Assembly (NCBI GenBank): GCA_021790425.1 | Contig: JAJYEA010000005.1 | Span: 1 to 64,000 of the forward strand | Reading direction: 5' to 3' | Origin: Thermoplasmata archaeon | GTDB lineage: Archaea > Thermoplasmatota > Thermoplasmata > Lutacidiplasmatales > UBA184 | DNA length: 64,000 nt | In this document: one piece after another, positions 1-64,000 of the stretch | Numbering within the stretch: the first letter of the stretch is position 1 | Layout of the letters: each line of letters opens with the position of its first letter | Notes under the pieces: generated by a model | The model's database searches: none | Seen by the model: only the letters and a program-made list of their open reading frames with translations | What the model was told of the DNA's origin: nothing | Position numbers and translations under genes: made by a program

Positions 1-111
1 GATCTGACGAAGGTGCGAGAGTTCCTCGACCTCTGGAAGGTTCACCGGGAGGTGAGAGTGATCAGGCCCACTCCGGAGGACGTCTCCTCGCTCACCCCTA
101 CTTCGTCTTGA
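1..111 (+). CDS. C-terminal fragment of an unidentified protein (truncated by window start)
   Basis: Frame 1 is open from base 1 to TGA at 109-111: DLTKVREFLDLWKVHREVRVIRPTPEDVSSLTPTSS*. Absent from the ORF track because its start lies outside the window. Confidence 0.5.
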   Translation, partial: DLTKVREFLDLWKVHREVRVIRPTPEDVSSLTPTSS

Positions 112-176
112 TTATTGTCCCAAGGCCGCGTTGGGGCACTCGCTCACACCCCGGGTGACAACGGGGAGATGGGCTC

Positions 177-749
177 GTGCGCGCGTTTAAATCGGGCGCA
201 GGGTTGCGCGAAGCGTGGCGCGCAAGAGCAACCCCGGAAGGTCGCGCGGGACCGGCTGACCCCGTGGCCCGGCGCAGCGCACCCTATCGCCCCGATGCCC
301 CGATCGTCGCCGAGCTGGCGGCAGGCGGCGTCATCCTGGATCCGGACTCCCGGCACGTGCTCTTGCTGCACGAGATCGTCGAGGACCGGTGGTGCCTGCC
401 CAAAGGGCACGTGGAACTCGGGGAGAGCCTGCACTCCGCGGCCGTTCGGGAGATCCGCGAGGAGACCGGTCTCTCCTCCCTTGAGATGGTGCAGGACCTG
501 GGCGAGGTCACCTACCGCTTCTACCTAGAGGGGCGGAGGACGAACGTGCTCAAGCTCGTGGCGTACTTCCTTTTCCGAGCCCCCTCCGGCGCCGTGAGCC
601 GGGAGCCCATCTTCGACCGTCACGAGTGGGTCACGTTCCCGGAAGCGATCGGCCGGGTATACCCCACCGAGCAACAGGTGCTGGGCCGGGCCCAATCCGC
701 GACCGGTTCTTCCCTCCCGGCTGCCCACGGACGCCCTCCCGCGCCGTGA
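177..749 (+). CDS. NUDIX hydrolase
   Basis: Nudix box GHVELGESLHSAAVREIREETGL matches GX5EX7REUXEEXGU. The GTG start is uncertain. Confidence 0.85.
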   Translation: MRAFKSGAGLREAWRARATPEGRAGPADPVARRSAPYRPDAPIVAELAAGGVILDPDSRHVLLLHEIVEDRWCLPKGHVELGESLHSAAVREIREETGLSSLEMVQDLGEVTYRFYLEGRRTNVLKLVAYFLFRAPSGAVSREPIFDRHEWVTFPEAIGRVYPTEQQVLGRAQSATGSSLPAAHGRPPAP

Positions 750-837
750 CGTTGTCACCACCGTTACGAGGGTGCCCCTCCTCCCGGAAGCCCCCGACCT
801 TCGGAGGCCACGCAGGTGGGCTTCCAAAGTGACTTTC

Positions 838-845
838 TTATACTA
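838..845 (+). promoter_or_regulatory. TATA-like box of leaderless promoter for the 865 gene
   Basis: TTATACTA about 25 nt upstream of ATG 865. Confidence 0.5.
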
Positions 846-864
846 GAACATGCATTAACTATAC

Positions 865-3800
865 ATGCGTGCCCTGTGGTGGCACGTCAGCCACCACCTC
901 GTCGTCCGAATAGCCATGCCCAGCGCCGTAAGCGCGCTTCTCCTTCTCTCGATGCTCTTAGTGGTCGCTCCTGCAGGCTTGGGGGCCGTTGCTCCCACCG
1001 CTCCTCCCTCGCCAGTGCACGGGGCAAGTGGTGGTGCGTCGTCGTTGACCAACCGGGGGATGCCCGCGGTCGGCGGGTCGGTCGCCTCCCCGGTGCCATC
1101 CGTGTACCGCCCGCTGTCCCGTGAGCGCGGAGGTCCGGCGGTCGGAGCCGCCTCGCCCGAGCTGGCCCAGGGGCTCGTTCCGCTCGCGTCGAACGCACAA
1201 GTGGGACTGTGGGAAGGTACCACGTTCGCCCAGCTGGACGCGAACTCCGGCCAGATCTACGGGTCGATGTTCGTCTCCTTTCCCCTGGCGAACGGCCCCT
1301 CGACGAAGGCGATCGTCTACACGCTGTCGGGCCAGAGCACGACCGGGGACTGGTACATACTGGGGATCGGGGACAACCTCGCGGCGATCACGTACTACAG
1401 CAGCCTCGGGTGCTCGACCGGGTTCGAGATCCTGCTGTTGATCATCGACAACGCGGACAGCACGTACTCCGCGCAGTGCCTGAGCTCGCTCACCTTCGCC
1501 GCCGGAGAGACGGTGGAGCTCGGCATGAACTACACGTCGGCCTCCCCGAACAACATGGGGTTCACGGTGTGCGAGAACTCCTCCTGCGTCGGCTACTTCA
1601 TCGCCCAACCCAACCCCTCCTCCCCCGGTTTCTCGATGATGACGACCCCACGGGGCACCTACGGGGGCTTCACGGGGGCGATGACCTGGCTCATGGATCC
1701 CAGCACCACGACGTGCGGGCGGTACGGCCCTCCCGAGGTGGACTACGACTTCCACTCGGGAGCCTACGTCACGGAGTACCTGCCGTGGGCCCAGCAGTAC
1801 GACTTTTACAGCTCCGCCTGGTGCTACAACTACACCTCCGGGGTCATCTCCGCCGCTCCGGGGGACCCGATGACCCACTACTTCGATGCCTCCGGCGGCA
1901 GCGCCGACGGTCCGCACTACGAGGGGATGCAGAACCTTTCCCTGGTCAGCGCCCTCTCCGGCAGTTACTGGTGGAGGTTCCAGACGGATGTCACCCCGCT
2001 CAAAGTACCGGGGCTGGCCGCTTCGCGCACGACCGCGGACGTCGGGCAGACGGTGACCTTCACCCCCTCGGGATCCGGCGGGACTTCCCCCTACTCGTAT
2101 CCATGGTATCTCAACGGAACGTTCCAATCGACGGCCACCGCCGCCTGGACGTGGACCCCTTCGGGGGGTGGTTCGTACTCGAACTACGTGGACCTGGTGG
2201 ACGCGGACTACGATGAGTCCGGGCCCTCATCGACCGTTGCCGTGTCGGTGACGAGCGACCCCACGCTGGGAGTTCCCGTCGCCACGCCGTCGTCAGGAGC
2301 CATCGACCTGGGCCAGAGCGTCACGTTCACGAGCGCGGCTCCCAGCGGCGGCCTCAGCCCGTTCGCCTACAGCTGGACCTCGCTGCCGACCGGGTGTACG
2401 AACTCGATGGTGGCGACCGTGACGTGTGCTCCGACGGTGGCCGGGACGTACTCCGTGGTCGACCAGGTCACGGACGGGAACTCCTTCGTGGTGGCCAGCA
2501 CGCCCTCGTTGTCGTACACCGTCGACGGCCCTCTGACGGCCTCGCTCTCCGCCTCCCCGACCCTGATCGACGTTGGGCAGTCCCTCAACCTCACGGTCAC
2601 GGCCGGTGGAGGGTCCGGGAGCTATTCCTACGCGTACTCCGGGCTCCCGGCGGGTTGTGCCAGCGCCAACGTGACCCCGCTGCTGTGCACGCCCACCTCG
2701 AGCGGGAACTCGTCGGTGACGGTCATCGTTTCCGACACCAACCTTGTCTCCGCGACCTCTTCGGCGGTGAACCTGACGGTGGACCCCGCCCTCAGTTTCC
2801 TCGGTCTGACCGCCGCTCCCGCCTCCTTCTACCTTGGCAACGGGACCTACCTCAATGCCTCCGCGAGCGGGGGAACGCCTGCCTATTCGTACGTCTACTC
2901 CGGGTTGCCTTCGGGATGTACGACCTCCAGCACGTCGTCGCTCTACTGTGTCCCCACCTCCGCCGGGAATGCCTCCGTCACCGTGGTCGTGACTGACGGG
3001 GCGGGCGAGCAGGTCCGCGGCACTGCCGCGTTCACGGTCCTTTCCCCGATCCCTCCGCTGGTGATCACCTCGTACTCGGTCTCTCCCTCCACGATCACGC
3101 AGGGCGCCTCCGTCTCGCTCACCGTGGCCGCCACCGGGGGCGTCTCTCCGTACTCCTATGCCTACACGGGTCTGCCCGCCGGTTGTTCCTCGCAGAACTC
3201 CTCGAGCTTCCCGTGCACCCCCGCGCAGAACGGGACCTTCCCGGTCTCGGTGCGGGTGTCGGACCCCCAGGGTGCCTCGGTCAACCGGACCGCCACCCTT
3301 GTGGTCAATCCGGTCCCGGCCGGTGCTCCCACGATCACCTCGTTCACCGTGAGCCCGTCCACGGTCACGCTGGGCTCGAATGCGAACGTGAACTTCACCG
3401 CGGTGGTCTCGGGGGGCACCCCGGCTTACTCGTACAGCTACGCGGGACTCCCGTCCGGGTGCTCGTCCTCGGACTCGCGTACGCTGACCTGCACGCCCGA
3501 CACGGCGGGAAACTACACGGTGACCCTGACCGTCACCGATAGCAAGAGCAAGACCGCGCAGGCCACCACGACACTGACGGTGAAATCCTCGGCCGGGACC
3601 TTCCCCCCCTCCATCTCTTCGGTATCGGCGACCCCGAACCCGGTGACGGTCGGACAACCGACCAAGATCACCGTGGTGGTGACGGGTGGCAAGACCCCGT
3701 ATACCTACACGTACGGGGGCCTCCCACCGGGATGCCTGTCGATCAGCACGTCGACGCTCTCCTGCACTCCCACGTCCCCCGGTTGGTACAACGTGAGCAT

Positions 3801-5127
3801 CGAGGTGCAGGATGCTGCAGCGGCGAAGGCCACTGACGTCTATCTCCTCCGCGTGACCTCCTCCGGGGCCATCGCCCCCCTCTCGGTCTCCCTGGCGTCG
3901 AACGCCACCTCGCTCCGTTTGGGGATGTCCGCGCTCCTCACCGCCAGCGTGACCGGGGGCGAGGGCGCGTTCTCCTTCTCGTGGGCCTTGAACGGCACGA
4001 ACCTTTCGACCGGGCCGAGCGGGAGCTCCTACACCCCTTCCTTCGCGCACGGGGGGGACTATGCCTTCACGGTGTGGGTCACCGATCACCTGGGTCACGT
4101 GGCCAAGAGCCAGGTGGTCTCCATCGTCGTAGGATCTGCGACCGTGGGGTCCCAACCGGAGTCGAGCGGCTTCCCGTGGTGGATCCTCCTCCTCGTGGTG
4201 GCGGCGGCCCTGGGACTCATGGTCTTCTTGGTTGTCGAGCGTCGTCGTCGGGAACGGCGGGCCTTGGAGGAGGCGGGTCTCACGAACGCAGCGACGACGG
4301 CTCCGGGGACCGAAGACGGGGTCTCTCCCACCGAATCGTCCGAGCCCGTGCTCCCCGCAGTTTCGCTCGGAGCAGCCGCCGGATTCGGTGCGGGTGATTC
4401 GGGTCCTGCGATGAGCGAAGGAGTCGCCTACGGCGTCGGAGCAGAGGTCACGCCCGGAATGACCCCTGCCACGGCGGCCGCGCCTCTCGCGAGCTGCCCG
4501 CAGTGCGGCGGACCCCTGGGAGAGGGGCAGGAGTGCTCGGCCTGCGGAGTGCGCTGGGCCCCAGAGTCTCCCGTGCCCGACCCGGGCCCGACCGCGGTGC
4601 CTGCCTTGATGGAGGCGGGCCCAGAGGCGGCTCCTCCTCCGCTCCTGACCCATTGCCCTCAGTGCGGGGAGCCGCTCGGGGCCGACCAGACGTGCGTCAC
4701 CTGCGGAGTTGGGTGGGCGCCCGAGCCGCCTCTGGTCACCCCCGTCCCCGAGGCCATCCCGAGCGGGTCACCGGAGTCCGCTTCACCCCCCCTCCCCCCG
4801 CCGGAACCGACCCCCTTCTCCGTCGACGTCCCGTTGGGTCCCCCGCCTCCCCCGCCGGACCCGGAGACGGGCGCATCGATACCGGAACCGGAGGTCCGTC
4901 CCTTCCCCGACGACGAATCCCCCCGCGCACCACCCGACCTCGCCGCAGGCGTCCCCGCAGCCACCGACGCCAACCCCTCCGCCGATGGATCTGGTGCGGA
5001 GGGAGCCCCTCCCCCGGGGACCGCTTCCCCGGCCAACGTGCGGACGTGCTTCGTCTGCGGATCGCTGCTCGACGGCGCCTACTGCCCGGTCTGCGAGATG
5101 CGCTGGGAAGCTCCCGCGCCCGAGTAG
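865..5127 (+). CDS. Large surface protein A: signal peptide, beta-rich head, Ig/PKD-like repeats, TM, cytoplasmic tail with three zinc ribbons
   Basis: Repeats with YxYxGLPxGC...CTPT...VTVTD; TM segment GFPWWILLLVVAAALGLMVFLVVERRRRERR; tail has CPQCGGPLGEGQECSACGVRW, CPQCGEPLGADQTCVTCGVGW and CFVCGSLLDGAYCPVCEMRW. Confidence 0.85.
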   Translation: MRALWWHVSHHLVVRIAMPSAVSALLLLSMLLVVAPAGLGAVAPTAPPSPVHGASGGASSLTNRGMPAVGGSVASPVPSVYRPLSRERGGPAVGAASPELAQGLVPLASNAQVGLWEGTTFAQLDANSGQIYGSMFVSFPLANGPSTKAIVYTLSGQSTTGDWYILGIGDNLAAITYYSSLGCSTGFEILLLIIDNADSTYSAQCLSSLTFAAGETVELGMNYTSASPNNMGFTVCENSSCVGYFIAQPNPSSPGFSMMTTPRGTYGGFTGAMTWLMDPSTTTCGRYGPPEVDYDFHSGAYVTEYLPWAQQYDFYSSAWCYNYTSGVISAAPGDPMTHYFDASGGSADGPHYEGMQNLSLVSALSGSYWWRFQTDVTPLKVPGLAASRTTADVGQTVTFTPSGSGGTSPYSYPWYLNGTFQSTATAAWTWTPSGGGSYSNYVDLVDADYDESGPSSTVAVSVTSDPTLGVPVATPSSGAIDLGQSVTFTSAAPSGGLSPFAYSWTSLPTGCTNSMVATVTCAPTVAGTYSVVDQVTDGNSFVVASTPSLSYTVDGPLTASLSASPTLIDVGQSLNLTVTAGGGSGSYSYAYSGLPAGCASANVTPLLCTPTSSGNSSVTVIVSDTNLVSATSSAVNLTVDPALSFLGLTAAPASFYLGNGTYLNASASGGTPAYSYVYSGLPSGCTTSSTSSLYCVPTSAGNASVTVVVTDGAGEQVRGTAAFTVLSPIPPLVITSYSVSPSTITQGASVSLTVAATGGVSPYSYAYTGLPAGCSSQNSSSFPCTPAQNGTFPVSVRVSDPQGASVNRTATLVVNPVPAGAPTITSFTVSPSTVTLGSNANVNFTAVVSGGTPAYSYSYAGLPSGCSSSDSRTLTCTPDTAGNYTVTLTVTDSKSKTAQATTTLTVKSSAGTFPPSISSVSATPNPVTVGQPTKITVVVTGGKTPYTYTYGGLPPGCLSISTSTLSCTPTSPGWYNVSIEVQDAAAAKATDVYLLRVTSSGAIAPLSVSLASNATSLRLGMSALLTASVTGGEGAFSFSWALNGTNLSTGPSGSSYTPSFAHGGDYAFTVWVTDHLGHVAKSQVVSIVVGSATVGSQPESSGFPWWILLLVVAAALGLMVFLVVERRRRERRALEEAGLTNAATTAPGTEDGVSPTESSEPVLPAVSLGAAAGFGAGDSGPAMSEGVAYGVGAEVTPGMTPATAAAPLASCPQCGGPLGEGQECSACGVRWAPESPVPDPGPTAVPALMEAGPEAAPPPLLTHCPQCGEPLGADQTCVTCGVGWAPEPPLVTPVPEAIPSGSPESASPPLPPPEPTPFSVDVPLGPPPPPPDPETGASIPEPEVRPFPDDESPRAPPDLAAGVPAATDANPSADGSGAEGAPPPGTASPANVRTCFVCGSLLDGAYCPVCEMRWEAPAPE

Positions 5128-5171
5128 TCCTTCTCAGCCTCCGTGGCGCTCTAATTTTGCGCGCTTTCCCG

Positions 5172-5179
5172 TATATATA
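5172..5179 (+). promoter_or_regulatory. TATA box for the 5202 gene
   Basis: TATATATA about 25-30 nt upstream of ATG 5202. Confidence 0.55.
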
Positions 5180-5201
5180 CTCGGGCGGACCTCGTTCGGG
5201 C

Positions 5202-7907
5202 ATGGACCCCGTCTCCGCGGGATCGCGGGGCCCCCGCTGGGGGGAAGTGGGCTTCGTCTCGCTCCTGGTCCTGTTGATGGTCACTCCGTCCCCGACGGGC
5301 GGATGGTCCCTCCCTTCCTTGGAGGGAGAAACGCACTCCTCGCTTTCTCTCCCGGTGGTGAAGGTGTTGTCGATCGGCTCGACCGGGTCCCCTTCCGCGA
5401 CGCCCACAGGGCCCGGGGGCAATGACTGGTGGGACCGCTACTGGCCGCTGTCCGCCTCGGTCGGTCTCTCTTCGAGGAACACCATCAACGTGGGTCAGAA
5501 CCCCAACATCCCTGCGGCGGACACCTACACCGGGAGGGTCTACTCCTCCAACGCCGGCCCGAGCAATCTCAGCATCATCGACCCGAGCACCCACCAGGTG
5601 GAGGTCACGATGCCGGTGGGCACCCACCCCTACTGGTCCCCGGAGTTCGACCCGGCCGACGGGAACGTGTACGTCCCGAACGAGTGGTCGGACAGCGTGA
5701 GCGTCATCTCGGGCGCGACGGAGACGCCAATCGCCTACATTCCCGTGGGACTGGACCCCTGGTGGCCGATCTACGACCCGGCGACCCCGAACGACACGCT
5801 CTACGTGGCCAACGCGAACTCGGGCAACGTCAGCGTCATCTCCGGCACCCAGGCCGCGGTCGTAGCCAGCATCCCGGTGGGGGGCCAGCCCTGGTGGCCG
5901 GTGGTCGATCCCGTGACGAACCAGGTGTTCGTGCCGGGCCCCACCAACAACGTGACCGTGATCGATGGGTACACCAACCGGGTGGTCGCCGTGCTGCGCC
6001 TTCCGGGGAATGCGCTCCCCGGGGTCTTCGACAGCGCGAACGGTGACCTCTACTTCCCGGCCGAGTCCGCGGGAAAGGTGAGCGTGGTGTCCGGGGCCAC
6101 GGACCGGATCCTCGCCAACCTGACGGTCGGCGCCAGTCCCGTGATGCCCACCTACGTCCCGGCCAACGGGGAGATCTACGTCCCGAACCTGTACTCGGCG
6201 AACATTAGCGTGATCTCCGGCGGGAACAACACGGTCCTTCGCGCGATCCCGGTGGGGGGGTCCCCCGAACCTCCGGTCGTCGACCCCTTGACCGACGAAC
6301 TTTACGTGGCGAACTCGGCATCGGCCAACGTGTCCGTCATCGATTCCGGGACCGATGCGGTCATCGCCACCATTCCCGTGGGGGCTGACCCGCACTGGCC
6401 GGTCTACGATGACCGGGACAACACGGTATACGTTCCCAACTCGGGAGCGGCGACCATCAGCCTGATCCCGGGGGGGTGTGGCTCCTCCGGGACGCTCTGC
6501 TACGCCTCCGTCTCCCCCGCGACGGGACCGCTTCGCGCGGGACAGACGGAGCAGGTGACCGCGACCGTGCACTGCACAGGAGGCGCTTGCCCCGGGGGGA
6601 TCGTCTACCACTGGTCGGTCTCGAACGGCCTCGCCAGTGTCTCTCCCTCCGCCCCCTCCCCCGATCCGGTCGCCAACCTGACCGCCGGCGCGAATACGGG
6701 TGAGTTCGTCCTGCGTGTGACCGCCGCGTGGAACGGGACCGCCGTGAACTCGACCGGCCTCCCCATCGTGATCACCCTCCCGCCGCCCCCCTCGCTCGTC
6801 AACGTCTCGATCTGGCCGCCCGCGGCTCAGGTCGCCCCGGGCCAGACGGTCAACCTCACCGCGCTCCTCTCGTGCCCATCCTCAGGATGCCCGACGAACA
6901 TCCAGTACGCATGGGGTCTCAACAACTCCCTGGGCACGCTCTCTTCCACCACCGCGAACTGTACCCAGTTCCAGGCCGGCCCGCTCGACGGGTCGGTGAC
7001 GGTGACCGTACTTGCGACCTCGGGGACCGCCCGGGTCTCTTCTTCCTCGCAGGTGCGCATCCTGGCCAATGCCCCCGCGGTGATCGAGTCCGTCTCCGTG
7101 CGTCCATCGCAGGAGGTGGTCCCGGTCAACGGCAGCGCGACCCTCTACGCCCAGGCGGTCTGCACGGGGGGGCAAGCGTGTCCGAAGACCACGGTCTACG
7201 AGTGGTCCGCGCCGGGCGCGCTGGTGACCTTGACCCCGGCGACGGGTGCGTCGACGCACCTCCGGGCCGGTGCGAGCCCGGGGTTCCTCAACGTGACCGT
7301 GGTCGCGATCGCGGAAGGGCGTTCCGCGAGCGCGCAGGTCGCCGTCCGGGTCTCGGGCACCCCGGTCCCCGGCCTCGCGAAGGTGTCGATCCAATCCTCC
7401 TCCGTCCGACTGGACCCGGGAGGCAACGTCACGCTCCTTGCTGTACCCACGTGCTCGCCTTCGGCATGCCAGGCCGGGATGACCTACTACTGGTCGCTCT
7501 CGGACCATGCTCTCGCGAGTCTCAACACGACCTCGTCACCCGTGGTCCGGCTCACCTGGGGCAGCGCTTTGGGCTCGGAGTCGGTCACCGTGGAGGCCAC
7601 GCTGAACGATGTTTCGGTGTCGAGCAGTCCACTCGTGCTGAGCGTGCAGTCCCCGTCCCATGCCGGCGTACCGGCCACCTGGATAGTCGCGATACTCGCG
7701 GGGGCAGGGTTACTCGCGCTCGCGCTGGTCGTGTGGGTCCTATCCCGGAGGCGACGAGCGGCCCGGAGCGGAAGGGGCGGTCCGACGCCCCACTGGTCCA
7801 CCTCCCCCACCGAAGAGACCCCGCACCGTGTCGAGGAGGACCACGCGGACTCCCCCGCGGGGGATAGGGAGGTTTCGGGCCCCCATTTGCGTCCCCCCCA
7901 GGAATAG
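5202..7907 (+). CDS. Surface protein B: YVTN-type beta-propeller plus Ig-like repeats, C-terminal TM
   Basis: ORF is open from 4503, but signal peptide MDPVSAGSRGPRWGEVGFVSLLVLLMVTPSP and the TATA box place the start at ATG 5202. Repeats such as YVANANSGNVSVISGTQAAVVASIPVGGQPWWPVVDPVTNQVFV; TM WIVAILAGAGLLALALVVWVLSRRRR. Confidence 0.85.
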   Translation: MDPVSAGSRGPRWGEVGFVSLLVLLMVTPSPTGGWSLPSLEGETHSSLSLPVVKVLSIGSTGSPSATPTGPGGNDWWDRYWPLSASVGLSSRNTINVGQNPNIPAADTYTGRVYSSNAGPSNLSIIDPSTHQVEVTMPVGTHPYWSPEFDPADGNVYVPNEWSDSVSVISGATETPIAYIPVGLDPWWPIYDPATPNDTLYVANANSGNVSVISGTQAAVVASIPVGGQPWWPVVDPVTNQVFVPGPTNNVTVIDGYTNRVVAVLRLPGNALPGVFDSANGDLYFPAESAGKVSVVSGATDRILANLTVGASPVMPTYVPANGEIYVPNLYSANISVISGGNNTVLRAIPVGGSPEPPVVDPLTDELYVANSASANVSVIDSGTDAVIATIPVGADPHWPVYDDRDNTVYVPNSGAATISLIPGGCGSSGTLCYASVSPATGPLRAGQTEQVTATVHCTGGACPGGIVYHWSVSNGLASVSPSAPSPDPVANLTAGANTGEFVLRVTAAWNGTAVNSTGLPIVITLPPPPSLVNVSIWPPAAQVAPGQTVNLTALLSCPSSGCPTNIQYAWGLNNSLGTLSSTTANCTQFQAGPLDGSVTVTVLATSGTARVSSSSQVRILANAPAVIESVSVRPSQEVVPVNGSATLYAQAVCTGGQACPKTTVYEWSAPGALVTLTPATGASTHLRAGASPGFLNVTVVAIAEGRSASAQVAVRVSGTPVPGLAKVSIQSSSVRLDPGGNVTLLAVPTCSPSACQAGMTYYWSLSDHALASLNTTSSPVVRLTWGSALGSESVTVEATLNDVSVSSSPLVLSVQSPSHAGVPATWIVAILAGAGLLALALVVWVLSRRRRAARSGRGGPTPHWSTSPTEETPHRVEEDHADSPAGDREVSGPHLRPPQE

Positions 7908-7989
7908 GACCTGACCTCGCGACCCAAGGCCCTGAAGGAGGGGACTCCCGGTGACAGGTCCTCCTCCCGGTTTTGGTTCCCGGGGCTAG

Positions 7990-7997
7990 GTTTATAC
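7990..7997 (+). promoter_or_regulatory. TATA-like box for the 8016 gene
   Basis: GTTTATACT about 25 nt upstream of ATG 8016. Confidence 0.5.
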
Positions 7998-8015
7998 TGC
8001 CTCAGGCTTGGGAAG

Positions 8016-11000
8016 ATGCGAATGTCTGTCGCGCCGCGGCATGTCAGGGTCGCGGGCAACGAAGGCACTCCCCGCTTCCCGACCGCTTGGGTGGTGCTGG
8101 CGTTGCTCCTCCTGCTTGTCGTGTCGGGACTGAGCGCCGCGCCCGAGGCGGCGCCTCAGACTGCTGGTTCCGATACGATCGCTGCTGGCCATGCGGGCAA
8201 GGTCTCGTCCCCCGGTCCCGCCGCGCAACCGATGGTGCGGGCGAACTTCCTCCCGTCCCGGCTCCCTTCCGTGAGCGGGTTCCACTCCCAGGTGAACGTC
8301 TCGACGACCTCGCCGGTCCACGCCAGCGGGGGTCCGGTCGCCGCTCCCTCCAACAGCCCATCGACGGTCACCGACGCCACGGGGGTCGTCTACACGACCT
8401 GGGCCGCGAACGTCTCCGGGACGTGGCGGATCTACTTCTCCAAGAGCACCGACGGATCGACCTTCACCGCCCCGGTGCTCATCGACCCCACGCCCACCTC
8501 GGGGGACGAGGATGTGAGCCCGAACATCGCGGTGTCCGGATCGGGATCGACCGCCAAGGTGGTGGTCGTCTATCAGGTGATGGTCAGCTACACGATCGCA
8601 TCGGGCGGATTCTACGACTTCGTGCTCTCCACCAACGGCGGCGGAACCTGGCCCTCCGCGGTCACCGGCTCCTACATCAGCGACCCCTACAGCAACATCG
8701 TCTCCCCGGTGGCAGCGTGGGATTCCGCGGGCAACCTCATCGTTGCCTTCTGGGCATCGACCACTACGGGCACCGGGGACACGAACCTGGCGGTCGACCT
8801 CTGGACGGGAGGGACCGCCTACTCGACCAGCTACACGGGCCCCGCGTTGGTCTACGAGTTCTATCCCACGATCGCCCTGGCCTGCAGTTCGACCGTCGCG
8901 AGCTGCGGGATCGAGATCTCGGTCACCAACTCCGGAGGCACGCTCAACTATGCCGAGCTCTACTATTCCACCAACCAGTTCTCGACCTTCACGACGCACA
9001 AGGTGTTGAGCACCGCCGCCTTCAGCAGCAGCGCGAACTACGCCACGGAGGTGGTCGACGAGGCGGGGGTCAGCTACGGTTCCGGCTACAACGCGACCGT
9101 GGCCTTCCTGTACAACGTGGGTTCGGACGCTTCTCCCACGTACAACGTGAACACCACGTATACCTCGACGGGCTGGACCAGCACCACCAAGGGCGGGTAT
9201 CCCGCCGGGGCCTCGGGTACCGGTCTGGGTGCCGTTGCCGTGAGCGTCAGCTCCGGGAACGACCCCTACGTCTTCTACTGTGCGGTCGGCGGGACTCCGA
9301 TGGTCACCTGGGCACTGTCCCCGGGCGGGGCCTACCTCACCGCCATCGCCGTCACCAAGTCGCCCTCCGACGCCACGTCGTTGGCGGTCACGACCGCCGT
9401 GGCACCGTTCCGGGTGGACCTCGTCTACCTGAATGCCTCGAAGTCGACCCTGCCCCAGGTCTACTATAGCAGCCTGGTCGGGCTCTCCGCCACCGCCTCC
9501 GCATCGCCCACCACCGTGGACCTCGGGCAGAACGTGAGCTTCACCTCGTCCATCAACGGGGGACTGGCCGCCTACTCCGACTCCTGGAACTTCGGAGGCG
9601 CCTGCTCGCCTTCCTGCCCTTCCACCCTCCCCAACGCCTCGGTGAACTACACGACGACCGGGGTCTACACCGCGAAGCTCACCGTGACGGACGGGATAGG
9701 GGAGACCGTCACTGTGAGCGCCCCGGCCGTGACAGTGAACGCGCGGCCCGGGATCAGCCTCGCCCCGGTGAATGCGACCATCGATGCCGGGATGTCGAGC
9801 AACGCCACGGCCACGGCGAGCGGAGGAACGCTTCCCTACGGTGCCTACGCGTTCTACCGGAACGGGGTCGTGTCGCAGAGCGGGAGCCAGACCTGGTTCA
9901 ACACGACGTTCCCCACGGCCGGGGTCTTCTACGTCAACGCGACCGTGACGGATGCCCTGGGGGTCACCTCGTCCGCGGCCTCGTCCGTGATCACCGTGAA
10001 TCCCCTCCCCTCCATCACGGCCTTCACGGCCACTCCCGCCACCATGGCGCTGGGGAACAGTTCCACGCTCTCGGTCACCACCGCGGGGGGGACCGCCCCG
10101 TTCACGTACGCCTATAGCGGCCTTCCCACCGGGTGCACCACCGCCAGCAGCCCGACGCTCACGTGCACCCCGACTGTCAACGGCTCATTCCGGATCAACG
10201 TGACCGCCACCGACCGCTTCGGGCGGAGCGTCACGTCCAACACGACCCTGGACGTCACTCCCGCGATCCCTCCCCTGGCCGTGAGCGCCTTCACCGCGTC
10301 TCCCTCGAGCTTCACGCAGGGGGGAACCACCTACCTGAACGTCACCGCATCCGGAGGAGTGACCCCCTACACGTACGTCTACTCCAGCCTGCCCGCAGGT
10401 TGCAATTCGGCGAATGTGACCTCGCTGGCGTGCACGCCGACGGCGAACGGCACCTTCGCCGTGACCGTGACGGTGACCGACGTCCAGGGGCACGTCGCGA
10501 GCCGGAACGTCTCGTTCACCGTGACCCCCGTGGTCATCCCTCCCATCTCGATCGCCTCCTTCACGGCCTCGCCCGCCGCGTTCCTCTTGGGCGGCACCAC
10601 GGACCTCAACGTGTCGGCGAGTGGGGGGCAGGGACCCCTGTCGTACTCCTATTCCGGGCTGCCGGCCGGGTGCTCGTCCCAGAACCTCTCCTCACTGGCC
10701 TGCACACCCTCGGGGGTCGGCAACTCGACCGTCACCGTGACGGTCTCCGACGCCCACGGCCGTTCCGCCACGCAGACCACCTCCTTCAGCGTGGGATCGC
10801 CTCCCGTCCCGCTTTCGATCACCTCCTTCGCGGCGACCCCGTCCTCCTTCGTCGTGGGCAATTCGACCACGTTCCTGGCCAAGGTGAGCGGCGGGACACC
10901 CTCGTACAGCTACGCGTACTCGAACACCCTTCCCGGGTGTGTCCCGATCAATTCGAACACCTGGGCGTGCACGCCCTCCACCGCCGGGAACTACACGGTC

Positions 11001-12542
11001 ACCCTGACGGTGACGGACCAGGCCTCGCACACCGCCACGGCGGAAGCGAACCTGACGGTCAGCCCCGTGCCGCTTCCCCCGAAGCCCTCCATCTCCGCCT
11101 TCACGGCGGCGCCGAACCCCGTGACCCTCGGGGGCAAGGTCTGGTTCAATGCGTCGGCGACCGGAGGCACTCCTGCCTATTCCTACGCCTACGCGGGGCT
11201 GCCCTCCGGGTGCAGCTCGATCGACACGTCGACCTTCTCCTGTACCCCCACGAAGGCCGGGAACTACTCGATCGGTCTCACGGTCACCGACTCCCGCTCC
11301 CAGACCGCACAGGCCACGGCCGCCCTCGAGGTACGGGCTGCGGTGGTCCCGACTCCCCTCACGGTATCGCTGGGGGCCAACCAGACCCACGTGAAGGTCG
11401 GCGAACTGTTCAAGCTCACCTCGCAGGCCTCCGGTGGCCATGGGCCGTACACCTACCTGTACGCCATCAACGGGACGAACCAGAGCAGCTCGCCCTCGAC
11501 GGACAGCTGGACCCTCAACCTGACGCACCCGGGGACCTATTCCTTCACGGTGTGGGCGGAGGACTCCGTGCACGCCAAGGCGCAGAGCACCTCGGTGACG
11601 GTCACCGTGGACGCGCTGCAGACCAACGTCACCCCGAGCGGTGCCTTCCCCTGGTGGATGCTCCTCGTCGCCATCGCGATCGCGGGGCTGATCCTGCTCA
11701 TCTTCTACGTGCACAACCGCCGCTCTCGGTCGAAACGCCCCGAGGAGACGGGGGTTGCCGAGGAGGCCCTTGCCGGGACGGCGGTGGTGGCGGGCGGTGC
11801 CTCGGTGGCCGGTTCTCCGACGGCCGATGACCTCGGCCTTCCCAGCGGGGCCGGGTATGTCGCCGAGCCGGTCGCCCCCGTGGCCCCGGTCCCGCCCCGG
11901 GTCCCCGTCGCCGCAGGCCCGCACTCGCGCTCCACGGGCGAGACCGAGGAACCCCTGACTAGCTGCCCCTCGTGCAGCGGTCCGCTCGGGTCGGACCTGT
12001 CCTGCCGAACGTGCGGTCGGAACTGGTCGGAGGGCGGCATCGCGCTCGGTGCGGCAGCGGTCGCTCCGTTGCCTCCCGCCCCCCCGGTTGCTCCCACGGC
12101 CCTCACCACTTGCCCTCAGTGCGGATCCCACCTGGGTCCGGATCTCGCATGCTATCAGTGCGGCGTCAGCTGGGTCCCGGAGGCGGGAGCCCACGCCGAG
12201 CCCCCTCCCCCGGCGCCGGCGGCCACGGATGCTGAAGCGACGGTCTCGACCCCGCCGGAACCGGTGGCGGAGCCCGCGGCGGTTGCGCAAGCTCCCCCGG
12301 CACCTGCCCCCGCCCCCCAGCCTGAAGTTGCGCCCCCTGTGGAGCCGCCACGCACCCCGCCGACGCCAAAGGAGGAGCCGCGGGCGCCCGTCCCGGACGT
12401 TCCCTCCCCCCCGACGGCACCCGAGAGCTCGTCCCCGGCCAAGTCGCTGCCGACCCGCGCCTGCTTCGTCTGCGGGTCCCTGCTGGTCGGCAATTACTGC
12501 CCTGTCTGCGAGACCCATTGGGACGAGGAAGAAGCCCATTGA
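8016..12542 (+). CDS. Large surface protein C: BNR/sialidase-like propeller head, Ig/PKD-like repeats, TM, three zinc ribbons
   Basis: Head repeats such as WRIYFSKSTDGSTFTAPVLID and YDFVLSTNGGGTWPSAV; many GLPxGC repeats; TM FPWWMLLVAIAIAGLILLIFYVHNRRSRSKR; ribbons CPSCSGPLGSDLSCRTCGRNW, CPQCGSHLGPDLACYQCGVSW and CFVCGSLLVGNYCPVCETHW. Confidence 0.85.
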   Translation: MRMSVAPRHVRVAGNEGTPRFPTAWVVLALLLLLVVSGLSAAPEAAPQTAGSDTIAAGHAGKVSSPGPAAQPMVRANFLPSRLPSVSGFHSQVNVSTTSPVHASGGPVAAPSNSPSTVTDATGVVYTTWAANVSGTWRIYFSKSTDGSTFTAPVLIDPTPTSGDEDVSPNIAVSGSGSTAKVVVVYQVMVSYTIASGGFYDFVLSTNGGGTWPSAVTGSYISDPYSNIVSPVAAWDSAGNLIVAFWASTTTGTGDTNLAVDLWTGGTAYSTSYTGPALVYEFYPTIALACSSTVASCGIEISVTNSGGTLNYAELYYSTNQFSTFTTHKVLSTAAFSSSANYATEVVDEAGVSYGSGYNATVAFLYNVGSDASPTYNVNTTYTSTGWTSTTKGGYPAGASGTGLGAVAVSVSSGNDPYVFYCAVGGTPMVTWALSPGGAYLTAIAVTKSPSDATSLAVTTAVAPFRVDLVYLNASKSTLPQVYYSSLVGLSATASASPTTVDLGQNVSFTSSINGGLAAYSDSWNFGGACSPSCPSTLPNASVNYTTTGVYTAKLTVTDGIGETVTVSAPAVTVNARPGISLAPVNATIDAGMSSNATATASGGTLPYGAYAFYRNGVVSQSGSQTWFNTTFPTAGVFYVNATVTDALGVTSSAASSVITVNPLPSITAFTATPATMALGNSSTLSVTTAGGTAPFTYAYSGLPTGCTTASSPTLTCTPTVNGSFRINVTATDRFGRSVTSNTTLDVTPAIPPLAVSAFTASPSSFTQGGTTYLNVTASGGVTPYTYVYSSLPAGCNSANVTSLACTPTANGTFAVTVTVTDVQGHVASRNVSFTVTPVVIPPISIASFTASPAAFLLGGTTDLNVSASGGQGPLSYSYSGLPAGCSSQNLSSLACTPSGVGNSTVTVTVSDAHGRSATQTTSFSVGSPPVPLSITSFAATPSSFVVGNSTTFLAKVSGGTPSYSYAYSNTLPGCVPINSNTWACTPSTAGNYTVTLTVTDQASHTATAEANLTVSPVPLPPKPSISAFTAAPNPVTLGGKVWFNASATGGTPAYSYAYAGLPSGCSSIDTSTFSCTPTKAGNYSIGLTVTDSRSQTAQATAALEVRAAVVPTPLTVSLGANQTHVKVGELFKLTSQASGGHGPYTYLYAINGTNQSSSPSTDSWTLNLTHPGTYSFTVWAEDSVHAKAQSTSVTVTVDALQTNVTPSGAFPWWMLLVAIAIAGLILLIFYVHNRRSRSKRPEETGVAEEALAGTAVVAGGASVAGSPTADDLGLPSGAGYVAEPVAPVAPVPPRVPVAAGPHSRSTGETEEPLTSCPSCSGPLGSDLSCRTCGRNWSEGGIALGAAAVAPLPPAPPVAPTALTTCPQCGSHLGPDLACYQCGVSWVPEAGAHAEPPPPAPAATDAEATVSTPPEPVAEPAAVAQAPPAPAPAPQPEVAPPVEPPRTPPTPKEEPRAPVPDVPSPPTAPESSSPAKSLPTRACFVCGSLLVGNYCPVCETHWDEEEAH

Positions 12543-12618
12543 GTCGGGTCGGAGTCCTCGCCGGAACCGAAACGGAGCAGGCGTGCCGGGAGACGGTCAC
12601 CGGCCGCCGTTAATCAGC

Positions 12619-12627
12619 TATAAATAG
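12619..12627 (+). promoter_or_regulatory. TATA box for the giant surface protein gene
   Basis: CTATAAATA upstream of in-frame ATGs at 12638 and 12650. Confidence 0.5.
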
Positions 12628-12637
12628 GTTGCTCGCG

Positions 12638-15600
12638 ATGTGGAGAGTGATGCTTGGGGGAGGGAGAGGCCCCTCTGCCTCTCGTGCACGCGTGGGCCTG
12701 CTCGCGATATCGTTGCTCCTGGTCGTGTCGACCTGGTCGGGGATAGGGCTCGCCCAGGCGATCCCGGCCGGCTCGGGTCACTCCTCCTCGCCGGCCGTGG
12801 GCACGGGTGTCGTCCGGTTCGCCCACGGGGCCACGTTCCCCGGGGCCCCTGACCGCGCCCCGAACTTCGTTTCCGCGCACCTCGCGGGGCTTGTGCCCTC
12901 CTCGGCGGTGCACCGCACGCCGTTCTCCCCGGGTCCCATCCGTTCGGGCCTGGCGGGGTCCAAGGTCGGGAGCCCGCTCTCGGCCACGAACCCCTACTAC
13001 ATGCAGGAAGGAGGAACGATCGCCCAGTTCACCAACGGGGCGTTCGGGGGATTCGCGGGATGGTACATCAACGTCACGCTGCAGACGAGCCCCTATCCGA
13101 TCGGCTACGAGTTCAACGGCGTCACGAACGTTGGGGATTGGTACCAGACCGTCGTGGGATACGACTGGCCGGGATGCAACACCGGGTTCGAGCTGCTCTA
13201 CTCCTCGTGGAACAACGCGGGGTCGAACAGCGGGGGTACGTACTGCGACCCGAGCGTCACCCTCTCCTCCGGGAACGTGGTCGAGCTCTGGCTGTGGATC
13301 GACACGACCTCCTCCGACTCCACCTACCAGGACGCGTGCATGGCCGTCACCGACGTGACCACCGGTTACTCGTCGAACAGCGACTGCGTGACGCAGCCGG
13401 ACGGCGGGAGCACGCCCCAGAACAACTACTTCGAGAGCCTGACGTCCGCGGCCAACACCAACGGGTACGCCACGGGCCCCTGGACGGAGCTCATCGACAC
13501 CACCTCGTCGGCGTGCACGACCTACACCGGACTCCCCACCATGACCTACCAGTTCCCCCAGATGCTGGGCCTCTACGTGACGGCCTACATCCCCTGGTCC
13601 GACCAGTTCCTCTCGGGCGGGGCGACGTGCTACTCCAGCGCCAGTCCGGACCCCGAGATCGCGCTGACCATCTCCGATCACACCGTGCATTACTCGCAGG
13701 AGGCTCCTTCGTACGGCCCGCACTGGGAGTCCGGGCAGAACACCACGGCCACGAACTGGGTGTTCGAGACCGACCACGCGCCGTCCTCTCCTGTGTCGCT
13801 CTCCATCTCGGAGTCCCGATCGACCGCCGATATCGGCCAGGCGGTGACCTACACCCCCTCCGCCTCGGGAGGGACGACGCCGTACGCCTACCACTGGTAC
13901 CTGAACGGGGTGCTGCAGACGAGCACCACGAGCACCTGGTCCTGGACCCCGTCGGCGGCCGGGACCGATGACGTGGAGGCTACGGTCACGGATGCGAGCA
14001 CGAACACCTACGGCTACTCGAACGAGGTCGCGGTCTCCGTCTCCTCCGATCCCGCCGTGGGCGCCCCGACCGCCTCCCCGGCCAGCGGCGGCATCGATGC
14101 CGGACAGTCGGTCACCTTCACGAGCGCGACGCCGACCGGAGGGTACGGGTCGTACGGCTATTCCTGGACCGCGCTCCCGACGGGATGCACGAACTCGGGG
14201 ACCTCCACGGAAACCTGCAGCCCCACGGCCGGCAACACCTACACCGTCACCGTCCAGGTCACGGACGGGAACGGGTACGCCGTCACCGGCTCCCTCTCCT
14301 ACCTGGTCGACTCCGACCCCGCCGTGGGCGCCCCCACGGCCTCGCCGGTCTCGGGGGGCATTGACGTGGGACAGACCGTCACCTTCACGAGCGCCGCCCC
14401 GTCCGGAGGATCCGGGGGGTACGGCTACTCCTGGACCTCGCTTCCGACCGGGTGCACGAGCTCCGCCGCGTCGACCGACACCTGCACTCCGACCGCCGCG
14501 AACACCTACACGGTTACGGTCAAGGTGACGGATTCGCATGGGGTTGCGACGACGGGGACCATCTCCTACGTGGTCGTTTCCGACCCCGTTCCCTCGATCA
14601 GCCCCTCGATCGCATCCGGCGGGATCGATGCGGGCCAGACCGTGGTCTTCACCGGGTCGGCCACCGGTGGGTCCGGAGGGACGGTCTATGCGTGGACCTC
14701 GCTCCCCACCGGGTGCACGAACTCGGGGGCGGCCTCGCAAAGCTGCACCCCTACGACGGCCGGGAGCTTCACGGTCACGCTCAAGGCGACCGATTCGAAC
14801 GGGTTCGCCGCCACGATCTCCATCACCTACGTCGTGGACACGGACCCGAGCATGGGGAACCCGACGGCCAGTCCCGTCTCGGGAGGCGTGGACGTGGGCC
14901 AGCCGGTGACGTTCACCAGCGCGACCCCTTCGGGCGGCTCGGGCGGATACGTCTATGCCTGGACGTCGCTCCCGACGGGATGCTCCAACTCCGCAGCCTC
15001 GACCGACACCTGCACCCCCAACACCGCCGGGGCCTACACCGTGACGGTCCAGGTGAAGGACTCGAACGGGTTCCCTGTCACCGGGTCGATCAGCTACAGC
15101 GTGGACTCCGATCCCACGGTGGGCAACCCGACGGCGAGCCCTGGGTCGGGAGGGGTCGACGTGGGCCAGACGGTGACGTTCACGAGCGCTACCCCGAGCG
15201 GAGGCTCCGGGGGATACGCCTACTCCTGGACGTCCCTTCCCACCGGATGCACGAGCTCCGGTGGCTCGACCGATTCCTGCGTTCCCACGGGTTCCGGCTC
15301 GTTCACCGTGACGGTGCAGGTGAAGGACTCCAACGGCTTCGCGGTCACCGGAACGATCACGTACGCGGTGGACATTGACCCCGCGGTCGGCAACCCGACC
15401 GCGAGCCCCGTTTCCGGCGGGGTCGATGTTGGCCAGACGGTGACCTTCACGAGCGCCACCCCGAGCGGTGGATCCGGCGGCTACGTCTACTCGTGGACCT
15501 CCCTTCCCACCGGATGCACGAATTCCGGTGCGTCCACGGACTCCTGCGTGACGACCACCTCGGGCACGTCCACCGTGACGGTGCAGGTGAAGGACTCCAA

Positions 15601-18600
15601 CGGCTTCGCGGTCACCGGGACCATCACCTACGCGGTGGATTCCGATCCGGTCCCCTCGATCAGTCCTTCCATCGGGTCCGGCGGGATCGATGTCGGCCAG
15701 ACGGTCACCTTCACGGGCTCGGTGACCGGCGGTTCCGGAGGGACCGCCTATTCGTGGACCTCGCTCCCCACCGGATGCACGAACTCTGCGGCCTCGACGG
15801 ACAGCTGCACCCCGTCCACGGCGGGTTCGTACACCGTGACGCTCAAGGTCACGGACTCCAACTCCTTCTCGGCCACGACATCGATCGCGTACTCGGTCGA
15901 CGGCGACCCGACCGTGGGCAATCCGACGGCTTCGCCCATCTCGGGAGGGGTCGATGTGGGACAGACCGTCACCTTCACGAGCGCCACCCCGTCCGGAGGG
16001 TCCGGCGGGTACACCTACTCCTGGACCTCGCTTCCCACGGGATGCACGAGCTCCGGCTCGTCGACCGACTCCTGCGTACCCACCGGGTCAGGATCGTTCA
16101 CCGTGACGGTGCAGGTGAAGGACACCAACAACTTCGCGGTCACGGGGACGATCACCTACCTCGTGGAGTCGGACCCCGTTCCCACGGTCACGCCGTCCCA
16201 TGCCTCGGGGGGCGTCGACGTGGGACAGACCGTATGGTTCAATGCCACGGTGACGGGCGGATCCGGCGGCACCAGCTACTCGTGGACCTCGCTCCCCACC
16301 GGATGCACAAACTCTGCGAGCGCCACGGACAGCTGTACCCCGTCTACGGCGGGCTCGTACACCGTCACGCTCAAGGTCACGGACTCGAACGCGTACAGTG
16401 CGACCACCTCGCTCACCTACGTGGTCGACTCCGACCCGGTGCCCTCCGTCACCCCCTCCCATCCCTCGGGTGCGGTGGACGTCGGGCAGACCGTGTGGTT
16501 CAACGCCACGGTGACGGGCGGATCCGGTGGGACCACCTACTCCTGGACCTCGCTCCCGACTGGATGCACGAACTCGGCAACCTCGAGCGACAAGTGCGTG
16601 CCGACGGCCGCGGGAGGCTTCACCGTCACGCTCAAGGTCACGGACTCGAACGCGTTCAGCGCGACCGCCACGCTCAGCTACACGGTCGACAGCGATCCGG
16701 CGGTCGGGAACCCCACCGCCTCGCCCGTCTCCGGAGGGATCGACGTGACCCAGACCGTGACGTTCACCAGCGCGACCCCTTCCGGCGGGTCGGGCGGGTA
16801 CGCCTATGCGTGGAGCGGGCTGCCCACCGGATGCACGAGCTCCGGGACGGCGACGGACTCCTGCACCCCCACGTCGGCGGGCACTTCGACCGTGACCGTG
16901 ACGGTGAAGGACTCGAACGGCTACGCGGTCACCGGCTCGATCTCCTATGTCGTGGACACCGACCCGACGGTCGGTGCCCCGACCGCGGTGCCGGCCACCA
17001 GCGGCATCGACTCCGGACAACCCGTCGTCTTCACGAGCGCCACCCCTGCCGGCGGCTCGGGCGGATACACCTACGACTGGACGGTCCTTCCCACCGGATG
17101 TGCCAGCTCGGGAACGGCCACGGACTCCTGTACCCCCTCCGGCATCACCACGAACACCTCCTTCTCGGTGACCGTCAAGATCACGGACTCGAACGGCTTT
17201 GCCGTCACCAGCGGGGCGCTCCCCTACCAGGTCCTGAGCGATCCCACGGTCACCCTGACGGCCTCCTCGGGCTTTGTCGACCTCACGCAGGTCCTGACCC
17301 TCACGGCCGCGGTCTCCGGCGGCGCGGGGGGCTATGCCTTCGCCTGGACGCACACCCCCACCGGGTGCACGGCATCGAACGTTCGCGTGATCACCTGCAC
17401 TCCCACGGCGACCGGCAGCTTCCCGGTCGACGTGAACGTCACGGATGGGAACGCGTTCAAGGTCATCGCGACCTCGGTCACCGTGAAGGTCAACCAGGAC
17501 CCGACGTTGGCGGAATCCCCGTCCGCCGCCCAGAGCAACGAGTCGGGGGAGATCAACAACTTCACCGCCACCGTCACCCTCGGCAGCACCCCCTACACCT
17601 ACCAGTGGATGGTGAACGGGACGGCGGTCGCGGGGGCGACCTCTGCGGTCTACGCCTTCCATCCGATGCACCCGGCCACCTACACCGTCAACGTGACGGT
17701 CCGGGACGCGGCAGGGTGGGTGCTCTGGGGCGCGTCCGTGACCGAGACGGTCTACCCCGGACCCGAGGTCACTCTCGCGGTCCCCACCACCGCGGTCGAC
17801 CTGGGGGCGACCGTGTCGTACGCGGGAAGCGAGAGCGGTGGGGTGCCCCCCATCGTCCTCCAGTGGTTCGTGAACAGCGCGCTGGTCCAGTCCGGTGGCT
17901 ACAAGGACTTCAACTTCACGGCCGCCGGGGCCGCCGTCTATACCATCACCTTCCAGGCCACGGACGCGGACAACGCCCACGTGAGCCAGACGAGCACGCT
18001 CACGGTCTTCCCCGACCCGACGGTCGCGACCCCCACGGCGAGCCCCGCGTCCATCGACTCGGGCCAGTCCGTCACCTTCTCGGCGGTCGTCAACGGGGGT
18101 TCGGGCACGTTCACCTACGTCTGGTCGGGTCTCCCCTCCGGATGCGTGAGCTCCAACAGCTCCTCCATTGCCTGCACCCCCGCGGCCGTGGCATCGAACA
18201 CCTCGCTCGCCGGGATCTCGGTCCACGTGTCGGACACCCTCGGCAAGTCCGCCACCTCCGGCTCCCTCACCCTCTCGGAGGACGCCGATCCCGTGACCGG
18301 CGTTCCCACGGCATCGCTCCCTATCATCGACAATGGTCAGACGGTCACCTTCGCCGTCCCGATCTCGGGCGGTTCCGGGGGCTACGCGTTCGTCTGGTCG
18401 GGCCTGCCCAAGGGGTGCGCCAGTGCGAACACCCGCCCCCTGAGCTGCACGCCGAGCGGCGTTCTCGCGAACGCCAGCACCTCGATCTCCGTGGGCATCA
18501 CCGACTCGAACGGATACCCCGTGGCCTCGGGATCGCTCGCGTATGAGGTCCTCGCCGACCCCACCGTCTCGGTACCTGTGGCCGCTCCCGCGTCCGTGGA

Positions 18601-21436
18601 CAATGGACAGTCGGTGTCCTTCTCGGTTTCCTTCGGCGAGGGCTCGGGGGTCTACAACTTCACCTGGACGGGACTCCCCTCCGGGTGCGCCCCGGTGAAT
18701 TCCTCGAAGATCGCCTGCACGGTCACCTCCGTCACCGCCAACACGACCTACACGGTTGCGGTGACCCTGCGCGACACGCTGGGCTTCTCGGTGGCCAACA
18801 CCTCCCTGACCTTCCAGGTCGATGCGGACCCCTCCGTGGTCCTCACCTCGTCGGTCTCGGCGATCGACCTCACCCAATCGCTCACGCTCACCGCCGCAGC
18901 GGCGTCCGGCTCGGGCGGATACTCCTTCTACTGGTCCGGTCTACCGGCCGGATGCGCGAACGCGAACGTCCGGATCCTGACCTGCACTCCCACCGCGGTC
19001 GGTCCGGTGTCGGTCTCCGTCTCGGTCCTCGACTCCCATGGCTTCAACGTGACCTCGTCCCCGGCGCTCGCCCTTACGGTCAATGCGGACCCCACGGTGC
19101 TGGTGAGCCCCGGCACCTCCCAGAACAACGAGTCCGGCCAGTTCGTCAACTTCACCGCGGCGGTGACCGCGGGTACGGCCCCGTACAACTACACCTGGTT
19201 GCTGAATGGGACGGCCATCCCGGGAGCGAGCCTGTCCGCGCTCGCCTTCCACCCCCTCCACCCCGGTAACTACACGGTCAACGCGACGGTCATCGATGCG
19301 GCCGGGTGGCGCCTCTGGACCCCGGGAGTGACGGTGCTGGTCGTCCAGGGGCCCCAGATCGCCCTCCGCGGGTCCTCGGCGGTCATCGATCTCGGCACGA
19401 CCGTGGGATACACCGCCACGGAGAACGGTGGGATCGCCCCCTTCACGTTCAAGTGGTTCCTCAACACGACCCTTCAGCAGTCCGGGACCAACCTGACCTG
19501 GAACTTCACCGCCCTGGGGGCCGGGAACTACTCCATCACCGTGGAGGTGGTCGATGCCCAGCACGCCCAGGTCTCCAGCACCCTCTTGCTCCTCGTCCAC
19601 CCGGACCCGAGGGTCAACGCCCCCGGGGCCGCCCCGGCGTCCGTGGACCTCTCCCAGTCGACCACCTTCTCGGTGACCCCGTCGGGCGGCACGGGGGTCT
19701 ACTCCCTCGTATGGGTGGGGCTCCCGAGCGGCTGTTCCACGCTCAACATGACCTCGGTCTCCTGCGCGCCCTCCGCGACCGGGAGTTTCTCGGTGCAGGT
19801 GAACGTCACCGACACCCTGGGGAAGTGGTCCCTCGGCCCGGCGCTCTCCTTCACGGTCTACGCGGACCCGGTGATCACTACTCCCACGGCCACTCCTTCG
19901 CTGATCGACGCGACGCAGTCGGTCACCTTCCAGGCGAGCGCATCGCTCGGCTCCGGCGGCAACACCTACCAGTGGTCGGGCCTCCCCGCGGGGTGCGTCT
20001 CGTCGAGCACGCTCACCCTGACCTGCTCGACCGCCGTGATCGCGGCGAACACGACGTTCGATGTCGTGGTCACCGTGACGGACTCGAACGGCCTGGCGGT
20101 CCCCAGCGCCGTCCTTGCGTTCGTGGAGCACGCTGCCCCGGGCGCCGTCCTGGGCGTCAGCTCTTCGAACCCCACCGTGGGGGTGGCCTTCTACCTGAAC
20201 ACCAGCATCACGGGCGGAAGCGCTCCCTACGTGCTTTCCTTCTCCGGGCTCCCGACCGGGTGCGCCGCGGTGAGCTCCCCCGTCCTCCGGTGCATCCCCA
20301 CGGGGGCGGGCACCTACTCGGTGCACCTGTCGCTCCGGGACTCCCTCGGGGTGTACGCGAACGTCACGAAGATGATCACGGTGGGCTCCCCCGGTCCCCA
20401 TCCCCTCACGCTCTCGGTGACGCTGTCGCAGACGACCGTGACCGAGGGGCAGAAGGTCTGGATCAACTCCACGGTGAGTGGTGGGACGGCCCCCTACACG
20501 TTCGTCTACGTCGGGCTCCCCTCGGGATGCTCGAGCGCGAACGTGGAGCCGCTCGTTTGCGCTCCGCAGGTCTCCGGCACCTTCTCGATCACGGTCAACG
20601 CGACCGACGGTCTCAAGGACTACGGCCAGCGCACGGTCTCCCTCACCGTGAGCTCCGGGGCACCTCCCCTCGCCGTGAGCCTCGCCGCGAGCGAGACCTC
20701 TGTCCCGACCGGCACCCTCTTCACCCTCACCGCCACCGCCACCGGGGGCGTGGCGCCGTACTCCTACTCCTGGTCGCTCAATGGCACGGCGGATGGTTCC
20801 GCCCCGGACCGCGCGGTCTGGAACCTCACGCTCGACCATGCCGGGACCTACGTCTTCGAGATCTCGGTCCTGGATGCCCACGGGAAGTCCGCCACCTCGT
20901 CCGTAACCGTGACGGTCACACCCGCGAAGCCTCAGGGCGGACCCACCGGCGGGGGCTTCCCGTGGTGGATCCTGCTGGTCGTGGCGGCCGTGATCGTGGC
21001 CCTGCTCCTCCTCGTGGTCCTGCGCCGCCGCTCGGAGAAGAAGGCCCCGGCGGAAGAGCCCGCTCCCTCGGAGGGAGGGGCCCTGTCGCCCGCACCCGAG
21101 GCTTTCGCGTCCGGCGGCGCCGAGCCGTTGCCCCCGCCCCCCGAACCCATGCTCGAGACCCCCGGGGCCATGGCCTTCGAGGGAACGGGCATGGCCGTCG
21201 CGGGGGCCGAGGTCGCCGCCTCCGCTCCGGAAGTCTCCCCCGACACGTCGGGCGAGCCGAGCGTTCCGGCGATGGACACCCCGCCCGCCCCCGAGGCGGA
21301 GGCCGTCCCGCCCCCGCCGCCTCCCCCGCCGGCGGCGAGCGGCTCCGAGGGCGCGCGCCGGTGCTTCGTCTGCGGGAGCGAGCTCCAGGGCAACTTCTGT
21401 CCTTCCTGCAACATGAGCTGGGACGAGCCCGGTTGA
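12638..21436 (+). CDS. Giant surface protein D (about 2.9k aa): signal peptide, beta-rich head, more than 20 Ig/PKD-like repeats, TM, C-terminal zinc ribbon
   Basis: ORF opens at TTG 12629; ATG 12638 or 12650 is more likely. Tandem units ..SGGVDVGQTVTFTSATPSGGSGGYxYSWTSLPTGC..; TM GGGFPWWILLVVAAVIVALLLLVVLRRRSEKK; tail RRCFVCGSELQGNFCPSCNMSWDEPG*. Confidence 0.88.
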   Translation: MWRVMLGGGRGPSASRARVGLLAISLLLVVSTWSGIGLAQAIPAGSGHSSSPAVGTGVVRFAHGATFPGAPDRAPNFVSAHLAGLVPSSAVHRTPFSPGPIRSGLAGSKVGSPLSATNPYYMQEGGTIAQFTNGAFGGFAGWYINVTLQTSPYPIGYEFNGVTNVGDWYQTVVGYDWPGCNTGFELLYSSWNNAGSNSGGTYCDPSVTLSSGNVVELWLWIDTTSSDSTYQDACMAVTDVTTGYSSNSDCVTQPDGGSTPQNNYFESLTSAANTNGYATGPWTELIDTTSSACTTYTGLPTMTYQFPQMLGLYVTAYIPWSDQFLSGGATCYSSASPDPEIALTISDHTVHYSQEAPSYGPHWESGQNTTATNWVFETDHAPSSPVSLSISESRSTADIGQAVTYTPSASGGTTPYAYHWYLNGVLQTSTTSTWSWTPSAAGTDDVEATVTDASTNTYGYSNEVAVSVSSDPAVGAPTASPASGGIDAGQSVTFTSATPTGGYGSYGYSWTALPTGCTNSGTSTETCSPTAGNTYTVTVQVTDGNGYAVTGSLSYLVDSDPAVGAPTASPVSGGIDVGQTVTFTSAAPSGGSGGYGYSWTSLPTGCTSSAASTDTCTPTAANTYTVTVKVTDSHGVATTGTISYVVVSDPVPSISPSIASGGIDAGQTVVFTGSATGGSGGTVYAWTSLPTGCTNSGAASQSCTPTTAGSFTVTLKATDSNGFAATISITYVVDTDPSMGNPTASPVSGGVDVGQPVTFTSATPSGGSGGYVYAWTSLPTGCSNSAASTDTCTPNTAGAYTVTVQVKDSNGFPVTGSISYSVDSDPTVGNPTASPGSGGVDVGQTVTFTSATPSGGSGGYAYSWTSLPTGCTSSGGSTDSCVPTGSGSFTVTVQVKDSNGFAVTGTITYAVDIDPAVGNPTASPVSGGVDVGQTVTFTSATPSGGSGGYVYSWTSLPTGCTNSGASTDSCVTTTSGTSTVTVQVKDSNGFAVTGTITYAVDSDPVPSISPSIGSGGIDVGQTVTFTGSVTGGSGGTAYSWTSLPTGCTNSAASTDSCTPSTAGSYTVTLKVTDSNSFSATTSIAYSVDGDPTVGNPTASPISGGVDVGQTVTFTSATPSGGSGGYTYSWTSLPTGCTSSGSSTDSCVPTGSGSFTVTVQVKDTNNFAVTGTITYLVESDPVPTVTPSHASGGVDVGQTVWFNATVTGGSGGTSYSWTSLPTGCTNSASATDSCTPSTAGSYTVTLKVTDSNAYSATTSLTYVVDSDPVPSVTPSHPSGAVDVGQTVWFNATVTGGSGGTTYSWTSLPTGCTNSATSSDKCVPTAAGGFTVTLKVTDSNAFSATATLSYTVDSDPAVGNPTASPVSGGIDVTQTVTFTSATPSGGSGGYAYAWSGLPTGCTSSGTATDSCTPTSAGTSTVTVTVKDSNGYAVTGSISYVVDTDPTVGAPTAVPATSGIDSGQPVVFTSATPAGGSGGYTYDWTVLPTGCASSGTATDSCTPSGITTNTSFSVTVKITDSNGFAVTSGALPYQVLSDPTVTLTASSGFVDLTQVLTLTAAVSGGAGGYAFAWTHTPTGCTASNVRVITCTPTATGSFPVDVNVTDGNAFKVIATSVTVKVNQDPTLAESPSAAQSNESGEINNFTATVTLGSTPYTYQWMVNGTAVAGATSAVYAFHPMHPATYTVNVTVRDAAGWVLWGASVTETVYPGPEVTLAVPTTAVDLGATVSYAGSESGGVPPIVLQWFVNSALVQSGGYKDFNFTAAGAAVYTITFQATDADNAHVSQTSTLTVFPDPTVATPTASPASIDSGQSVTFSAVVNGGSGTFTYVWSGLPSGCVSSNSSSIACTPAAVASNTSLAGISVHVSDTLGKSATSGSLTLSEDADPVTGVPTASLPIIDNGQTVTFAVPISGGSGGYAFVWSGLPKGCASANTRPLSCTPSGVLANASTSISVGITDSNGYPVASGSLAYEVLADPTVSVPVAAPASVDNGQSVSFSVSFGEGSGVYNFTWTGLPSGCAPVNSSKIACTVTSVTANTTYTVAVTLRDTLGFSVANTSLTFQVDADPSVVLTSSVSAIDLTQSLTLTAAAASGSGGYSFYWSGLPAGCANANVRILTCTPTAVGPVSVSVSVLDSHGFNVTSSPALALTVNADPTVLVSPGTSQNNESGQFVNFTAAVTAGTAPYNYTWLLNGTAIPGASLSALAFHPLHPGNYTVNATVIDAAGWRLWTPGVTVLVVQGPQIALRGSSAVIDLGTTVGYTATENGGIAPFTFKWFLNTTLQQSGTNLTWNFTALGAGNYSITVEVVDAQHAQVSSTLLLLVHPDPRVNAPGAAPASVDLSQSTTFSVTPSGGTGVYSLVWVGLPSGCSTLNMTSVSCAPSATGSFSVQVNVTDTLGKWSLGPALSFTVYADPVITTPTATPSLIDATQSVTFQASASLGSGGNTYQWSGLPAGCVSSSTLTLTCSTAVIAANTTFDVVVTVTDSNGLAVPSAVLAFVEHAAPGAVLGVSSSNPTVGVAFYLNTSITGGSAPYVLSFSGLPTGCAAVSSPVLRCIPTGAGTYSVHLSLRDSLGVYANVTKMITVGSPGPHPLTLSVTLSQTTVTEGQKVWINSTVSGGTAPYTFVYVGLPSGCSSANVEPLVCAPQVSGTFSITVNATDGLKDYGQRTVSLTVSSGAPPLAVSLAASETSVPTGTLFTLTATATGGVAPYSYSWSLNGTADGSAPDRAVWNLTLDHAGTYVFEISVLDAHGKSATSSVTVTVTPAKPQGGPTGGGFPWWILLVVAAVIVALLLLVVLRRRSEKKAPAEEPAPSEGGALSPAPEAFASGGAEPLPPPPEPMLETPGAMAFEGTGMAVAGAEVAASAPEVSPDTSGEPSVPAMDTPPAPEAEAVPPPPPPPPAASGSEGARRCFVCGSELQGNFCPSCNMSWDEPG
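14048..17238 (+). repeat. In-frame tandem repeat array of about 12 units, roughly 260-275 bp each
   Basis: Units begin at (S/T)DP codons near 14048, 14312, 14579, 14839, 15107, 15376, 15642, 15904, 16169, 16432, 16692, 16960 and end near 17238. Long near-identical DNA stretches, e.g. gacggtgcaggtgaaggactccaacggcttcgcggtcaccgg near 15311 and 15581. Confidence 0.9.
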
Positions 21437-21524
21437 CGGGACCCGCGCGCGGAATGCGACCCGGGGATCAGGGGGAGACCGGTTCCTCAGGCTCGACCGG
21501 AGCTAGGGGTGTGCGTTCCCATAC

Positions 21525-24332
21525 GTGAAATACTGGGTGCACTCTTCGGTCCTCGCCGCAAGCAGGGCGATGTTCCATCCTTCGGCCCCATTATCGAGCA
21601 CGCTCGCAGCACTGGCCCTCTGCTCGCTGATCGTGGCGGGCCTGCCCCTGGTTTCCGGGGCCACCGCGGCGTCCCCGGCTCCAGGCGCTCCTCTCTCGCC
21701 GGCTCCACGGTTGTCCGTCTCCTCGTTCACGATCTCGCCCAACCCGATCCTGGTGGGGCAGACGACGTACCTCAACCTGACGGCGGTCCAGGGCACCCCC
21801 CCGTACCTCTTCAACTTCAGCTCCGGGATGCCGCCGAGCTGCGCGCAGACCGCCGGGATACAGTACGCCAACGTCTATTCCGTGGCGTGCATCCCGTCGG
21901 TCGCGGGCAGCTACACGATCCTAGGGGTGGTATTCGACTCCAACCTCAGCAGTGCTTCGTCCACGGCGACGCTGGTCGTGAACCCGGCCCCGACCGGACC
22001 GACCATCCAATCCTTCACGGCCTCTCCCGCCTCGGTCCCGCAGGGGGGGACGACCTACCTCAACGTCTCCGCTTCCGGCGGGATCGGACCGTACTCCTAC
22101 GCATACACCTCGCTTCCCCCCGGGTGCGCGAGCGCGAACACGAGTTCGCTGAAGTGCATCCCTTCCCAGACCGGGAACTACACCCCCACGGTCACCGTGA
22201 CGGACATGCAGAACCTCGTCGCCTCCAGCTCCACCTCCCTGACCGTCACCGTCTCGCCCGGCCCCGTGGTCGTCTCCTTCACCGCCACCCCCTCGACCTT
22301 CACCGTGGGCTCGACGACCCAGCTCCGGGCCAACGTCTCCGGCGGATCGACCCCGTACACTTACTCCTACGCGGGACTCCCCGCCGGATGCGGCTCGACC
22401 AACGCTTCCTCCCTTTCCTGCCGGCCCACTGGCCCCGGCAACGTCACCGTCGTCCTGACCGTCAGCGACACCCATGCGCGTTCGGCCACTGCGCAGACCA
22501 CCTTCGTCGTGAATCCCCTCCCGTCCGTGACGTCATTCACCGCCTCCCCAACGGCCGTCACGGTGGGAGGCACTACCACGATCCGGGCCTCGGCCACGGG
22601 AGGGACTCCGCCGTACGGGTACACCTACACCGGACTTCCGTCGGGATGTTCGACCACGAACGCGTCGAGCTTCGGGTGCACCCCCACGGCGACCGGTTCC
22701 TTTACCCTCCAGGTCATCGTCCGCGACTCGGACGGATTCTCGAGCGCCGCCGCCACGACCGCGGTGACGGTGAACACGTTGCCGTCGGTCACGAGCTTCA
22801 CGGCCGATCCCTCGGTCTTCCCCCTGGAGAATGGCACCTACCTCAACGTGAGCGTCGCCGGGGGCACCTCTCCGTTCCGCTACGTGTACGCCGGCCTCCC
22901 GGCCGGATGCTCGGGGGCGGGCTCGAGCTCGGTCCACTGCACTCCCCTCGTGACGGGGACCTTCAATGCCAGCGTGACCGCGACGGACGCGAGCGGGAAG
23001 GCCGCCTCGGCGTCCGTGGTCTTCACCGTGACCCCGGCCCCGTTGATCCTCTCGTTCGCGGCCACGCCCTCGACCGTCGCTCCGCACTCGACGACCGTCC
23101 TGGTGGTCCAGGCCGCCGGAGGTGCCCTCCCGTACTCCTACACCTACTCGAGCCTCCCGACCGGATGCGGTTCGGCGGATACGGCCACCCTCAGCTGTAC
23201 TCCCATCGCCACCGGGACCTTCGAGGCCCGGGTCGTGGTCACGGACGCCCGCGGGAACTCGAACTTCGCCGTCACGAACATCACGGTGAGCACCAACGCC
23301 CCCTCGGGCCCGGCGATCGCCTCGTTCACCGCAAGCCCGTCCGTGGCCTCGGTCGGCCAGTCGGTTGAATTCACGGTGATCGCCTCGGGAGGGTCTCTGC
23401 CGTACTCCTACTCGTACGTCGGGCTGCCCCCGGATTGCTCCTCGCTGGACGCGAGCCACCTCAACTGCACCCCGCCCTCCCCGGGCAACTACACGGTGAA
23501 GGTGACCGTCACCGATGGCGCGAGCCGGTCCACGTCGGCCACCCTTCTCCTCAGGGTCACGGGGCAGGTGCAGCCGCTCACGGATTCCCTCTCCGTTTCG
23601 CCCACGCCGGTCCCGGTGGGGAGGCCCTTCACGCTCAATGCCTCCATCCGAGGAGGGGTGGGCCCCTTCGCCTACGGCTGGTCCGAGGACGGGGCGAACA
23701 ACTCGGCGGGACCCAACGCCACTTCCTGGACGCTCACGCTCACTCGCGCGGGGACCTACATTTTCCGCTCCTGGGTGACGGACGCCACCGGGAAACGGGC
23801 CGGCAGCAACACCGTCACGGTCGAGGTCACCGGGAGCTCCGGGGGCGGTGGGACCTCCTCTGCTCCCGCATCCCCGCTGTGGATCGTGGGCGCGGTCGTC
23901 CTGGTCGCACTCGTCCTCCTCGCCTTCCTGGTCTATCGGCGGCGCCAAGCGGGATCGCACCCTCCCTCCTCGGATCCGACCCCGGAGTCCCTTCCGCCCG
24001 GCGGGTTCGGTGGTGCCGTGGCCCCTGCCGCGGAGGGTGCGCCGACCGGAGCCCAGCTGATGCCGGAAGCGACGGGGGCCGTTCCCGCAGCGCCACTGGC
24101 ATGCCCGCAGTGCGGGGCACCGCTCGACGACGAACGGACCTGCCTGTCCTGCGGCGTGTCCTGGCAGCCGGGGCCCCTGGCCGCCCCGGAAGCGCCCGGG
24201 CCCGGGGTACCGCCGGAGGCCCAGCCGGAGCCGGATGTGCCCGGGACCATGCCGACCCTGACCCTCTGCCCGACCTGCCAACGGCCCGTGGGCCCCGAGG
24301 GGGTCTGCTACTCCTGCGGCCACCAGGGCTGA
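21525..24332 (+). CDS. Surface protein E: Ig/PKD-like repeats, TM, two zinc ribbons
   Basis: About nine GLPxGC repeats; TM PLWIVGAVVLVALVLLAFLVYRRRQ; tail CPQCGAPLDDERTCLSCGVSW and CPTCQRPVGPEGVCYSCGHQG*. Start is GTG 21525 or ATG 21570. Confidence 0.85.
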   Translation: MKYWVHSSVLAASRAMFHPSAPLSSTLAALALCSLIVAGLPLVSGATAASPAPGAPLSPAPRLSVSSFTISPNPILVGQTTYLNLTAVQGTPPYLFNFSSGMPPSCAQTAGIQYANVYSVACIPSVAGSYTILGVVFDSNLSSASSTATLVVNPAPTGPTIQSFTASPASVPQGGTTYLNVSASGGIGPYSYAYTSLPPGCASANTSSLKCIPSQTGNYTPTVTVTDMQNLVASSSTSLTVTVSPGPVVVSFTATPSTFTVGSTTQLRANVSGGSTPYTYSYAGLPAGCGSTNASSLSCRPTGPGNVTVVLTVSDTHARSATAQTTFVVNPLPSVTSFTASPTAVTVGGTTTIRASATGGTPPYGYTYTGLPSGCSTTNASSFGCTPTATGSFTLQVIVRDSDGFSSAAATTAVTVNTLPSVTSFTADPSVFPLENGTYLNVSVAGGTSPFRYVYAGLPAGCSGAGSSSVHCTPLVTGTFNASVTATDASGKAASASVVFTVTPAPLILSFAATPSTVAPHSTTVLVVQAAGGALPYSYTYSSLPTGCGSADTATLSCTPIATGTFEARVVVTDARGNSNFAVTNITVSTNAPSGPAIASFTASPSVASVGQSVEFTVIASGGSLPYSYSYVGLPPDCSSLDASHLNCTPPSPGNYTVKVTVTDGASRSTSATLLLRVTGQVQPLTDSLSVSPTPVPVGRPFTLNASIRGGVGPFAYGWSEDGANNSAGPNATSWTLTLTRAGTYIFRSWVTDATGKRAGSNTVTVEVTGSSGGGGTSSAPASPLWIVGAVVLVALVLLAFLVYRRRQAGSHPPSSDPTPESLPPGGFGGAVAPAAEGAPTGAQLMPEATGAVPAAPLACPQCGAPLDDERTCLSCGVSWQPGPLAAPEAPGPGVPPEAQPEPDVPGTMPTLTLCPTCQRPVGPEGVCYSCGHQG

Positions 24333-24407
24333 ACGAGGCGGCACAGGGCGGCCCGGGCGGGCCCGCACCCGCTTATCTGGCCTTCGCCCTTGCATCCCCC
24401 CGTGGGG

Positions 24408-25094
24408 ATGGAGCGCCTGGCCTTCGGAGTGCGGTCCCTGGACCGGCTGCTGGGGGGTGGGATCGAGGCCGGCTCGCTGACCGAGCTCTACGGGGAGGGG
24501 GGGACCGGCAAGACCAACCTGTGCCTGCTGCTCGCGGCCGAGGTCGCCCGGGTAGGCCGCTGGACCATCTACCTCGACACCGAAGGGATGTCGCTCGACC
24601 GCCTGTCCCAGATTGCCACGGGGGTCGGGACCACCCTTCAGAGCGTCCTGAACCGGGTCTACCTCGCCAATCCTCAGACCCTGGAGGAGCAGGAGAAGTC
24701 CGTCGAACGCGCCGTCTCCCTCGCACGCCAGAAGGAGACGGAGATCGGGCTCATCGTGCTCGACTCCTGCACGCTGCTCTACCGGCTGGCGCTCGGCCAG
24801 GAGGACGAGGACATCGCGCGCCAGTCGCTCTCGGCCCAGCTGGCGCTCCTGCTCCACGCCTCTCTCGAGACCGGGGTCCCCGTGATCTTCACGAACCAGG
24901 TCTGGAGGGACGTGTCCACCTCGGCCTTCGAGCCGATCGGCGGTTCCTTCCTGAACCACATCGCGAAGACGATCCTCCGCATCGATCGTGGGCACGACGG
25001 GTGGCGCCGGGCCACCCTGATGAAGCACCGGAGCCTCCCCGAGGGGGGGACGGCGGACTTCCAGCTCACGAGCGAGGGGATCCGGTCGCCCTGA
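24408..25094 (+). CDS. radB: DNA repair and recombination protein RadB
   Basis: RecA-like ATPase: Walker A GEGGTGKTN, Walker B-like IGLIVLDSCTLLYR, FTNQVWRD. Start GTG 24402 or ATG 24408; the track begins at TTG 24390. Confidence 0.85.
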   Translation: MERLAFGVRSLDRLLGGGIEAGSLTELYGEGGTGKTNLCLLLAAEVARVGRWTIYLDTEGMSLDRLSQIATGVGTTLQSVLNRVYLANPQTLEEQEKSVERAVSLARQKETEIGLIVLDSCTLLYRLALGQEDEDIARQSLSAQLALLLHASLETGVPVIFTNQVWRDVSTSAFEPIGGSFLNHIAKTILRIDRGHDGWRRATLMKHRSLPEGGTADFQLTSEGIRSP

Positions 25095-25106
25095 CCCGGG
25101 CCGGGC

Positions 25107-25916
25107 TCAGGGCGGTATCCGGACCTTCGAGACGTCCACTTCTCCCTTCGGATAGGCCAGGGAGAGCCCCGTCAGGGTCTTCACGATCGTGCGGGAGACC
25201 GCCCAGTTCCGGAACCACTTGTGGTCCGAGGGGATCACGTGCCAGGGGGCCCACTCCGTGGTGGTCTGTTGGATCATGTCCTCGTAGGCCTTCTGGTAGT
25301 CGTCCCAGAACTGACGCTCGTGGAGGTCCGCGGAGCTGAACTTCCAGTTCTTGGTCGGGTCTTGGAGGCGTGCCTCCAGCCGCTTCCGCTGCTCGTCCCG
25401 GTCGATGTGGAGGAAGAACTTGAGGATGGTCGTCCCTTCGCGGGTGAGATTCCGCTCGAACTCGTTGATCGCGTGGTAGCGCTTCTCCCAGATCCCCTGG
25501 TCCACCAGCTTGTGGACCCGCACGGTCAGTACGTCCTCGTAGTGGCTCCGGTTGAAGATGGTCATGTGGCCCTTCGCCGGCGTCTGGGCGTGGATCCTCC
25601 AGAGGAAGTCGTGGTCCTGCTCGGCCGGAGTGGGCACCTTGAACGGGGCCACCTGGACCCCCTGCGGGTTGACCCCCTCGAAGACGTGCCGGATGACGCC
25701 ATCCTTCCCCGCGCTGTCCATCCCCTGGAGCACGACGAGGACGGCATGGCGGTGGTCGGCGTAGAGCAGCTCCTGCAGCCGGTCCAATTCGGACCGGAGG
25801 CCCTCCATCTCCTTCTCCGCGTCCTCCTTCTTTCCCTTGAAGGCGGATGTGTCCGTCGGGCCGACGTGGCTCAGCCGGAACTTGTCTCCCGGGCGGATCT
25901 CGAAGCTGTCCCCCAT
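25107..25916 (-). CDS. ppk2: Polyphosphate kinase 2 family protein
   Basis: GMDSAGKDGVIRHVFEGVNPQGVQVAPFKVPT...DFLWRIHAQTPAKGHMTIFNRSHYEDVL. Internal ATG 25916 (MGDSFEIRPG) preferred over 26078. Confidence 0.85.
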   Translation of the reverse strand: MGDSFEIRPGDKFRLSHVGPTDTSAFKGKKEDAEKEMEGLRSELDRLQELLYADHRHAVLVVLQGMDSAGKDGVIRHVFEGVNPQGVQVAPFKVPTPAEQDHDFLWRIHAQTPAKGHMTIFNRSHYEDVLTVRVHKLVDQGIWEKRYHAINEFERNLTREGTTILKFFLHIDRDEQRKRLEARLQDPTKNWKFSSADLHERQFWDDYQKAYEDMIQQTTTEWAPWHVIPSDHKWFRNWAVSRTIVKTLTGLSLAYPKGEVDVSKVRIPP

Positions 25917-26142
25917 GCCCGAGGGTAGGCGCCGAGGGTCTTGGATGTTTTGGGGGGTTCCGGGACCTGACGGTCCTCGTTCTGCCGGTGGCTGGGGACT
26001 GTCCGTGGGCTGGATTACCCGGGTCACGGTGGGAAGGTTATATATAGTAGCGCTCACTATGTTTTCCTGCTTTCCCATCGGACGGCCGAAAGCGCCTTAG
26101 AGCGCCGGCCTCTGGGGCGGAATGCGAAGAGAGAGGGAGAAA

Positions 26143-28038
26143 ATGCCCAAGATTATCGGAATCGACCTAGGGACAAGCAACTCGGCCGCCTCAGTGCTGG
26201 AAGGGGGTCGGCCGGTCATGATCCCGAGCGCCGAGGGGACCACGGTGGGCGGTGGAAAGGCCTTCCCGAGCTTTGTCGCCCTGACGAAGGACGGACAGCT
26301 CCTGGTGGGCGAGCCCGCGCGTCGGCAGGCGGTGACCAATCCTGACGGGACCGTCTACGCTTTCAAGCGAAAGATGGGGACGGATTTCAAGTACAAGATC
26401 CACGGCAAGGAGTACACCCCCCAGCAACTTTCGGGGTTCCTGCTGCAGAAGATCAAGAAGGATGCCGAGGCCTTCCTGGGAGAGAAGGTCGAGAAGGCGG
26501 TCATCACCGTCCCGGCCTACTTCAACGACAACCAGCGCCAGGCGACCAAGGACGCCGGCGCCATCGCGGGACTGGACGTGGTCCGGATCATCAACGAACC
26601 CACGGCCGCCTCGCTCGCCTACGGGCTCGACAAGGCGTCCAAGACCTCGCAGAAGATACTCGTCTTCGATCTGGGAGGCGGGACGCTCGATGTCACGGTC
26701 CTCGAGTTCGGGGAAGGCGTCTTCGAGGTGAAGTCCACGAGCGGGGACACCCAGCTCGGGGGCACGGACATGGATAACTCCGTCATCAACTACGTGGTCT
26801 CCGAGTTCAAGCGGGAGACCGGCGCGGACGTCCGCAAGGACTCGATGGCCATGCAGCGGGTCCGCGATGCCGCCGAGAAGGCGAAGATCGAGCTCTCGGG
26901 CGTCATGGAGACGACCATCAACCTGCCCTTCCTCACGGGGGGGACCAGCGAGGGGCCGAAGCACCTCACGATGAGCCTGAGCCGCGCGAAGCTCGAGGAC
27001 CTCGTCCGCCCCATCGTCGACCGGTGTAAGGGCCCCGTGGAGCGTGCCCTCACCGACGCGAAGCTGTCCAAGAACGACATCGACCGCATCATCACCGTGG
27101 GCGGCCCCACCCGGATGCCCCTGGTGCAGAAGTTCCTCGAGACGAACGTCGGGCGCCCCATCGAACGGGGGGTCGACCCGATGGAGTGCGTGGCCATGGG
27201 CGCCTCGATCCAGGGCGGTGTGCTGGCCGGCGAGGTGAAGGACATCCTGCTCCTCGACGTGACACCCCTCTCGCTCGGGGTCGAGACCCTGGGCGGCGTG
27301 CTCACGAAGCTCATCGACCGGAACACCACCATCCCCACCCGGAAGAGCCAGGTCTTCACGACCGCGGCCGAGAGCCAGTCGTCCGTGGAGATCCACGTCC
27401 TCCAGGGGGAGCGGCCGATGGCCCAGGACAACATCTCCCTCGGGACGTTCATGTTGACCGGGATCCCCCCGGCACCGAGGGCCGTGCCCCAGATCGAGGT
27501 CACCTTCGACATCGATGCGAACGGGATACTGAACGTCTCCGCGCAGGACAAGGCCACCGGGAAGAAGCAGAGCATCACCATCACCGCGTCGACCAAGATG
27601 TCGAAGAACGAGGTCGAGAAGCTGGTGAAGCAGTCGGAGGAGTTCGCGGAGGCGGACCGGCGCCGCGCCGAAGGCGTCGAGGAGCGCAACCGCGCCGAGA
27701 GCCTCACCTACGAGGCGGAACGCCTGCTGACCGAACTCGGTGACAAGGCCACCGAGGACGAGCGCAAGGAGATCCGCGAGAAGATCGATGCCGTCCGCAA
27801 GGAGCTCCAGGAGAAGGAGCCCAAGCGGGTCAAGGAGCTCTCCGAGGACCTGGTCAAGGTGATGCACAAGGTCTCGACCCGGCTGTACCAGTCGGGAGGG
27901 CCGACCTCGCCTCCTCCCGAGGGTGGCGCCCCGACTCCCCCGCCCGCTGGGAGAGAAGCCGGGAACGAAGAGCCGTCCGCCGGAAAAGGGCCGGTGGACG
28001 CCGACTTCAAGGTCGTGGACGAGAAGGACGCGTCGTAG
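26143..28038 (+). CDS. dnaK: Molecular chaperone DnaK (Hsp70)
   Basis: [58 protein letters not shown]; lacks the N-terminal insertion typical of proteobacterial DnaK. Confidence 0.95.
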
Positions 28039-28151
28039 ACTCGGCCTGCCGTCCCCGGCTCCCTACGCCGTCGAACGGGGCCCGGACCCGCCCGGTCCGG
28101 GGACGCCCCGCGCCCATTCCTTGAAGGGAGGTGCGGCTCACTTGCCACGCA

Positions 28152-28160
28152 GCTTATATA
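28152..28160 (+). promoter_or_regulatory. TATA box for the A-ATPase K-E-C operon
   Basis: GCTTATATA about 35 nt upstream of ATG 28194. Confidence 0.45.
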
Positions 28161-28193
28161 CCCCCTCTCATACCGAGGCTCGAGGGTGAAAGG

Positions 28194-28424
28194 ATGGTAC
28201 TGGACCTACCCACCGCCATACTTACGCTGGCCGCGTCGATCGCGATCGCTGGAGGACTTGTGGGGACCGGGCTCGCCCAGTCAGGGATTGGTGCGGCCGG
28301 TATGGGAATTATTGCGGAGCGCCCCGAAAAGTTCGGACAAGTGCTCGTGTTCTTCGTGATTCCCGAAACGCTGTGGATCATCGGCCTGGTGCTGGGATTC
28401 CTGCTCCTGCTCCAGATCCTCTGA
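28194..28424 (+). CDS. atpK: A-type ATP synthase subunit K (c-ring proteolipid)
   Basis: 76-aa two-TM protein: SGIGAAGMGIIAERPEKFGQVLVFFVIPETLWIIGLVLGFLLL with ion-binding Glu in TM2. Confidence 0.85.
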   Translation: MVLDLPTAILTLAASIAIAGGLVGTGLAQSGIGAAGMGIIAERPEKFGQVLVFFVIPETLWIIGLVLGFLLLLQIL

Positions 28425-28426
28425 AC

Positions 28427-28987
28427 GTGTCTCTGGAGAACCTCGTCACCGAGGTGCGGACCAAGGCGGCCCGTGAGGTCGCCGAGGTCCGGGGTCGTAC
28501 GGCAGCGGAACGCAAGACCCTGGAGGACCAGAGGGACCGGGAGATCGCGCGGATCCGGTCGGAGCAGATCCAGACCTCCGAACGGGAGATCCAGCGCGAG
28601 GTGACACGCGTTATGGCGGCGGCGACGCTCCAGTCCAAGAAGATCCTCACGGATGCGACCGAGAAGCGGATCGAGTCCGGGTACGCCCTCTTGCGGGAGC
28701 GGATCTCGGCCTATACCCGCACTCCAGACTACGAGGCCCTGCTGGCTCGTATGGCCGAGCTCGGGGTATCGGTGATCGGCGAGGATGCCCGGTTTGTGGT
28801 CCGTGCCGAGGATGCCGGTCGGTTGCCTACCTACCTGCAAATCCGCGTTCTCTCGGATTCCCATGCCAAAGCCCTGGGCGGACTGGTCGCCCAGACTCCG
28901 GATGGCAGGCGCCGGCTCGACCTGACGTTTGACGAAATCCTCCGCTGGAAGGAGGACTCGGTCCGCGAGATCCTCTCTCGGAAATGA
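28427..28987 (+). CDS. atpE: A-type ATP synthase subunit E
   Basis: Starts at GTG 28427, 2 nt after the K stop. Charged coiled-coil N-terminus and C-terminal domain typical of subunit E; genomic position between K and C. Confidence 0.75.
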   Translation: MSLENLVTEVRTKAAREVAEVRGRTAAERKTLEDQRDREIARIRSEQIQTSEREIQREVTRVMAAATLQSKKILTDATEKRIESGYALLRERISAYTRTPDYEALLARMAELGVSVIGEDARFVVRAEDAGRLPTYLQIRVLSDSHAKALGGLVAQTPDGRRRLDLTFDEILRWKEDSVREILSRK

Positions 28988-30063
28988 GCGACACGACCAC
29001 GACGTACGCCTCGTCGATGGGTCGCCTGAAGGCGATGTCGGGCCACTTCTTGGCCCGGGAGACCCTTTCGAACCTCCTGGGGGCCCGGGATATCCCGGAG
29101 CTGGCACGGATGATGGACGGGACCAGCTACTCCCCGGACGTCACGCGCGCCAACGAGACGTATCAGAACGAGGTGGCCCTTGAGGTCGCGATCGCCCGTC
29201 ACTTCGTGACGGCGGCCCGGTTCGCCTACGAGGCCGCCCCCTTCGCAGGACGCTCGGCCATCGCCGCCTACCTTCGGTTCTGGGACATCGAGAACGTGGT
29301 GGCCATCCTGGCCGCGAAAGCCTACGGGCGGCTGGTCACGGAGTCCGAGACGTATCTCATCTCCGACCGCCAGACCCCGGCGGGGATCACCGCTGGGGTC
29401 ATGACGCAAGACGAGATCCGCAACCTCTTGGCCCAGCCCACCGTGGAAGGGGTGGTGCAGCAGCTGACCAAGTTCGGCTACGGCATCACGGTGATGGAAC
29501 ACCTCGAGAATTTCCTCAAGAGCAAGGACATCTTCCCGGTCTCTCGCGCGCTGGAGAAGGAGTACTACCTTGCATTGGGGGCCCAGTCGAAGTTCTTTCA
29601 GGGCGACGAGTGGGTCGTGCGTCAGTTCGTCTCCGAGGAGATCAACTCGAAGAACATCCTGACCCTCCTGAAGGGGAAGGAGTCCGGGCTCACTACCGAG
29701 GCATTCGGTCCCCTCTTCATCGAGGGCGGGTCCCTTTCGGTCCGTCAATTGACCGACCTGGCCTCCCTCAAAGGGGTGGAGGAGGTCGTGAGCGGACTAG
29801 ACCCCGCGTTGGGACTCGGAGAGCTCCTGCCTGAATACCGGGAGCGACAGACGCTCGTCCCATTCGATATCGCTCTGCGTCGCCTCCAGCTGACCAAGAG
29901 CCTCACCCGCATGCGCTCCTACCCGCTATCCCTGGCAGGCCTCTTCCACTTCATCCTGCTCGCACGCTCCGAGCGGGCGGACCTGCGCAAGATCATCTAC
30001 GGCAAGGTCTACCAGATCCCCAACGAGCACCTGAGCAAGGAACTCGTCCTGATCGGCAGCTGA
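28984..30063 (+). CDS. atpC: A-type ATP synthase subunit C
   Basis: 359-aa subunit C/AC39-like sequence (ARxxxLL..., LRFWDIENVVAILAAKAYG); ATGA overlap with subunit E. Confidence 0.8.
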   Translation: MSDTTTTYASSMGRLKAMSGHFLARETLSNLLGARDIPELARMMDGTSYSPDVTRANETYQNEVALEVAIARHFVTAARFAYEAAPFAGRSAIAAYLRFWDIENVVAILAAKAYGRLVTESETYLISDRQTPAGITAGVMTQDEIRNLLAQPTVEGVVQQLTKFGYGITVMEHLENFLKSKDIFPVSRALEKEYYLALGAQSKFFQGDEWVVRQFVSEEINSKNILTLLKGKESGLTTEAFGPLFIEGGSLSVRQLTDLASLKGVEEVVSGLDPALGLGELLPEYRERQTLVPFDIALRRLQLTKSLTRMRSYPLSLAGLFHFILLARSERADLRKIIYGKVYQIPNEHLSKELVLIGS

Positions 30064-30297
30064 GTCTGCGCACACTCCACGGTGCGGGGATCGGCTAGGG
30101 TCCTGCCCGGAAGATTTCGGTTACACGACGACCGAGTGGAAACCTGCGGTCAAGCAGTTGACCGAGGGGAGATGGGTGTCCCCGGGCTCGCATCGATAGG
30201 GAGCCTCACGTGGCGCTATCAGCAATGCGGATGAACCTAGATGCCTTGAACCGCTCCGCGTCCTTTCCCACTCGGGGAAGCGAACGGCGACGGGAGC

Positions 30298-31011
30298 ATG
30301 GTCGGACTGAGAAACCTCGTCGGAGGCATCAAGCACCTCGAACGACGCATGCACCATCTCTCAGAGATCTACGAAGGTATCGCGGAGATCGTCGCCCGAG
30401 AGGCGAACTCCGTGACGGCAGACTACCGCGAGATACGGAGGTCGGATCCCGGGACCCGGCTCATCTCGATACTACCCTTGCCGACGTTCTTCATCTGGGG
30501 CTTTCACGACACGGGCGAGGGGAAGAAGAGCGTGCTCCAGTGGGAGACCCACCAGAAGACGACGCATTATCTGACCGGACGCTCGGTGATCGAGGCCCCG
30601 AACCTCAAGGCGCTCGGTGGGGACGAGTCGCGGGTCACCCGGACCCAGATGAGCGGCCACCGGCTCTGGATATTGGCCGGGGACGTGCCCGGGAGCAGCG
30701 GTCAGGTCCGGACGATGCTCGCCGACAGTCTCGCCCCCACGACGGCGATCGTGTTCGTGGGCGGCGTCATACTGGACTTCAAGAATCGAGTCTCGCACGG
30801 GGAGTATTTCAAGGACCGGACGATCTATGCGAATGGCATCGAGTACATGGTCACCGGCCACGGCGGCCGGAAGATCGTGGTCCGGTTTCCGGACGGAGAC
30901 AGTGTCGGGCGGGACCATCTCCGGGTCGGTTCCTCCGGTGATGAAGGCACCATCCTGTATCGCAAGGTTGGGGAACTCGAGCTGAAACTGCCAAAAACGG
31001 TCGGGGACTGA
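30298..31011 (+). CDS. Hypothetical protein
   Basis: 237-aa ORF with no recognisable family. Confidence 0.5.
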   Translation: MVGLRNLVGGIKHLERRMHHLSEIYEGIAEIVAREANSVTADYREIRRSDPGTRLISILPLPTFFIWGFHDTGEGKKSVLQWETHQKTTHYLTGRSVIEAPNLKALGGDESRVTRTQMSGHRLWILAGDVPGSSGQVRTMLADSLAPTTAIVFVGGVILDFKNRVSHGEYFKDRTIYANGIEYMVTGHGGRKIVVRFPDGDSVGRDHLRVGSSGDEGTILYRKVGELELKLPKTVGD

Positions 31012-31100
31012 CGACCCCTCGACGCCGGACGAGATCCGCACGACAGGGAGAAGAACTGCAAACGACTCACCTGCGAGTGGGGCAGGAGAGCGGTGAGGAC

Positions 31101-31174
31101 GCGCCGGGTGGGATTTGAACCCACGACAGGCGGCTTAGGAAGCCGCTGCTCTATCCAAGCTGAGCCACCGGCGC
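31101..31174 (-). tRNA. tRNA-Arg (anticodon CCT)
   Basis: Reverse complement GCGCCGG TG GCTC AGCTTGGATA GAGC A GCGGC TTCCTAA GCCGC CTGTC GTGGG TTCAAAT CCCAC CCGGCGC folds into a 74-nt cloverleaf. Confidence 0.95.
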
Positions 31175-31237
31175 AGGGTCCCCAGATGCCGGGCGGCTTA
31201 TCAACCTTCGATTTCCCAGCTCTTTCGGGGAAGTAGG

Positions 31238-31666
31238 TCAGCAGGGCGAATACTGGAAGGCCAAGGCACCGGGCGCGTTAGAACCTGACGGGGAGTAGAC
31301 TTGCCAGCTCCCACCGCCAGCTGGGAAGACATACGACATGGTGGGGCTGTCGGTCAAGCCTTGGTTTCCCCACTGGAGAGTCCCGTGGGCCGTGATGTTT
31401 GTGCCCTCAACATTGAAGCTCACGGCGATCGGCACTTGGACTGTTCCATTCACTGCGATGGTGGAATCGTCTGACCTTCCGCAGGTGTCCACGGAAGGGT
31501 AGTTGGAGCCATGATACCCATTGTCGAACCAGACCCGCGCGTATGGCCTGCCCGGTATGTGGGCACCGTAATGCGACTCGTTGAGATCCGTGGTCATGTT
31601 GGTTTGCGACACGGGCCACAGGGCAAAGGCGTACACATCCTTCGAGGCATACTCGGGGACCGCCAC
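31238..31666 (-). CDS. Hypothetical extracellular-type protein, possibly a truncated remnant
   Basis: 142-aa ORF rich in N/S/T/Y. The frame stays open upstream to about 31763 with no convincing start or signal peptide. Confidence 0.35.
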   Translation of the reverse strand: MAVPEYASKDVYAFALWPVSQTNMTTDLNESHYGAHIPGRPYARVWFDNGYHGSNYPSVDTCGRSDDSTIAVNGTVQVPIAVSFNVEGTNITAHGTLQWGNQGLTDSPTMSYVFPAGGGSWQVYSPSGSNAPGALAFQYSPC

Positions 31667-31848
31667 GTATCTCTGAGTACAGGTTGACCCGTCGCCGCCC
31701 GCTCTGCTTGTTGAGCTCCTTACAGAATAGAGTGTCTTCTCCGCTGCACTGGAAGTTGGCGGTGGTCAGGACGGAGACGACCTATTTGTCGGGCAGACTC
31801 GTTTCCATCAGAACCCTTTTACCCTTCTCGAACAGTCTCTTCATGCGA

Positions 31849-32472
31849 ATGTCGAACCCTGTGGGGAAGGAGGCTGTCGAGAGCGATTCCCTTGCGCACT
31901 CACAGGACAAATCCCGAGAGGCAAGTTTTCAGCAACGAAGACCCGTTAGGTTGGGTCGCATCGTGTTGATCATTCTCGTCCTTGTGTCAATCTACCTAGC
32001 TACGGTCGCGATTTTGTTCTTCCTGCCACAACCCCCCCAATGTTGTGCCGCACGTTATTCCATCTACTTTGAAGACAAGACCGTCGGTGCCGTTGGAACG
32101 GAACGCCCGAGCTGGGGAGGAGGACTCCCATGCACTGATGGCCGGTACTGTTCGGTCGTCAACTTCTCGTTGACCGCTACCTCTGGGCTGAATACTTCTC
32201 TGTTTGGATTCAAAGTGCTCGAGACAAACGGGAGCCTTGCGTCCTATGCCTGGGTAGTGGTGCTATGGACCTCGAGCCACATCGTTCCTCTGGCGATGTT
32301 CAATTGGTCGAGCGGCTGGTCGCCTTCGCAGGGTCATTCTCTCCCCGTGACTGACCTCGAGGGGGACGGATTGACGGTGGTGTACTCAGGGAGCGGACTT
32401 GCGGGGTCAGGAGCTACTCTATCCGTGGCACCCAGTGGCATCGAAACTGTGTATGGGTCGACCTCGCTCTGA
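31849..32472 (+). CDS. Hypothetical membrane-anchored extracellular protein
   Basis: Single N-terminal TM LGRIVLIILVLVSIYLATVAILFFL followed by an N-x-S/T-rich ectodomain. Start could be 31684, 31843 or 31849. Confidence 0.5.
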   Translation: MSNPVGKEAVESDSLAHSQDKSREASFQQRRPVRLGRIVLIILVLVSIYLATVAILFFLPQPPQCCAARYSIYFEDKTVGAVGTERPSWGGGLPCTDGRYCSVVNFSLTATSGLNTSLFGFKVLETNGSLASYAWVVVLWTSSHIVPLAMFNWSSGWSPSQGHSLPVTDLEGDGLTVVYSGSGLAGSGATLSVAPSGIETVYGSTSL

Positions 32473-32630
32473 CACTCGGGGCAAACTCCTAGTAACTGGT
32501 CAGCCCGACCACAGGGGTGAACTGTTACAGAGTCTCTGCCAGGTCGGTCATCTCGTAGACATGAGGACCCTTGTGGGCACCTAAGGTCTGCCCCATGGCG
32601 TGCTGTATTGGGGCCCAGGGCGGCGTTCCC

Positions 32631-33761
32631 TCAAACCATGCTTTGGAATGGGTAGCGCAGGATCGCCGCCAGACCTCCGAAGGCCTTGACGAGCATCTCG
32701 CCCTCTTCGCTCTCGGTGGAGATCATCCGGACCGTGGCCCCGTGCTCGGAGGCTCCCTTGAAGAGCGACTCCACCAGGTCCTTGTTCTTCAGTCCCTCGG
32801 AAACAAGGAGCAGTTCGACCGCCCCAGCATCGAGGGCCTTCACCGTCGGCCCTTCCCCGTAGGTCGCCAGGGGGTTGTTCGACTTCTTGACCTCGGTCAA
32901 GAGGCGCTGGATGAGCTTCTTCTCCTCGGTGATCTCGAGCCCGTGGAGCGTGTTGGAGGCCTTCGTGACCAGTTCTCGGAGCCCGTATTCGTTGGTGTAG
33001 CCCACATCGAAGAGGGGCTCGACGACCTTCTTCTGGAGCTCGTATTGGAGGAAATTCTCTTTGATGAAGAAGTCCTTCGTGGCGCCGGGTCCACCCACGA
33101 GGATCCCCTTGATGTCGTCCTTGTGGGGCAGGAACAGCTCGGTGGCCATGTCCCCGCACCGTACGAAGAAGTCATGCGCCGCGTGCTCGATGAGCCGTTC
33201 GAACCGGTGGGCCGACTGACCTCCCATCCCGTGCTTGGAAGGGACCTGGGACTCCTTGTTGCGGAGCACCTGGATGGCCTTGCCCCGAAGCCACCCCATG
33301 GTGACCTCCTTCCGGTCGATCACGATGAGGCCCCACAGCTCGGGCTCATGGATCATGCTGAGGAGCGGATCGAGGATGAAATGCGAGTCGCATCGGTACA
33401 TGTACGTGTTCAGGGGCTCCGGCGGCTCGATGACGTAGGAGACGTCCTTCGTCTTGTCCGCGCCGATCGCCTTGGCGCCCACGAAGAATGCGACACCGTG
33501 CGGCGGGGGCTGCTTGAACTGGCGGACCTTGTTCATCAAGGACTCGAGAGTGCCCATGACGTTGTTGCGCGTGACCCGGCTCTTGATGTTGCTCGCCTGG
33601 GCGTACTCGTTCTTGAGGTAGTTGACGACGTCCGGGATGCTGCGTCCTTCCGGTACATAGAGCGTGATGAGCTCGGTACCTCGGCCTTCGCACTCGGCGA
33701 TCTCTTCCAGGGTGCGTCGGAAGGTGTAGCGCATTAACTGTGGGTCTTTCTTTTCCTCCAT
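32631..33761 (-). CDS. prf1: Peptide chain release factor aRF1
   Basis: NIKS (SNIKSRV), YRCDSHF and GGQ (KHGMGGQSAHRFERL) motifs. Confidence 0.95.
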   Translation of the reverse strand: MEEKKDPQLMRYTFRRTLEEIAECEGRGTELITLYVPEGRSIPDVVNYLKNEYAQASNIKSRVTRNNVMGTLESLMNKVRQFKQPPPHGVAFFVGAKAIGADKTKDVSYVIEPPEPLNTYMYRCDSHFILDPLLSMIHEPELWGLIVIDRKEVTMGWLRGKAIQVLRNKESQVPSKHGMGGQSAHRFERLIEHAAHDFFVRCGDMATELFLPHKDDIKGILVGGPGATKDFFIKENFLQYELQKKVVEPLFDVGYTNEYGLRELVTKASNTLHGLEITEEKKLIQRLLTEVKKSNNPLATYGEGPTVKALDAGAVELLLVSEGLKNKDLVESLFKGASEHGATVRMISTESEEGEMLVKAFGGLAAILRYPFQSMV

Positions 33762-33832
33762 GAACAGACGGCCCGGCCGGGTCCCCTCACGGAGGGGTGG
33801 CCGGACCTGAAGGGGGGATCGTCCCCCCGGCT

Positions 33833-34150
33833 TTACAGAAAGCGGCTCAGGTGTTCTTCGACGATCTCTTGGGGATAGGCCCCCACGATACGGTCCACGA
33901 GCTTGCCCTCCTTGTAGATTAGGAGGGTAGGGATGCTCATGATGCCGAGCCGCTGAGCGGTCTCCATGTTCTCATCGGAGTTGAGCTTCCCGAAGGCGAC
34001 CTTTCCGGTGTACTTCTGGGCCAGACGTTCGACGATGGGCGAGATCATGCGGCAGGGTCCGCACCAGGGCGCCCAGACGTCGATCATCGCGACCGGATTG
34101 GTCCGCGAGAAGTTCTCGAAATCGTTGTCGGTGACGACCAGCACACTCAT
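33833..34150 (-). CDS. Thioredoxin
   Basis: MIDVWAPWCGPCRMISPIVERLA...IMSIPTLLIYKEGKLVDRIVGA; ATG 34150. Confidence 0.95.
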   Translation of the reverse strand: MSVLVVTDNDFENFSRTNPVAMIDVWAPWCGPCRMISPIVERLAQKYTGKVAFGKLNSDENMETAQRLGIMSIPTLLIYKEGKLVDRIVGAYPQEIVEEHLSRFL

Positions 34151-34191
34151 GCTGTTTCCTCGGTGACCTATGGACGAGGCGCTATAAAACC

Positions 34192-34692
34192 CTAGGCCGG
34201 GAGGACGAGTTCGCCGCCGGACTTTTGGTTCGAAGGTACGCGTCGGGTCGCGACCTTCTTGGTCTTCCAGAAGACCTCGGCGAAGGCCTGGACGCTGGAA
34301 AGGAGGTCGTTCGCGGCCTCCATGCTGTACTCCTGGCGGGCGCGTGACGCCTGCTTCATGATCTTGAAGACGAGCTCCGGGACCTCGGGATTCTGCTTCA
34401 CCATGTCCGCCGTGAAGTAGTCTCCCCAGATCACGCGAACCTCGTGCTTGACACGCTCCGCGTGGGCTTCCTTCGTGGCGGTGTAGCGGGCGAGCTTGGC
34501 CCGGAGGTTGGTCTCTTCCTCGGGCTTGGCGGGGGCCTTCAGCTCCGCGGCCAGCTGGTTCATCCGAAGGACGGTGAGCGCTGCGATCTGAGCCTCGTGC
34601 GGGTCGTAGATGCCACACGGGACATCGCAGTGCGCGTAGACAGGCTGGGGTCTCCCAAAGAGGGTCACCACTCGGGTCATCATGGGCGACAT
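34192..34692 (-). CDS. sodN: Nickel-type superoxide dismutase (Ni-SOD)
   Basis: Ni-hook HCDVPCGIYDP after an about 20-residue leader, then VIWGDYF and VFWKTKK, matching bacterial SodN landmarks (HCDLPCGVYDP, VLWSDYF, IFWETKK). Confidence 0.92.
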   Translation of the reverse strand: MSPMMTRVVTLFGRPQPVYAHCDVPCGIYDPHEAQIAALTVLRMNQLAAELKAPAKPEEETNLRAKLARYTATKEAHAERVKHEVRVIWGDYFTADMVKQNPEVPELVFKIMKQASRARQEYSMEAANDLLSSVQAFAEVFWKTKKVATRRVPSNQKSGGELVLPA

Positions 34693-34757
34693 GATCCCGT
34701 GAGAGCCATTGAAACATAAAAGGGTGACCTATTTTGGACCCTGGACCTCGTTCCGAG

Positions 34758-35120
34758 ATGCGCCACCATTATCGTACTCGGACGTCTGTGCCGGTCGTGC
34801 GGCGACGGCGTCTGCGGTTCCGGGTGCAGGACTGGAGCATGGCCCCGACCGTCGTTCCGGAGGAGGACATCGAGGTCGACCCCCACGCGTACGACGATTC
34901 GTCGCCCGTCCCGGGCGACGTGATCGTGTTGCAGGACCCCGAAGGTTCCGGAAAGAAGCTCCTGAAGCGCATCGAGCGCGTGGAGAGCGCCGGGGGTGTG
35001 ACCCAGCTCTACGTGACGGGGGACAACCCGCTCCGGAGCCGGGACAGTCGTCACTTCGGTCCGGTCCCGTTGGACCGGGTGGTGGGGAAGGTGACCACCC
35101 CACTGGCGGCGCGAGAGTAG
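34758..35120 (+). CDS. sodX: Ni-SOD maturation protease (S24/S26 signal-peptidase-like)
   Basis: Ser motif QDWSMAPTV, PGDVIVLQDPEGSGKKLLKRI with candidate catalytic Lys, and GDNPLRSRDSRHFGPV; divergent from and adjacent to sodN. Confidence 0.85.
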   Translation: MRHHYRTRTSVPVVRRRRLRFRVQDWSMAPTVVPEEDIEVDPHAYDDSSPVPGDVIVLQDPEGSGKKLLKRIERVESAGGVTQLYVTGDNPLRSRDSRHFGPVPLDRVVGKVTTPLAARE

Positions 35121-35146
35121 GCGGTCGGGACGGTCCCCGAGGGGGA

Positions 35147-35803
35147 CTACGCGTACCCGAACTGCCGCTTGGCGAACTCGCTCATCTTGTCCGGTCCCCA
35201 GGGAGGGTCCCAGACGACGTCGACCACCGCCATGTCACCGCCGAGCACCTCGTCGGCGATACGACGGACCTCCTCGACCAGTATCTCGGCCACGGGGCAC
35301 CCCGGGCTCGTCATGGTCATCTGGATGCTCAGCTTTCCCTCCGGCGTCCAGGACATCCCGTAGATGAGCCCCAGGTCCACGATGTTCATGGGGATCTCCG
35401 GGTCGAAGACCTTCTTCAGCGCCTTTCGGACGCTTGCCTCCTTCTCGGAGGGGGAGGCATCCGCCTGGGTCGGAGTGATGACGGGGGGTTTCGAGTCGAC
35501 CTCCTCGGGGACGTTGGGTCCGGTGACCTTGAACGCCGGCCCCTCTGCGCCCAGCACACAGTCCACGGTGGCGTCGTCGAGGTAGCGGTGGCTCAGGGAA
35601 TCCACCAGGAAGTTGAGTCCCCCGACCTCGATCTTCTCGTCGTCGGCCTTGCCGGTGTCCAAGCTCATGTGGATGGTCGGGTAGATCCCCGCGACGACGT
35701 AGAGCCGGACGTCCATCGGCTTGGTCTGCTGGGCGAGGATTCCCTTCAACTGCTCGATAGCGAGGGGGGTGACCGTGAGCTTGACCGGCGCCGAATCGGG
35801 CAT
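35147..35803 (-). CDS. Fusion of degenerate A-type carrier (HesB/IscA-like) domain and MIP18/DUF59 (SufT-like) domain
   Basis: N-terminus VKLTVTPLAIEQLKGILAQ...GLNFLVDSLSHRYLDDATVDCVLGAEGPAFKVTGPN; C-terminus VRKALKKVFDPEIPMNIVDLGLIYGMSW...MTSPGCPVAEILVEEV...VWDPPWGPDKMSEFAK. Confidence 0.75.
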   Translation of the reverse strand: MPDSAPVKLTVTPLAIEQLKGILAQQTKPMDVRLYVVAGIYPTIHMSLDTGKADDEKIEVGGLNFLVDSLSHRYLDDATVDCVLGAEGPAFKVTGPNVPEEVDSKPPVITPTQADASPSEKEASVRKALKKVFDPEIPMNIVDLGLIYGMSWTPEGKLSIQMTMTSPGCPVAEILVEEVRRIADEVLGGDMAVVDVVWDPPWGPDKMSEFAKRQFGYA

Positions 35804-35855
35804 TGCGACAATGACTCCCGGAAGTCTTTTTAGCTTTTCTTCGCTGGGCGGGCTT

Positions 35856-37238
35856 ATGTCATCGTCCGCTCAGCCTCCCAAAGTGCCCGCCAACGCCGGA
35901 AAGAAGACCAAGTCGGGCGGCGTCTCCATCACCACCAAGATCCCCGGACCGAATGGGGAGAAGATCGTCGCGGAAGACACGAAGTTCATGATGACCTCGA
36001 CCAAGTCCGCCCCCATCGTGGGTGCGAAGGGGGAAGGGGTCTGGATCACCGATGTGGACGGGAACCGTTTCCTGGACTTTGCGGCCGGGGTCGGCGTCCT
36101 CAACACGGGCCACTGCCACCCCCAGGTGGTGGAGGCGGTCCGGAAGCAGGCGGGGGAGCTCATGCACTTCGCCGGGACCGACTTCTACTATGAGACCCAG
36201 GCGCGTCTCGCCCACCGCCTCGCGGAGACCGCCCCCGGGACGAACCCCAAGAAGGTCTTCTTCACGAATTCCGGGGCCGAGAGCGTTGAAGCCGCCCTGA
36301 AGCTCGCGCGGTGGAACACCCAGCGACCGATCACCATTGGGCTCATCGGGTCGTTCCACGGCCGCACCATGGGCGCCCTGACGATGACCTCGAGCCGCCC
36401 ACCCCAGCGCCGGAGGTTCATGGCTTATGCCGGAGGCGGTACCCACATCCCCGCCCCCTACTGTTATCGCTGCCCCTACAAGCAGGAGTATCCGGGGTGC
36501 GGCCTCTACTGCATCAAGATCCTGGACGAGCTCTACTTCAACTCCGTCCTGCCTCCCGAGGACGTTGCGGCGTTCATCGCCGAGCCCGTCATGGGTGAGG
36601 GCGGGTACGTCGTCCCCCCGAAGGACTACTTCCAGACGCTCCAGAAGATCCTGAAGCCCTACGGCATCCTCCACATCGATGATGAGGTACAGGCCGGGAT
36701 GGGCCGAACGGGGAAGATGTGGGCGATCCAGCACTTCGATGTCGTCCCGGACATCATGACGACCGCCAAGGCGCTCGGGAGCGGCATTCCGATCGGCGCC
36801 ATGATCTTCAACGCTCCGCTTGACTACACCTACCAGGGCGCGCACTCGAACACCTTTGGCGGCAACCTCGTGGCGTGTGCCTCGGCCCACGCGACGCTGG
36901 ACATCCTGAGCAAGGAGAAGCTCCTCGACAACGCCACCCGCCAGGGCGCCTACCTCAAGCAGCGCCTGCAGGAGCTCCAGTCCAAGTACGACGTGATCGG
37001 GGACGTCCGCGGGCTCGGGCTCATGGTGGCGACGGAGTTCGTGAAGGACCGGCGGACGAAGGAGTTCGCCACCGCGCTCCGCGACAAGATCGAGCACGAG
37101 GCCTACCACCGGGGTCTCATCCTGCTCGGCTGCGGGAAGTCCAGCCTCCGGTACATCCCGCCGCTCATCGTCACGTCCGAGCAGATCGACGAAGCGGTCG
37201 ACATCATGGACGCCTCCATCGCGGCGGCCCTCAAGTAG
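35856..37238 (+). CDS. Class III aminotransferase (4-aminobutyrate aminotransferase / amino-acid racemase-like)
   Basis: PLP fold-type I: FFTNSGAESVEAALKLAR, GSFHGRTMGAL, DDEVQAGMGRTGKMW, TTAKALGSGIPIGAMI. ATG 35856. Confidence 0.88.
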   Translation: MSSSAQPPKVPANAGKKTKSGGVSITTKIPGPNGEKIVAEDTKFMMTSTKSAPIVGAKGEGVWITDVDGNRFLDFAAGVGVLNTGHCHPQVVEAVRKQAGELMHFAGTDFYYETQARLAHRLAETAPGTNPKKVFFTNSGAESVEAALKLARWNTQRPITIGLIGSFHGRTMGALTMTSSRPPQRRRFMAYAGGGTHIPAPYCYRCPYKQEYPGCGLYCIKILDELYFNSVLPPEDVAAFIAEPVMGEGGYVVPPKDYFQTLQKILKPYGILHIDDEVQAGMGRTGKMWAIQHFDVVPDIMTTAKALGSGIPIGAMIFNAPLDYTYQGAHSNTFGGNLVACASAHATLDILSKEKLLDNATRQGAYLKQRLQELQSKYDVIGDVRGLGLMVATEFVKDRRTKEFATALRDKIEHEAYHRGLILLGCGKSSLRYIPPLIVTSEQIDEAVDIMDASIAAALK

Positions 37239-37243
37239 GGTCA

Positions 37244-38197
37244 ATGAGTGGGGGGAAGACCGAGACGAGCCCCGCCCTTCCCCTCCCGCCCGACGGCTCC
37301 TTCCTCGTCATCGACAAGCCGCGCGGCCCGAGCTCGCACCAGGTCACCGCCTGGGTGCGGGACCTCCTCGGGGTCCCGAAGGCCGGGCACTCCGGCACGC
37401 TGGACCCCGCGGTGAGCGGGGTGCTCGTCGTCGGGTTCGGGAAGGCGCTGCGCCTGCTCCCGCTCCTGCTGGACTTCCCCAAGCGCTACGTCGGGCTCGT
37501 CCAGCTTCATGGGGAGGTCAGCAACGAGGAACTGGCCCGAGTTATCTCGGAGTTCCACGGGGAGATCTATCAGACCCCCCCGGTCCGCTCGGCCGTCCGA
37601 CGGGAGCGGAGGGTCCGTCGCATCCATCGTCTGGCGCTCCTGGAACGAACCGGCCCGCTCGCGCTCATAGATGTCACGTGCGAGTCCGGGACGTATGTCC
37701 GGACGCTCGCCGTCGACCTGGGGGAAGCGCTCGGCGTGGGTGCCCACCTGGCCGAGCTGCGCCGGGTCGAGAGCAACCCCTTCACGGAAGCGAGCGCGAT
37801 CACTCTCGCGCAGCTCTCGGACGCGGTGGAATCCGCCCGACAGGGGAACCGTGCCCCTTGGGAGGCCGTCCTGCATCCTCCGTCCGACGTCTGGAAGCGG
37901 GTCCCGGGGGTCGTGATCAAGGATACGGCCGTCGATGCCATTGCCCACGGCGCGGACCTCGCCGCCGCCGGGGTGCTCAAGGTCACCATGCCCTTCCGTC
38001 GTGGAGCGCACGTGGCACTCGTGACCCGCGCTGACGAGCTCGTGGCCACCGGGAGGGCCCTGGTGGACTCCACCCAGCTGACCTCGGAGCCGCACGGATG
38101 GGTCATCGATGCCGAGCGGGTCTTCATGCCCCAAGGAACGTATCCCGCAGGTTGGAAGAAGACGACGGGAACCAAGACCGCTACGGACGGGTCCTAA
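37244..38197 (+). CDS. cbf5: tRNA/rRNA pseudouridine synthase Cbf5 (TruB family, with PUA)
   Basis: IDKPRGPSSHQV, AGHSGTLDPAVSGVLVV, CESGTYVRTLAVDLG, PUA-like C-terminus. Confidence 0.9.
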   Translation: MSGGKTETSPALPLPPDGSFLVIDKPRGPSSHQVTAWVRDLLGVPKAGHSGTLDPAVSGVLVVGFGKALRLLPLLLDFPKRYVGLVQLHGEVSNEELARVISEFHGEIYQTPPVRSAVRRERRVRRIHRLALLERTGPLALIDVTCESGTYVRTLAVDLGEALGVGAHLAELRRVESNPFTEASAITLAQLSDAVESARQGNRAPWEAVLHPPSDVWKRVPGVVIKDTAVDAIAHGADLAAAGVLKVTMPFRRGAHVALVTRADELVATGRALVDSTQLTSEPHGWVIDAERVFMPQGTYPAGWKKTTGTKTATDGS

Positions 38198-38302
38198 CCC
38201 TCCGCTTGGCCCTGTTTCCGGCCCTTGGGGGGCCTCCCGGGGCAGGAGTCAAACTCTTTACATCTGGGGCCCTCTTGAGAGGTAGACGGTTCCCAGGTCA
38301 GC

Positions 38303-39001
38303 ATGGTATCCCCGTACCTATACCTCGCCGAGGTGATCGCCTTCCCGGGCGTGCTAGCCCTCGCGCTCTCCTATTTCACAGTGCGTGAGGCGCGCGCCAC
38401 CTCGAGCACCCCCGGAACCCCGATCGAGGTCGAGTCGGACCTGCGGAACGAGAACCTGGACCCCTCGGTCCACGGGCTCTCGTACTGGCTCTTCTTCGCG
38501 ATCTACTTCAACGTCATCTACCTCACCGTGAACCTTTCCCTGGTCCAACGGACCCTGTTCAACTCGCCGTTCGTCTACGCCGCCTGCCTGGCGGCCTTCA
38601 TCCTCGCGCTCTTCTTTGCGCTGCTTTTCGTCCTCCGCTTCCACGAGCGCCGGTACGCCATCATCGGGGTGATCTTCTCTGTGATCGGTACGGTGGTGAT
38701 CACCTCCTCCGTGCAGCTGGGATTTGGCCACTGGGTGGCGTACGGGGCGACGGCGTCGAGCGCGTCCAGTGCCTACACCCTGGCGGGGCAGGCCCAGGAC
38801 ATGGTGATCCCCATCGTCATGGCGGGGGCCGCCTGGGTGCTTACCCTTGTCGCCTTCCTCATGGACCTGGGCGTCATGCCCGAGCACCTTCCCTTCCGGT
38901 TCGAGGGCAACCGGGCCTACCAGACCCTGCTGGCGACCATCACCTTGGGGTGGGTGGGTGTGATGCTCGCCGTGCTGCACCCGCTCATGAGCCTCCTGTG
39001 A
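38303..39001 (+). CDS. Multi-pass membrane protein, hypothetical
   Basis: Several hydrophobic segments (FFAIYFNVIYLTVNLSL, ACLAAFILALFFALLFVL, IIGVIFSVIGTVVITSS). Confidence 0.6.
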   Translation: MVSPYLYLAEVIAFPGVLALALSYFTVREARATSSTPGTPIEVESDLRNENLDPSVHGLSYWLFFAIYFNVIYLTVNLSLVQRTLFNSPFVYAACLAAFILALFFALLFVLRFHERRYAIIGVIFSVIGTVVITSSVQLGFGHWVAYGATASSASSAYTLAGQAQDMVIPIVMAGAAWVLTLVAFLMDLGVMPEHLPFRFEGNRAYQTLLATITLGWVGVMLAVLHPLMSLL

Positions 39002-39044
39002 CGCTCCCGCCAACGCTTATCAGCCTGCCACGGTAACTCGTCCC

Positions 39045-39473
39045 GTGGCGGGAGGACCAGGCCCTTACCCGGGGTACCCACGGAATCCTTCGGACCATTC
39101 CACCGGGGGCCCCGAATACGGTTTCTACCCCCAGGTACCCCCGGGGGCTCCGGCCATCGTGGTCACGGAGGACCCCCGCGTGACCTCGGCCCTGAGCACG
39201 CACCGGAAAGGGACGATGCTCTACGCGGTCGCGTGGATCGCCATCGGCGCCGCCGTGCTCCTCCTCGCACTTGACATCGCCTTGCTCCTCTCGAGCCTGA
39301 CCTCGAGTTCTTCGGGTGCCTCCGCCCCTTCCCAGGCCGTCGACCTGACCCTGGGGAGCCTGGGCCTCTTGGGTGCGGGCATCGCCTTGCGAGGGGTCGC
39401 CTTCGCGCTCATGATGCGGGGAGATTTCCTCCTCCGGAGCCGGATCCCTCCCCGGCTGGGTTCAGTTCGGTAA
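39045..39473 (+). CDS. Small membrane protein with Pro/Gly/Tyr-rich N-terminus, hypothetical
   Basis: 142 aa, two predicted TMs; GTG start. Confidence 0.5.
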   Translation: MAGGPGPYPGYPRNPSDHSTGGPEYGFYPQVPPGAPAIVVTEDPRVTSALSTHRKGTMLYAVAWIAIGAAVLLLALDIALLLSSLTSSSSGASAPSQAVDLTLGSLGLLGAGIALRGVAFALMMRGDFLLRSRIPPRLGSVR

Positions 39474-39516
39474 GGGTGGTCCTTCCGGCAGGGCCGCGTT
39501 CGGGAGCCTCGCTAGT

Positions 39517-42102
39517 TCAGGGACCGACCGGAGGATCCGGGGGTCGCCGGTCCCGTCGAAGAGTGGTCGCGATCGCGAGGACGGCCAGGAATCCCGAGGG
39601 GGCCAGCAAGAGGGCCCACTGGAGGGGTCCGAGCGTCGTGGGCTGAGCACTATGGCTGCTCGAGCATCCGCCCGCGGAGACCACGTTCACCGTGCCTACC
39701 ACGGAGATGTTCTCTCCCAGCGCATCCGTGGCGGTGAGGTTGAGCCGATAGGTGCCGTTGGCTGAGTACGTGTGGTTGGTGGAGGTGGCACTCGTGGTGA
39801 CGGGGGAGCTATGGTCGCCGAAGTCCCATCGTAGCGCGTACGGCCCCAGTCCTCCGCTCACGTTGGCCGAGAAGAGGGTCGGCACCCCGGCCACGACACA
39901 TCCCCACGGAAGCAGTCTTGCCGTGAGAACGGGCCGCTGGGTCACGTTGACCAGGACCCACGCCTCCGCGAACTGACCGTCTCCCGGTGCGTCGGTCACC
40001 TTCAGCGTCACGTTGTAGACCGCGGAGTTGTTGAACTGGAAGGTGGCATTTTGACCGGCGGAGGTGTTGCCCGGTCCCAGATCCCAGGTGAAGTTGTAGG
40101 GGGCTTGCCCCCCGGTGACGGTCCCCTGAAAGTCGACCCGGAGGGGAGCGTATCCCTGGGTCGGGGTGGCCGCCGCGGTCACGACCAGGAGGGGAGCGGT
40201 CACGAGGAGCGAATGGCTGTAGTTCCGGGACTGGCCGGAGCCATCGGAAACGTTGAGACGGACCCGGTAGTCGTTGCTCGCGTTGAACTGGTGCACCGGA
40301 TCGGCGGCGTGGGAGACCGGCGATCCATCTCCGAACGTCCACGTATACGCGTAGGGTAAGGTCCCGTTCGACACGGTGGACTGGAACGTCACGGCCACCG
40401 GTGCCTGGCCCCCGGGGGGAGAGGCGGAGAACAGCACCGAGAAGGACCCGGGAGGTGACGAGACCGTCACGTTCACCGAGGCCGTCGAGGTCGCCCCGGT
40501 GCCGTCAGTGACGACGACGCGCGCCGCGTAACTCCCGGGCCCCAGGTAGGAATGGACGGGGTCCGCCAGGAGGGAGGTGGCGCTGTCGCCGAAGTTCCAT
40601 GCGAACTTGAGCGGGGGCGTCCCGCCCGAGACGTTGGCCCAGAAGCTCACGTTCCCGCCCACGAGGGCGTTCCGGGGCGCGGCGGCCGCCTGGGCGGACG
40701 GAAGGAGGGTGACGTTGACGTGGACCGACGCGGAGGCCGTGGCGCCGGTCTGGTCGGTGGCGGTCACCGTCGCCGTGAGGACGGTGGCCTTCGTCACCGA
40801 GTACGTGTGGGACACGTTCGCTTGCGGGGAGGTCGTGTTGTCGCCAAAGCTCCAGGAGTAGCTGAACGGGGGTTGTCCTCCGCTGGCGAGGCTCGTGAAT
40901 GCAACGGATTGTCCGGAATCGATCGCCGTGGGGGTCCCCGAGGCGCTCACCGAGAACGTCGGCTCGAAGCCCCAGGTGTCCGACTCGTACGTACCATTGG
41001 ACTCCCCCCCAAAAAGGATGGCCGGCCCCGAGCCCATGGGAGGGGCGAACATCGCACCGTCCCGGGAAGAGGGTCCTCCCGAGGCCGATATCTCGCTCCA
41101 CTGGCCGCCGTGGAAGGCCCAGGTGTCGCCGATATCGTTCGAGGCCCCGTTGCCCCCGAAGAGGATGATGGACTGCAACGCCGGGTCCCAGAACATGGCC
41201 GCGGCCGACCGGGGAGGAGGGGACAGGCTCAGGGAACTCGTGATGTTCTTCCACTGACCGCCCTGGAAGGTCCAGGTGTCTCCCAAGGTGGACGACCCGG
41301 TATACCCCCCAAAGAGCAGCACATAGCCGCCGACCGGGTCGTAGGCCATCCCCGCAGAGCTGCGGGCGGACGGGGACTGGGTGCTGCTGACCGAGGACCA
41401 GCCCGCCGAAGCGGTGAACGAGTAGGTCCCCGCGACGTACGTGTTGCAGGTCCCCGAGAGCACCGCGAAGGATGTGCATCCACCGAAGAGGAGGAGCCCT
41501 CCCGCTGGAGGGTCGTCGGACATCGTGGCCGAGAGGAGCGCGGGGGGGGCGGTACCGAGGGTGTTCTGAGCCCAGGATCCGCCCGAGAAGACCCACGTGT
41601 CCCCCGCGGGGCAGCCGGTCAGGCCCTCGCAACCCCCATAGAGCACCGCTTCCGAAGAAGAGGAGTCGTACGCGAAGGAGGGGTCCGCCCGGGCGGTCAC
41701 CGAGGAGGACGAGGAGATCTCGTTCCAGCCGTGGGCGGTGGAGAGGTTCCAGGTGTCGCCGTCCACCTGGGCGCCGTTCTCGCCGCCGAAGAGCACGTCG
41801 TAGCCGCTTGCGGCATCATACACCATCCCACCGTAGGCACGCGCCGCGGGAGGGGACGGGTAGGTGGAGGTCAGGTCCTTCCAGCTCCCGGAGATTCCGG
41901 CGGCGGTGGCCGCGGGGCGAGCGCCGTGGGTCTGCGATAACCGGGCGGCAGGGGCGGGGCTCGGGCCGAGGGTAGGTAAGAAGAGGGGCGCGAGGAGGGC
42001 GGAAGAGATCACGAAGAGCGCGATGACCTGGGAAGGGGTCAGCGGATCCCCCAACGAACGACCCTTGAGAGGCATCTCTCCGAGTACAGTCGCCTCGCTC
42101 AC
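39517..42102 (-). CDS. Kelch-repeat / PKD-domain surface protein with C-terminal TM
   Basis: Kelch-like repeats (AYGGMVYDAASGYDVLFGGENG...GDTWNLS; SSAGMAYDPVGGYVLLFGGYTG...GDTWTF), then PKD repeats (YSWSFGDNTTSPQANVSHTYS; FAWNFGDSATSLLADPVHSYLGPGSY). Confidence 0.88.
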   Translation of the reverse strand: MSEATVLGEMPLKGRSLGDPLTPSQVIALFVISSALLAPLFLPTLGPSPAPAARLSQTHGARPAATAAGISGSWKDLTSTYPSPPAARAYGGMVYDAASGYDVLFGGENGAQVDGDTWNLSTAHGWNEISSSSSVTARADPSFAYDSSSSEAVLYGGCEGLTGCPAGDTWVFSGGSWAQNTLGTAPPALLSATMSDDPPAGGLLLFGGCTSFAVLSGTCNTYVAGTYSFTASAGWSSVSSTQSPSARSSAGMAYDPVGGYVLLFGGYTGSSTLGDTWTFQGGQWKNITSSLSLSPPPRSAAAMFWDPALQSIILFGGNGASNDIGDTWAFHGGQWSEISASGGPSSRDGAMFAPPMGSGPAILFGGESNGTYESDTWGFEPTFSVSASGTPTAIDSGQSVAFTSLASGGQPPFSYSWSFGDNTTSPQANVSHTYSVTKATVLTATVTATDQTGATASASVHVNVTLLPSAQAAAAPRNALVGGNVSFWANVSGGTPPLKFAWNFGDSATSLLADPVHSYLGPGSYAARVVVTDGTGATSTASVNVTVSSPPGSFSVLFSASPPGGQAPVAVTFQSTVSNGTLPYAYTWTFGDGSPVSHAADPVHQFNASNDYRVRLNVSDGSGQSRNYSHSLLVTAPLLVVTAAATPTQGYAPLRVDFQGTVTGGQAPYNFTWDLGPGNTSAGQNATFQFNNSAVYNVTLKVTDAPGDGQFAEAWVLVNVTQRPVLTARLLPWGCVVAGVPTLFSANVSGGLGPYALRWDFGDHSSPVTTSATSTNHTYSANGTYRLNLTATDALGENISVVGTVNVVSAGGCSSSHSAQPTTLGPLQWALLLAPSGFLAVLAIATTLRRDRRPPDPPVGP

Positions 42103-42204
42103 CCAGAGGGCCGGAAGGGCATCATGCTTTCGATGAGGAAGTTCCCGGGGAGGGCGTCCCGCCTCGCAAGGTCCCGCGACGAGGCGGGGTGGACGGATCC
42201 CCTG

Positions 42205-43236
42205 TCAGGCCGTGGACTCCTTGCACACGGCGTGGTTCATGGCGATCTCGGCAAGGTCGCTCGTGTAGAGCGCCGTCCTCTCCACGCTCTCCAGCACGTA
42301 GGCGAGGGCCACCGCCACCTTTCCCTTCCGGGACACGAACCGCTCGAGCCACTTCTGTCGCGAGTTCGCAATGCTCTCCACGGCGTCGATGACGGCATTG
42401 GCCTCGGCCGTCTTGCCCGTGAAGAGGGTCGCCACCGCCCGGTCCAAGAGCTCCAGGCTGGTTTCGGAGAGCTTGGCGAGCTCGTCCACCGCATCGGAAG
42501 GAAGATGGGAATCCTCCACCCAGCCCGTCACCTCGGCGATGCGGACCGCGTGGTCGGCGATCCGCTCCAAAACGCGGGAGGCGGAGAGGTAGGTGAGGCA
42601 CTCCTCGGCGGTCAGCTGGAGCTGGGCGAGCGTCCTGGGCTCCCGCATGGCGGTCGTGACGGTCTTGTGCACGAACCAGTGGAGACGGTCGATCTCCCAG
42701 TCGCGGTCGACGACATCCCGGGCGATGGAGGCATCAAGTGCCGTGAAGGCCGCCATCGCGTCCTTCTGCATGGCATGCGCCATGGGGTGCATACGTCGGA
42801 TGACCGAGGGGAGGGGGAGCGGGTTCGAGGCCGCCATCTCCTGGAGGACGACCCGGTCTGCACTCTCTTCGAGGATCTCGGGACCGATGACCCGCTGGGC
42901 GAACTCTCGGACCACCTTCCGCGTGGTGGCGTTCATCCGGTCCTGCGTCCGTACCTCCAGCAGGGGGGCCCCCGCGATGTACTCCGCCACGAGCCGCCGG
43001 AAGAGGTGGTCGTGAGGGGTGGTGTTCGAGATGAGGCAGGTCTTCTGGGCCGTACGGGACGCGGGTGCGGCCGTAGGGTAGAGCGTCAGGGCCCCGTCCG
43101 CCTGAGGATGGAAGAAGACCGGGTCGCCCTTGCCGAGCTTGTTCGCGATCGTCCAGGACTTGGGCAGCGAGACGATCAGCGTGCTCCCTCCCGTGCTTTG
43201 GAGCTTTCTTCCCTCGTGTCCGCCTTCGACCTTCAT
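42205..43236 (-). CDS. PhoU-domain protein with N-terminal SpoVT/AbrB-like domain
   Basis: N-terminus GRKLQSTGGSTLIVSLPKSWTIANKLGKGDPVFF; helical PhoU-like body (SRVLERIADHAVRIAE). ATG 43236. Confidence 0.8.
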   Translation of the reverse strand: MKVEGGHEGRKLQSTGGSTLIVSLPKSWTIANKLGKGDPVFFHPQADGALTLYPTAAPASRTAQKTCLISNTTPHDHLFRRLVAEYIAGAPLLEVRTQDRMNATTRKVVREFAQRVIGPEILEESADRVVLQEMAASNPLPLPSVIRRMHPMAHAMQKDAMAAFTALDASIARDVVDRDWEIDRLHWFVHKTVTTAMREPRTLAQLQLTAEECLTYLSASRVLERIADHAVRIAEVTGWVEDSHLPSDAVDELAKLSETSLELLDRAVATLFTGKTAEANAVIDAVESIANSRQKWLERFVSRKGKVAVALAYVLESVERTALYTSDLAEIAMNHAVCKESTA

Positions 43237-43265
43237 CGACGTTCGCCGGGCGAGAGCTGTTAGGA

Positions 43266-43294
43266 CATATATATCTGCCGGTCCGAGTATATAT
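43266..43294. promoter_or_regulatory. Two TATA-like elements between divergent genes
   Basis: catatatatatc and gtatatatcg between the 43236 (-) and 43396 (+) starts. Confidence 0.45.
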
Positions 43295-43395
43295 CGCCAC
43301 GCCACTCTATGGTGGCTTAGCGCAGGTCGAAAGGGTGCGAGGCATCGCTCCACGGGGAGCGTTCGCCTTATCCCTCCACGGCCTTCTTCGCCGCC

Positions 43396-44130
43396 GTGTT
43401 CCGACTCCCGCTCGTGGCCGCTGTGGGGTTGATGCTCCTCCTGGCCTCGTACGGGGTGGCCTCTGCCCCTCCCCCTCTGCCCCCGAACGCGGGGGAACAG
43501 TGGGTCAGCCTGGAGGTCCCCGCGGTGGCCCCGGGTGCGTCGGGGTCTCTGGGGATCTCGCTGACGAATCCCCTGAGCGCCAGTGTCTCCTCCGTTAGCT
43601 TCACGATGCAGTTCTATCGTTGGGCCGTGGCCGGGGGGTCCAACGGGACGATCGGGGCCGGGGATGCCTGGGCTCCCCAGTTGTCCTTGGGCGGGCAGAG
43701 CCCGGCGCAACAGGTCGTGTGGTCGGGGACGTCGCTGACCCCCGGAGCGTCCGTGAACGTTCCCGTCACGGTGGACGTGCCTTCTACGGCACCCGCGGGG
43801 TCCTACTTCCTTCGAGACGCCCTGAACTTCACCGAATCCTCGGGCGTCCACTACACGATGCTCTCCCGTGGGTACTTCTCCGCGTCCCTCTGGCAGCGGG
43901 CGACCTTGGCCGCGAACGGGACCCCGATCCTCAACCTCACCCTGCTCAACGTCTCGGGCATCGTCCCCGAGACCACGCTTACCGTCGGCTCCTCGTCCTC
44001 GAACGACTGGATCTGGGTCTTCTTGGGGGCGTCCCTTGGGCTGGCGGCGATAGGCGGCTACTTGTGGGTACGATCCAAGCGGGGCCCGAGGTCGAGCTCC
44101 GGCGCCAAGCCATCCGTCTTGCGGAAGTAG
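43396..44130 (+). CDS. Exported membrane-anchored protein (NEW3/CARDB-like beta-sandwich), hypothetical
   Basis: Signal MFRLPLVAAVGLMLLLASYGVASA; beta-rich ectodomain; C-terminal TM WIWVFLGASLGLAAIGGYLWVRSKRG. Confidence 0.6.
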   Translation: MFRLPLVAAVGLMLLLASYGVASAPPPLPPNAGEQWVSLEVPAVAPGASGSLGISLTNPLSASVSSVSFTMQFYRWAVAGGSNGTIGAGDAWAPQLSLGGQSPAQQVVWSGTSLTPGASVNVPVTVDVPSTAPAGSYFLRDALNFTESSGVHYTMLSRGYFSASLWQRATLAANGTPILNLTLLNVSGIVPETTLTVGSSSSNDWIWVFLGASLGLAAIGGYLWVRSKRGPRSSSGAKPSVLRK

Positions 44131-45323
44131 GCCGAGAGCGCCTTCGGGAAGAGTCGGACCAGGGACGGGGAGAGACGCAGGAGTTCCCGCGCCGTGACCG
44201 TGGGAAAGTCGATGTCTCCGAACGCGACGATGGCCGAGGTGAGGCGGCTGTCCTGGAGGACCTCGACCAGCCGCTCCAGCTCCGCGTCCGTCAGCCGCAC
44301 GAAGAGCCGACGGAAGTAGAGGGCTCGCTCGAACTCGGTTCCCAGTTCCGCTGTCCACCTCCGCTCGTATTCCTTCAGTCGAACACTGGAAACGTCCTTA
44401 TCCCGGAGCGCCGCGGAGACCACTTCCCCCGCGATCTGGGCGCAGCGCATCCCCGTGAAGATACCCCCTCCGGAAAGCGGCTTCACCTGGGCCGCGGCGT
44501 CTCCTACCAGAAGCCCCCCCTCCGTCGCGGTGGCCGGGAGCATTCCCACGGGGATGCCGCTCACCATCATGTCGATCGGCTGGGGAAGGCTCTTGCCGTA
44601 GCGCCGCTCCATCGTCTTGACCAGCGCACGATACCCGTCGCGGGCGGTCATGTCGGTCCGTGCCTTCATCGCGACACCCACCCGGACGTTGCCATGGCCA
44701 TCCGGGATGGACCAGCCGAAGAAGCCGGGCGCCAACGCGCTTCCGAGATAGATCTCGACCTCCTTGGGGTCAGAATCCGGGAAGGGGATCTCGGTCTCGT
44801 AGGCGGGCAAGAGTTCGATGGGCCGTCGCAGGCGGAGAGACCGCGCAACGGTGCTGGCGACTCCGTCCGCGCCCACGAGTATGCGGCCAGCGACGGTCTC
44901 CTTACCCGAAACGGTGGTGAAGTCGGCCTCCCAACCCCATCCGGGGAGCGTGTGGGTCCGGCGGGCGCGGTCGAACCGCCACCCCGTCTCCACGAGTGTC
45001 CCGGCATGGGCGGCCCGTTCCGCGAGATGGAAGTCCAACCCTTCCCGGGAGATGACGAATGCCCGGGAGGACTCCGTTCCGAAGCGTACGCGCTGGAGGC
45101 TCGGGCTCCAGATCGAGGCCCCCCCCAGCGGGTGCAGGACCATCTGGTCGCTCCCGGCCATCTTCAGGACGCGGGACGAGACCAGCCCGGCGCACTGGAC
45201 CGGGTGGCCGATCTTGTGGTGCTCCTCGGCGAGGAGGACCTTCCAACCGTCCGCGGACAGCGCCCGGGCGATGGTGCTTCCGGCCGGTCCGGCACCTACA
45301 ACGATCGCATCAAAGGTCTGCAT
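44058..45323 (-). CDS. Geranylgeranyl reductase family FAD-dependent oxidoreductase
   Basis: DAIVVGAGPAGSTIARALS, GHPVQCAGLVS, GLLVGDAAAQVKPLSGGGIFTGM. Confidence 0.92.
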   Translation of the reverse strand: MQTFDAIVVGAGPAGSTIARALSADGWKVLLAEEHHKIGHPVQCAGLVSSRVLKMAGSDQMVLHPLGGASIWSPSLQRVRFGTESSRAFVISREGLDFHLAERAAHAGTLVETGWRFDRARRTHTLPGWGWEADFTTVSGKETVAGRILVGADGVASTVARSLRLRRPIELLPAYETEIPFPDSDPKEVEIYLGSALAPGFFGWSIPDGHGNVRVGVAMKARTDMTARDGYRALVKTMERRYGKSLPQPIDMMVSGIPVGMLPATATEGGLLVGDAAAQVKPLSGGGIFTGMRCAQIAGEVVSAALRDKDVSSVRLKEYERRWTAELGTEFERALYFRRLFVRLTDAELERLVEVLQDSRLTSAIVAFGDIDFPTVTARELLRLSPSLVRLFPKALSAYFRKTDGLAPELDLGPRLDRTHK

Positions 45324-45388
45324 CGCTTTTGCTCACCCCGCCGCGTTCGAACACTTGGTTTACCCAAATTGAGATATACCTTCCCTCC

Positions 45389-45832
45389 ATGCGTCACATC
45401 ATGACTCCCATCAAGGCTTACACCGGCCACATCGTGCTGGGGGACCGCTACAGCTACCGGCATCTCGCTCGGATTTATCCCGAGATTTACAAGAAGGTCG
45501 TGGACGCGGGCTCGACCCCTACGGTTTCGGATGCGCCTTCGATGGTCGAGATCCTGCTGGAAGACGACATGAAGTCCCTGAAGGCCGACAAGAAGCCGGC
45601 CGGCCTGAATAGGTTCGATTCCGGGGGCGTGCGGCTCATCTTCCCCATCCGTGAGGACAAGAAGGTCGAATTCTACGTCAGCAAGCATGCGCGGTGCCCC
45701 GAGGTGGTCGGTCTCACGGAAAGCATCTCCACGACGCTCAAGAAGGCGGGGCTCAAGCACACCACCTTGTACGACCACACGCCGCTCTCCCTCCCGCGCA
45801 GCGGTTTCCCCAACCCGCCGCTCACACCGTAA
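45389..45832 (+). CDS. Conserved hypothetical protein
   Basis: ORF from ATG 45389 (MRHIMTPIKAYTGHIVLGDRYSYRHLARIYPEIY..); TATA-like gagatatacc upstream near 45371. Confidence 0.55.
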   Translation: MRHIMTPIKAYTGHIVLGDRYSYRHLARIYPEIYKKVVDAGSTPTVSDAPSMVEILLEDDMKSLKADKKPAGLNRFDSGGVRLIFPIREDKKVEFYVSKHARCPEVVGLTESISTTLKKAGLKHTTLYDHTPLSLPRSGFPNPPLTP

Positions 45833-45838
45833 CCGGTT

Positions 45839-46708
45839 TTGGTCGATCGAAGGGTCTGGCTCTACGTCGTGGCAGTTGCTGCCACCGTAGGGGGGGTCCT
45901 CTCCCAGTACGTCATCCCCGACAGTTGGGTGCCCCCGGGGATCGCCGGTCTCGTCTTCGGTCTCTTCCTGGCCTATGGCATCGGCTTCATCGCGTTCTTC
46001 CTGGCGTTCGGGGTACGTCCCCTGCGGAACTTCGCCCGGCGGAACGGCCCCGGGGCCCGCGAGGCGTTCCGGTGGTACGGCATCTTCACCCTCGTCGGCC
46101 TGTTGCTCGCCATCCTCCTGATCATGGCGTTCACCGTCATCGAGCCCCACCGGCTCGCGACGCTGGAGCAGAAGGAGACGCCCGTGATCCAGGCCGGGGC
46201 GAGCAATCCCCTGTTCTACATTATCCTCTCCGTGATCGTGGTGGGCTTCGCGGAGGAGACCATCTTCCGGGGCTACATACTGGGGACGCTCCTCACCTTG
46301 AACGGGACCAAGAACTGGCGGGTCCACGCGGTCTGGACGAGCGTACTGTTCGCGTCGGTCCATCTGTACTATTACCAGACGTACGACGAGGTCTCCCTGA
46401 TCTACTACGCCCAGATCGTGACCCTGGGGGTGGCGTTCGCCTATGCGTACGTGCTTTCGGGGGGCAATATCCTCTTCATCGCCCTCCTGCACGGAGGCTT
46501 CGACGCGGTCAGTTTCCTCAGCCTGGCGGCCGGGGGACAAGACTGGTCGGCCGCCCTCCACTACGTGATCATCCTGCTCGCCGCGATCTGGGCGCTCTAT
46601 CTCTACACCTATCACAAGCAGGAGCGGGACGAATGGGACGGGCATCCGGAAGTGACGGCGGAGCACTGGCCCCCCCAGCCCATCCCGCAAGTGACCCCGT
46701 GGTCCTGA
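45839..46708 (+). CDS. CPBP family intramembrane (CAAX-type) metalloprotease
   Basis: AEETIFRGYILG, SVLFASVHLYYY and LLHGGFDAVSFLS correspond to EExxxR / FxxxH / HxxxN-D motifs. Confidence 0.85.
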   Translation: MVDRRVWLYVVAVAATVGGVLSQYVIPDSWVPPGIAGLVFGLFLAYGIGFIAFFLAFGVRPLRNFARRNGPGAREAFRWYGIFTLVGLLLAILLIMAFTVIEPHRLATLEQKETPVIQAGASNPLFYIILSVIVVGFAEETIFRGYILGTLLTLNGTKNWRVHAVWTSVLFASVHLYYYQTYDEVSLIYYAQIVTLGVAFAYAYVLSGGNILFIALLHGGFDAVSFLSLAAGGQDWSAALHYVIILLAAIWALYLYTYHKQERDEWDGHPEVTAEHWPPQPIPQVTPWS

Positions 46709-46785
46709 GCGCCATGCGGTATCCAGGTTCGACCGAATAGGCTAAGTATTGGTATCGTAACAGCTAACCCCTCCGGAGGAACCTC

Positions 46786-48072
46786 ATGGGACGCGCGAAG
46801 GCTACGGCGGAATGGAACCCGCTGCGCCGCGTAGTGGTCCGGCGACCCGGGCTCGAGGCTTTCTTTGGGCTCCTGGACCCTTTCTCCTCCCTCTACGAGC
46901 GTGTCTTCAGCCTGGAGCGTGCCCAACGGGAGCACGACGAGCTCGTCCACACCCTCCGCCGGGGATTCGGGGTGACCGTCCAGTATCTCGACGAGCTGAT
47001 GCTCGAGGCGGCCGGTCGGCACCACGACGTCCTGGACGAGATGGTGCGGATGGCCACCGAATCGATCCTCTTCAACGGCCCGGGGTCCCAGCGGGCCCGG
47101 CGGGAGCTCATCGGGAACCTGCCCCAGATGGACCGCGAGGTCCTCCTCTCGATCATCATGCTCGCCCCTTCCATCTCCTTCATCAAGAAGCGGGGAGCGC
47201 GGAACATCGAGCCGTTCACGACCCTCCGGGTCCCCCTGACGAACCTGTTCTTCATGCGCGACCAGCAGGCGGTCGGGGACAAGGGCATCATCATCTCCCG
47301 GATGGCCAAGCCCCAGCGCCGGCGGGAGACGCAGATCACCTCCTTCGCGTGGCGGGCCATCGGGGAAGCCCCCGTGATGACGGTGTCCCGAGGGACGTTC
47401 GAGGGGGGGGACTTCCTTCCCTGTGGCGACTTCGCTCTGATCGGCACCGGCGACCGGACGAGCCCGGCGGCGGTCCAGGAGATACTGGCCCAGGGGATCT
47501 CCTTCCCCGAGGTGGTCGTGGTCCACCAGCCCCGGCACCCGCTCCTCGGCACGAACGACCCGATGGTCAACATGCATCTCGACACCTACCTCAACTTCCC
47601 CGGGGACGGCCTTGCGGTGGGCTACCCGGAGATGCTCACCGCCGCACGGGCCGAGGTCTACCGGAGGACCTCCGAGGGCCGCTACCGGCGGGTCCGCCAG
47701 ACGCGGCTCCTCCGCTACCTGGAGGAGCAGCGCTTCCGCCTGATCCCCATCACCACGCTCGAACAGATGTGCTACGCGACCAACTTCCTGACCGTGCGGA
47801 ACCGTTCCATCGTGGTCCCCGAGGTGGGCACGAACGCAGAGAAGGTGCTGGCCAACCTGCACCGGGCGGCCGAGGTCAACCCGGCGAAGTACCAGCGGCT
47901 CTTCCAGCGCGCCGTCCAGGATTTCAACGAGCTCCGGTCCACGGGCACGTTCTTCCCCAACAAGAAGGTCGCGCGCGACTTCGGGATCGAGGCGACCCGA
48001 GTCCCGCTCTCGAACATCACTGGGGCCTTCGGGGGAGCGCACTGCCTGACGTCGACCCTAGAACGGGCCTAG
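46786..48072 (+). CDS. arcA: Arginine deiminase
   Basis: VPLTNLFFMRDQ, GTFEGGDFLPCG, NMHLDTYLN and GGAHCLTSTLER active-site motifs. Confidence 0.92.
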   Translation: MGRAKATAEWNPLRRVVVRRPGLEAFFGLLDPFSSLYERVFSLERAQREHDELVHTLRRGFGVTVQYLDELMLEAAGRHHDVLDEMVRMATESILFNGPGSQRARRELIGNLPQMDREVLLSIIMLAPSISFIKKRGARNIEPFTTLRVPLTNLFFMRDQQAVGDKGIIISRMAKPQRRRETQITSFAWRAIGEAPVMTVSRGTFEGGDFLPCGDFALIGTGDRTSPAAVQEILAQGISFPEVVVVHQPRHPLLGTNDPMVNMHLDTYLNFPGDGLAVGYPEMLTAARAEVYRRTSEGRYRRVRQTRLLRYLEEQRFRLIPITTLEQMCYATNFLTVRNRSIVVPEVGTNAEKVLANLHRAAEVNPAKYQRLFQRAVQDFNELRSTGTFFPNKKVARDFGIEATRVPLSNITGAFGGAHCLTSTLERA

Positions 48073-48168
48073 GCACGGTCGAGCACCAGGCAACCTGACG
48101 GCGCGCCCCAAGATGGGCGGACCTACCCGTAGCCGGGATGTTCCGCCGGGCCGGCCGCTTCCTGAGTT

Positions 48169-50058
48169 CTACTTCGCCTGGAAGTTGGCGGGCCGCTTCT
48201 CCAGGAAGGCCTTCATCCCCTCCCTGAGGTCCTCGGTGGTGAACGTGTAGGTGGCGAGCTGGCGTTCGAGGAAGAGTCCCTGCTCGAGGGGCACGTCCAT
48301 TCCCCGGGTGATCGCCTCCCGGGCGAGACGAACGGCGATCGGGGCCTTCGAGGCGATCGCGGTCGCGAGCGCCCGGGCCTCCTCCTTCAGCTTCTCCGGG
48401 GGATAGTGGCGGGCCACCAGGCCGAAGTCGTAGGCCTCCTTCGCCTTGACCTGGAGCGCCGCGGTGACCATCATCCGGGCACGGGCCGGTCCGACGACGC
48501 GGGCCAGCCGTTGGGTTCCCCCGAAGCCCGGGATGATCCCCAGACCCACCTCGGGAAGACCCAGGGTGGCCGTGTCCGCCGCGAGGATGAAGTCGGCCGA
48601 CAGGGCGAGCTCGAGCCCGCCTCCCAGGGCATACCCGTCGACGACGGCGATCACGGGCTTTCCGAGGGTCTCGATCGTGCGCATCACGCGGTGGCCGAAG
48701 GTGGTGAAGTCCGCCGCCTCGGCGACGGTCTTTCCCACCATCTCGGAGATGTCCGCGCCGGCCGCGAAGGAGTTGGAGGTGCTGCCCAGCAGCACGACGC
48801 GCACCGCGGGGTCCTCCCGGGCCGCGATCATGGTCCGTTCGATGTCCGCGAGGACACGGGAGTTGAGCGCGTTCATCGCTTCCGGCCGGTCGAGGAGCAC
48901 CCAGGCGATGGGCCCTTCCTTGTCGAGCCGGACCGTGGAGAGGTGCCAGGGCTCGTTCTTGGCCCCGAGCTCCTTCATCTTCACGGCGAGGGGGAATCCC
49001 TCGGACCACCGTCCGTGGATCGCCTCCACCTGCGCGAGCGTGGCGGCCGATCCGGCCGCGTTCATGAGCGCAAAGGGACCGACCTTCCAAGCCAGGCCCG
49101 TGACCGCCCCACGGTCGGTTTCCTCCGCGGTGGTGACGCCCTCTTCGACGAGGCGTGCGGCAATGCCGGTCACGAGCCCCAGCAGCCGTCCCTTGACCGC
49201 TTCCTTGCGGGCCCCGTCGGCCACCCCTTCGAGGAACCACTTCTGCCCGCTGTCGAACTGCTGCTTGAGGAGCGGCGAGGGGGCGTAGAAGGGGCCGAAG
49301 GCGGCGTAGAGCGACGAGATCGCGTGGTAGGCGATGGGGATCCCCGTGGCGTTCATCAGGGCGAACGGTCCCATCTTCGTGCCAAAGAGCTCGTTCGCTG
49401 CGGCTTCGACCTCGGGAATGGTCGCCACCTTCTCCTCGACGATGCGGACCGCCTCGTTGAGGAGGGGGACGAAGAACCGGTTCACGCAGAAGCCTGCCGA
49501 GTCCTGGGTGCGGATCGGCAGCTTGCGGAGGGAGAAGGTGAGCGCGAGGAGGCTCTCGAGGGTGTCGCGGGAGGTCGATGGTCCCGGGATGACCTCGACC
49601 AGCTTGTTGACGGAGGCGGGGAAGAAGAAGTGGAGCCCGGCCGTGCGTTCGGGGTGGGGGAACGTCCCGAAGAGGTGGGCGACCGAGAGGCTGGAGGTGT
49701 TGGTCACCACGATGGCATCGTCGGGGACATGGGCGGCCACCTCGGCAAAGACGGCCTTCTTGACCTTCTCTTCCTCGAAGACGGCCTCGACGACGAGGCG
49801 CGTCCCGGTCACGGCGGTGGCGATGTCCGTCGTGAAGTGGAGGTTCTGGAGGATCCGTTCCTTCTTCTCCTCGGTCAGACGTCCCCGCTTGAGGGACCGC
49901 TGGAGGTTCTCCTGGATGATCCCGCGCCCCCGCTCCAGGTCCTTCTCGGTGAGGTCCCGGACCGTGGTGGGGAAGCCGGCCGTGGCGAGGCTCTGGGCGA
50001 TGCCCGAGCCCATGTTGCCCGCGCCCAGGACGGTGATCTTCTCACCGGGTACGATCAT
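48169..50058 (-). CDS. 3-hydroxyacyl-CoA dehydrogenase / enoyl-CoA hydratase fusion
   Basis: N-terminal Rossmann ITVLGAGNMGSGIAQSLA; HCDH CVNRFFVPLLNEA; C-terminal crotonase NSFAAGADISEM...YALGGGLELALSADFILAA. Confidence 0.93.
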   Translation of the reverse strand: MIVPGEKITVLGAGNMGSGIAQSLATAGFPTTVRDLTEKDLERGRGIIQENLQRSLKRGRLTEEKKERILQNLHFTTDIATAVTGTRLVVEAVFEEEKVKKAVFAEVAAHVPDDAIVVTNTSSLSVAHLFGTFPHPERTAGLHFFFPASVNKLVEVIPGPSTSRDTLESLLALTFSLRKLPIRTQDSAGFCVNRFFVPLLNEAVRIVEEKVATIPEVEAAANELFGTKMGPFALMNATGIPIAYHAISSLYAAFGPFYAPSPLLKQQFDSGQKWFLEGVADGARKEAVKGRLLGLVTGIAARLVEEGVTTAEETDRGAVTGLAWKVGPFALMNAAGSAATLAQVEAIHGRWSEGFPLAVKMKELGAKNEPWHLSTVRLDKEGPIAWVLLDRPEAMNALNSRVLADIERTMIAAREDPAVRVVLLGSTSNSFAAGADISEMVGKTVAEAADFTTFGHRVMRTIETLGKPVIAVVDGYALGGGLELALSADFILAADTATLGLPEVGLGIIPGFGGTQRLARVVGPARARMMVTAALQVKAKEAYDFGLVARHYPPEKLKEEARALATAIASKAPIAVRLAREAITRGMDVPLEQGLFLERQLATYTFTTEDLREGMKAFLEKRPANFQAK

Positions 50059-52421
50059 GGGGACGCTCGCGAGCTCCGGGCGCCGTGCAAGAGGAGCTTC
50101 TGTTCGGCCGCGGCGATCGTCCGGATCGTCGGGACCACGGTGTCGGCGTTCAGGCTGATCGAGTCGATCCCCTGCTCCACCAGGAACTCGGCGATCTCCG
50201 GGTAGACGCTGGGGGCCTGGCCGCAGATCCCCACGGTCCTTCCGGCCTCGTGGGCGTCGTGGATGAGCATCTGGATCGCGCGCTTGACCGCGGGGTCGCG
50301 CTCGTCGAAGTAGCCCATCTTGCCCAGGATGTCCGAATCCCGGTCGGCGCCGAGGACGAGCTGGGTGAGGTCGTTCGAGCCGATGGAGAACCCGTCACAG
50401 TACCGGGAGAACTCCTTGGCGAGGAAGACCGTCGAGGGCACCTCGGCCATGAGGTAGAGCTTCATGTCGCGGCTCCGGCGGAGCCCCTTCTCCTCCATCA
50501 TGTGGGTGATGACGTCGAGCTCCTCGGTGTTCCGGACGAACGGGAGCATCACGTGGGCGTTCCGGAGTCCCCGTTCCGTACGTACCTTGTTGATCGCCTC
50601 CAGTTCGAGGAGGAACGCCTCGCGGTAGACCGGGGAGACGTAGCGGGAGCACCCTCTCCAGCCGATCATCGGGTTCGACTCCTCCGGCTCGAAGGGCTCT
50701 CCCCCGGGCATGCCGCGGTACTCGTTGGTCTTGAAATCACTCGTCCGGATGATCACGGGGCGGGGGTTGAAGGCCTCGCAGACCTTCTCGATCCCCTGGG
50801 CCAGCCGGTCGACCATCTCCTTCCCCTTCCCCTGCTGGATCATCGCGAGCGGGTGCGTCTTCACGTAGCTGGTGAAGAGGAACTCGATCCGGAAGAGCCC
50901 CACTCCCTGCACGGGGAGCGCGGCGTACTCGACCGCCTTCTCGGGGATGGAGACGTTGACGTAGACCCGGGTGGTGGTGACGGGGTGGAAGTGGTGCACG
51001 GCTCCCCCGGAGGATGACTCGGCCTTCTTGGTCCCCTCGCCTTCCTTGGGGGCCAGGACACCGTCGAAGACGATCCCGAGCTTCCCATCGACGGAGACCG
51101 TCTGTCCCTCCCGGAGGGTGCGGGTCGCGTCGCGGGTTCCCACGATGCAGGGGACCCCCATCTCCCGCGAGACGATCGCGGCATGGCAGGTCATCCCGCC
51201 CTCGTCGGTGATGATCGCGGCGGCCTTCGTCATAGCCGGGACCATGTCGGGGGTGGTCATCGAGGTCACGAGGACCTCGGCGGATTGCATCTTCCCCAGG
51301 TCCGCGGCACCCTCGAGCATCCGGACGCGACCGGAGGCATGTCCGGGACTGGCCCCGAGACCGCGGAGGATGATCTTGGCGCCCCCGTCCCCGGTGGACG
51401 CCGAGGCGGGCTTGGGCGATCCGAGCGTGGTGATGGGTCGGGCCTGCACGATGTAGAAGTCGTGGCCCTCCAGGCACCACTCCACGTCCATCGAGCGGCG
51501 GTAGTGCGATTCGATCACGTGGGCGAGCGAGACCAGCTTCAGGAGCTTCGCGTCGTCCAGCTTGGGCGTGTCCCGGAGCTCGCCGGGCACTTCGACGCGG
51601 CTGTTGCCTCCCTCGTCCTTCCGGATGAGCTTGACCCGCTGGGCGGAGATCTTCCGGACGATGACCTGGGAGGTCGCGGGGTCCACGACGTAGTGGTCAG
51701 GGGTGACCTCACCCCCGACGATCAACTCGCCCAGCCCCCATCCGGCCTCGATGATCACGCGCTTCTCGCCGGTGTTGGGGTCGGCCGTGAAGAGGATCCC
51801 CGAGACATCGGAGTTCACCATCTTCTGGATCAGGACCGCGAGCTTCACCGTGCTGTGATCGAACCCCTTCTTCTGGCGGTAGACGATGACCCGCGGGGTG
51901 AAGAGCGAGCTCCAGCAGCGCTTGATGCTCGTCAGGACGTCGGCGGGCGTGCGCACGTTGAGGAAGGTCTCCTGGAGCCCGGCGAAGCTGGCGTCTCCCA
52001 GGTCCTCCGCGGTGGCAGAGGAGCGCACGGCACAGAACTTGACGTCGTTCCGAGCGGCGAAGGTGCGGTAGGACTCGAGGAGCATCGATTCGAGCTCCGG
52101 GGGGAATGGGGTCCGGTCAAAGAGCGCCCGGATGTTGGTGCTGACCGACTCGGCGTTCTCGGCGCCGTTCGAGCCGAGGCGATGGAGCTCGCCCTCGATC
52201 GTCTTCCCGATGCCGGTGAGGCGGACGAACGCATCGTAGGTCTGGGTGGTGATGACGATCCCCGGCGGAATGGGGATGCCGGTCTTGAACAGCTCTCCCA
52301 GCTTGGACGCCTTTCCTCCCGCGAGGGCAAGCTCGCTCTCGTGGAGCTCCTCCAGCGGGACGATCATGCGGTCGTTCGCAGGCAGGTTCTTTCCATCCTG
52401 GGTCGACCCGGACGTGTTCAT
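50055..52421 (-). CDS. ppsA: Phosphoenolpyruvate synthase
   Basis: AVRSSATAEDLGDASFAGLQETFLNV, GGMTCHAAIVSREMGVPCIVGT, SIGSNDLTQLVLGADRD. ATG 52421; ATGA overlap with the downstream gene. Confidence 0.95.
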   Translation of the reverse strand: MNTSGSTQDGKNLPANDRMIVPLEELHESELALAGGKASKLGELFKTGIPIPPGIVITTQTYDAFVRLTGIGKTIEGELHRLGSNGAENAESVSTNIRALFDRTPFPPELESMLLESYRTFAARNDVKFCAVRSSATAEDLGDASFAGLQETFLNVRTPADVLTSIKRCWSSLFTPRVIVYRQKKGFDHSTVKLAVLIQKMVNSDVSGILFTADPNTGEKRVIIEAGWGLGELIVGGEVTPDHYVVDPATSQVIVRKISAQRVKLIRKDEGGNSRVEVPGELRDTPKLDDAKLLKLVSLAHVIESHYRRSMDVEWCLEGHDFYIVQARPITTLGSPKPASASTGDGGAKIILRGLGASPGHASGRVRMLEGAADLGKMQSAEVLVTSMTTPDMVPAMTKAAAIITDEGGMTCHAAIVSREMGVPCIVGTRDATRTLREGQTVSVDGKLGIVFDGVLAPKEGEGTKKAESSSGGAVHHFHPVTTTRVYVNVSIPEKAVEYAALPVQGVGLFRIEFLFTSYVKTHPLAMIQQGKGKEMVDRLAQGIEKVCEAFNPRPVIIRTSDFKTNEYRGMPGGEPFEPEESNPMIGWRGCSRYVSPVYREAFLLELEAINKVRTERGLRNAHVMLPFVRNTEELDVITHMMEEKGLRRSRDMKLYLMAEVPSTVFLAKEFSRYCDGFSIGSNDLTQLVLGADRDSDILGKMGYFDERDPAVKRAIQMLIHDAHEAGRTVGICGQAPSVYPEIAEFLVEQGIDSISLNADTVVPTIRTIAAAEQKLLLHGARSSRASP

Positions 52422-53476
52422 GTTTTCTCCAGAGTGAAGGACTCGAGTGTGAGGGCCGGCGAATAGGGGTGTACCTCTCGCCGCTCCTTCAGGGTCCACT
52501 TCGGCGCTTGGCCTTTCGGTTCGACCAGGCTGCGGAGGGCTTCGGCCGCGGTTCCCTCGTCCGGCAGTCGGGGTACCGTGGTCGTCGTTCTACTCCGTTC
52601 TCGGGGAACCAGACCATAGAAGTGGAGCCACCCGGGGCTCTTCACGTGCGGGTCCACGAGCGTGATATACTTATATCCTTCGTGCGGGAGATTCATGACG
52701 ACCCGGTCGAAGGCGCCCGCGTGGGCGAGAAATCCCGTCACATCCTCTTCGGCCAGGGTGAGCCGTTCCTCAACCCGGAGACGCCGGGCGTTCTCTCGGG
52801 CCAGCGAGATCGCCTGGACATTCAGGTCGACCGCCGTGGCCGCCGACCTCGGGTGACGGACGAGGAACGTGAGCGCGAAGGGACCGATGCCGCAGAAGAG
52901 GTCGAGCAGGTGCTCGCCGTCCCTGCCGCTCTGCGCCACGCGTTCGTGTTCCCCGGCGAGTCGGGGAGAGAAGTAGGCCTGGGCGAGGTCCACCCGGAAC
53001 GAGAGGCCGTTCTCCCGGTGGGTCGTAGAGAGGGGGCCACTTCCGGCAATGGTCTCGAGGGACCGGATGCGGGTCTCGCCGTGGACCCCCCGGTCGAGCA
53101 CCACGACCCGGCTCCCTGGAACGAAGCGCAGGAGTGCATCACCGATCGGGGCGCGGTGGTCGATGAGCTCGTCCGGAAGCCTCACCAGGACCACGTCCCC
53201 CACGATGTCGTATCCTCCGGGCAGGAGCGAGTGGAGATCGGGGGGTAGCTGCACCAGCTCGGCGTAGGAGGTGGCCCGTTGGGTCCGGACCTCGAAATCC
53301 GCCTCCAGCACCGGGTACGGGAGCGAGCCGGGGTCCTCGGTGAGCGGGAAGAGCACCCGGTCCGGTTCCCGCCGCGTCTCCAGCCCGCTGGCGATCAGAT
53401 GGCGGGCGGCCAGCCACTTCCGTGCCGCCTCGGCTTCCTTCAGGGGGACGGCGCAGGCGAGGGAACGCATGCTCAC
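52418..53476 (-). CDS. trm5: tRNA (guanine-N1)-methyltransferase Trm5-like
   Basis: HLLDLFCGIGPFALTF, AVDLNVQAISLARENARRL, RVVMNLPHEGYKYI. Confidence 0.85.
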   Translation of the reverse strand: MSMRSLACAVPLKEAEAARKWLAARHLIASGLETRREPDRVLFPLTEDPGSLPYPVLEADFEVRTQRATSYAELVQLPPDLHSLLPGGYDIVGDVVLVRLPDELIDHRAPIGDALLRFVPGSRVVVLDRGVHGETRIRSLETIAGSGPLSTTHRENGLSFRVDLAQAYFSPRLAGEHERVAQSGRDGEHLLDLFCGIGPFALTFLVRHPRSAATAVDLNVQAISLARENARRLRVEERLTLAEEDVTGFLAHAGAFDRVVMNLPHEGYKYITLVDPHVKSPGWLHFYGLVPRERSRTTTTVPRLPDEGTAAEALRSLVEPKGQAPKWTLKERREVHPYSPALTLESFTLEKT

Positions 53477-54771
53477 GCGGACGGCGCGTCGGCCAGCATC
53501 ATCGGGACCAGGTCGCGCCCGAGGATCTCCCCCAGGCTCCCGGCCCGTGCCGTCCCCTCGCTGAACTTGTGCGCGATCGCGCCGGTCGGCCGGACGGTTC
53601 CCCCCGCCACGAGCAACGGGACCGGATCGTCGCTGTGCCCCTTCAGGATGCAGGGGGTGGAATGGTCGGCGGTGACGGCGATGAGGACCTCGTCCAGGTT
53701 CAGCCCTTCCAGGAACGGTCCCATGAAGTACTGGTCAAGGCGCTCGACGACATCCCGCTTCCTCGGGGCGTCCCCATCGTGTCCCGGCTCGTCGGGTCCC
53801 TTGAGATGCACATAGACGAACGGGTCGTGCAACAGCGCCTTGCGGACGACCTCGGCCCGGTGACGGAGGCCTCCGGCAACATCGGTCCCCATGGGTCCCA
53901 CGAAGATGTCGCGGAGGCCCAGCAGGCCCGCGATGCCTCGTTCGACCGGCATCTCGGTGACCGCGGCCCCGGCGAGGTGGTGCCGGCTCTGGAACGTGGG
54001 GAAGGACGACGGGACCCCCCCCGCATCGCGCATCAGGATGCGGTTGGCCACCAGCTTGCCCGCCGAGGCGCGCTGCGCGTTGGTAGAGTGGGATTCGAGC
54101 AGGTCGGCCGACCGGGCGGTGATGCGATTGAGCGCGTCGGCGGTGCGGGCCGCCTCGGGCCCGGAACCCACCGGCCGGATCTCGCGGGGGTAGGCACGTT
54201 CGGGCTTCACCGCGTGCCCGGCCCTGCCGACACGTTCGTAGTAGGGGTCGGAGTTCGACACCTCCCCGGAAAGAGCACCGTCCTCCCTCGGGGAGAGGCA
54301 GACGACTCCGCGGTGGCCCACGGTGGCGAGGAAGCGGGCCTCGATCCCCATATCCCCCACGAGGTCGGCCTCGGTCAGGGACCGGGCCAGTCCGTCGGAT
54401 TCGGCCGTGGAGAGCCCCCGTCCGACCCGCTGGTCGACGATCCGGCCCGAGGCATCGGCGGTCGCGAAGTTAAGGCGGAGGGCCACGTCTTTCGGACCCA
54501 ACTTGACTCCCGCGCCGAGCGCTTCGAGCACGCCTCGTCCGGGCGACTCCCGCTCAGGATCGTAGCCGAGCAGGCTCAGGACACCCGCGTCGGACTCGGG
54601 GGCCACGCCTCTCCGTACGGGTTCGAGCGTGCCCAGCCGGCCCAGTGATGCGAGCCGGTCGAGATGGGGGGTGTGGGCCGCTTCGAGGGGCGTTTTGCCC
54701 GCCAGGGCCGGATGGGGGAGGTCGCCGAGACCGTCTAGAACGATGAGCACGCGGGAGCGGATGGTCGCCAT
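53473..54771 (-). CDS. apgM: 2,3-bisphosphoglycerate-independent phosphoglycerate mutase (archaeal type)
   Basis: VLIVLDGLGDLPHPALAGKTPLEAAHTPHLDRLA; YVHLKGPDEPGHDGD; TADHSTPC. Start ATG 54771 preferred over 54801. Confidence 0.93.
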   Translation of the reverse strand: MATIRSRVLIVLDGLGDLPHPALAGKTPLEAAHTPHLDRLASLGRLGTLEPVRRGVAPESDAGVLSLLGYDPERESPGRGVLEALGAGVKLGPKDVALRLNFATADASGRIVDQRVGRGLSTAESDGLARSLTEADLVGDMGIEARFLATVGHRGVVCLSPREDGALSGEVSNSDPYYERVGRAGHAVKPERAYPREIRPVGSGPEAARTADALNRITARSADLLESHSTNAQRASAGKLVANRILMRDAGGVPSSFPTFQSRHHLAGAAVTEMPVERGIAGLLGLRDIFVGPMGTDVAGGLRHRAEVVRKALLHDPFVYVHLKGPDEPGHDGDAPRKRDVVERLDQYFMGPFLEGLNLDEVLIAVTADHSTPCILKGHSDDPVPLLVAGGTVRPTGAIAHKFSEGTARAGSLGEILGRDLVPMMLADAPSA

Positions 54772-54802
54772 GGGTTTTCCTCCGATGACCGAGCCCCCCA
54801 TC

Positions 54803-54812
54803 CTTAAATAGG
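54803..54812. promoter_or_regulatory. Single TATA-like element shared by divergent genes
   Basis: CTTAAATAGG reads TTAAATA (+) and CTATTTAAG (-), about 31 nt from GTG 54837 and about 35 nt from ATG 54771. Confidence 0.5.
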
Positions 54813-54836
54813 GGCGGGAGGCTGGGGCGCGTCGCA

Positions 54837-56840
54837 GTGCCCGATCGAGAGTCGAGTTTGCCCACGGCCCAGGATTCTGAGAAGAAGGAGGGCGAGCAGC
54901 CCAAGGAGAACTCTCCTCCCCCGCGACCGACCTTCAAATCCCGGCTGTCCGAGTTTGCGCAGACCCCCCTCGGCTACGTGACCCTGATGGCACTCATCGT
55001 GCTCGGTGTCGCGGGCTCCCTCTACGAGCTCCAGATCCTGCTGGGAGCCGCCGTGATGCTGATCCTCGGGTTCGGGCTGCCCATCTATCTCGGGTGGAAC
55101 AAATCCTACCGGACGATGTTCATCGTTGTGCTGGTGATCGCCGTCGCCACCCCTCCCGTCTGGGGAGCGATCGCGAACAACCAGCTGTTCGCCCCGTACT
55201 CCCCGCCCGCTTCGGTGGACAACATCCTTCAGAACGCCCAGGTGAACCCGTTCTCCTACCCGCCCCACGCGGACGGGACCTACCACTTCCGGGTGGATGC
55301 CGTTCGGCAGTCGGCCGGCTACAACGGGACCTGGGGGTTCATGGACGTGCGTTGGGTCGGGCTCTGGGTGACCAACTGCCCGTACGATGGCGCCGGGCTC
55401 AAGAACGGGTGCGGTGGGAGCCCTACGGATTACTTCCACAATTTCACCTACAACGTCCCGGCGGCGCGGCAGGGGCTGCCGTCCGTCCCAGCGTTCTTCA
55501 ACGTCACCCTCCCCAGCAACCAGATCATCTACTACGTCTTCACGGCGAACTATACCCAGAACACCCCGTTCGCCACCGCCTACGACGGGGGCAAGGGGGA
55601 GACCTTTGTCGCGAACCAGCTCTGGAATGAAGTGGGTGTCGTCTCCGACACTTCCCAGCAGTACGTGGCCGGGATCCATGTGGGGGTCAACCCCTCGGGC
55701 CTTGCTTACGACAGCGCGAAGGGAGAGATCTTCGTCGCCAACTCGAACTCGAACAACGTGAGCGTGATCTCCGATGCCTCGAACCAGGTGATCGGCACGA
55801 TCCCGGTGGGCTCCAACCCGTACGGGGTCGTCTACGACAGCGGGAAGGGGGAGATCTTCGTCGCGAACGCGGGCTCGGACACCGTCAGCGTGATCTCTGA
55901 CGCGAGCGACAAGGTCGTCACGACCATCCCCGTCGGCTCCGGTCCGGTGGGCCTCGCCTATGACGGGGCCCAGGGGGAGGTCTTCGTTTCGAACTCCGTC
56001 TCGGGGAACGTTTCCATCGTTTCCGACGCCACCAACAAGGTCGTGAGCAACGTCCCCGTGGGCAACACCCCGGTCGGCATGGCGTACGACTCCGCCGACG
56101 GGAAGCTCTTCGTGGCGAACGAGTTCTCGAACGACGTGAGCGTGATCTCGAACACCACCGGCCAGGTGGTCTCCACGGTCCCGGTCGGCCTGCACCCGTT
56201 GGATGCGGTCTACGACAGCGGGCTCGGGGCGGTCTACGTCTCGAACACGGGATCGAACACCCTTTCGGTCATCACGGGGGCCACCTCGTCCGTCCAAAGC
56301 TCGGTGGCGGTCGGTCCCGCACCCACCGGTGTCTCGTACGACGCCGGCAAGGGCGAGGTGTTCGTTGCGAACACCGGCACGGGCAACTTGAGCATCGTCC
56401 TCGATTCCTCCCAGAAGGTGATCGCCTCGGTAGCCGCGGGGGCGATGGGATGGTACGCGTTCTCCTGCCTGGGCTACTGCACCATCTCCCATGGGGTGGC
56501 GGAGCCCTACGCGGACCAGGACCTCTACTGGAACGAGGGTCCCATTACCGGGTCGTGGGGAACGATCTACGTCGAGAAGATCCTCCCCTCGTACTACGAG
56601 GTCATGGCGGGGCTCAGTGGGCTGCTGGCCATCGTGGTGCTGGTCTACCGGTTCCTCAAGATCCGGGAGAAGCGCCGGCAATCCCAGGCGAGCGCCAGCG
56701 CCTCGGGGACGGCCTCCTCGGGGGAGACGCGGTGCCCCAAGTGCAATGCCGTGGTGAAGGAAGGGGAGTCGTTCTGCTGGAAGTGCGGGACGTCGCTCGA
56801 AGCTCCTCCCTCCTCGGAATCCTCCCCGGCGCTTAAATAG
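54837..56840 (+). CDS. YVTN beta-propeller membrane protein with C-terminal zinc ribbon
   Basis: N-terminal TMs, about seven repeats (GLAYDSAKGEIFVANSNSNNVSVISDASNQVIGTIPVG), C-terminal TM YEVMAGLSGLLAIVVLVYRFLKI, tail TRCPKCNAVVKEGESFCWKCGTSLEAP. Confidence 0.9.
   Translation: MPDRESSLPTAQDSEKKEGEQPKENSPPPRPTFKSRLSEFAQTPLGYVTLMALIVLGVAGSLYELQILLGAAVMLILGFGLPIYLGWNKSYRTMFIVVLVIAVATPPVWGAIANNQLFAPYSPPASVDNILQNAQVNPFSYPPHADGTYHFRVDAVRQSAGYNGTWGFMDVRWVGLWVTNCPYDGAGLKNGCGGSPTDYFHNFTYNVPAARQGLPSVPAFFNVTLPSNQIIYYVFTANYTQNTPFATAYDGGKGETFVANQLWNEVGVVSDTSQQYVAGIHVGVNPSGLAYDSAKGEIFVANSNSNNVSVISDASNQVIGTIPVGSNPYGVVYDSGKGEIFVANAGSDTVSVISDASDKVVTTIPVGSGPVGLAYDGAQGEVFVSNSVSGNVSIVSDATNKVVSNVPVGNTPVGMAYDSADGKLFVANEFSNDVSVISNTTGQVVSTVPVGLHPLDAVYDSGLGAVYVSNTGSNTLSVITGATSSVQSSVAVGPAPTGVSYDAGKGEVFVANTGTGNLSIVLDSSQKVIASVAAGAMGWYAFSCLGYCTISHGVAEPYADQDLYWNEGPITGSWGTIYVEKILPSYYEVMAGLSGLLAIVVLVYRFLKIREKRRQSQASASASGTASSGETRCPKCNAVVKEGESFCWKCGTSLEAPPSSESSPALK
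56832..56840 (+). promoter_or_regulatory. TATA-like box for the 56867 gene, overlapping the upstream stop codon
   Basis: CTTAAATAG about 27-35 nt upstream of ATG 56867; its TAG is the stop of the preceding CDS. Confidence 0.45.
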
Positions 56841-56866
56841 AGGTCCTTCTTCCCTCCGGAGCCGAG

Positions 56867-57301
56867 ATGAAGATCAAGCGCGTCGAAGGGGTCCAGAAGG
56901 TGCGGATCACCTCGCTGACACCCGGCCCGGAGATCTACGCGAGCTACGACGGCCTGGCAGGACTTTCCGAGCGGACGATCCTGAAGGACCTCCTGAACGA
57001 GCTCGAGCGGGGCACCGTAGAGGTGCTCGCCGGCGTGGACCGCAAGGGCGGTTCGACCCGTATCTCCCGCGAGGAGTTCATCTCCTTGATCCGGGAGAAG
57101 GGGTCCGGACGGGTGTACGTTTACTTCGAGGACTATGTCTCCTACGGTGCGGGTGCCGGCGAGGAGGTTGCGGAGTTCTTCTTCCGCAGCATGCCCCTGG
57201 TGCACATGCCGGCCGGGAAGGATGGCGGGCAGCGGGAACGGCTCCGGCTCCTCCACACCCCGACGGCCATCGAAGAGGTCGAGATCGGCTCCTCGGCCTG
57301 A
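56867..57301 (+). CDS. Conserved hypothetical protein
   Basis: 144-aa ORF with coding-like composition and an upstream TATA. Confidence 0.55.
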   Translation: MKIKRVEGVQKVRITSLTPGPEIYASYDGLAGLSERTILKDLLNELERGTVEVLAGVDRKGGSTRISREEFISLIREKGSGRVYVYFEDYVSYGAGAGEEVAEFFFRSMPLVHMPAGKDGGQRERLRLLHTPTAIEEVEIGSSA

Positions 57302-57321
57302 ACCACCGTCAGGGTCCGCGG

Positions 57322-58437
57322 TTACCGGGCCTGCTGGTGGGGGACACGACCGGGCTTGATGCCCATGTAGTGGTCCAGCTTCGGGTTGTTCTGTAGGGAC
57401 GTGATCACGATCACGTAGCTCTTCTCTTCCAGCCGTTCGGAGAACGGCGGGTCGATCTTGACGTCGAAGTAGTATCCCTCGGGACGCCGGGCGAGGCGGG
57501 CGACGCCCACCAGGATGGTCCCGGTGTCGGCGAGGAGCTTCTCCGAGGCCGAACGGAAGTCCATCCCCTTGAGGGGGGAACCCGCGTGGACCTCGTACTC
57601 GTTCATCGTCGCGCCGCGGGACGATGTGGTCAGGTCGTCGTAGGAGAGGGCGACCTCGGGCTGGGTGCAGGCCGCCGAGAGGATGCGCCCGCCCATCTCG
57701 GACGGGCTGATCACGTAGGTGATGCCGGCCGCCTGGAGGGTCTCCTTCAGCTGCTCGTGGGTGAGCACCACCACGATCCGGAGCTTCGGGGCCATCCCCT
57801 TGAGGATCAGCGAGGTCATCATGTTGCGCGTGTCGTCGTCGCTCACCACGACCGCCTTCGAGGCGTCCTCCACGTTCAGGAGCTTGAGGGAGGAGTGCTC
57901 CGAGTAGTTGCCGAAGGCGACGAAGACGTCATCCTCCGAGCTGATCCGGTCCCTGAGGAGCGGGTTCGTCCGGGCGTCCTTGACGTACCCGCTCACGAAG
58001 CTGCGGATCTCGGTCAGCTGGTCCTGCCGCGAGGTCATGATCGCGACCCTCTCCCCGGCGAGGAGGAGCTCGATCAGGGCCGCCTTGGCCGAGGGTCCCC
58101 ACCCGAGCATGACGACATGGTCCTTCATGTGGGCGCCCTCACTTCCGAGCAACTCTTCCTCCTTGATCTGCAGGGAAAGCATGGTGACCGTGGAGACCAG
58201 GTAACCCACGACGCCGATCGTGGACAGCATCAGGACCGAGGCGAAGACCCGCGAGAGGCCGTTCGTCGGCACGACGTCGCCGTAGCCGACCGTGGAGAGC
58301 GTGGTGATCCCCCAGTAGAGCCCGGTCGTCCACGAATACCCCGTGGCGTAGACGAATCCTGCCACGGAGAAGAGGTAGATGCCGAGGATGATAGCGAGCG
58401 GCTTCCACACCCGCTCGATGACCTTGAAGAGTTGCAT
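57322..58437 (-). CDS. Potassium channel protein with RCK/TrkA domain
   Basis: Selectivity filter TTLSTVGYGDVVP; RCK N-domain HVVMLGWGPSAKAALIELL; ATG 58437. Confidence 0.92.
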   Translation of the reverse strand: MQLFKVIERVWKPLAIILGIYLFSVAGFVYATGYSWTTGLYWGITTLSTVGYGDVVPTNGLSRVFASVLMLSTIGVVGYLVSTVTMLSLQIKEEELLGSEGAHMKDHVVMLGWGPSAKAALIELLLAGERVAIMTSRQDQLTEIRSFVSGYVKDARTNPLLRDRISSEDDVFVAFGNYSEHSSLKLLNVEDASKAVVVSDDDTRNMMTSLILKGMAPKLRIVVVLTHEQLKETLQAAGITYVISPSEMGGRILSAACTQPEVALSYDDLTTSSRGATMNEYEVHAGSPLKGMDFRSASEKLLADTGTILVGVARLARRPEGYYFDVKIDPPFSERLEEKSYVIVITSLQNNPKLDHYMGIKPGRVPHQQAR

Positions 58438-58453
58438 CCTGCCGGGCCATCCG

Positions 58454-58774
58454 TTACCTCCGTTTAAGTTTGGTGGAGCGTGCCCGTGGCCGGGTCGGCG
58501 GACGCGCATCCCGGAGGGCCCGGAGCTTCCCCTCGCCGACAATGGCGCGGAAGAGCTGCTCGACGGCCGCCGGCGAGAGCTGGTACTGGCGGGCCCAGCG
58601 GCGTGCCCGGGCGTAGACCCGTTCCTCCTGGGGGGCGTCTACGAGCGGCAACCCCAGCTCGGCCTTGGCGCGCCAGGCCCGTTCGACCATCTCGATGCGC
58701 TGGGAGACGAGCCACACGATCTCACGGTCCACCGCCTCGATCGCTCGGCGGTGGTGGCTAATGGTCCGCTTCAC
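58454..58774 (-). CDS. Chorismate mutase (AroQ-type)
   Basis: RRAIEAVDREIVWLVSQRIEMVERAWRAKAELGLPLVDAPQEERV. Confidence 0.75.
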   Translation of the reverse strand: MKRTISHHRRAIEAVDREIVWLVSQRIEMVERAWRAKAELGLPLVDAPQEERVYARARRWARQYQLSPAAVEQLFRAIVGEGKLRALRDARPPTRPRARSTKLKRR

Positions 58775-59351
58775 CTTCCCATTCCCGCCGGGTCTTGCCG
58801 TAGATCACTACGTTGTGCCAACGGCCGTGGTGGAAGAGGGCCTGGCGCAGGTGCCCCTCCTCCTGAAAACGGAGCGAGCGCAGCAACCCCACCGAGGCTG
58901 CATTCTCCTCATCGCTCGTGGCCCCCACCCGTTCGGTCCGGGTATGGGAGAACAGGTAGTCGACGAGCAGCCCGACGGCCTCTCGTCCCCGTCCCTTCCC
59001 CCGTTCCGAGGTGACCATGATGGAGTACCAGATGTCCGTGGTGTCGAGGGCGGGGTAGGAGTGATAGTAGCCCACCATCCCGATGGGGCTCTGGTCCTTC
59101 CGCAGGACGACGAGGAACCGGGGAGCGAGGGAGGCGGCGTCCTCGGACGCGTGGTGGATGGCGGCCTCGGTCGTGGAGAAGCTCTCGACCTCGAACCGGT
59201 CCCAGGGGGAGACCTTCTCCGGCTGGTTCAGCCAGTCGTACAGCAGGCGGGAATCCTCGGGAGTGGGAGGGCGCAGCAGGACCTGAGACCCTAGAAGGCT
59301 CCCCCGGGGAGGGGACCGGTCGGGTCTGCCCTTAGGCCGTCGAGTGGCCAT
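58758..59351 (-). CDS. GNAT family N-acetyltransferase
   Basis: LLRPPTPEDSRLLYDWLNQPE...IMVTSERGKGRGREAVGLLVDYLF...NAASVGLLRSLRFQEEGHLRQALFHHGRWHNVVIYG. Confidence 0.88.
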   Translation of the reverse strand: MATRRPKGRPDRSPPRGSLLGSQVLLRPPTPEDSRLLYDWLNQPEKVSPWDRFEVESFSTTEAAIHHASEDAASLAPRFLVVLRKDQSPIGMVGYYHSYPALDTTDIWYSIMVTSERGKGRGREAVGLLVDYLFSHTRTERVGATSDEENAASVGLLRSLRFQEEGHLRQALFHHGRWHNVVIYGKTRREWEGEADH

Positions 59352-59646
59352 TGGTCAGGAGCTTCCGTGTGTAGAGCCGCCCGGCGGACGTGAGCAGGTA
59401 GACCGGCTTCGCCTCGTTGTACCCGACGGCGTACTGCTCCTTGCGGGTGATGTAACGCATCGTCTCCAGGTCCTGGAGGGCGCGGCGGACGTGGTGGGTC
59501 CCGCGCTCCCGGAAGGCGCGCAGGATCGTCAGCTCGGTCGTGTGGCCGTCGACCTCGAACCGCTCCTGGTAGGCGCGGTGGGCCAAGAGGTGCAACAGTA
59601 TGTCCTTGCGAAGGTCTTCGAGTGGAGCTTCGGTCGATACCGTCAT
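59332..59646 (-). CDS. Winged-helix-like regulator
   Basis: LRKDILLHLLAHRAYQ...LTILRAFRERGTHHVRRALQDLETMRYITRKEQ...YLLTSAGRLYTRKLL; ATG 59646. Confidence 0.55.
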   Translation of the reverse strand: MTVSTEAPLEDLRKDILLHLLAHRAYQERFEVDGHTTELTILRAFRERGTHHVRRALQDLETMRYITRKEQYAVGYNEAKPVYLLTSAGRLYTRKLLTNGHSTA

Positions 59647-59654
59647 CCGAACCG

Positions 59655-59879
59655 TCAGGCGATGGTGGTTACCTCGTAATTGAGGTGTAGTCCCTTGATG
59701 CGAGCATGCATCGTGCTGATGAGGCCGAGCACTTCCTCGATCGAGGCGCGGTTCTTCCACTTGTAGACGAAATCGTGCATTCCCATCGACTCCTCAAATC
59801 CGAGATCGCGCATGACGCGGGTCACTTCTTGCGGGTCGGCTCCTTCGGAGTTGAAGATCACTCTCACGTACGTTCGCAT
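59655..59879 (-). CDS. Small conserved hypothetical protein (74 aa)
   Basis: MRTYVRVIFNSEGADPQEVTRVMRDLGFEESMGMHDFVYKWKNRASIEEVLGLISTMHARIKGLHLNYEVTTIA; upstream TATA on minus strand near 59925-59933. Confidence 0.6.
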   Translation of the reverse strand: MRTYVRVIFNSEGADPQEVTRVMRDLGFEESMGMHDFVYKWKNRASIEEVLGLISTMHARIKGLHLNYEVTTIA

Positions 59880-60060
59880 CGACTTCCCCTGAGTGGCGTC
59901 CTCTTTCCGCGAGAACAAAGCTCCCTATATAACCACTGCCGAAGCTTTTCTCACCGTTCGCTCGACCCCACGATTTTCGGTGCGGCGGACCTTTTCAGGG
60001 GGTCGTGGGCTGCGGTTAACGTTATGACCGGTGGGCAAATGATGGGCACCGGTGGACACG

Positions 60061-60645
60061 ATGATCTCCCAGAAGTTTCCCGAGCACGTGGTAGACGTCT
60101 ACGATCCGAAGACCGACGCCGTCAAGAAGCTCTCCCTGCCGAAGGATGTCACAGGGAAGTTCGTCCTCGTCTTCTGGTATCCTGCCGACTTTACCTTCGT
60201 CTGTCCCACGGAGCTGGCCGACCTCCACCGGCGAAAGGAGGAGTTCGAGAAGGTGGGGCTGACGATCATCGCCGCAAGCACGGACACCGTCTACACGCAC
60301 AAGGCCTGGATCGAGGCGGAGGAGCTCCTGCACGGCTTCGACTACCTCATGGTGGCGGACCACAACGGCACTCTGGCCCGGTCCCTCGGGGTCTACGAGG
60401 AGACCAGCGGCGTTGCGAAGCGGGCCGCGATCATCTTCGACCCGGACGGAGTGATCCGGGTTGACTACCGTGTCGAGAGCAACATCGGTCGGAGCGCCGG
60501 GGAGCTGCTCCGGCTCGCAAAGGCCCTCCGGTTCGTACGGGAGAACCCCGGCTCCGCCTGCCCGGCCAGCTGGGACGACGGCGCCCCCATCCTCCACACG
60601 GGCATGAAGCTCGTGGGCAAGGTCGGTCAGGCGCTGAAGACGTAG
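60061..60645 (+). CDS. Peroxiredoxin (AhpC/Prx1-like)
   Basis: VLVFWYPADFTFVCPTELADL plus C-terminal GSACPASW (2-Cys pattern). Confidence 0.93.
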   Translation: MISQKFPEHVVDVYDPKTDAVKKLSLPKDVTGKFVLVFWYPADFTFVCPTELADLHRRKEEFEKVGLTIIAASTDTVYTHKAWIEAEELLHGFDYLMVADHNGTLARSLGVYEETSGVAKRAAIIFDPDGVIRVDYRVESNIGRSAGELLRLAKALRFVRENPGSACPASWDDGAPILHTGMKLVGKVGQALKT

Positions 60646-60742
60646 GGCCCCGTGCTCTGCGCGGGGTCCAGTCCCCTTTCCGCTTTCACGGCAGGGAGGG
60701 CATGCCTTTATCTGCCGAAGAGCTGACGGAGAGCGGGCACGG

Positions 60743-61957
60743 ATGAAGATCGCGTTCTTCACCGACACATATCTCCCGACACATGACGGAGTAGCCCATG
60801 TAGTCGCGGACATCGCACACACCCTGGCCCGCGCGGGCCACGAGGTCATGGTCTTCACGGTGGGTTCCCCCGACCTGCCGACGGAGACCCGCGAGCCCTC
60901 CGGGGTGCAGGTGGTCCGGACGAGCTCGATCCCCCTCCCCTACTATTCCCAGTACCGGACGGCGGTGATGCCCTGGCGCGTGGGGGACGAGAAGCTCAAG
61001 GGCACCGACATCGTCCACATCCACACCCCCGGCATGGTGGGGTTCTCCGGCCTTCTCGCCGGCCGGCACCGGGACATCCCGATCCTGGGCACCTTCCATA
61101 CCAACATCCGCGACATGCGGAAGAGCCTCCCCGACAACTGGTTCACCCGCAAGTTCTTCCGCTACTTCTGGCTCTGGAACCTCGGGATCTACGCCCGGTG
61201 CAACCTGGTGACGGTCCCCGCACAGCCGGCGAGGGACCTCATGCTCTCCAGTTTCCGGACCGGCAAGGGTGCCCCGGTGGTCGTGCTGCCGAACGGCATC
61301 GACCTCACCCGGTTCCATCCCGGCATCGTGGAACCCGACTGGCCCGACCGGGTGCATGCGAAGGGCCAGCCCCTGCTCACGTACCTCGGCCGGCTCACCG
61401 AGGACAAGGGAGTGCATCGTTTCCTCCAGGCCCTCCAACAGCTCCCGACCACCTTGGACTGGCACGGGGTGATCGGAGGAGAGGGTCCGGAGGAGCCCGA
61501 GCTGCGCCGGGTGATCGAGTCCGACCCGGTCCTGAGCAAGCGGGTCTCCATGCTCGGAAGCGTGCTGGAGGACGAGAAGGCCGCCCTGCTCTCGCAGAGC
61601 CGTGCCTTCGTTCTCGCTTCGACCGCGGATGTCGCCCCGGTCGTCATGCTGGAGGCCATGGCCTCCGGCGCCACCCTCGTGGTCACCAAGCGGGGAGGGC
61701 CGGGTGAAATGATCCAGGACGGCACCACCGGTCTCCTGGTGGACCCGGAGGATTCCCGTTCCATCGCCGGGGCCCTGGAAAGCACGCTGACGGACCCGGC
61801 CATGGCCGAGCGGCTGAGCCGGCAGGCCCTCCAATGGGTCTCCCAGAACGCCTCCATCGACCGGACCGCGCAGGAGCTCCTGCGGACCTACCAGGCTCTC
61901 GAGCGCCGAGCTCCCATCCCCCTGCCCCTGATCCCGGCGGGATTCGCCCCGGCGTGA
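60743..61957 (+). CDS. Glycosyltransferase family 4 protein
   Basis: MKIAFFTDTYLPTHDGVAHVVADIAHTLARAGHEV; VVLPNGIDLTRFHP; LGRLTEDKGVHRFLQAL; EAMASGATLVVTKRGGPGEMI. Confidence 0.92.
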   Translation: MKIAFFTDTYLPTHDGVAHVVADIAHTLARAGHEVMVFTVGSPDLPTETREPSGVQVVRTSSIPLPYYSQYRTAVMPWRVGDEKLKGTDIVHIHTPGMVGFSGLLAGRHRDIPILGTFHTNIRDMRKSLPDNWFTRKFFRYFWLWNLGIYARCNLVTVPAQPARDLMLSSFRTGKGAPVVVLPNGIDLTRFHPGIVEPDWPDRVHAKGQPLLTYLGRLTEDKGVHRFLQALQQLPTTLDWHGVIGGEGPEEPELRRVIESDPVLSKRVSMLGSVLEDEKAALLSQSRAFVLASTADVAPVVMLEAMASGATLVVTKRGGPGEMIQDGTTGLLVDPEDSRSIAGALESTLTDPAMAERLSRQALQWVSQNASIDRTAQELLRTYQALERRAPIPLPLIPAGFAPA

Positions 61958-62034
61958 ACTGGGGATGTCGAGCCGTGCAGGCTCGCTCGTGCGAAGACCG
62001 TAGACTGGGAACAGTAGCGCTTCGGGAACGGCCC

Positions 62035-62964
62035 TCAGCGGGAGGAGTTCCGGGAGAGCAGGCCGCCCAGCTTCATCGCGGCGTGGAGGTTGTGGTGGCT
62101 GACCTGTTCGACGTTGAGGCCGAGCGGCACCTTCAGTCCCTCCTTCTTGACAAAGCTCTGCAATTCCCGGTAGAGCTTCTGGGCGATGCGGATGGAGGGG
62201 TCCGCCCCGGCGTGGCTGCGACCGAGGATCGCATCCTGCAGTTCCTCGGGGACGTCCACCCCGAGCCACCGGACCAGGTCCACGTCGTGGGAGTCTTGGA
62301 GCGGGGCGAAAGAGAGGAAGATGGTCACCGGGTCGACCCCATGTTCCCGGCAGAGCGCATCATATCCTGACAGGAATTCGCGGATCCCCCGGCTCTCGAA
62401 GAGGATCTGGGTGGTGGCGTAGGTGGCCCCGGCCAGGGTCTTGGCGAAGAGCCGTTCGGCCTCCCCCGCCCGGGCGGGCATCGCGACCACCCCGATGAGC
62501 CCGGCGTCCACGCCCAGGTTGCGGAAGAGGTGGTTCACGATCCCGCAGGCCTCGACCACGCTCGGGCCCGGGTACTGGCGAAGGTGGCTGATTCCTCCGA
62601 CGAGCACGAAATTGTGCACGTGATGGGTCTGGATCGAGGTGCGGGCCCAGCCAAGGAACTCGCCCCGGGACCGGAGGTGAACGACCACCTTGTTGACCAC
62701 GACCTCCACCTCGAGCCGCTTGCGGAGCAGGTCGGCGAAGGACCGGGGCTCGTGCGTCCGGTAGAGCGGCATCCCGAGATGGTTCTCGTCGACGATCTCC
62801 GGGATGTTGATCGCCGAGACCCGCGGGAGGGAGGAGATCACCTCGTGAAGCCGTCGGACCGACTCGTCCACGCTCGCCGGGGAGGCCCGGCGGGCCGGAG
62901 GGATCGCCTCGAAGAAAAGGGGGTCCTTCCGGATGACGTCCCGGAGGACTAGCGACTTGCCCAT
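62035..62964 (-). CDS. Methylenetetrahydrofolate reductase-like protein
   Basis: FFEAIPPARRAS...AINIPEIVDEN...VLVGGISH...AGATYATTQILFE...GVDPVTIFLSFAPL; ATG 62964. Confidence 0.75.
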   Translation of the reverse strand: MGKSLVLRDVIRKDPLFFEAIPPARRASPASVDESVRRLHEVISSLPRVSAINIPEIVDENHLGMPLYRTHEPRSFADLLRKRLEVEVVVNKVVVHLRSRGEFLGWARTSIQTHHVHNFVLVGGISHLRQYPGPSVVEACGIVNHLFRNLGVDAGLIGVVAMPARAGEAERLFAKTLAGATYATTQILFESRGIREFLSGYDALCREHGVDPVTIFLSFAPLQDSHDVDLVRWLGVDVPEELQDAILGRSHAGADPSIRIAQKLYRELQSFVKKEGLKVPLGLNVEQVSHHNLHAAMKLGGLLSRNSSR

Positions 62965-63026
62965 GGAACGGGGTAAGAGGGGCAGCGCAATATTAGTCTT
63001 CTTCGTAGGCAATGCCCGTATAGGTG

Positions 63027-63034
63027 CTTATATC
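63027..63034 (+). promoter_or_regulatory. TATA box for the MetE-like gene
   Basis: GCTTATAT about 27 nt upstream of GTG 63056. Confidence 0.5.
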
Positions 63035-63055
63035 CCCGGGTTCGTAGGGCACGAC

Positions 63056-64000
63056 GTGTTGCCCGTAGCTACCGGCCTGACAACCTTCTTCCCGAGGTCC
63101 GAGGAGATCGTGCGAGCCTCCCGAGAGTTCGAACGGGGGCGCCGTACCCGCGCGGAACTCGACCAGCTCACCGTCCGGGGGGAAGGGATCGTCACGGCGC
63201 TCGAGGAGCGGCTGGGCCTCTCCTGGGTGACGGGGGGTCACCTCGGGGTCCATGACCTCTTCCGCCCCCTCGTCGACTCCACGGAAGGGATGATGACGGG
63301 TCCCCTCACGCGGTGGTACGAGACCAACACCTTCTACCGGCGACCGGTCGCCGAGGCCCCTCCCCGGTTGAACGTTCGGAAACTGGCCTACCACCTCCCC
63401 TCCGCATCGGGGAAGGCCTCCGTGATCCTCCCAGGCCCCTGGACCTTCGCGCGTCTCACGGAGGACCGGCGGACGGGCGCCCCCCACGACCTCGAGGCCC
63501 AGCTGGTCTCGGTCCTGGAGGGAGCGATCGTGGCGCTCCGGAATGCCGGTTTTGCCCAGTTCATTCTTCATGAACCGGAACTGGTCGTGCGACCTCCGGC
63601 CGGCCCCGCCGCGGAGCAGCTGCTCCGCGAATACTCCGGGCTGCGGGCCGCCCTGGGGAAGTCCTCCGGGCTGGTCTGGACCTACTTTGGGAATGCGGGA
63701 CCTGTGCTTCCGCTCCTCGCGCGACTCCCGGTCGACGGAGTAGGAGTCGATTTGTCGGAGACGCGCCCTTCGGACCTGCGCTCGTGGACGGCCTCGCAGG
63801 AGCTCGGGCTCGGGTGTCTGGACGCCCGCACCTCGCTCCCCGAGAACCCCGAGGACATCGCCAAGATCGCCCGGGAGCTCCTCTCGCGGCTCTCCCCACG
63901 CGGGCTGGTTCTCGGTCCCGGGGTGCCCCTGGACCTTCTGCCCGAGACGGCCGCCATCCGGAAACTCGAGGTGCTTGGAAAGGCTCGCATGCTCCTGGGA
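63056..64000 (+). CDS. Cobalamin-independent methionine synthase (MetE)-like protein, truncated by window end
   Basis: Open from GTG 63056 to window end (315 codons): MLPVATGLTTFFPRSEEIVRASREFERGRRTRAELDQL...EERLGLSWVTGGHLGVHDLFRPL...RWYETNTFYRRPVAEAP...VILPGPWTFARL. Not in the ORF track. Confidence 0.75.
   Translation, partial: MLPVATGLTTFFPRSEEIVRASREFERGRRTRAELDQLTVRGEGIVTALEERLGLSWVTGGHLGVHDLFRPLVDSTEGMMTGPLTRWYETNTFYRRPVAEAPPRLNVRKLAYHLPSASGKASVILPGPWTFARLTEDRRTGAPHDLEAQLVSVLEGAIVALRNAGFAQFILHEPELVVRPPAGPAAEQLLREYSGLRAALGKSSGLVWTYFGNAGPVLPLLARLPVDGVGVDLSETRPSDLRSWTASQELGLGCLDARTSLPENPEDIAKIARELLSRLSPRGLVLGPGVPLDLLPETAAIRKLEVLGKARMLLG

Follow-up and report, generated by a model that had tools for sequence, protein, structure and literature searches.

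Archaeal surface proteins built from Ig/PKD repeats (PF00801, He_PIG) have a repeat ectodomain, a membrane anchor, and heads such as propellers. Many archaeal surface proteins end in a transmembrane (TM) segment followed by a short basic tail and are processed by archaeosortase. To our knowledge, little is known of how the cell surface is coupled to the interior in archaea beyond halophiles and methanogens. The adhesin-like proteins of methanogens are mostly anchored at their N termini, and the paper on them (PMC11532034) nowhere mentions zinc. The proteins described here share the repeat ectodomain, membrane anchor, and displayed heads of Ig/PKD surface proteins but, in contrast to the methanogen adhesin-like proteins, are anchored C-terminally and continue into a tail of 130 to 300 amino acids (aa) bearing predicted zinc ribbons. 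Our literature search found no paper joining PKD, zinc ribbon, archaea, and transmembrane, and the Lutacidiplasmatales genome paper makes no mention of PKD, zinc ribbons, or surface proteins. While Ig/PKD surface proteins are known, the predicted, family-restricted zinc-ribbon cassette that they carry here is new.

The DNA analyzed (the window, 64,000 nucleotides) comes from contig 61 of a metagenome-assembled genome (MAG) of 2.5 Mb that is 98.6% complete. The RadB protein encoded in the window matches its closest relatives, from MAGs titled Thermoplasmata archaeon, at 61 to 66%, and the wider set of its relatives takes in UBA184 and "Candidatus Lutacidiplasma silvani." The host is an uncultivated, acid-loving archaeon of the UBA184/Lutacidiplasmatales group of Thermoplasmatota. 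The gene cluster and its features are as follows, with TM segments assigned by hydropathy.

865 to 5127, + strand: surface protein 1, 1,420 aa; signal peptide, head of ~300 aa, Ig/PKD repeats, TM, 3-ribbon tail
4180 to 4236, + strand: TM of protein 1, followed by ERRRRERR
4495 to 4545, + strand: ribbon CPQCGGPLGEGQECSAC, protein 1
4654 to 4704, + strand: ribbon CPQCGEPLGADQTCVTC, protein 1
5047 to 5094, + strand: C-terminal ribbon CFVCGSLLDGAYCPVC, protein 1
5202 to 7907, + strand: surface protein 2, 901 aa; YVTN propeller, Ig, TM, ribbonless 55-aa tail
8016 to 12542, + strand: surface protein 3, 1,508 aa; probable all-beta head, PKD repeats, TM, 3-ribbon tail
11655 to 11711, + strand: TM of protein 3
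11964 to 12014, + strand: ribbon CPSCSGPLGSDLSCRTC, protein 3
12111 to 12161, + strand: ribbon CPQCGSHLGPDLACYQC, protein 3
12462 to 12509, + strand: C-terminal ribbon CFVCGSLLVGNYCPVC, protein 3
12638 to 21436, + strand: surface protein 4, 2,932 aa; head, >20 Ig/PKD repeats, TM, 1-ribbon tail
20966 to 21022, + strand: TM of protein 4
21362 to 21409, + strand: C-terminal ribbon CFVCGSELQGNFCPSC, protein 4
21525 to 24332, + strand: surface protein 5, 935 aa; PKD repeats, TM, 2-ribbon tail
23877 to 23933, + strand: TM of protein 5
24102 to 24152, + strand: ribbon CPQCGAPLDDERTCLSC, protein 5
24267 to 24317, + strand: ribbon CPTCQRPVGPEGVCYSC, protein 5
24390 to 25094, + strand: RadB homolog, directly downstream of the cluster

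The initial annotation had described four matching tailed proteins among five co-directional genes, and this description was confirmed by open reading frame (ORF) analysis, hydropathy, and ribbon counts, with our key results being based on ORF and pattern searches. The genes starting at 865, 8016, 12638, and 21525 are intact and co-directional. Each encodes an N-terminal hydrophobic stretch, a strong TM near the C terminus (hydropathy of 2.8 to 3.4), and an arginine-rich flank, with RRRR-type residues opening the tail right after the TM. The Pro/Ala-rich tails then contain 3, 3, 1, and 2 ribbons, respectively, of the form CxxC-x8/9-CxxC. The true ATG of the surface protein 2 gene is at 5202, while alternative starts are possible for the genes of protein 4 (TTG at 12629) and protein 5 (ATG at 21570). 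TATA-like boxes lie ~20 to 35 bases upstream of the starts at 5202, 8016, and 12638, which suggests separate leaderless promoters and makes a single operon doubtful.

In the three window proteins scanned, the PKD model (PF00801) scored 67.6 to 76.7 bits against a cutoff of 23.5; protein 4, which was outside that scan, has the same repeats. The head of protein 4 is related to that of protein 1, and the head of protein 3 is probably all-beta and propeller-like. AlphaFold models of two heads, built from five-sequence alignments, were of low confidence (pLDDT of ~38 each). A Foldseek search with the second of these gave no match at an E value of ≤0.001, and the propellers listed, with TM scores of ≤0.36, are a hint only. 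A sequence search of the Protein Data Bank (PDB) with one head returned nothing meaningful. Elsewhere in the window (54858 to 56840), a membrane protein with an NHL/YVTN propeller has a ribbon of another kind at its C terminus (CPKCNAVVKEGESFCWKC).

The ribbon tails of the four window proteins are not a product of chance: when each tail was shuffled 20,000 times, the observed count of C..C.{8,9}C..C was reached 0, 0, 1, and 0 times. The spacing CPxCG..L..CxxCG is shared with DZR and other zinc-ribbon families, and DZR (PF12773) is the best Pfam match of the ribbons; however, in three proteins the scores of 18.1 to 21.1 bits lie below the gathering cutoff of 27.3, and the C-terminal CFVCG...CxMxW type is a variant confined to the family. 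A PDB sequence search with the ribbon profile returned nothing meaningful. The most conserved unit of the tail is the ribbon at the extreme C terminus, C[FLM][VIL]CGxxL..C..CxMxW, for which we built a profile with five invariant positions (C7, C10, C19, C22, and W26) across 23 sequences from seven genera. Among relatives of the same genus, the ribbon is kept and the linkers have diverged. Judging from the pattern and spacing of the cysteines, the ribbons would bind zinc.

To place the ribbons relative to the membrane, we used hydropathy and charge counts rather than DeepTMHMM or SignalP, on a survey of 53 Ig/PKD-type single-pass proteins drawn from the match regions of the genome. In all 53, lysine and arginine are more abundant after the TM than before it (means of 4.7 and 0.3, respectively). 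Cysteines in the ectodomains occur in pairs exactly 10 residues apart, about one pair per 80-residue Ig repeat, as expected of disulfides, and each of the more than 20 repeats of protein 4 has such a pair. CxxC pairs are found solely after the TM, with none before it in a pattern search of the four ribbon-tailed window proteins. With an N-terminal signal, one TM, and positive charges on the cytoplasmic side, these proteins have the hallmarks of type-I (C-in) single-pass topology. The window proteins are thereby predicted to expose a head and an Ig/PKD stalk outside the cell and to hold the Pro/Ala-rich ribbon tail in the cytoplasm. That the ribbons face the cytoplasm is strongly supported at the level of sequence. 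The annotation had likewise placed them inside, and three independent lines agree with it: the charge pattern, the partitioning of the cysteines, and the orthologous tails of soluble proteins at a syntenic locus (see below).

This evidence also bears on a reading in which the C-terminal region is a cleaved export or sorting signal or in which the ribbons are extracellular. Archaeosortase signals (Loki-CTERM and GVDTG-CTERM, NCBIfam) resemble the window proteins in placing basic residues behind a TM at the C-terminal end, and weak hits to both models do fall across the TM. These hits are subthreshold, with the best Loki-CTERM score at 16.6 against a cutoff of 19.9 and GVDTG at 16.7 against 29. 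Moreover, the tails are far longer than such signals and contain conserved ribbons, the charge pattern is positive-inside, and soluble cytoplasmic homologs exist. We regard this reading as extremely improbable.

The same survey shows how unusual the ribbon tails are within the host genome. No CxxC pairs occur in the tails of 45 of the 53 paralogs, whose median tail is 36 aa, which bears out, for this genome, the earlier statement that the tails of such type-I proteins are normally short. Since most Ig/PKD paralogs are ribbonless, the ribbon tail is dispensable for display. The eight paralogs with tail CxxC pairs comprise the four window proteins, three proteins with other ribbon types, and a 392-aa protein on contig 60 with two PKD domains and the same ribbon type as the window tails. 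Several other tail types were observed. A 1,334-aa surface protein (L175 806-4810, G000:C61:84806-88810) has three post-TM zinc ribbons of another type. Three Ig-type proteins (L125 and L126) have ribbonless tails of 168 to 207 aa that end in a common basic motif, roughly L(V/M)xRAxQxRxKR, and make up another tail family.

Winged-helix domains occur in the long cytoplasmic tails of two more paralogs, Kelch/PKD and FN3 type-I membrane proteins encoded at L150 (G000:C136:8219-9244) and L178 (G000:C25). Each of the other four genomes sampled from the window's genus (g1), and one genome of genus g3, has related winged-helix tails. Ig/PKD-TM proteins of the window's genus do, then, carry intracellular output domains. 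The receptors with winged-helix tails resemble the window proteins in their Ig/PKD/FN3 ectodomain, TM, basic flank, Pro-rich linker, and folded cytoplasmic end, whereas the window proteins have a ribbon in place of the winged helix and no DNA-binding domain. The existence of these paralogs makes a receptor reading of the ribbon-tailed proteins more credible.

Alternatively, the ribbon tail could be merely a structural anchor or plug, a folded knob with no dedicated partner that prevents the very long ectodomain from sliding back through the membrane or being torn out of it. In line with this, low-complexity linker makes up most of each tail, with islands of conserved cysteines, and the number of ribbons varies from one to four among relatives. 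Against it, similar Ig/PKD giants have ribbonless tails of 11 to 85 aa, and a plug would leave unexplained why a soluble protein consisting only of the ribbon tail is retained at a conserved locus. A plug is in our judgment a rather unlikely explanation.

Across the family, the C-terminal ribbon profile matches 79 of 103 genomes and all seven genera, while a sample of 350 genomes of the class gave only five weak matches outside the family. Within the class, the cassette, as defined by this profile, is thus essentially restricted to the UBA184 family. In three further genomes of the window's genus (G001 to G003), the gene order of 3-ribbon protein, ~2,800-aa 1-ribbon giant, and RadB is the same, so far as the contigs reach. 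In g3, a 4-ribbon giant whose head is 38 to 42% identical to that of window protein 3 (8016 to 12542) adjoins sucCD. Of the four g3 genomes, gene calling in G011, G016, and G021 showed this giant to be followed by a soluble protein that has ribbons at both of its ends and then by MarC, and matching ribbon hits in the fourth (G006) point to the same arrangement. This soluble protein (L094 to L097; e.g., L095 6036-7019) is a possible partner of the 4-ribbon giant via like ribbons. The plan of head, PKD repeats, TM, and multiple ribbons is conserved between genera. Of the two things that the initial annotation had proposed to look for among relatives, the architecture therefore recurs, but its neighborhood is not conserved.

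RadB illustrates the latter point. It lies directly behind an Ig/PKD giant in both g1 and g3; however, the g3 giant is ribbonless, and RadB has other neighbors in g2 and g4 to g7. RadB was therefore rejected as a dedicated partner.

A second locus informs on the tail itself. In g4 to g6, RidA/fibrillarin and DUF885 flank a gene for a protein of ~100 to 230 aa with neither signal nor TM, following the pattern MxxLFRRFRR-K...PPLP...CFVCGTxLEGxxCPxCRMTWVE. Its N terminus, Mxx[LF]FRRxRR, retains the stop-transfer-like LFRRFRR; its linker is acidic and Pro-rich with an invariant PPLP-like motif; and its C terminus reads CF[LV]CGxxL...C..C[QR]MTW[VAT]E. Of 19 such soluble forms, 17 match DZR only at E values of 0.001 to 0.1. 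The gene that occupies this same position in g2, g3, and g7 encodes a protein anchored by a signal peptide and a TM, the TM being followed by ...RFRKRKEE and two ribbons, with an ectodomain that ranges from PKD-bearing (G005) to vestigial (G010, G015, and G020). Given that g1, g2, g3, and g7 form a clade sister to g4, g5, and g6 in the RadB tree, one switch between anchored and soluble forms, in either direction, suffices. Whichever way the switch went, the occurrence of a soluble orthologous tail at the same locus as the anchored form marks the tail as a predicted cytoplasmic cassette that is independent of its anchor. This fibrillarin-RidA/ribbon-DUF885 locus is conserved (L112 to L122 and L235 to L254).

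Wherever a genus has the soluble form, or the anchored form bound to this locus, the ribbon gene is immediately upstream of DUF885. Among 73 genomes with both genes, the two are on the same strand and 52 to 195 bp apart in 70 and within 1.6 kb in 71. The DUF885 protein contains HEVFPGH and EGWAHY motifs by eye, fitting a predicted metallopeptidase. The cassette might accordingly be an adaptor for this peptidase, with the anchored form bringing it to the membrane or marking a surface protein for turnover. Co-occurrence across the 98 non-g1 genomes (73/1/8/16; Fisher P = 1.2e-11, uncorrected for phylogeny) speaks for such a role, and in 16 of these genomes the two genes are both missing, having been lost together. 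On the other hand, DUF885 is present with no detected ribbon gene in eight genomes, and it went undetected, at an E value of ≤1e-20, in the window's own genus, whose ribbon tails are the most elaborate. This rules out DUF885 as a general partner for the proteins of the window, and we hold the adaptor reading to be improbable as an account of the cassette, even though DUF885 is the best genomic lead on tail function.

Zinc ribbons often bind nucleic acid or the translation or recombination machinery, and the ribbons could in this way tie the surface proteins to RadB or fibrillarin. RadB does follow ribbon giants in the window and in G001, G002, and G003, and the soluble form adjoins fibrillarin. 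Yet the RadB-linked giant of g3 has no ribbon, fibrillarin and RidA lie on the strand opposite to the ribbon gene, and, outside its ribbon and its basic N-terminal stretch, the cassette is acidic and Pro-rich. Nucleic acid binding is for these reasons very unlikely.

Taken as a whole, the data are explained best, and with somewhat better than even confidence, by type-I surface proteins whose predicted cytoplasmic zinc-ribbon cassette would dock a partner. The flexible linker of the tail would end in zinc-folded docking knobs, which may hold a cytoplasmic protein at the membrane or cluster receptors, and contact at the surface through the head would thereby be coupled to the cell interior. A putative adhesin or receptor role for the ribbon-tailed proteins is plausible. 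It is a tentative and, in our estimate, unlikely proposition that the C-terminal CxxCG cassette would be a family-specific cytoplasmic interaction module common to the giant surface receptors and a soluble adaptor, and that it would give these archaea integrin-like inside-outside coupling by way of a putative cytoplasmic hub.

The ribbon cassette defines an unnamed protein family present in most genomes of a widespread group of archaea from acid soil and mine drainage. Because it is found as the tail of giant surface proteins and also, at one fixed locus next to a predicted metallopeptidase, as a small protein free of the membrane, it provides a concrete bait with which to look for a cytoplasmic partner.

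Follow-up and report, generated by a model that had tools for sequence, protein, structure and literature searches.

Streptomyces SodN (PDB 1T6U and 1Q0D) and SodX (S. coelicolor SCO5254/SCO5255), a nickel-containing superoxide dismutase (Ni-SOD) and its partner, have the nickel hook HCDxPCGxYDP in common with the locus described here. In the Streptomyces enzyme, which is the only Ni-SOD with solved structures to turn up in this analysis, the leader is removed by a cognate peptidase (PMC3919588), as we also predict for the archaeal protein, and Glu17 and Arg47 form a hydrogen-bonded network with His1 (PMC5722923). Archaeal Ni-SODs have been published as well. Sheridan et al. 2022 (PMC9287336) report Ni-SOD as a trait of Lutacidiplasmatales, and in marine group II it occurs to the exclusion of Fe/Mn-SOD (Qu et al. 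2023, PMC10783094). Transfer of Ni-SOD between domains is likewise in print (Sutherland et al. 2021, Geobiology, as cited in PMC10783094). Since Ni-SOD was known beforehand from Lutacidiplasmatales and marine group II, an archaeal Ni-SOD is less surprising than an earlier note on this DNA had supposed.

The sodN and sodX genes

We analyzed a 64,000-nucleotide stretch of a Thermoplasmata contig (hereafter the window) that belongs to a 2.50-Mb metagenome-assembled genome (MAG), estimated as 98.6% complete and 0.26% contaminated. The sodN gene (34192..34692, minus strand), read from the ATG at 34692, encodes a 166-residue precursor whose predicted mature chain has 146 residues. Its product is a Ni-SOD: the protein scores 140.8 bits (4.5e-41) against Pfam profile PF09055, whose cut-off is 25, and 140.8 bits against NCBIfam profile TIGR02753, whose cut-off is 90. 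The AlphaFold model (pLDDT 88) has a four-helix bundle fold, and the 16 PDB entries that match it at E <= 0.001 are without exception NiSOD crystal structures. This identification is far above chance, because the fold matches only NiSOD at that threshold and the gene pair recurs at nearly all related loci. The Streptomyces chains have the same bundle, with a TM-score of up to 0.94 normalised to the target, and are about 30-34% identical to the window protein over the aligned core of the fold match.

The divergent sodX gene (34758..35120, plus strand, the stop codon ending at 35120) starts at an ATG at 34758 and encodes a protein of 120 residues with SMAPT and GDNPLRSRDSR motifs. A TTG at 34734 was dropped as the start, because it would fall within a TATA-like element. 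SodX scores above the cut-off of PF10502 (59.8 bits), but at 54.6 bits it falls short of the cut-off of 63.25 for TIGR02754 (sodX), which is nevertheless its best NCBIfam match; the protein is therefore labelled SodX-like by context and not by profile. The assignment still fits the neighbourhood, the catalytic dyad and the predicted fold. Ser27 and Lys70, which make up this dyad, are invariant in 53 aligned SodX proteins, so the loss of catalytic residues that the earlier note feared has not occurred. The Lys is also found in every protein of a wider set of 163, where a single gapped row lacks the Ser. The SodX model (pLDDT 89) retrieves type I signal peptidases in a fold search. SodX has in common with members of that family, such as E. 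coli LepB and S. aureus SpsB, the fold, the Ser/Lys dyad and an AxA-type site, but differs from them in its small size, in its lack of a membrane anchor and in having a single inferred substrate protein.

The two genes are separated by 65 bp (34693..34757), in which one TATA-like element faces each gene, at about -29 to -25 for sodN (CTTTTATG) and at -28 to -23 for sodX (TATTTT, recognized by eye and in the window alone). Among 109 upstream regions of the family's sodN set, the A+T fraction reaches 0.96-0.98 at -28 to -25, well above most other positions. This peak lies where the TATA box of a leaderless archaeal transcript is expected, which supports our choice of sodN start codon, and the putative TATA boxes fit leaderless transcription. 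A thioredoxin gene (33833..34150, minus strand; 111.1 bits against TIGR01068, over the cut-off) starts 41 bp past the end of sodN. We reject it as a component of the module, because its synteny with sodN extends to four congeners and not to the rest of the family. The earlier note had thus correctly described the hook behind a leader of about 20 residues, the S26-like protease 65 bp away and the thioredoxin directly downstream, and its interpretation as a Ni-SOD with a cognate protease is well supported by the profiles, folds, ligands, dyad and adjacency. The pair is a real and intact Ni-SOD module that is very probably functional.

The sodX gene adjoins sodN at nearly all related loci, in both orientations, a tally that counts loci and not independent genomes, since some genomes were fetched twice by different routes. 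It lies divergently upstream at almost every other locus of the family and, as in the window, at a locus of the actinomycete Nonomuraea (L164). In other Thermoplasmata families, as in marine group II, Patescibacteria and Novosphingobium, sodX follows sodN on the same strand. Three loci had at first looked convergent; re-scoring showed L059 and L085 to be divergent, and L056 has no clear orientation. Within its genus the window is an exception, as in four congeners (L165, L166, L167 and L169) sodX is upstream of sodN on the same strand. The window SodX branches outside three congeners, which group at 97/75 in the SodX tree, and divergence is the rule elsewhere in the family; the divergent layout is therefore most likely the older state, kept in the window and inverted in the congeners. 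At L167, an ORF of 212 residues and unknown function lies between sodX and sodN. One MAG (G380), a possibly mixed bin with 64% completeness, carries two pairs (L032/L168 and L037/L169), of which one matches the genus type and the other the wider-family type. Adjoining sodX in the window is a gene for a fusion of IscA/HesB-like and SufT/MIP18-like domains (35147-35803, minus strand), which is kept in the genus.

Predicted leader removal and the nickel site

The nickel hook HCDVPCGIYDP (His1, Cys2, Asp3, Pro5, Cys6 and Tyr9; 34600..34632, minus strand) follows a leader of exactly 20 residues, MSPMMTRVVTLFGRPQPVYA (34633..34692, minus strand), and leaders of the congeners are also 20 residues long. 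Among 154 distinct SodN sequences, His1, Cys2, Asp3, Cys6 and Tyr9 are invariant. The precursor passes from MSPMMTRVVTLFGRPQPVYA directly into HCDVPCGIYDPHEAQ, so that the leader ends in VYA/HCD, where the slash marks the predicted cut. Signal peptidase I cleaves according to the AxA rule. Nearly all loci, from two domains, have an AxA/HCD site; among those listed, the residue preceding His1 is Ala with one Gly exception, and the residue at -3 is mostly Val or Ala. This site and the bacterial precedent cited in PMC3919588 suggest that SodN would be cleaved at A/HCD. Leader length and sequence differ greatly between loci, and marine group II has short, often acidic leaders; for these reasons the leaders do not resemble export signals. 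A strongly hydrophobic segment is absent from all 77 SodX sequences tested. Together with the dyad, the fold and the adjacency of the genes, these observations make cytoplasmic maturation by SodX the best reading, with the cut itself predicted.

Glu17 and Arg47 of the Streptomyces enzyme are replaced by Ala17 and His47 in the window SodN, so the His1-Glu17-Arg47 triad is missing, and the kinetics of the window enzyme may differ as a consequence. This second-shell triad is a feature of a subgroup and does not define the Ni-SOD family: Glu17 and Arg47 always co-occur, in 8 of the 154 sequences, all of them in the actinobacterial-type clade. Thermoplasmata proteins combine Ala, Ser or Gly at residue 17 with a residue 47 that is almost always His, whereas marine group II proteins have Ala17/Glu47. 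Marine group II also has an adjacent sodX, and Ni-SOD and Fe/Mn-SOD exclude each other there too (PMC10783094), but it differs from the window locus in its hook (HCDGPCGVYDP), in the position of sodX downstream on the same strand and in its shorter tail.

That tail extends the C-terminus by about 20 residues beyond the FWxTK motif (34195..34254, minus strand), and a beta hairpin is predicted for it in the window protein. It is common to Thermoplasmata, three Patescibacteria and Novosphingobium, is absent from actinobacterial NiSOD and amounts to just 2 residues in the Nonomuraea proteins. Thermoplasmata Ni-SODs might conceivably constitute a distinct subtype, marked by the lack of Glu17/Arg47, a mostly small residue 17 with His47 and the extension, but we regard this proposal as tentative and rather doubtful. 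In the literature searched, which covered few subscription papers, we found no discussion of either the missing Glu17/Arg47 pair or the tail. Both are simple, testable contrasts with the Streptomyces enzyme, which also differs in its promoters, those of the window being archaeal. If the His47 type does hold His1 in another way, these proteins would be naturally occurring variants in which the role of the axial histidine network, a matter of dispute, could be probed.

Distribution and ancestry of the pair

Sod_Ni is found in 118 of 400 sampled genomes of the class, with a patchy distribution (14 of 104 genera); within the window's own family it is present in 88 of the 95 genomes sampled. One genome placed in this family (f1) has a locus that, across 1.4 kb, is identical to a locus of Ca. 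Lutacidiplasma silvani (L111), and the family therefore belongs to Lutacidiplasmatales. The Ni-SOD reported for that order (PMC9287336) thus comes from the same archaeal family; the window genome represents another genus, in which the pair lies beside thioredoxin and aRF1. In the SodN tree, the window protein groups with its congeners (99/97) inside a family clade (100/99). Closest to this clade are three Patescibacteria sequences, which join it at 100/97. The SodX tree has the same family clade, and in both trees marine group II forms a clade of its own. In the phylogenies that the earlier note proposed, both genes thus follow one clade within the family. Bacteria were sampled sparsely in these trees (Patescibacteria, two Nonomuraea, one Novosphingobium and one Streptomyces), which limits what they say about donor and direction of transfer.

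Three other explanations of the pair deserve consideration. The protein that we call SodX could be some other S26-like peptidase, with a different enzyme maturing SodN. Its score under the TIGR02754 cut-off agrees with this idea, as does the fact that the link between protease and substrate is drawn by inference for archaeal pairs. However, sodX keeps its place next to sodN nearly everywhere, in Thermoplasmata, marine group II, Patescibacteria, Novosphingobium and one Nonomuraea locus, and does so across different orientations. It is also the sole PF10502 protein found in the genome, and the SodN cut site matches the AxA specificity of signal peptidases, so a different maturation enzyme seems very unlikely. 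Even less credible is an origin of the pair from a bacterial contig through contamination or mis-binning, a danger that the earlier note had raised. Described Ni-SODs are mostly bacterial and SodX resembles a bacterial signal peptidase, but the genes around the pair encode aRF1, Cbf5, A-type ATPase subunit C, an acetylornithine-type aminotransferase and a SufT-like Fe-S protein, of which the first three in particular speak against a bacterial contig. The order aRF1-trx-sodN...sufT-argD-cbf5 is kept in four genomes of the same genus from independent assemblies, which already refutes mis-binning, and the presence of SodN across most of the family, its clustering with congeners and TATA boxes of archaeal type argue in the same direction. 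We are left with virtually no doubt that the pair belongs to this genome. Carriage by a phage or plasmid is also rejected: phage records gave no match, no case was confirmed in viral contigs, and a search of plasmid records returned two distant matches, one of them on an 11.85-Mb replicon.

The remaining explanation concerns the direction of inheritance, namely that Ni-SOD is an ancestral archaeal gene in Thermoplasmata and that some Patescibacteria obtained it from archaea. A clade restricted to Thermoplasmata is not rejected (p-AU 0.18), and the three Patescibacteria sequences are placed next to the family's clade in the tree. By contrast, a single SodN clade of Thermoplasmata and marine group II is rejected (p-AU 0.002), presence in the class is patchy, and a bacterial source has been inferred for marine group II (PMC10783094). 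An ancestral archaeal gene is accordingly an unlikely, though not negligible, explanation. The trees and AU tests indicate an old pair that has been passed down vertically in the family, and more than one inter-domain exchange in the wider gene family; the pair was probably gained through an old exchange with bacteria. The horizontal acquisition favored by the earlier note is thus supported solely as an ancient event, since both genes follow one clade within the family. The pair is a lineage trait, ordinary for its archaeal family, and not an odd bacterial import.

Superoxide defence in the host

We searched the genome for Fe/Mn-SOD, as the earlier note had advised, and also for superoxide reductase and Cu/Zn-SOD; none was found in the assembly at its 98.6% completeness, and control genomes show that the searches work. 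The genome encodes a NicO-type nickel transporter. In the 400-genome class sample, Ni-SOD and Fe/Mn-SOD seldom occur together: only 7 genomes have both enzyme types, of 118 with Ni-SOD and 113 with Fe/Mn-SOD (Fisher p 5e-12, without correction for relatedness).

A mechanism can be proposed on the precedent of Streptomyces and cyanobacterial work, from which cleavage, nickel binding, hexamer formation and activity are extrapolated. SodN would be made as a precursor carrying its 20-residue leader, and SodX, acting as a soluble minimal type I signal peptidase through its Ser27/Lys70 dyad, would cut after VYA and thereby free the N-terminal histidine. The HCxxPC hook would then bind one nickel per subunit, and the homohexamer would dismutate superoxide. 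The ancestor of the family presumably gained the pair, probably by the exchange discussed above, and would have passed it on vertically with archaeal promoters. We hold with high confidence that the locus is the organism's superoxide defence, a SodX-matured Ni-SOD gained by the family ancestor and vertically inherited since.

Other genes in the window may be of separate interest. An arginine deiminase gene (arcA) lies at 46786-48072 (plus strand), and arcA is reported for Lutacidiplasmatales (PMC9287336), where it is tied to acid tolerance. At 865-24332 (plus strand) lies a series of very large ORFs, the longest of 2935 residues, whose products have PKD and Ig-like domains and are likely surface proteins. 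The gene at 39517-42102 (minus strand) encodes a protein of 861 residues that contains Kelch repeats as well as several PKD domains.

The sodN-sodX locus thus represents a complete Ni-SOD module, the only superoxide defence detected for this lineage of terrestrial archaea, and its SodX is conserved in active site and in position across two domains.
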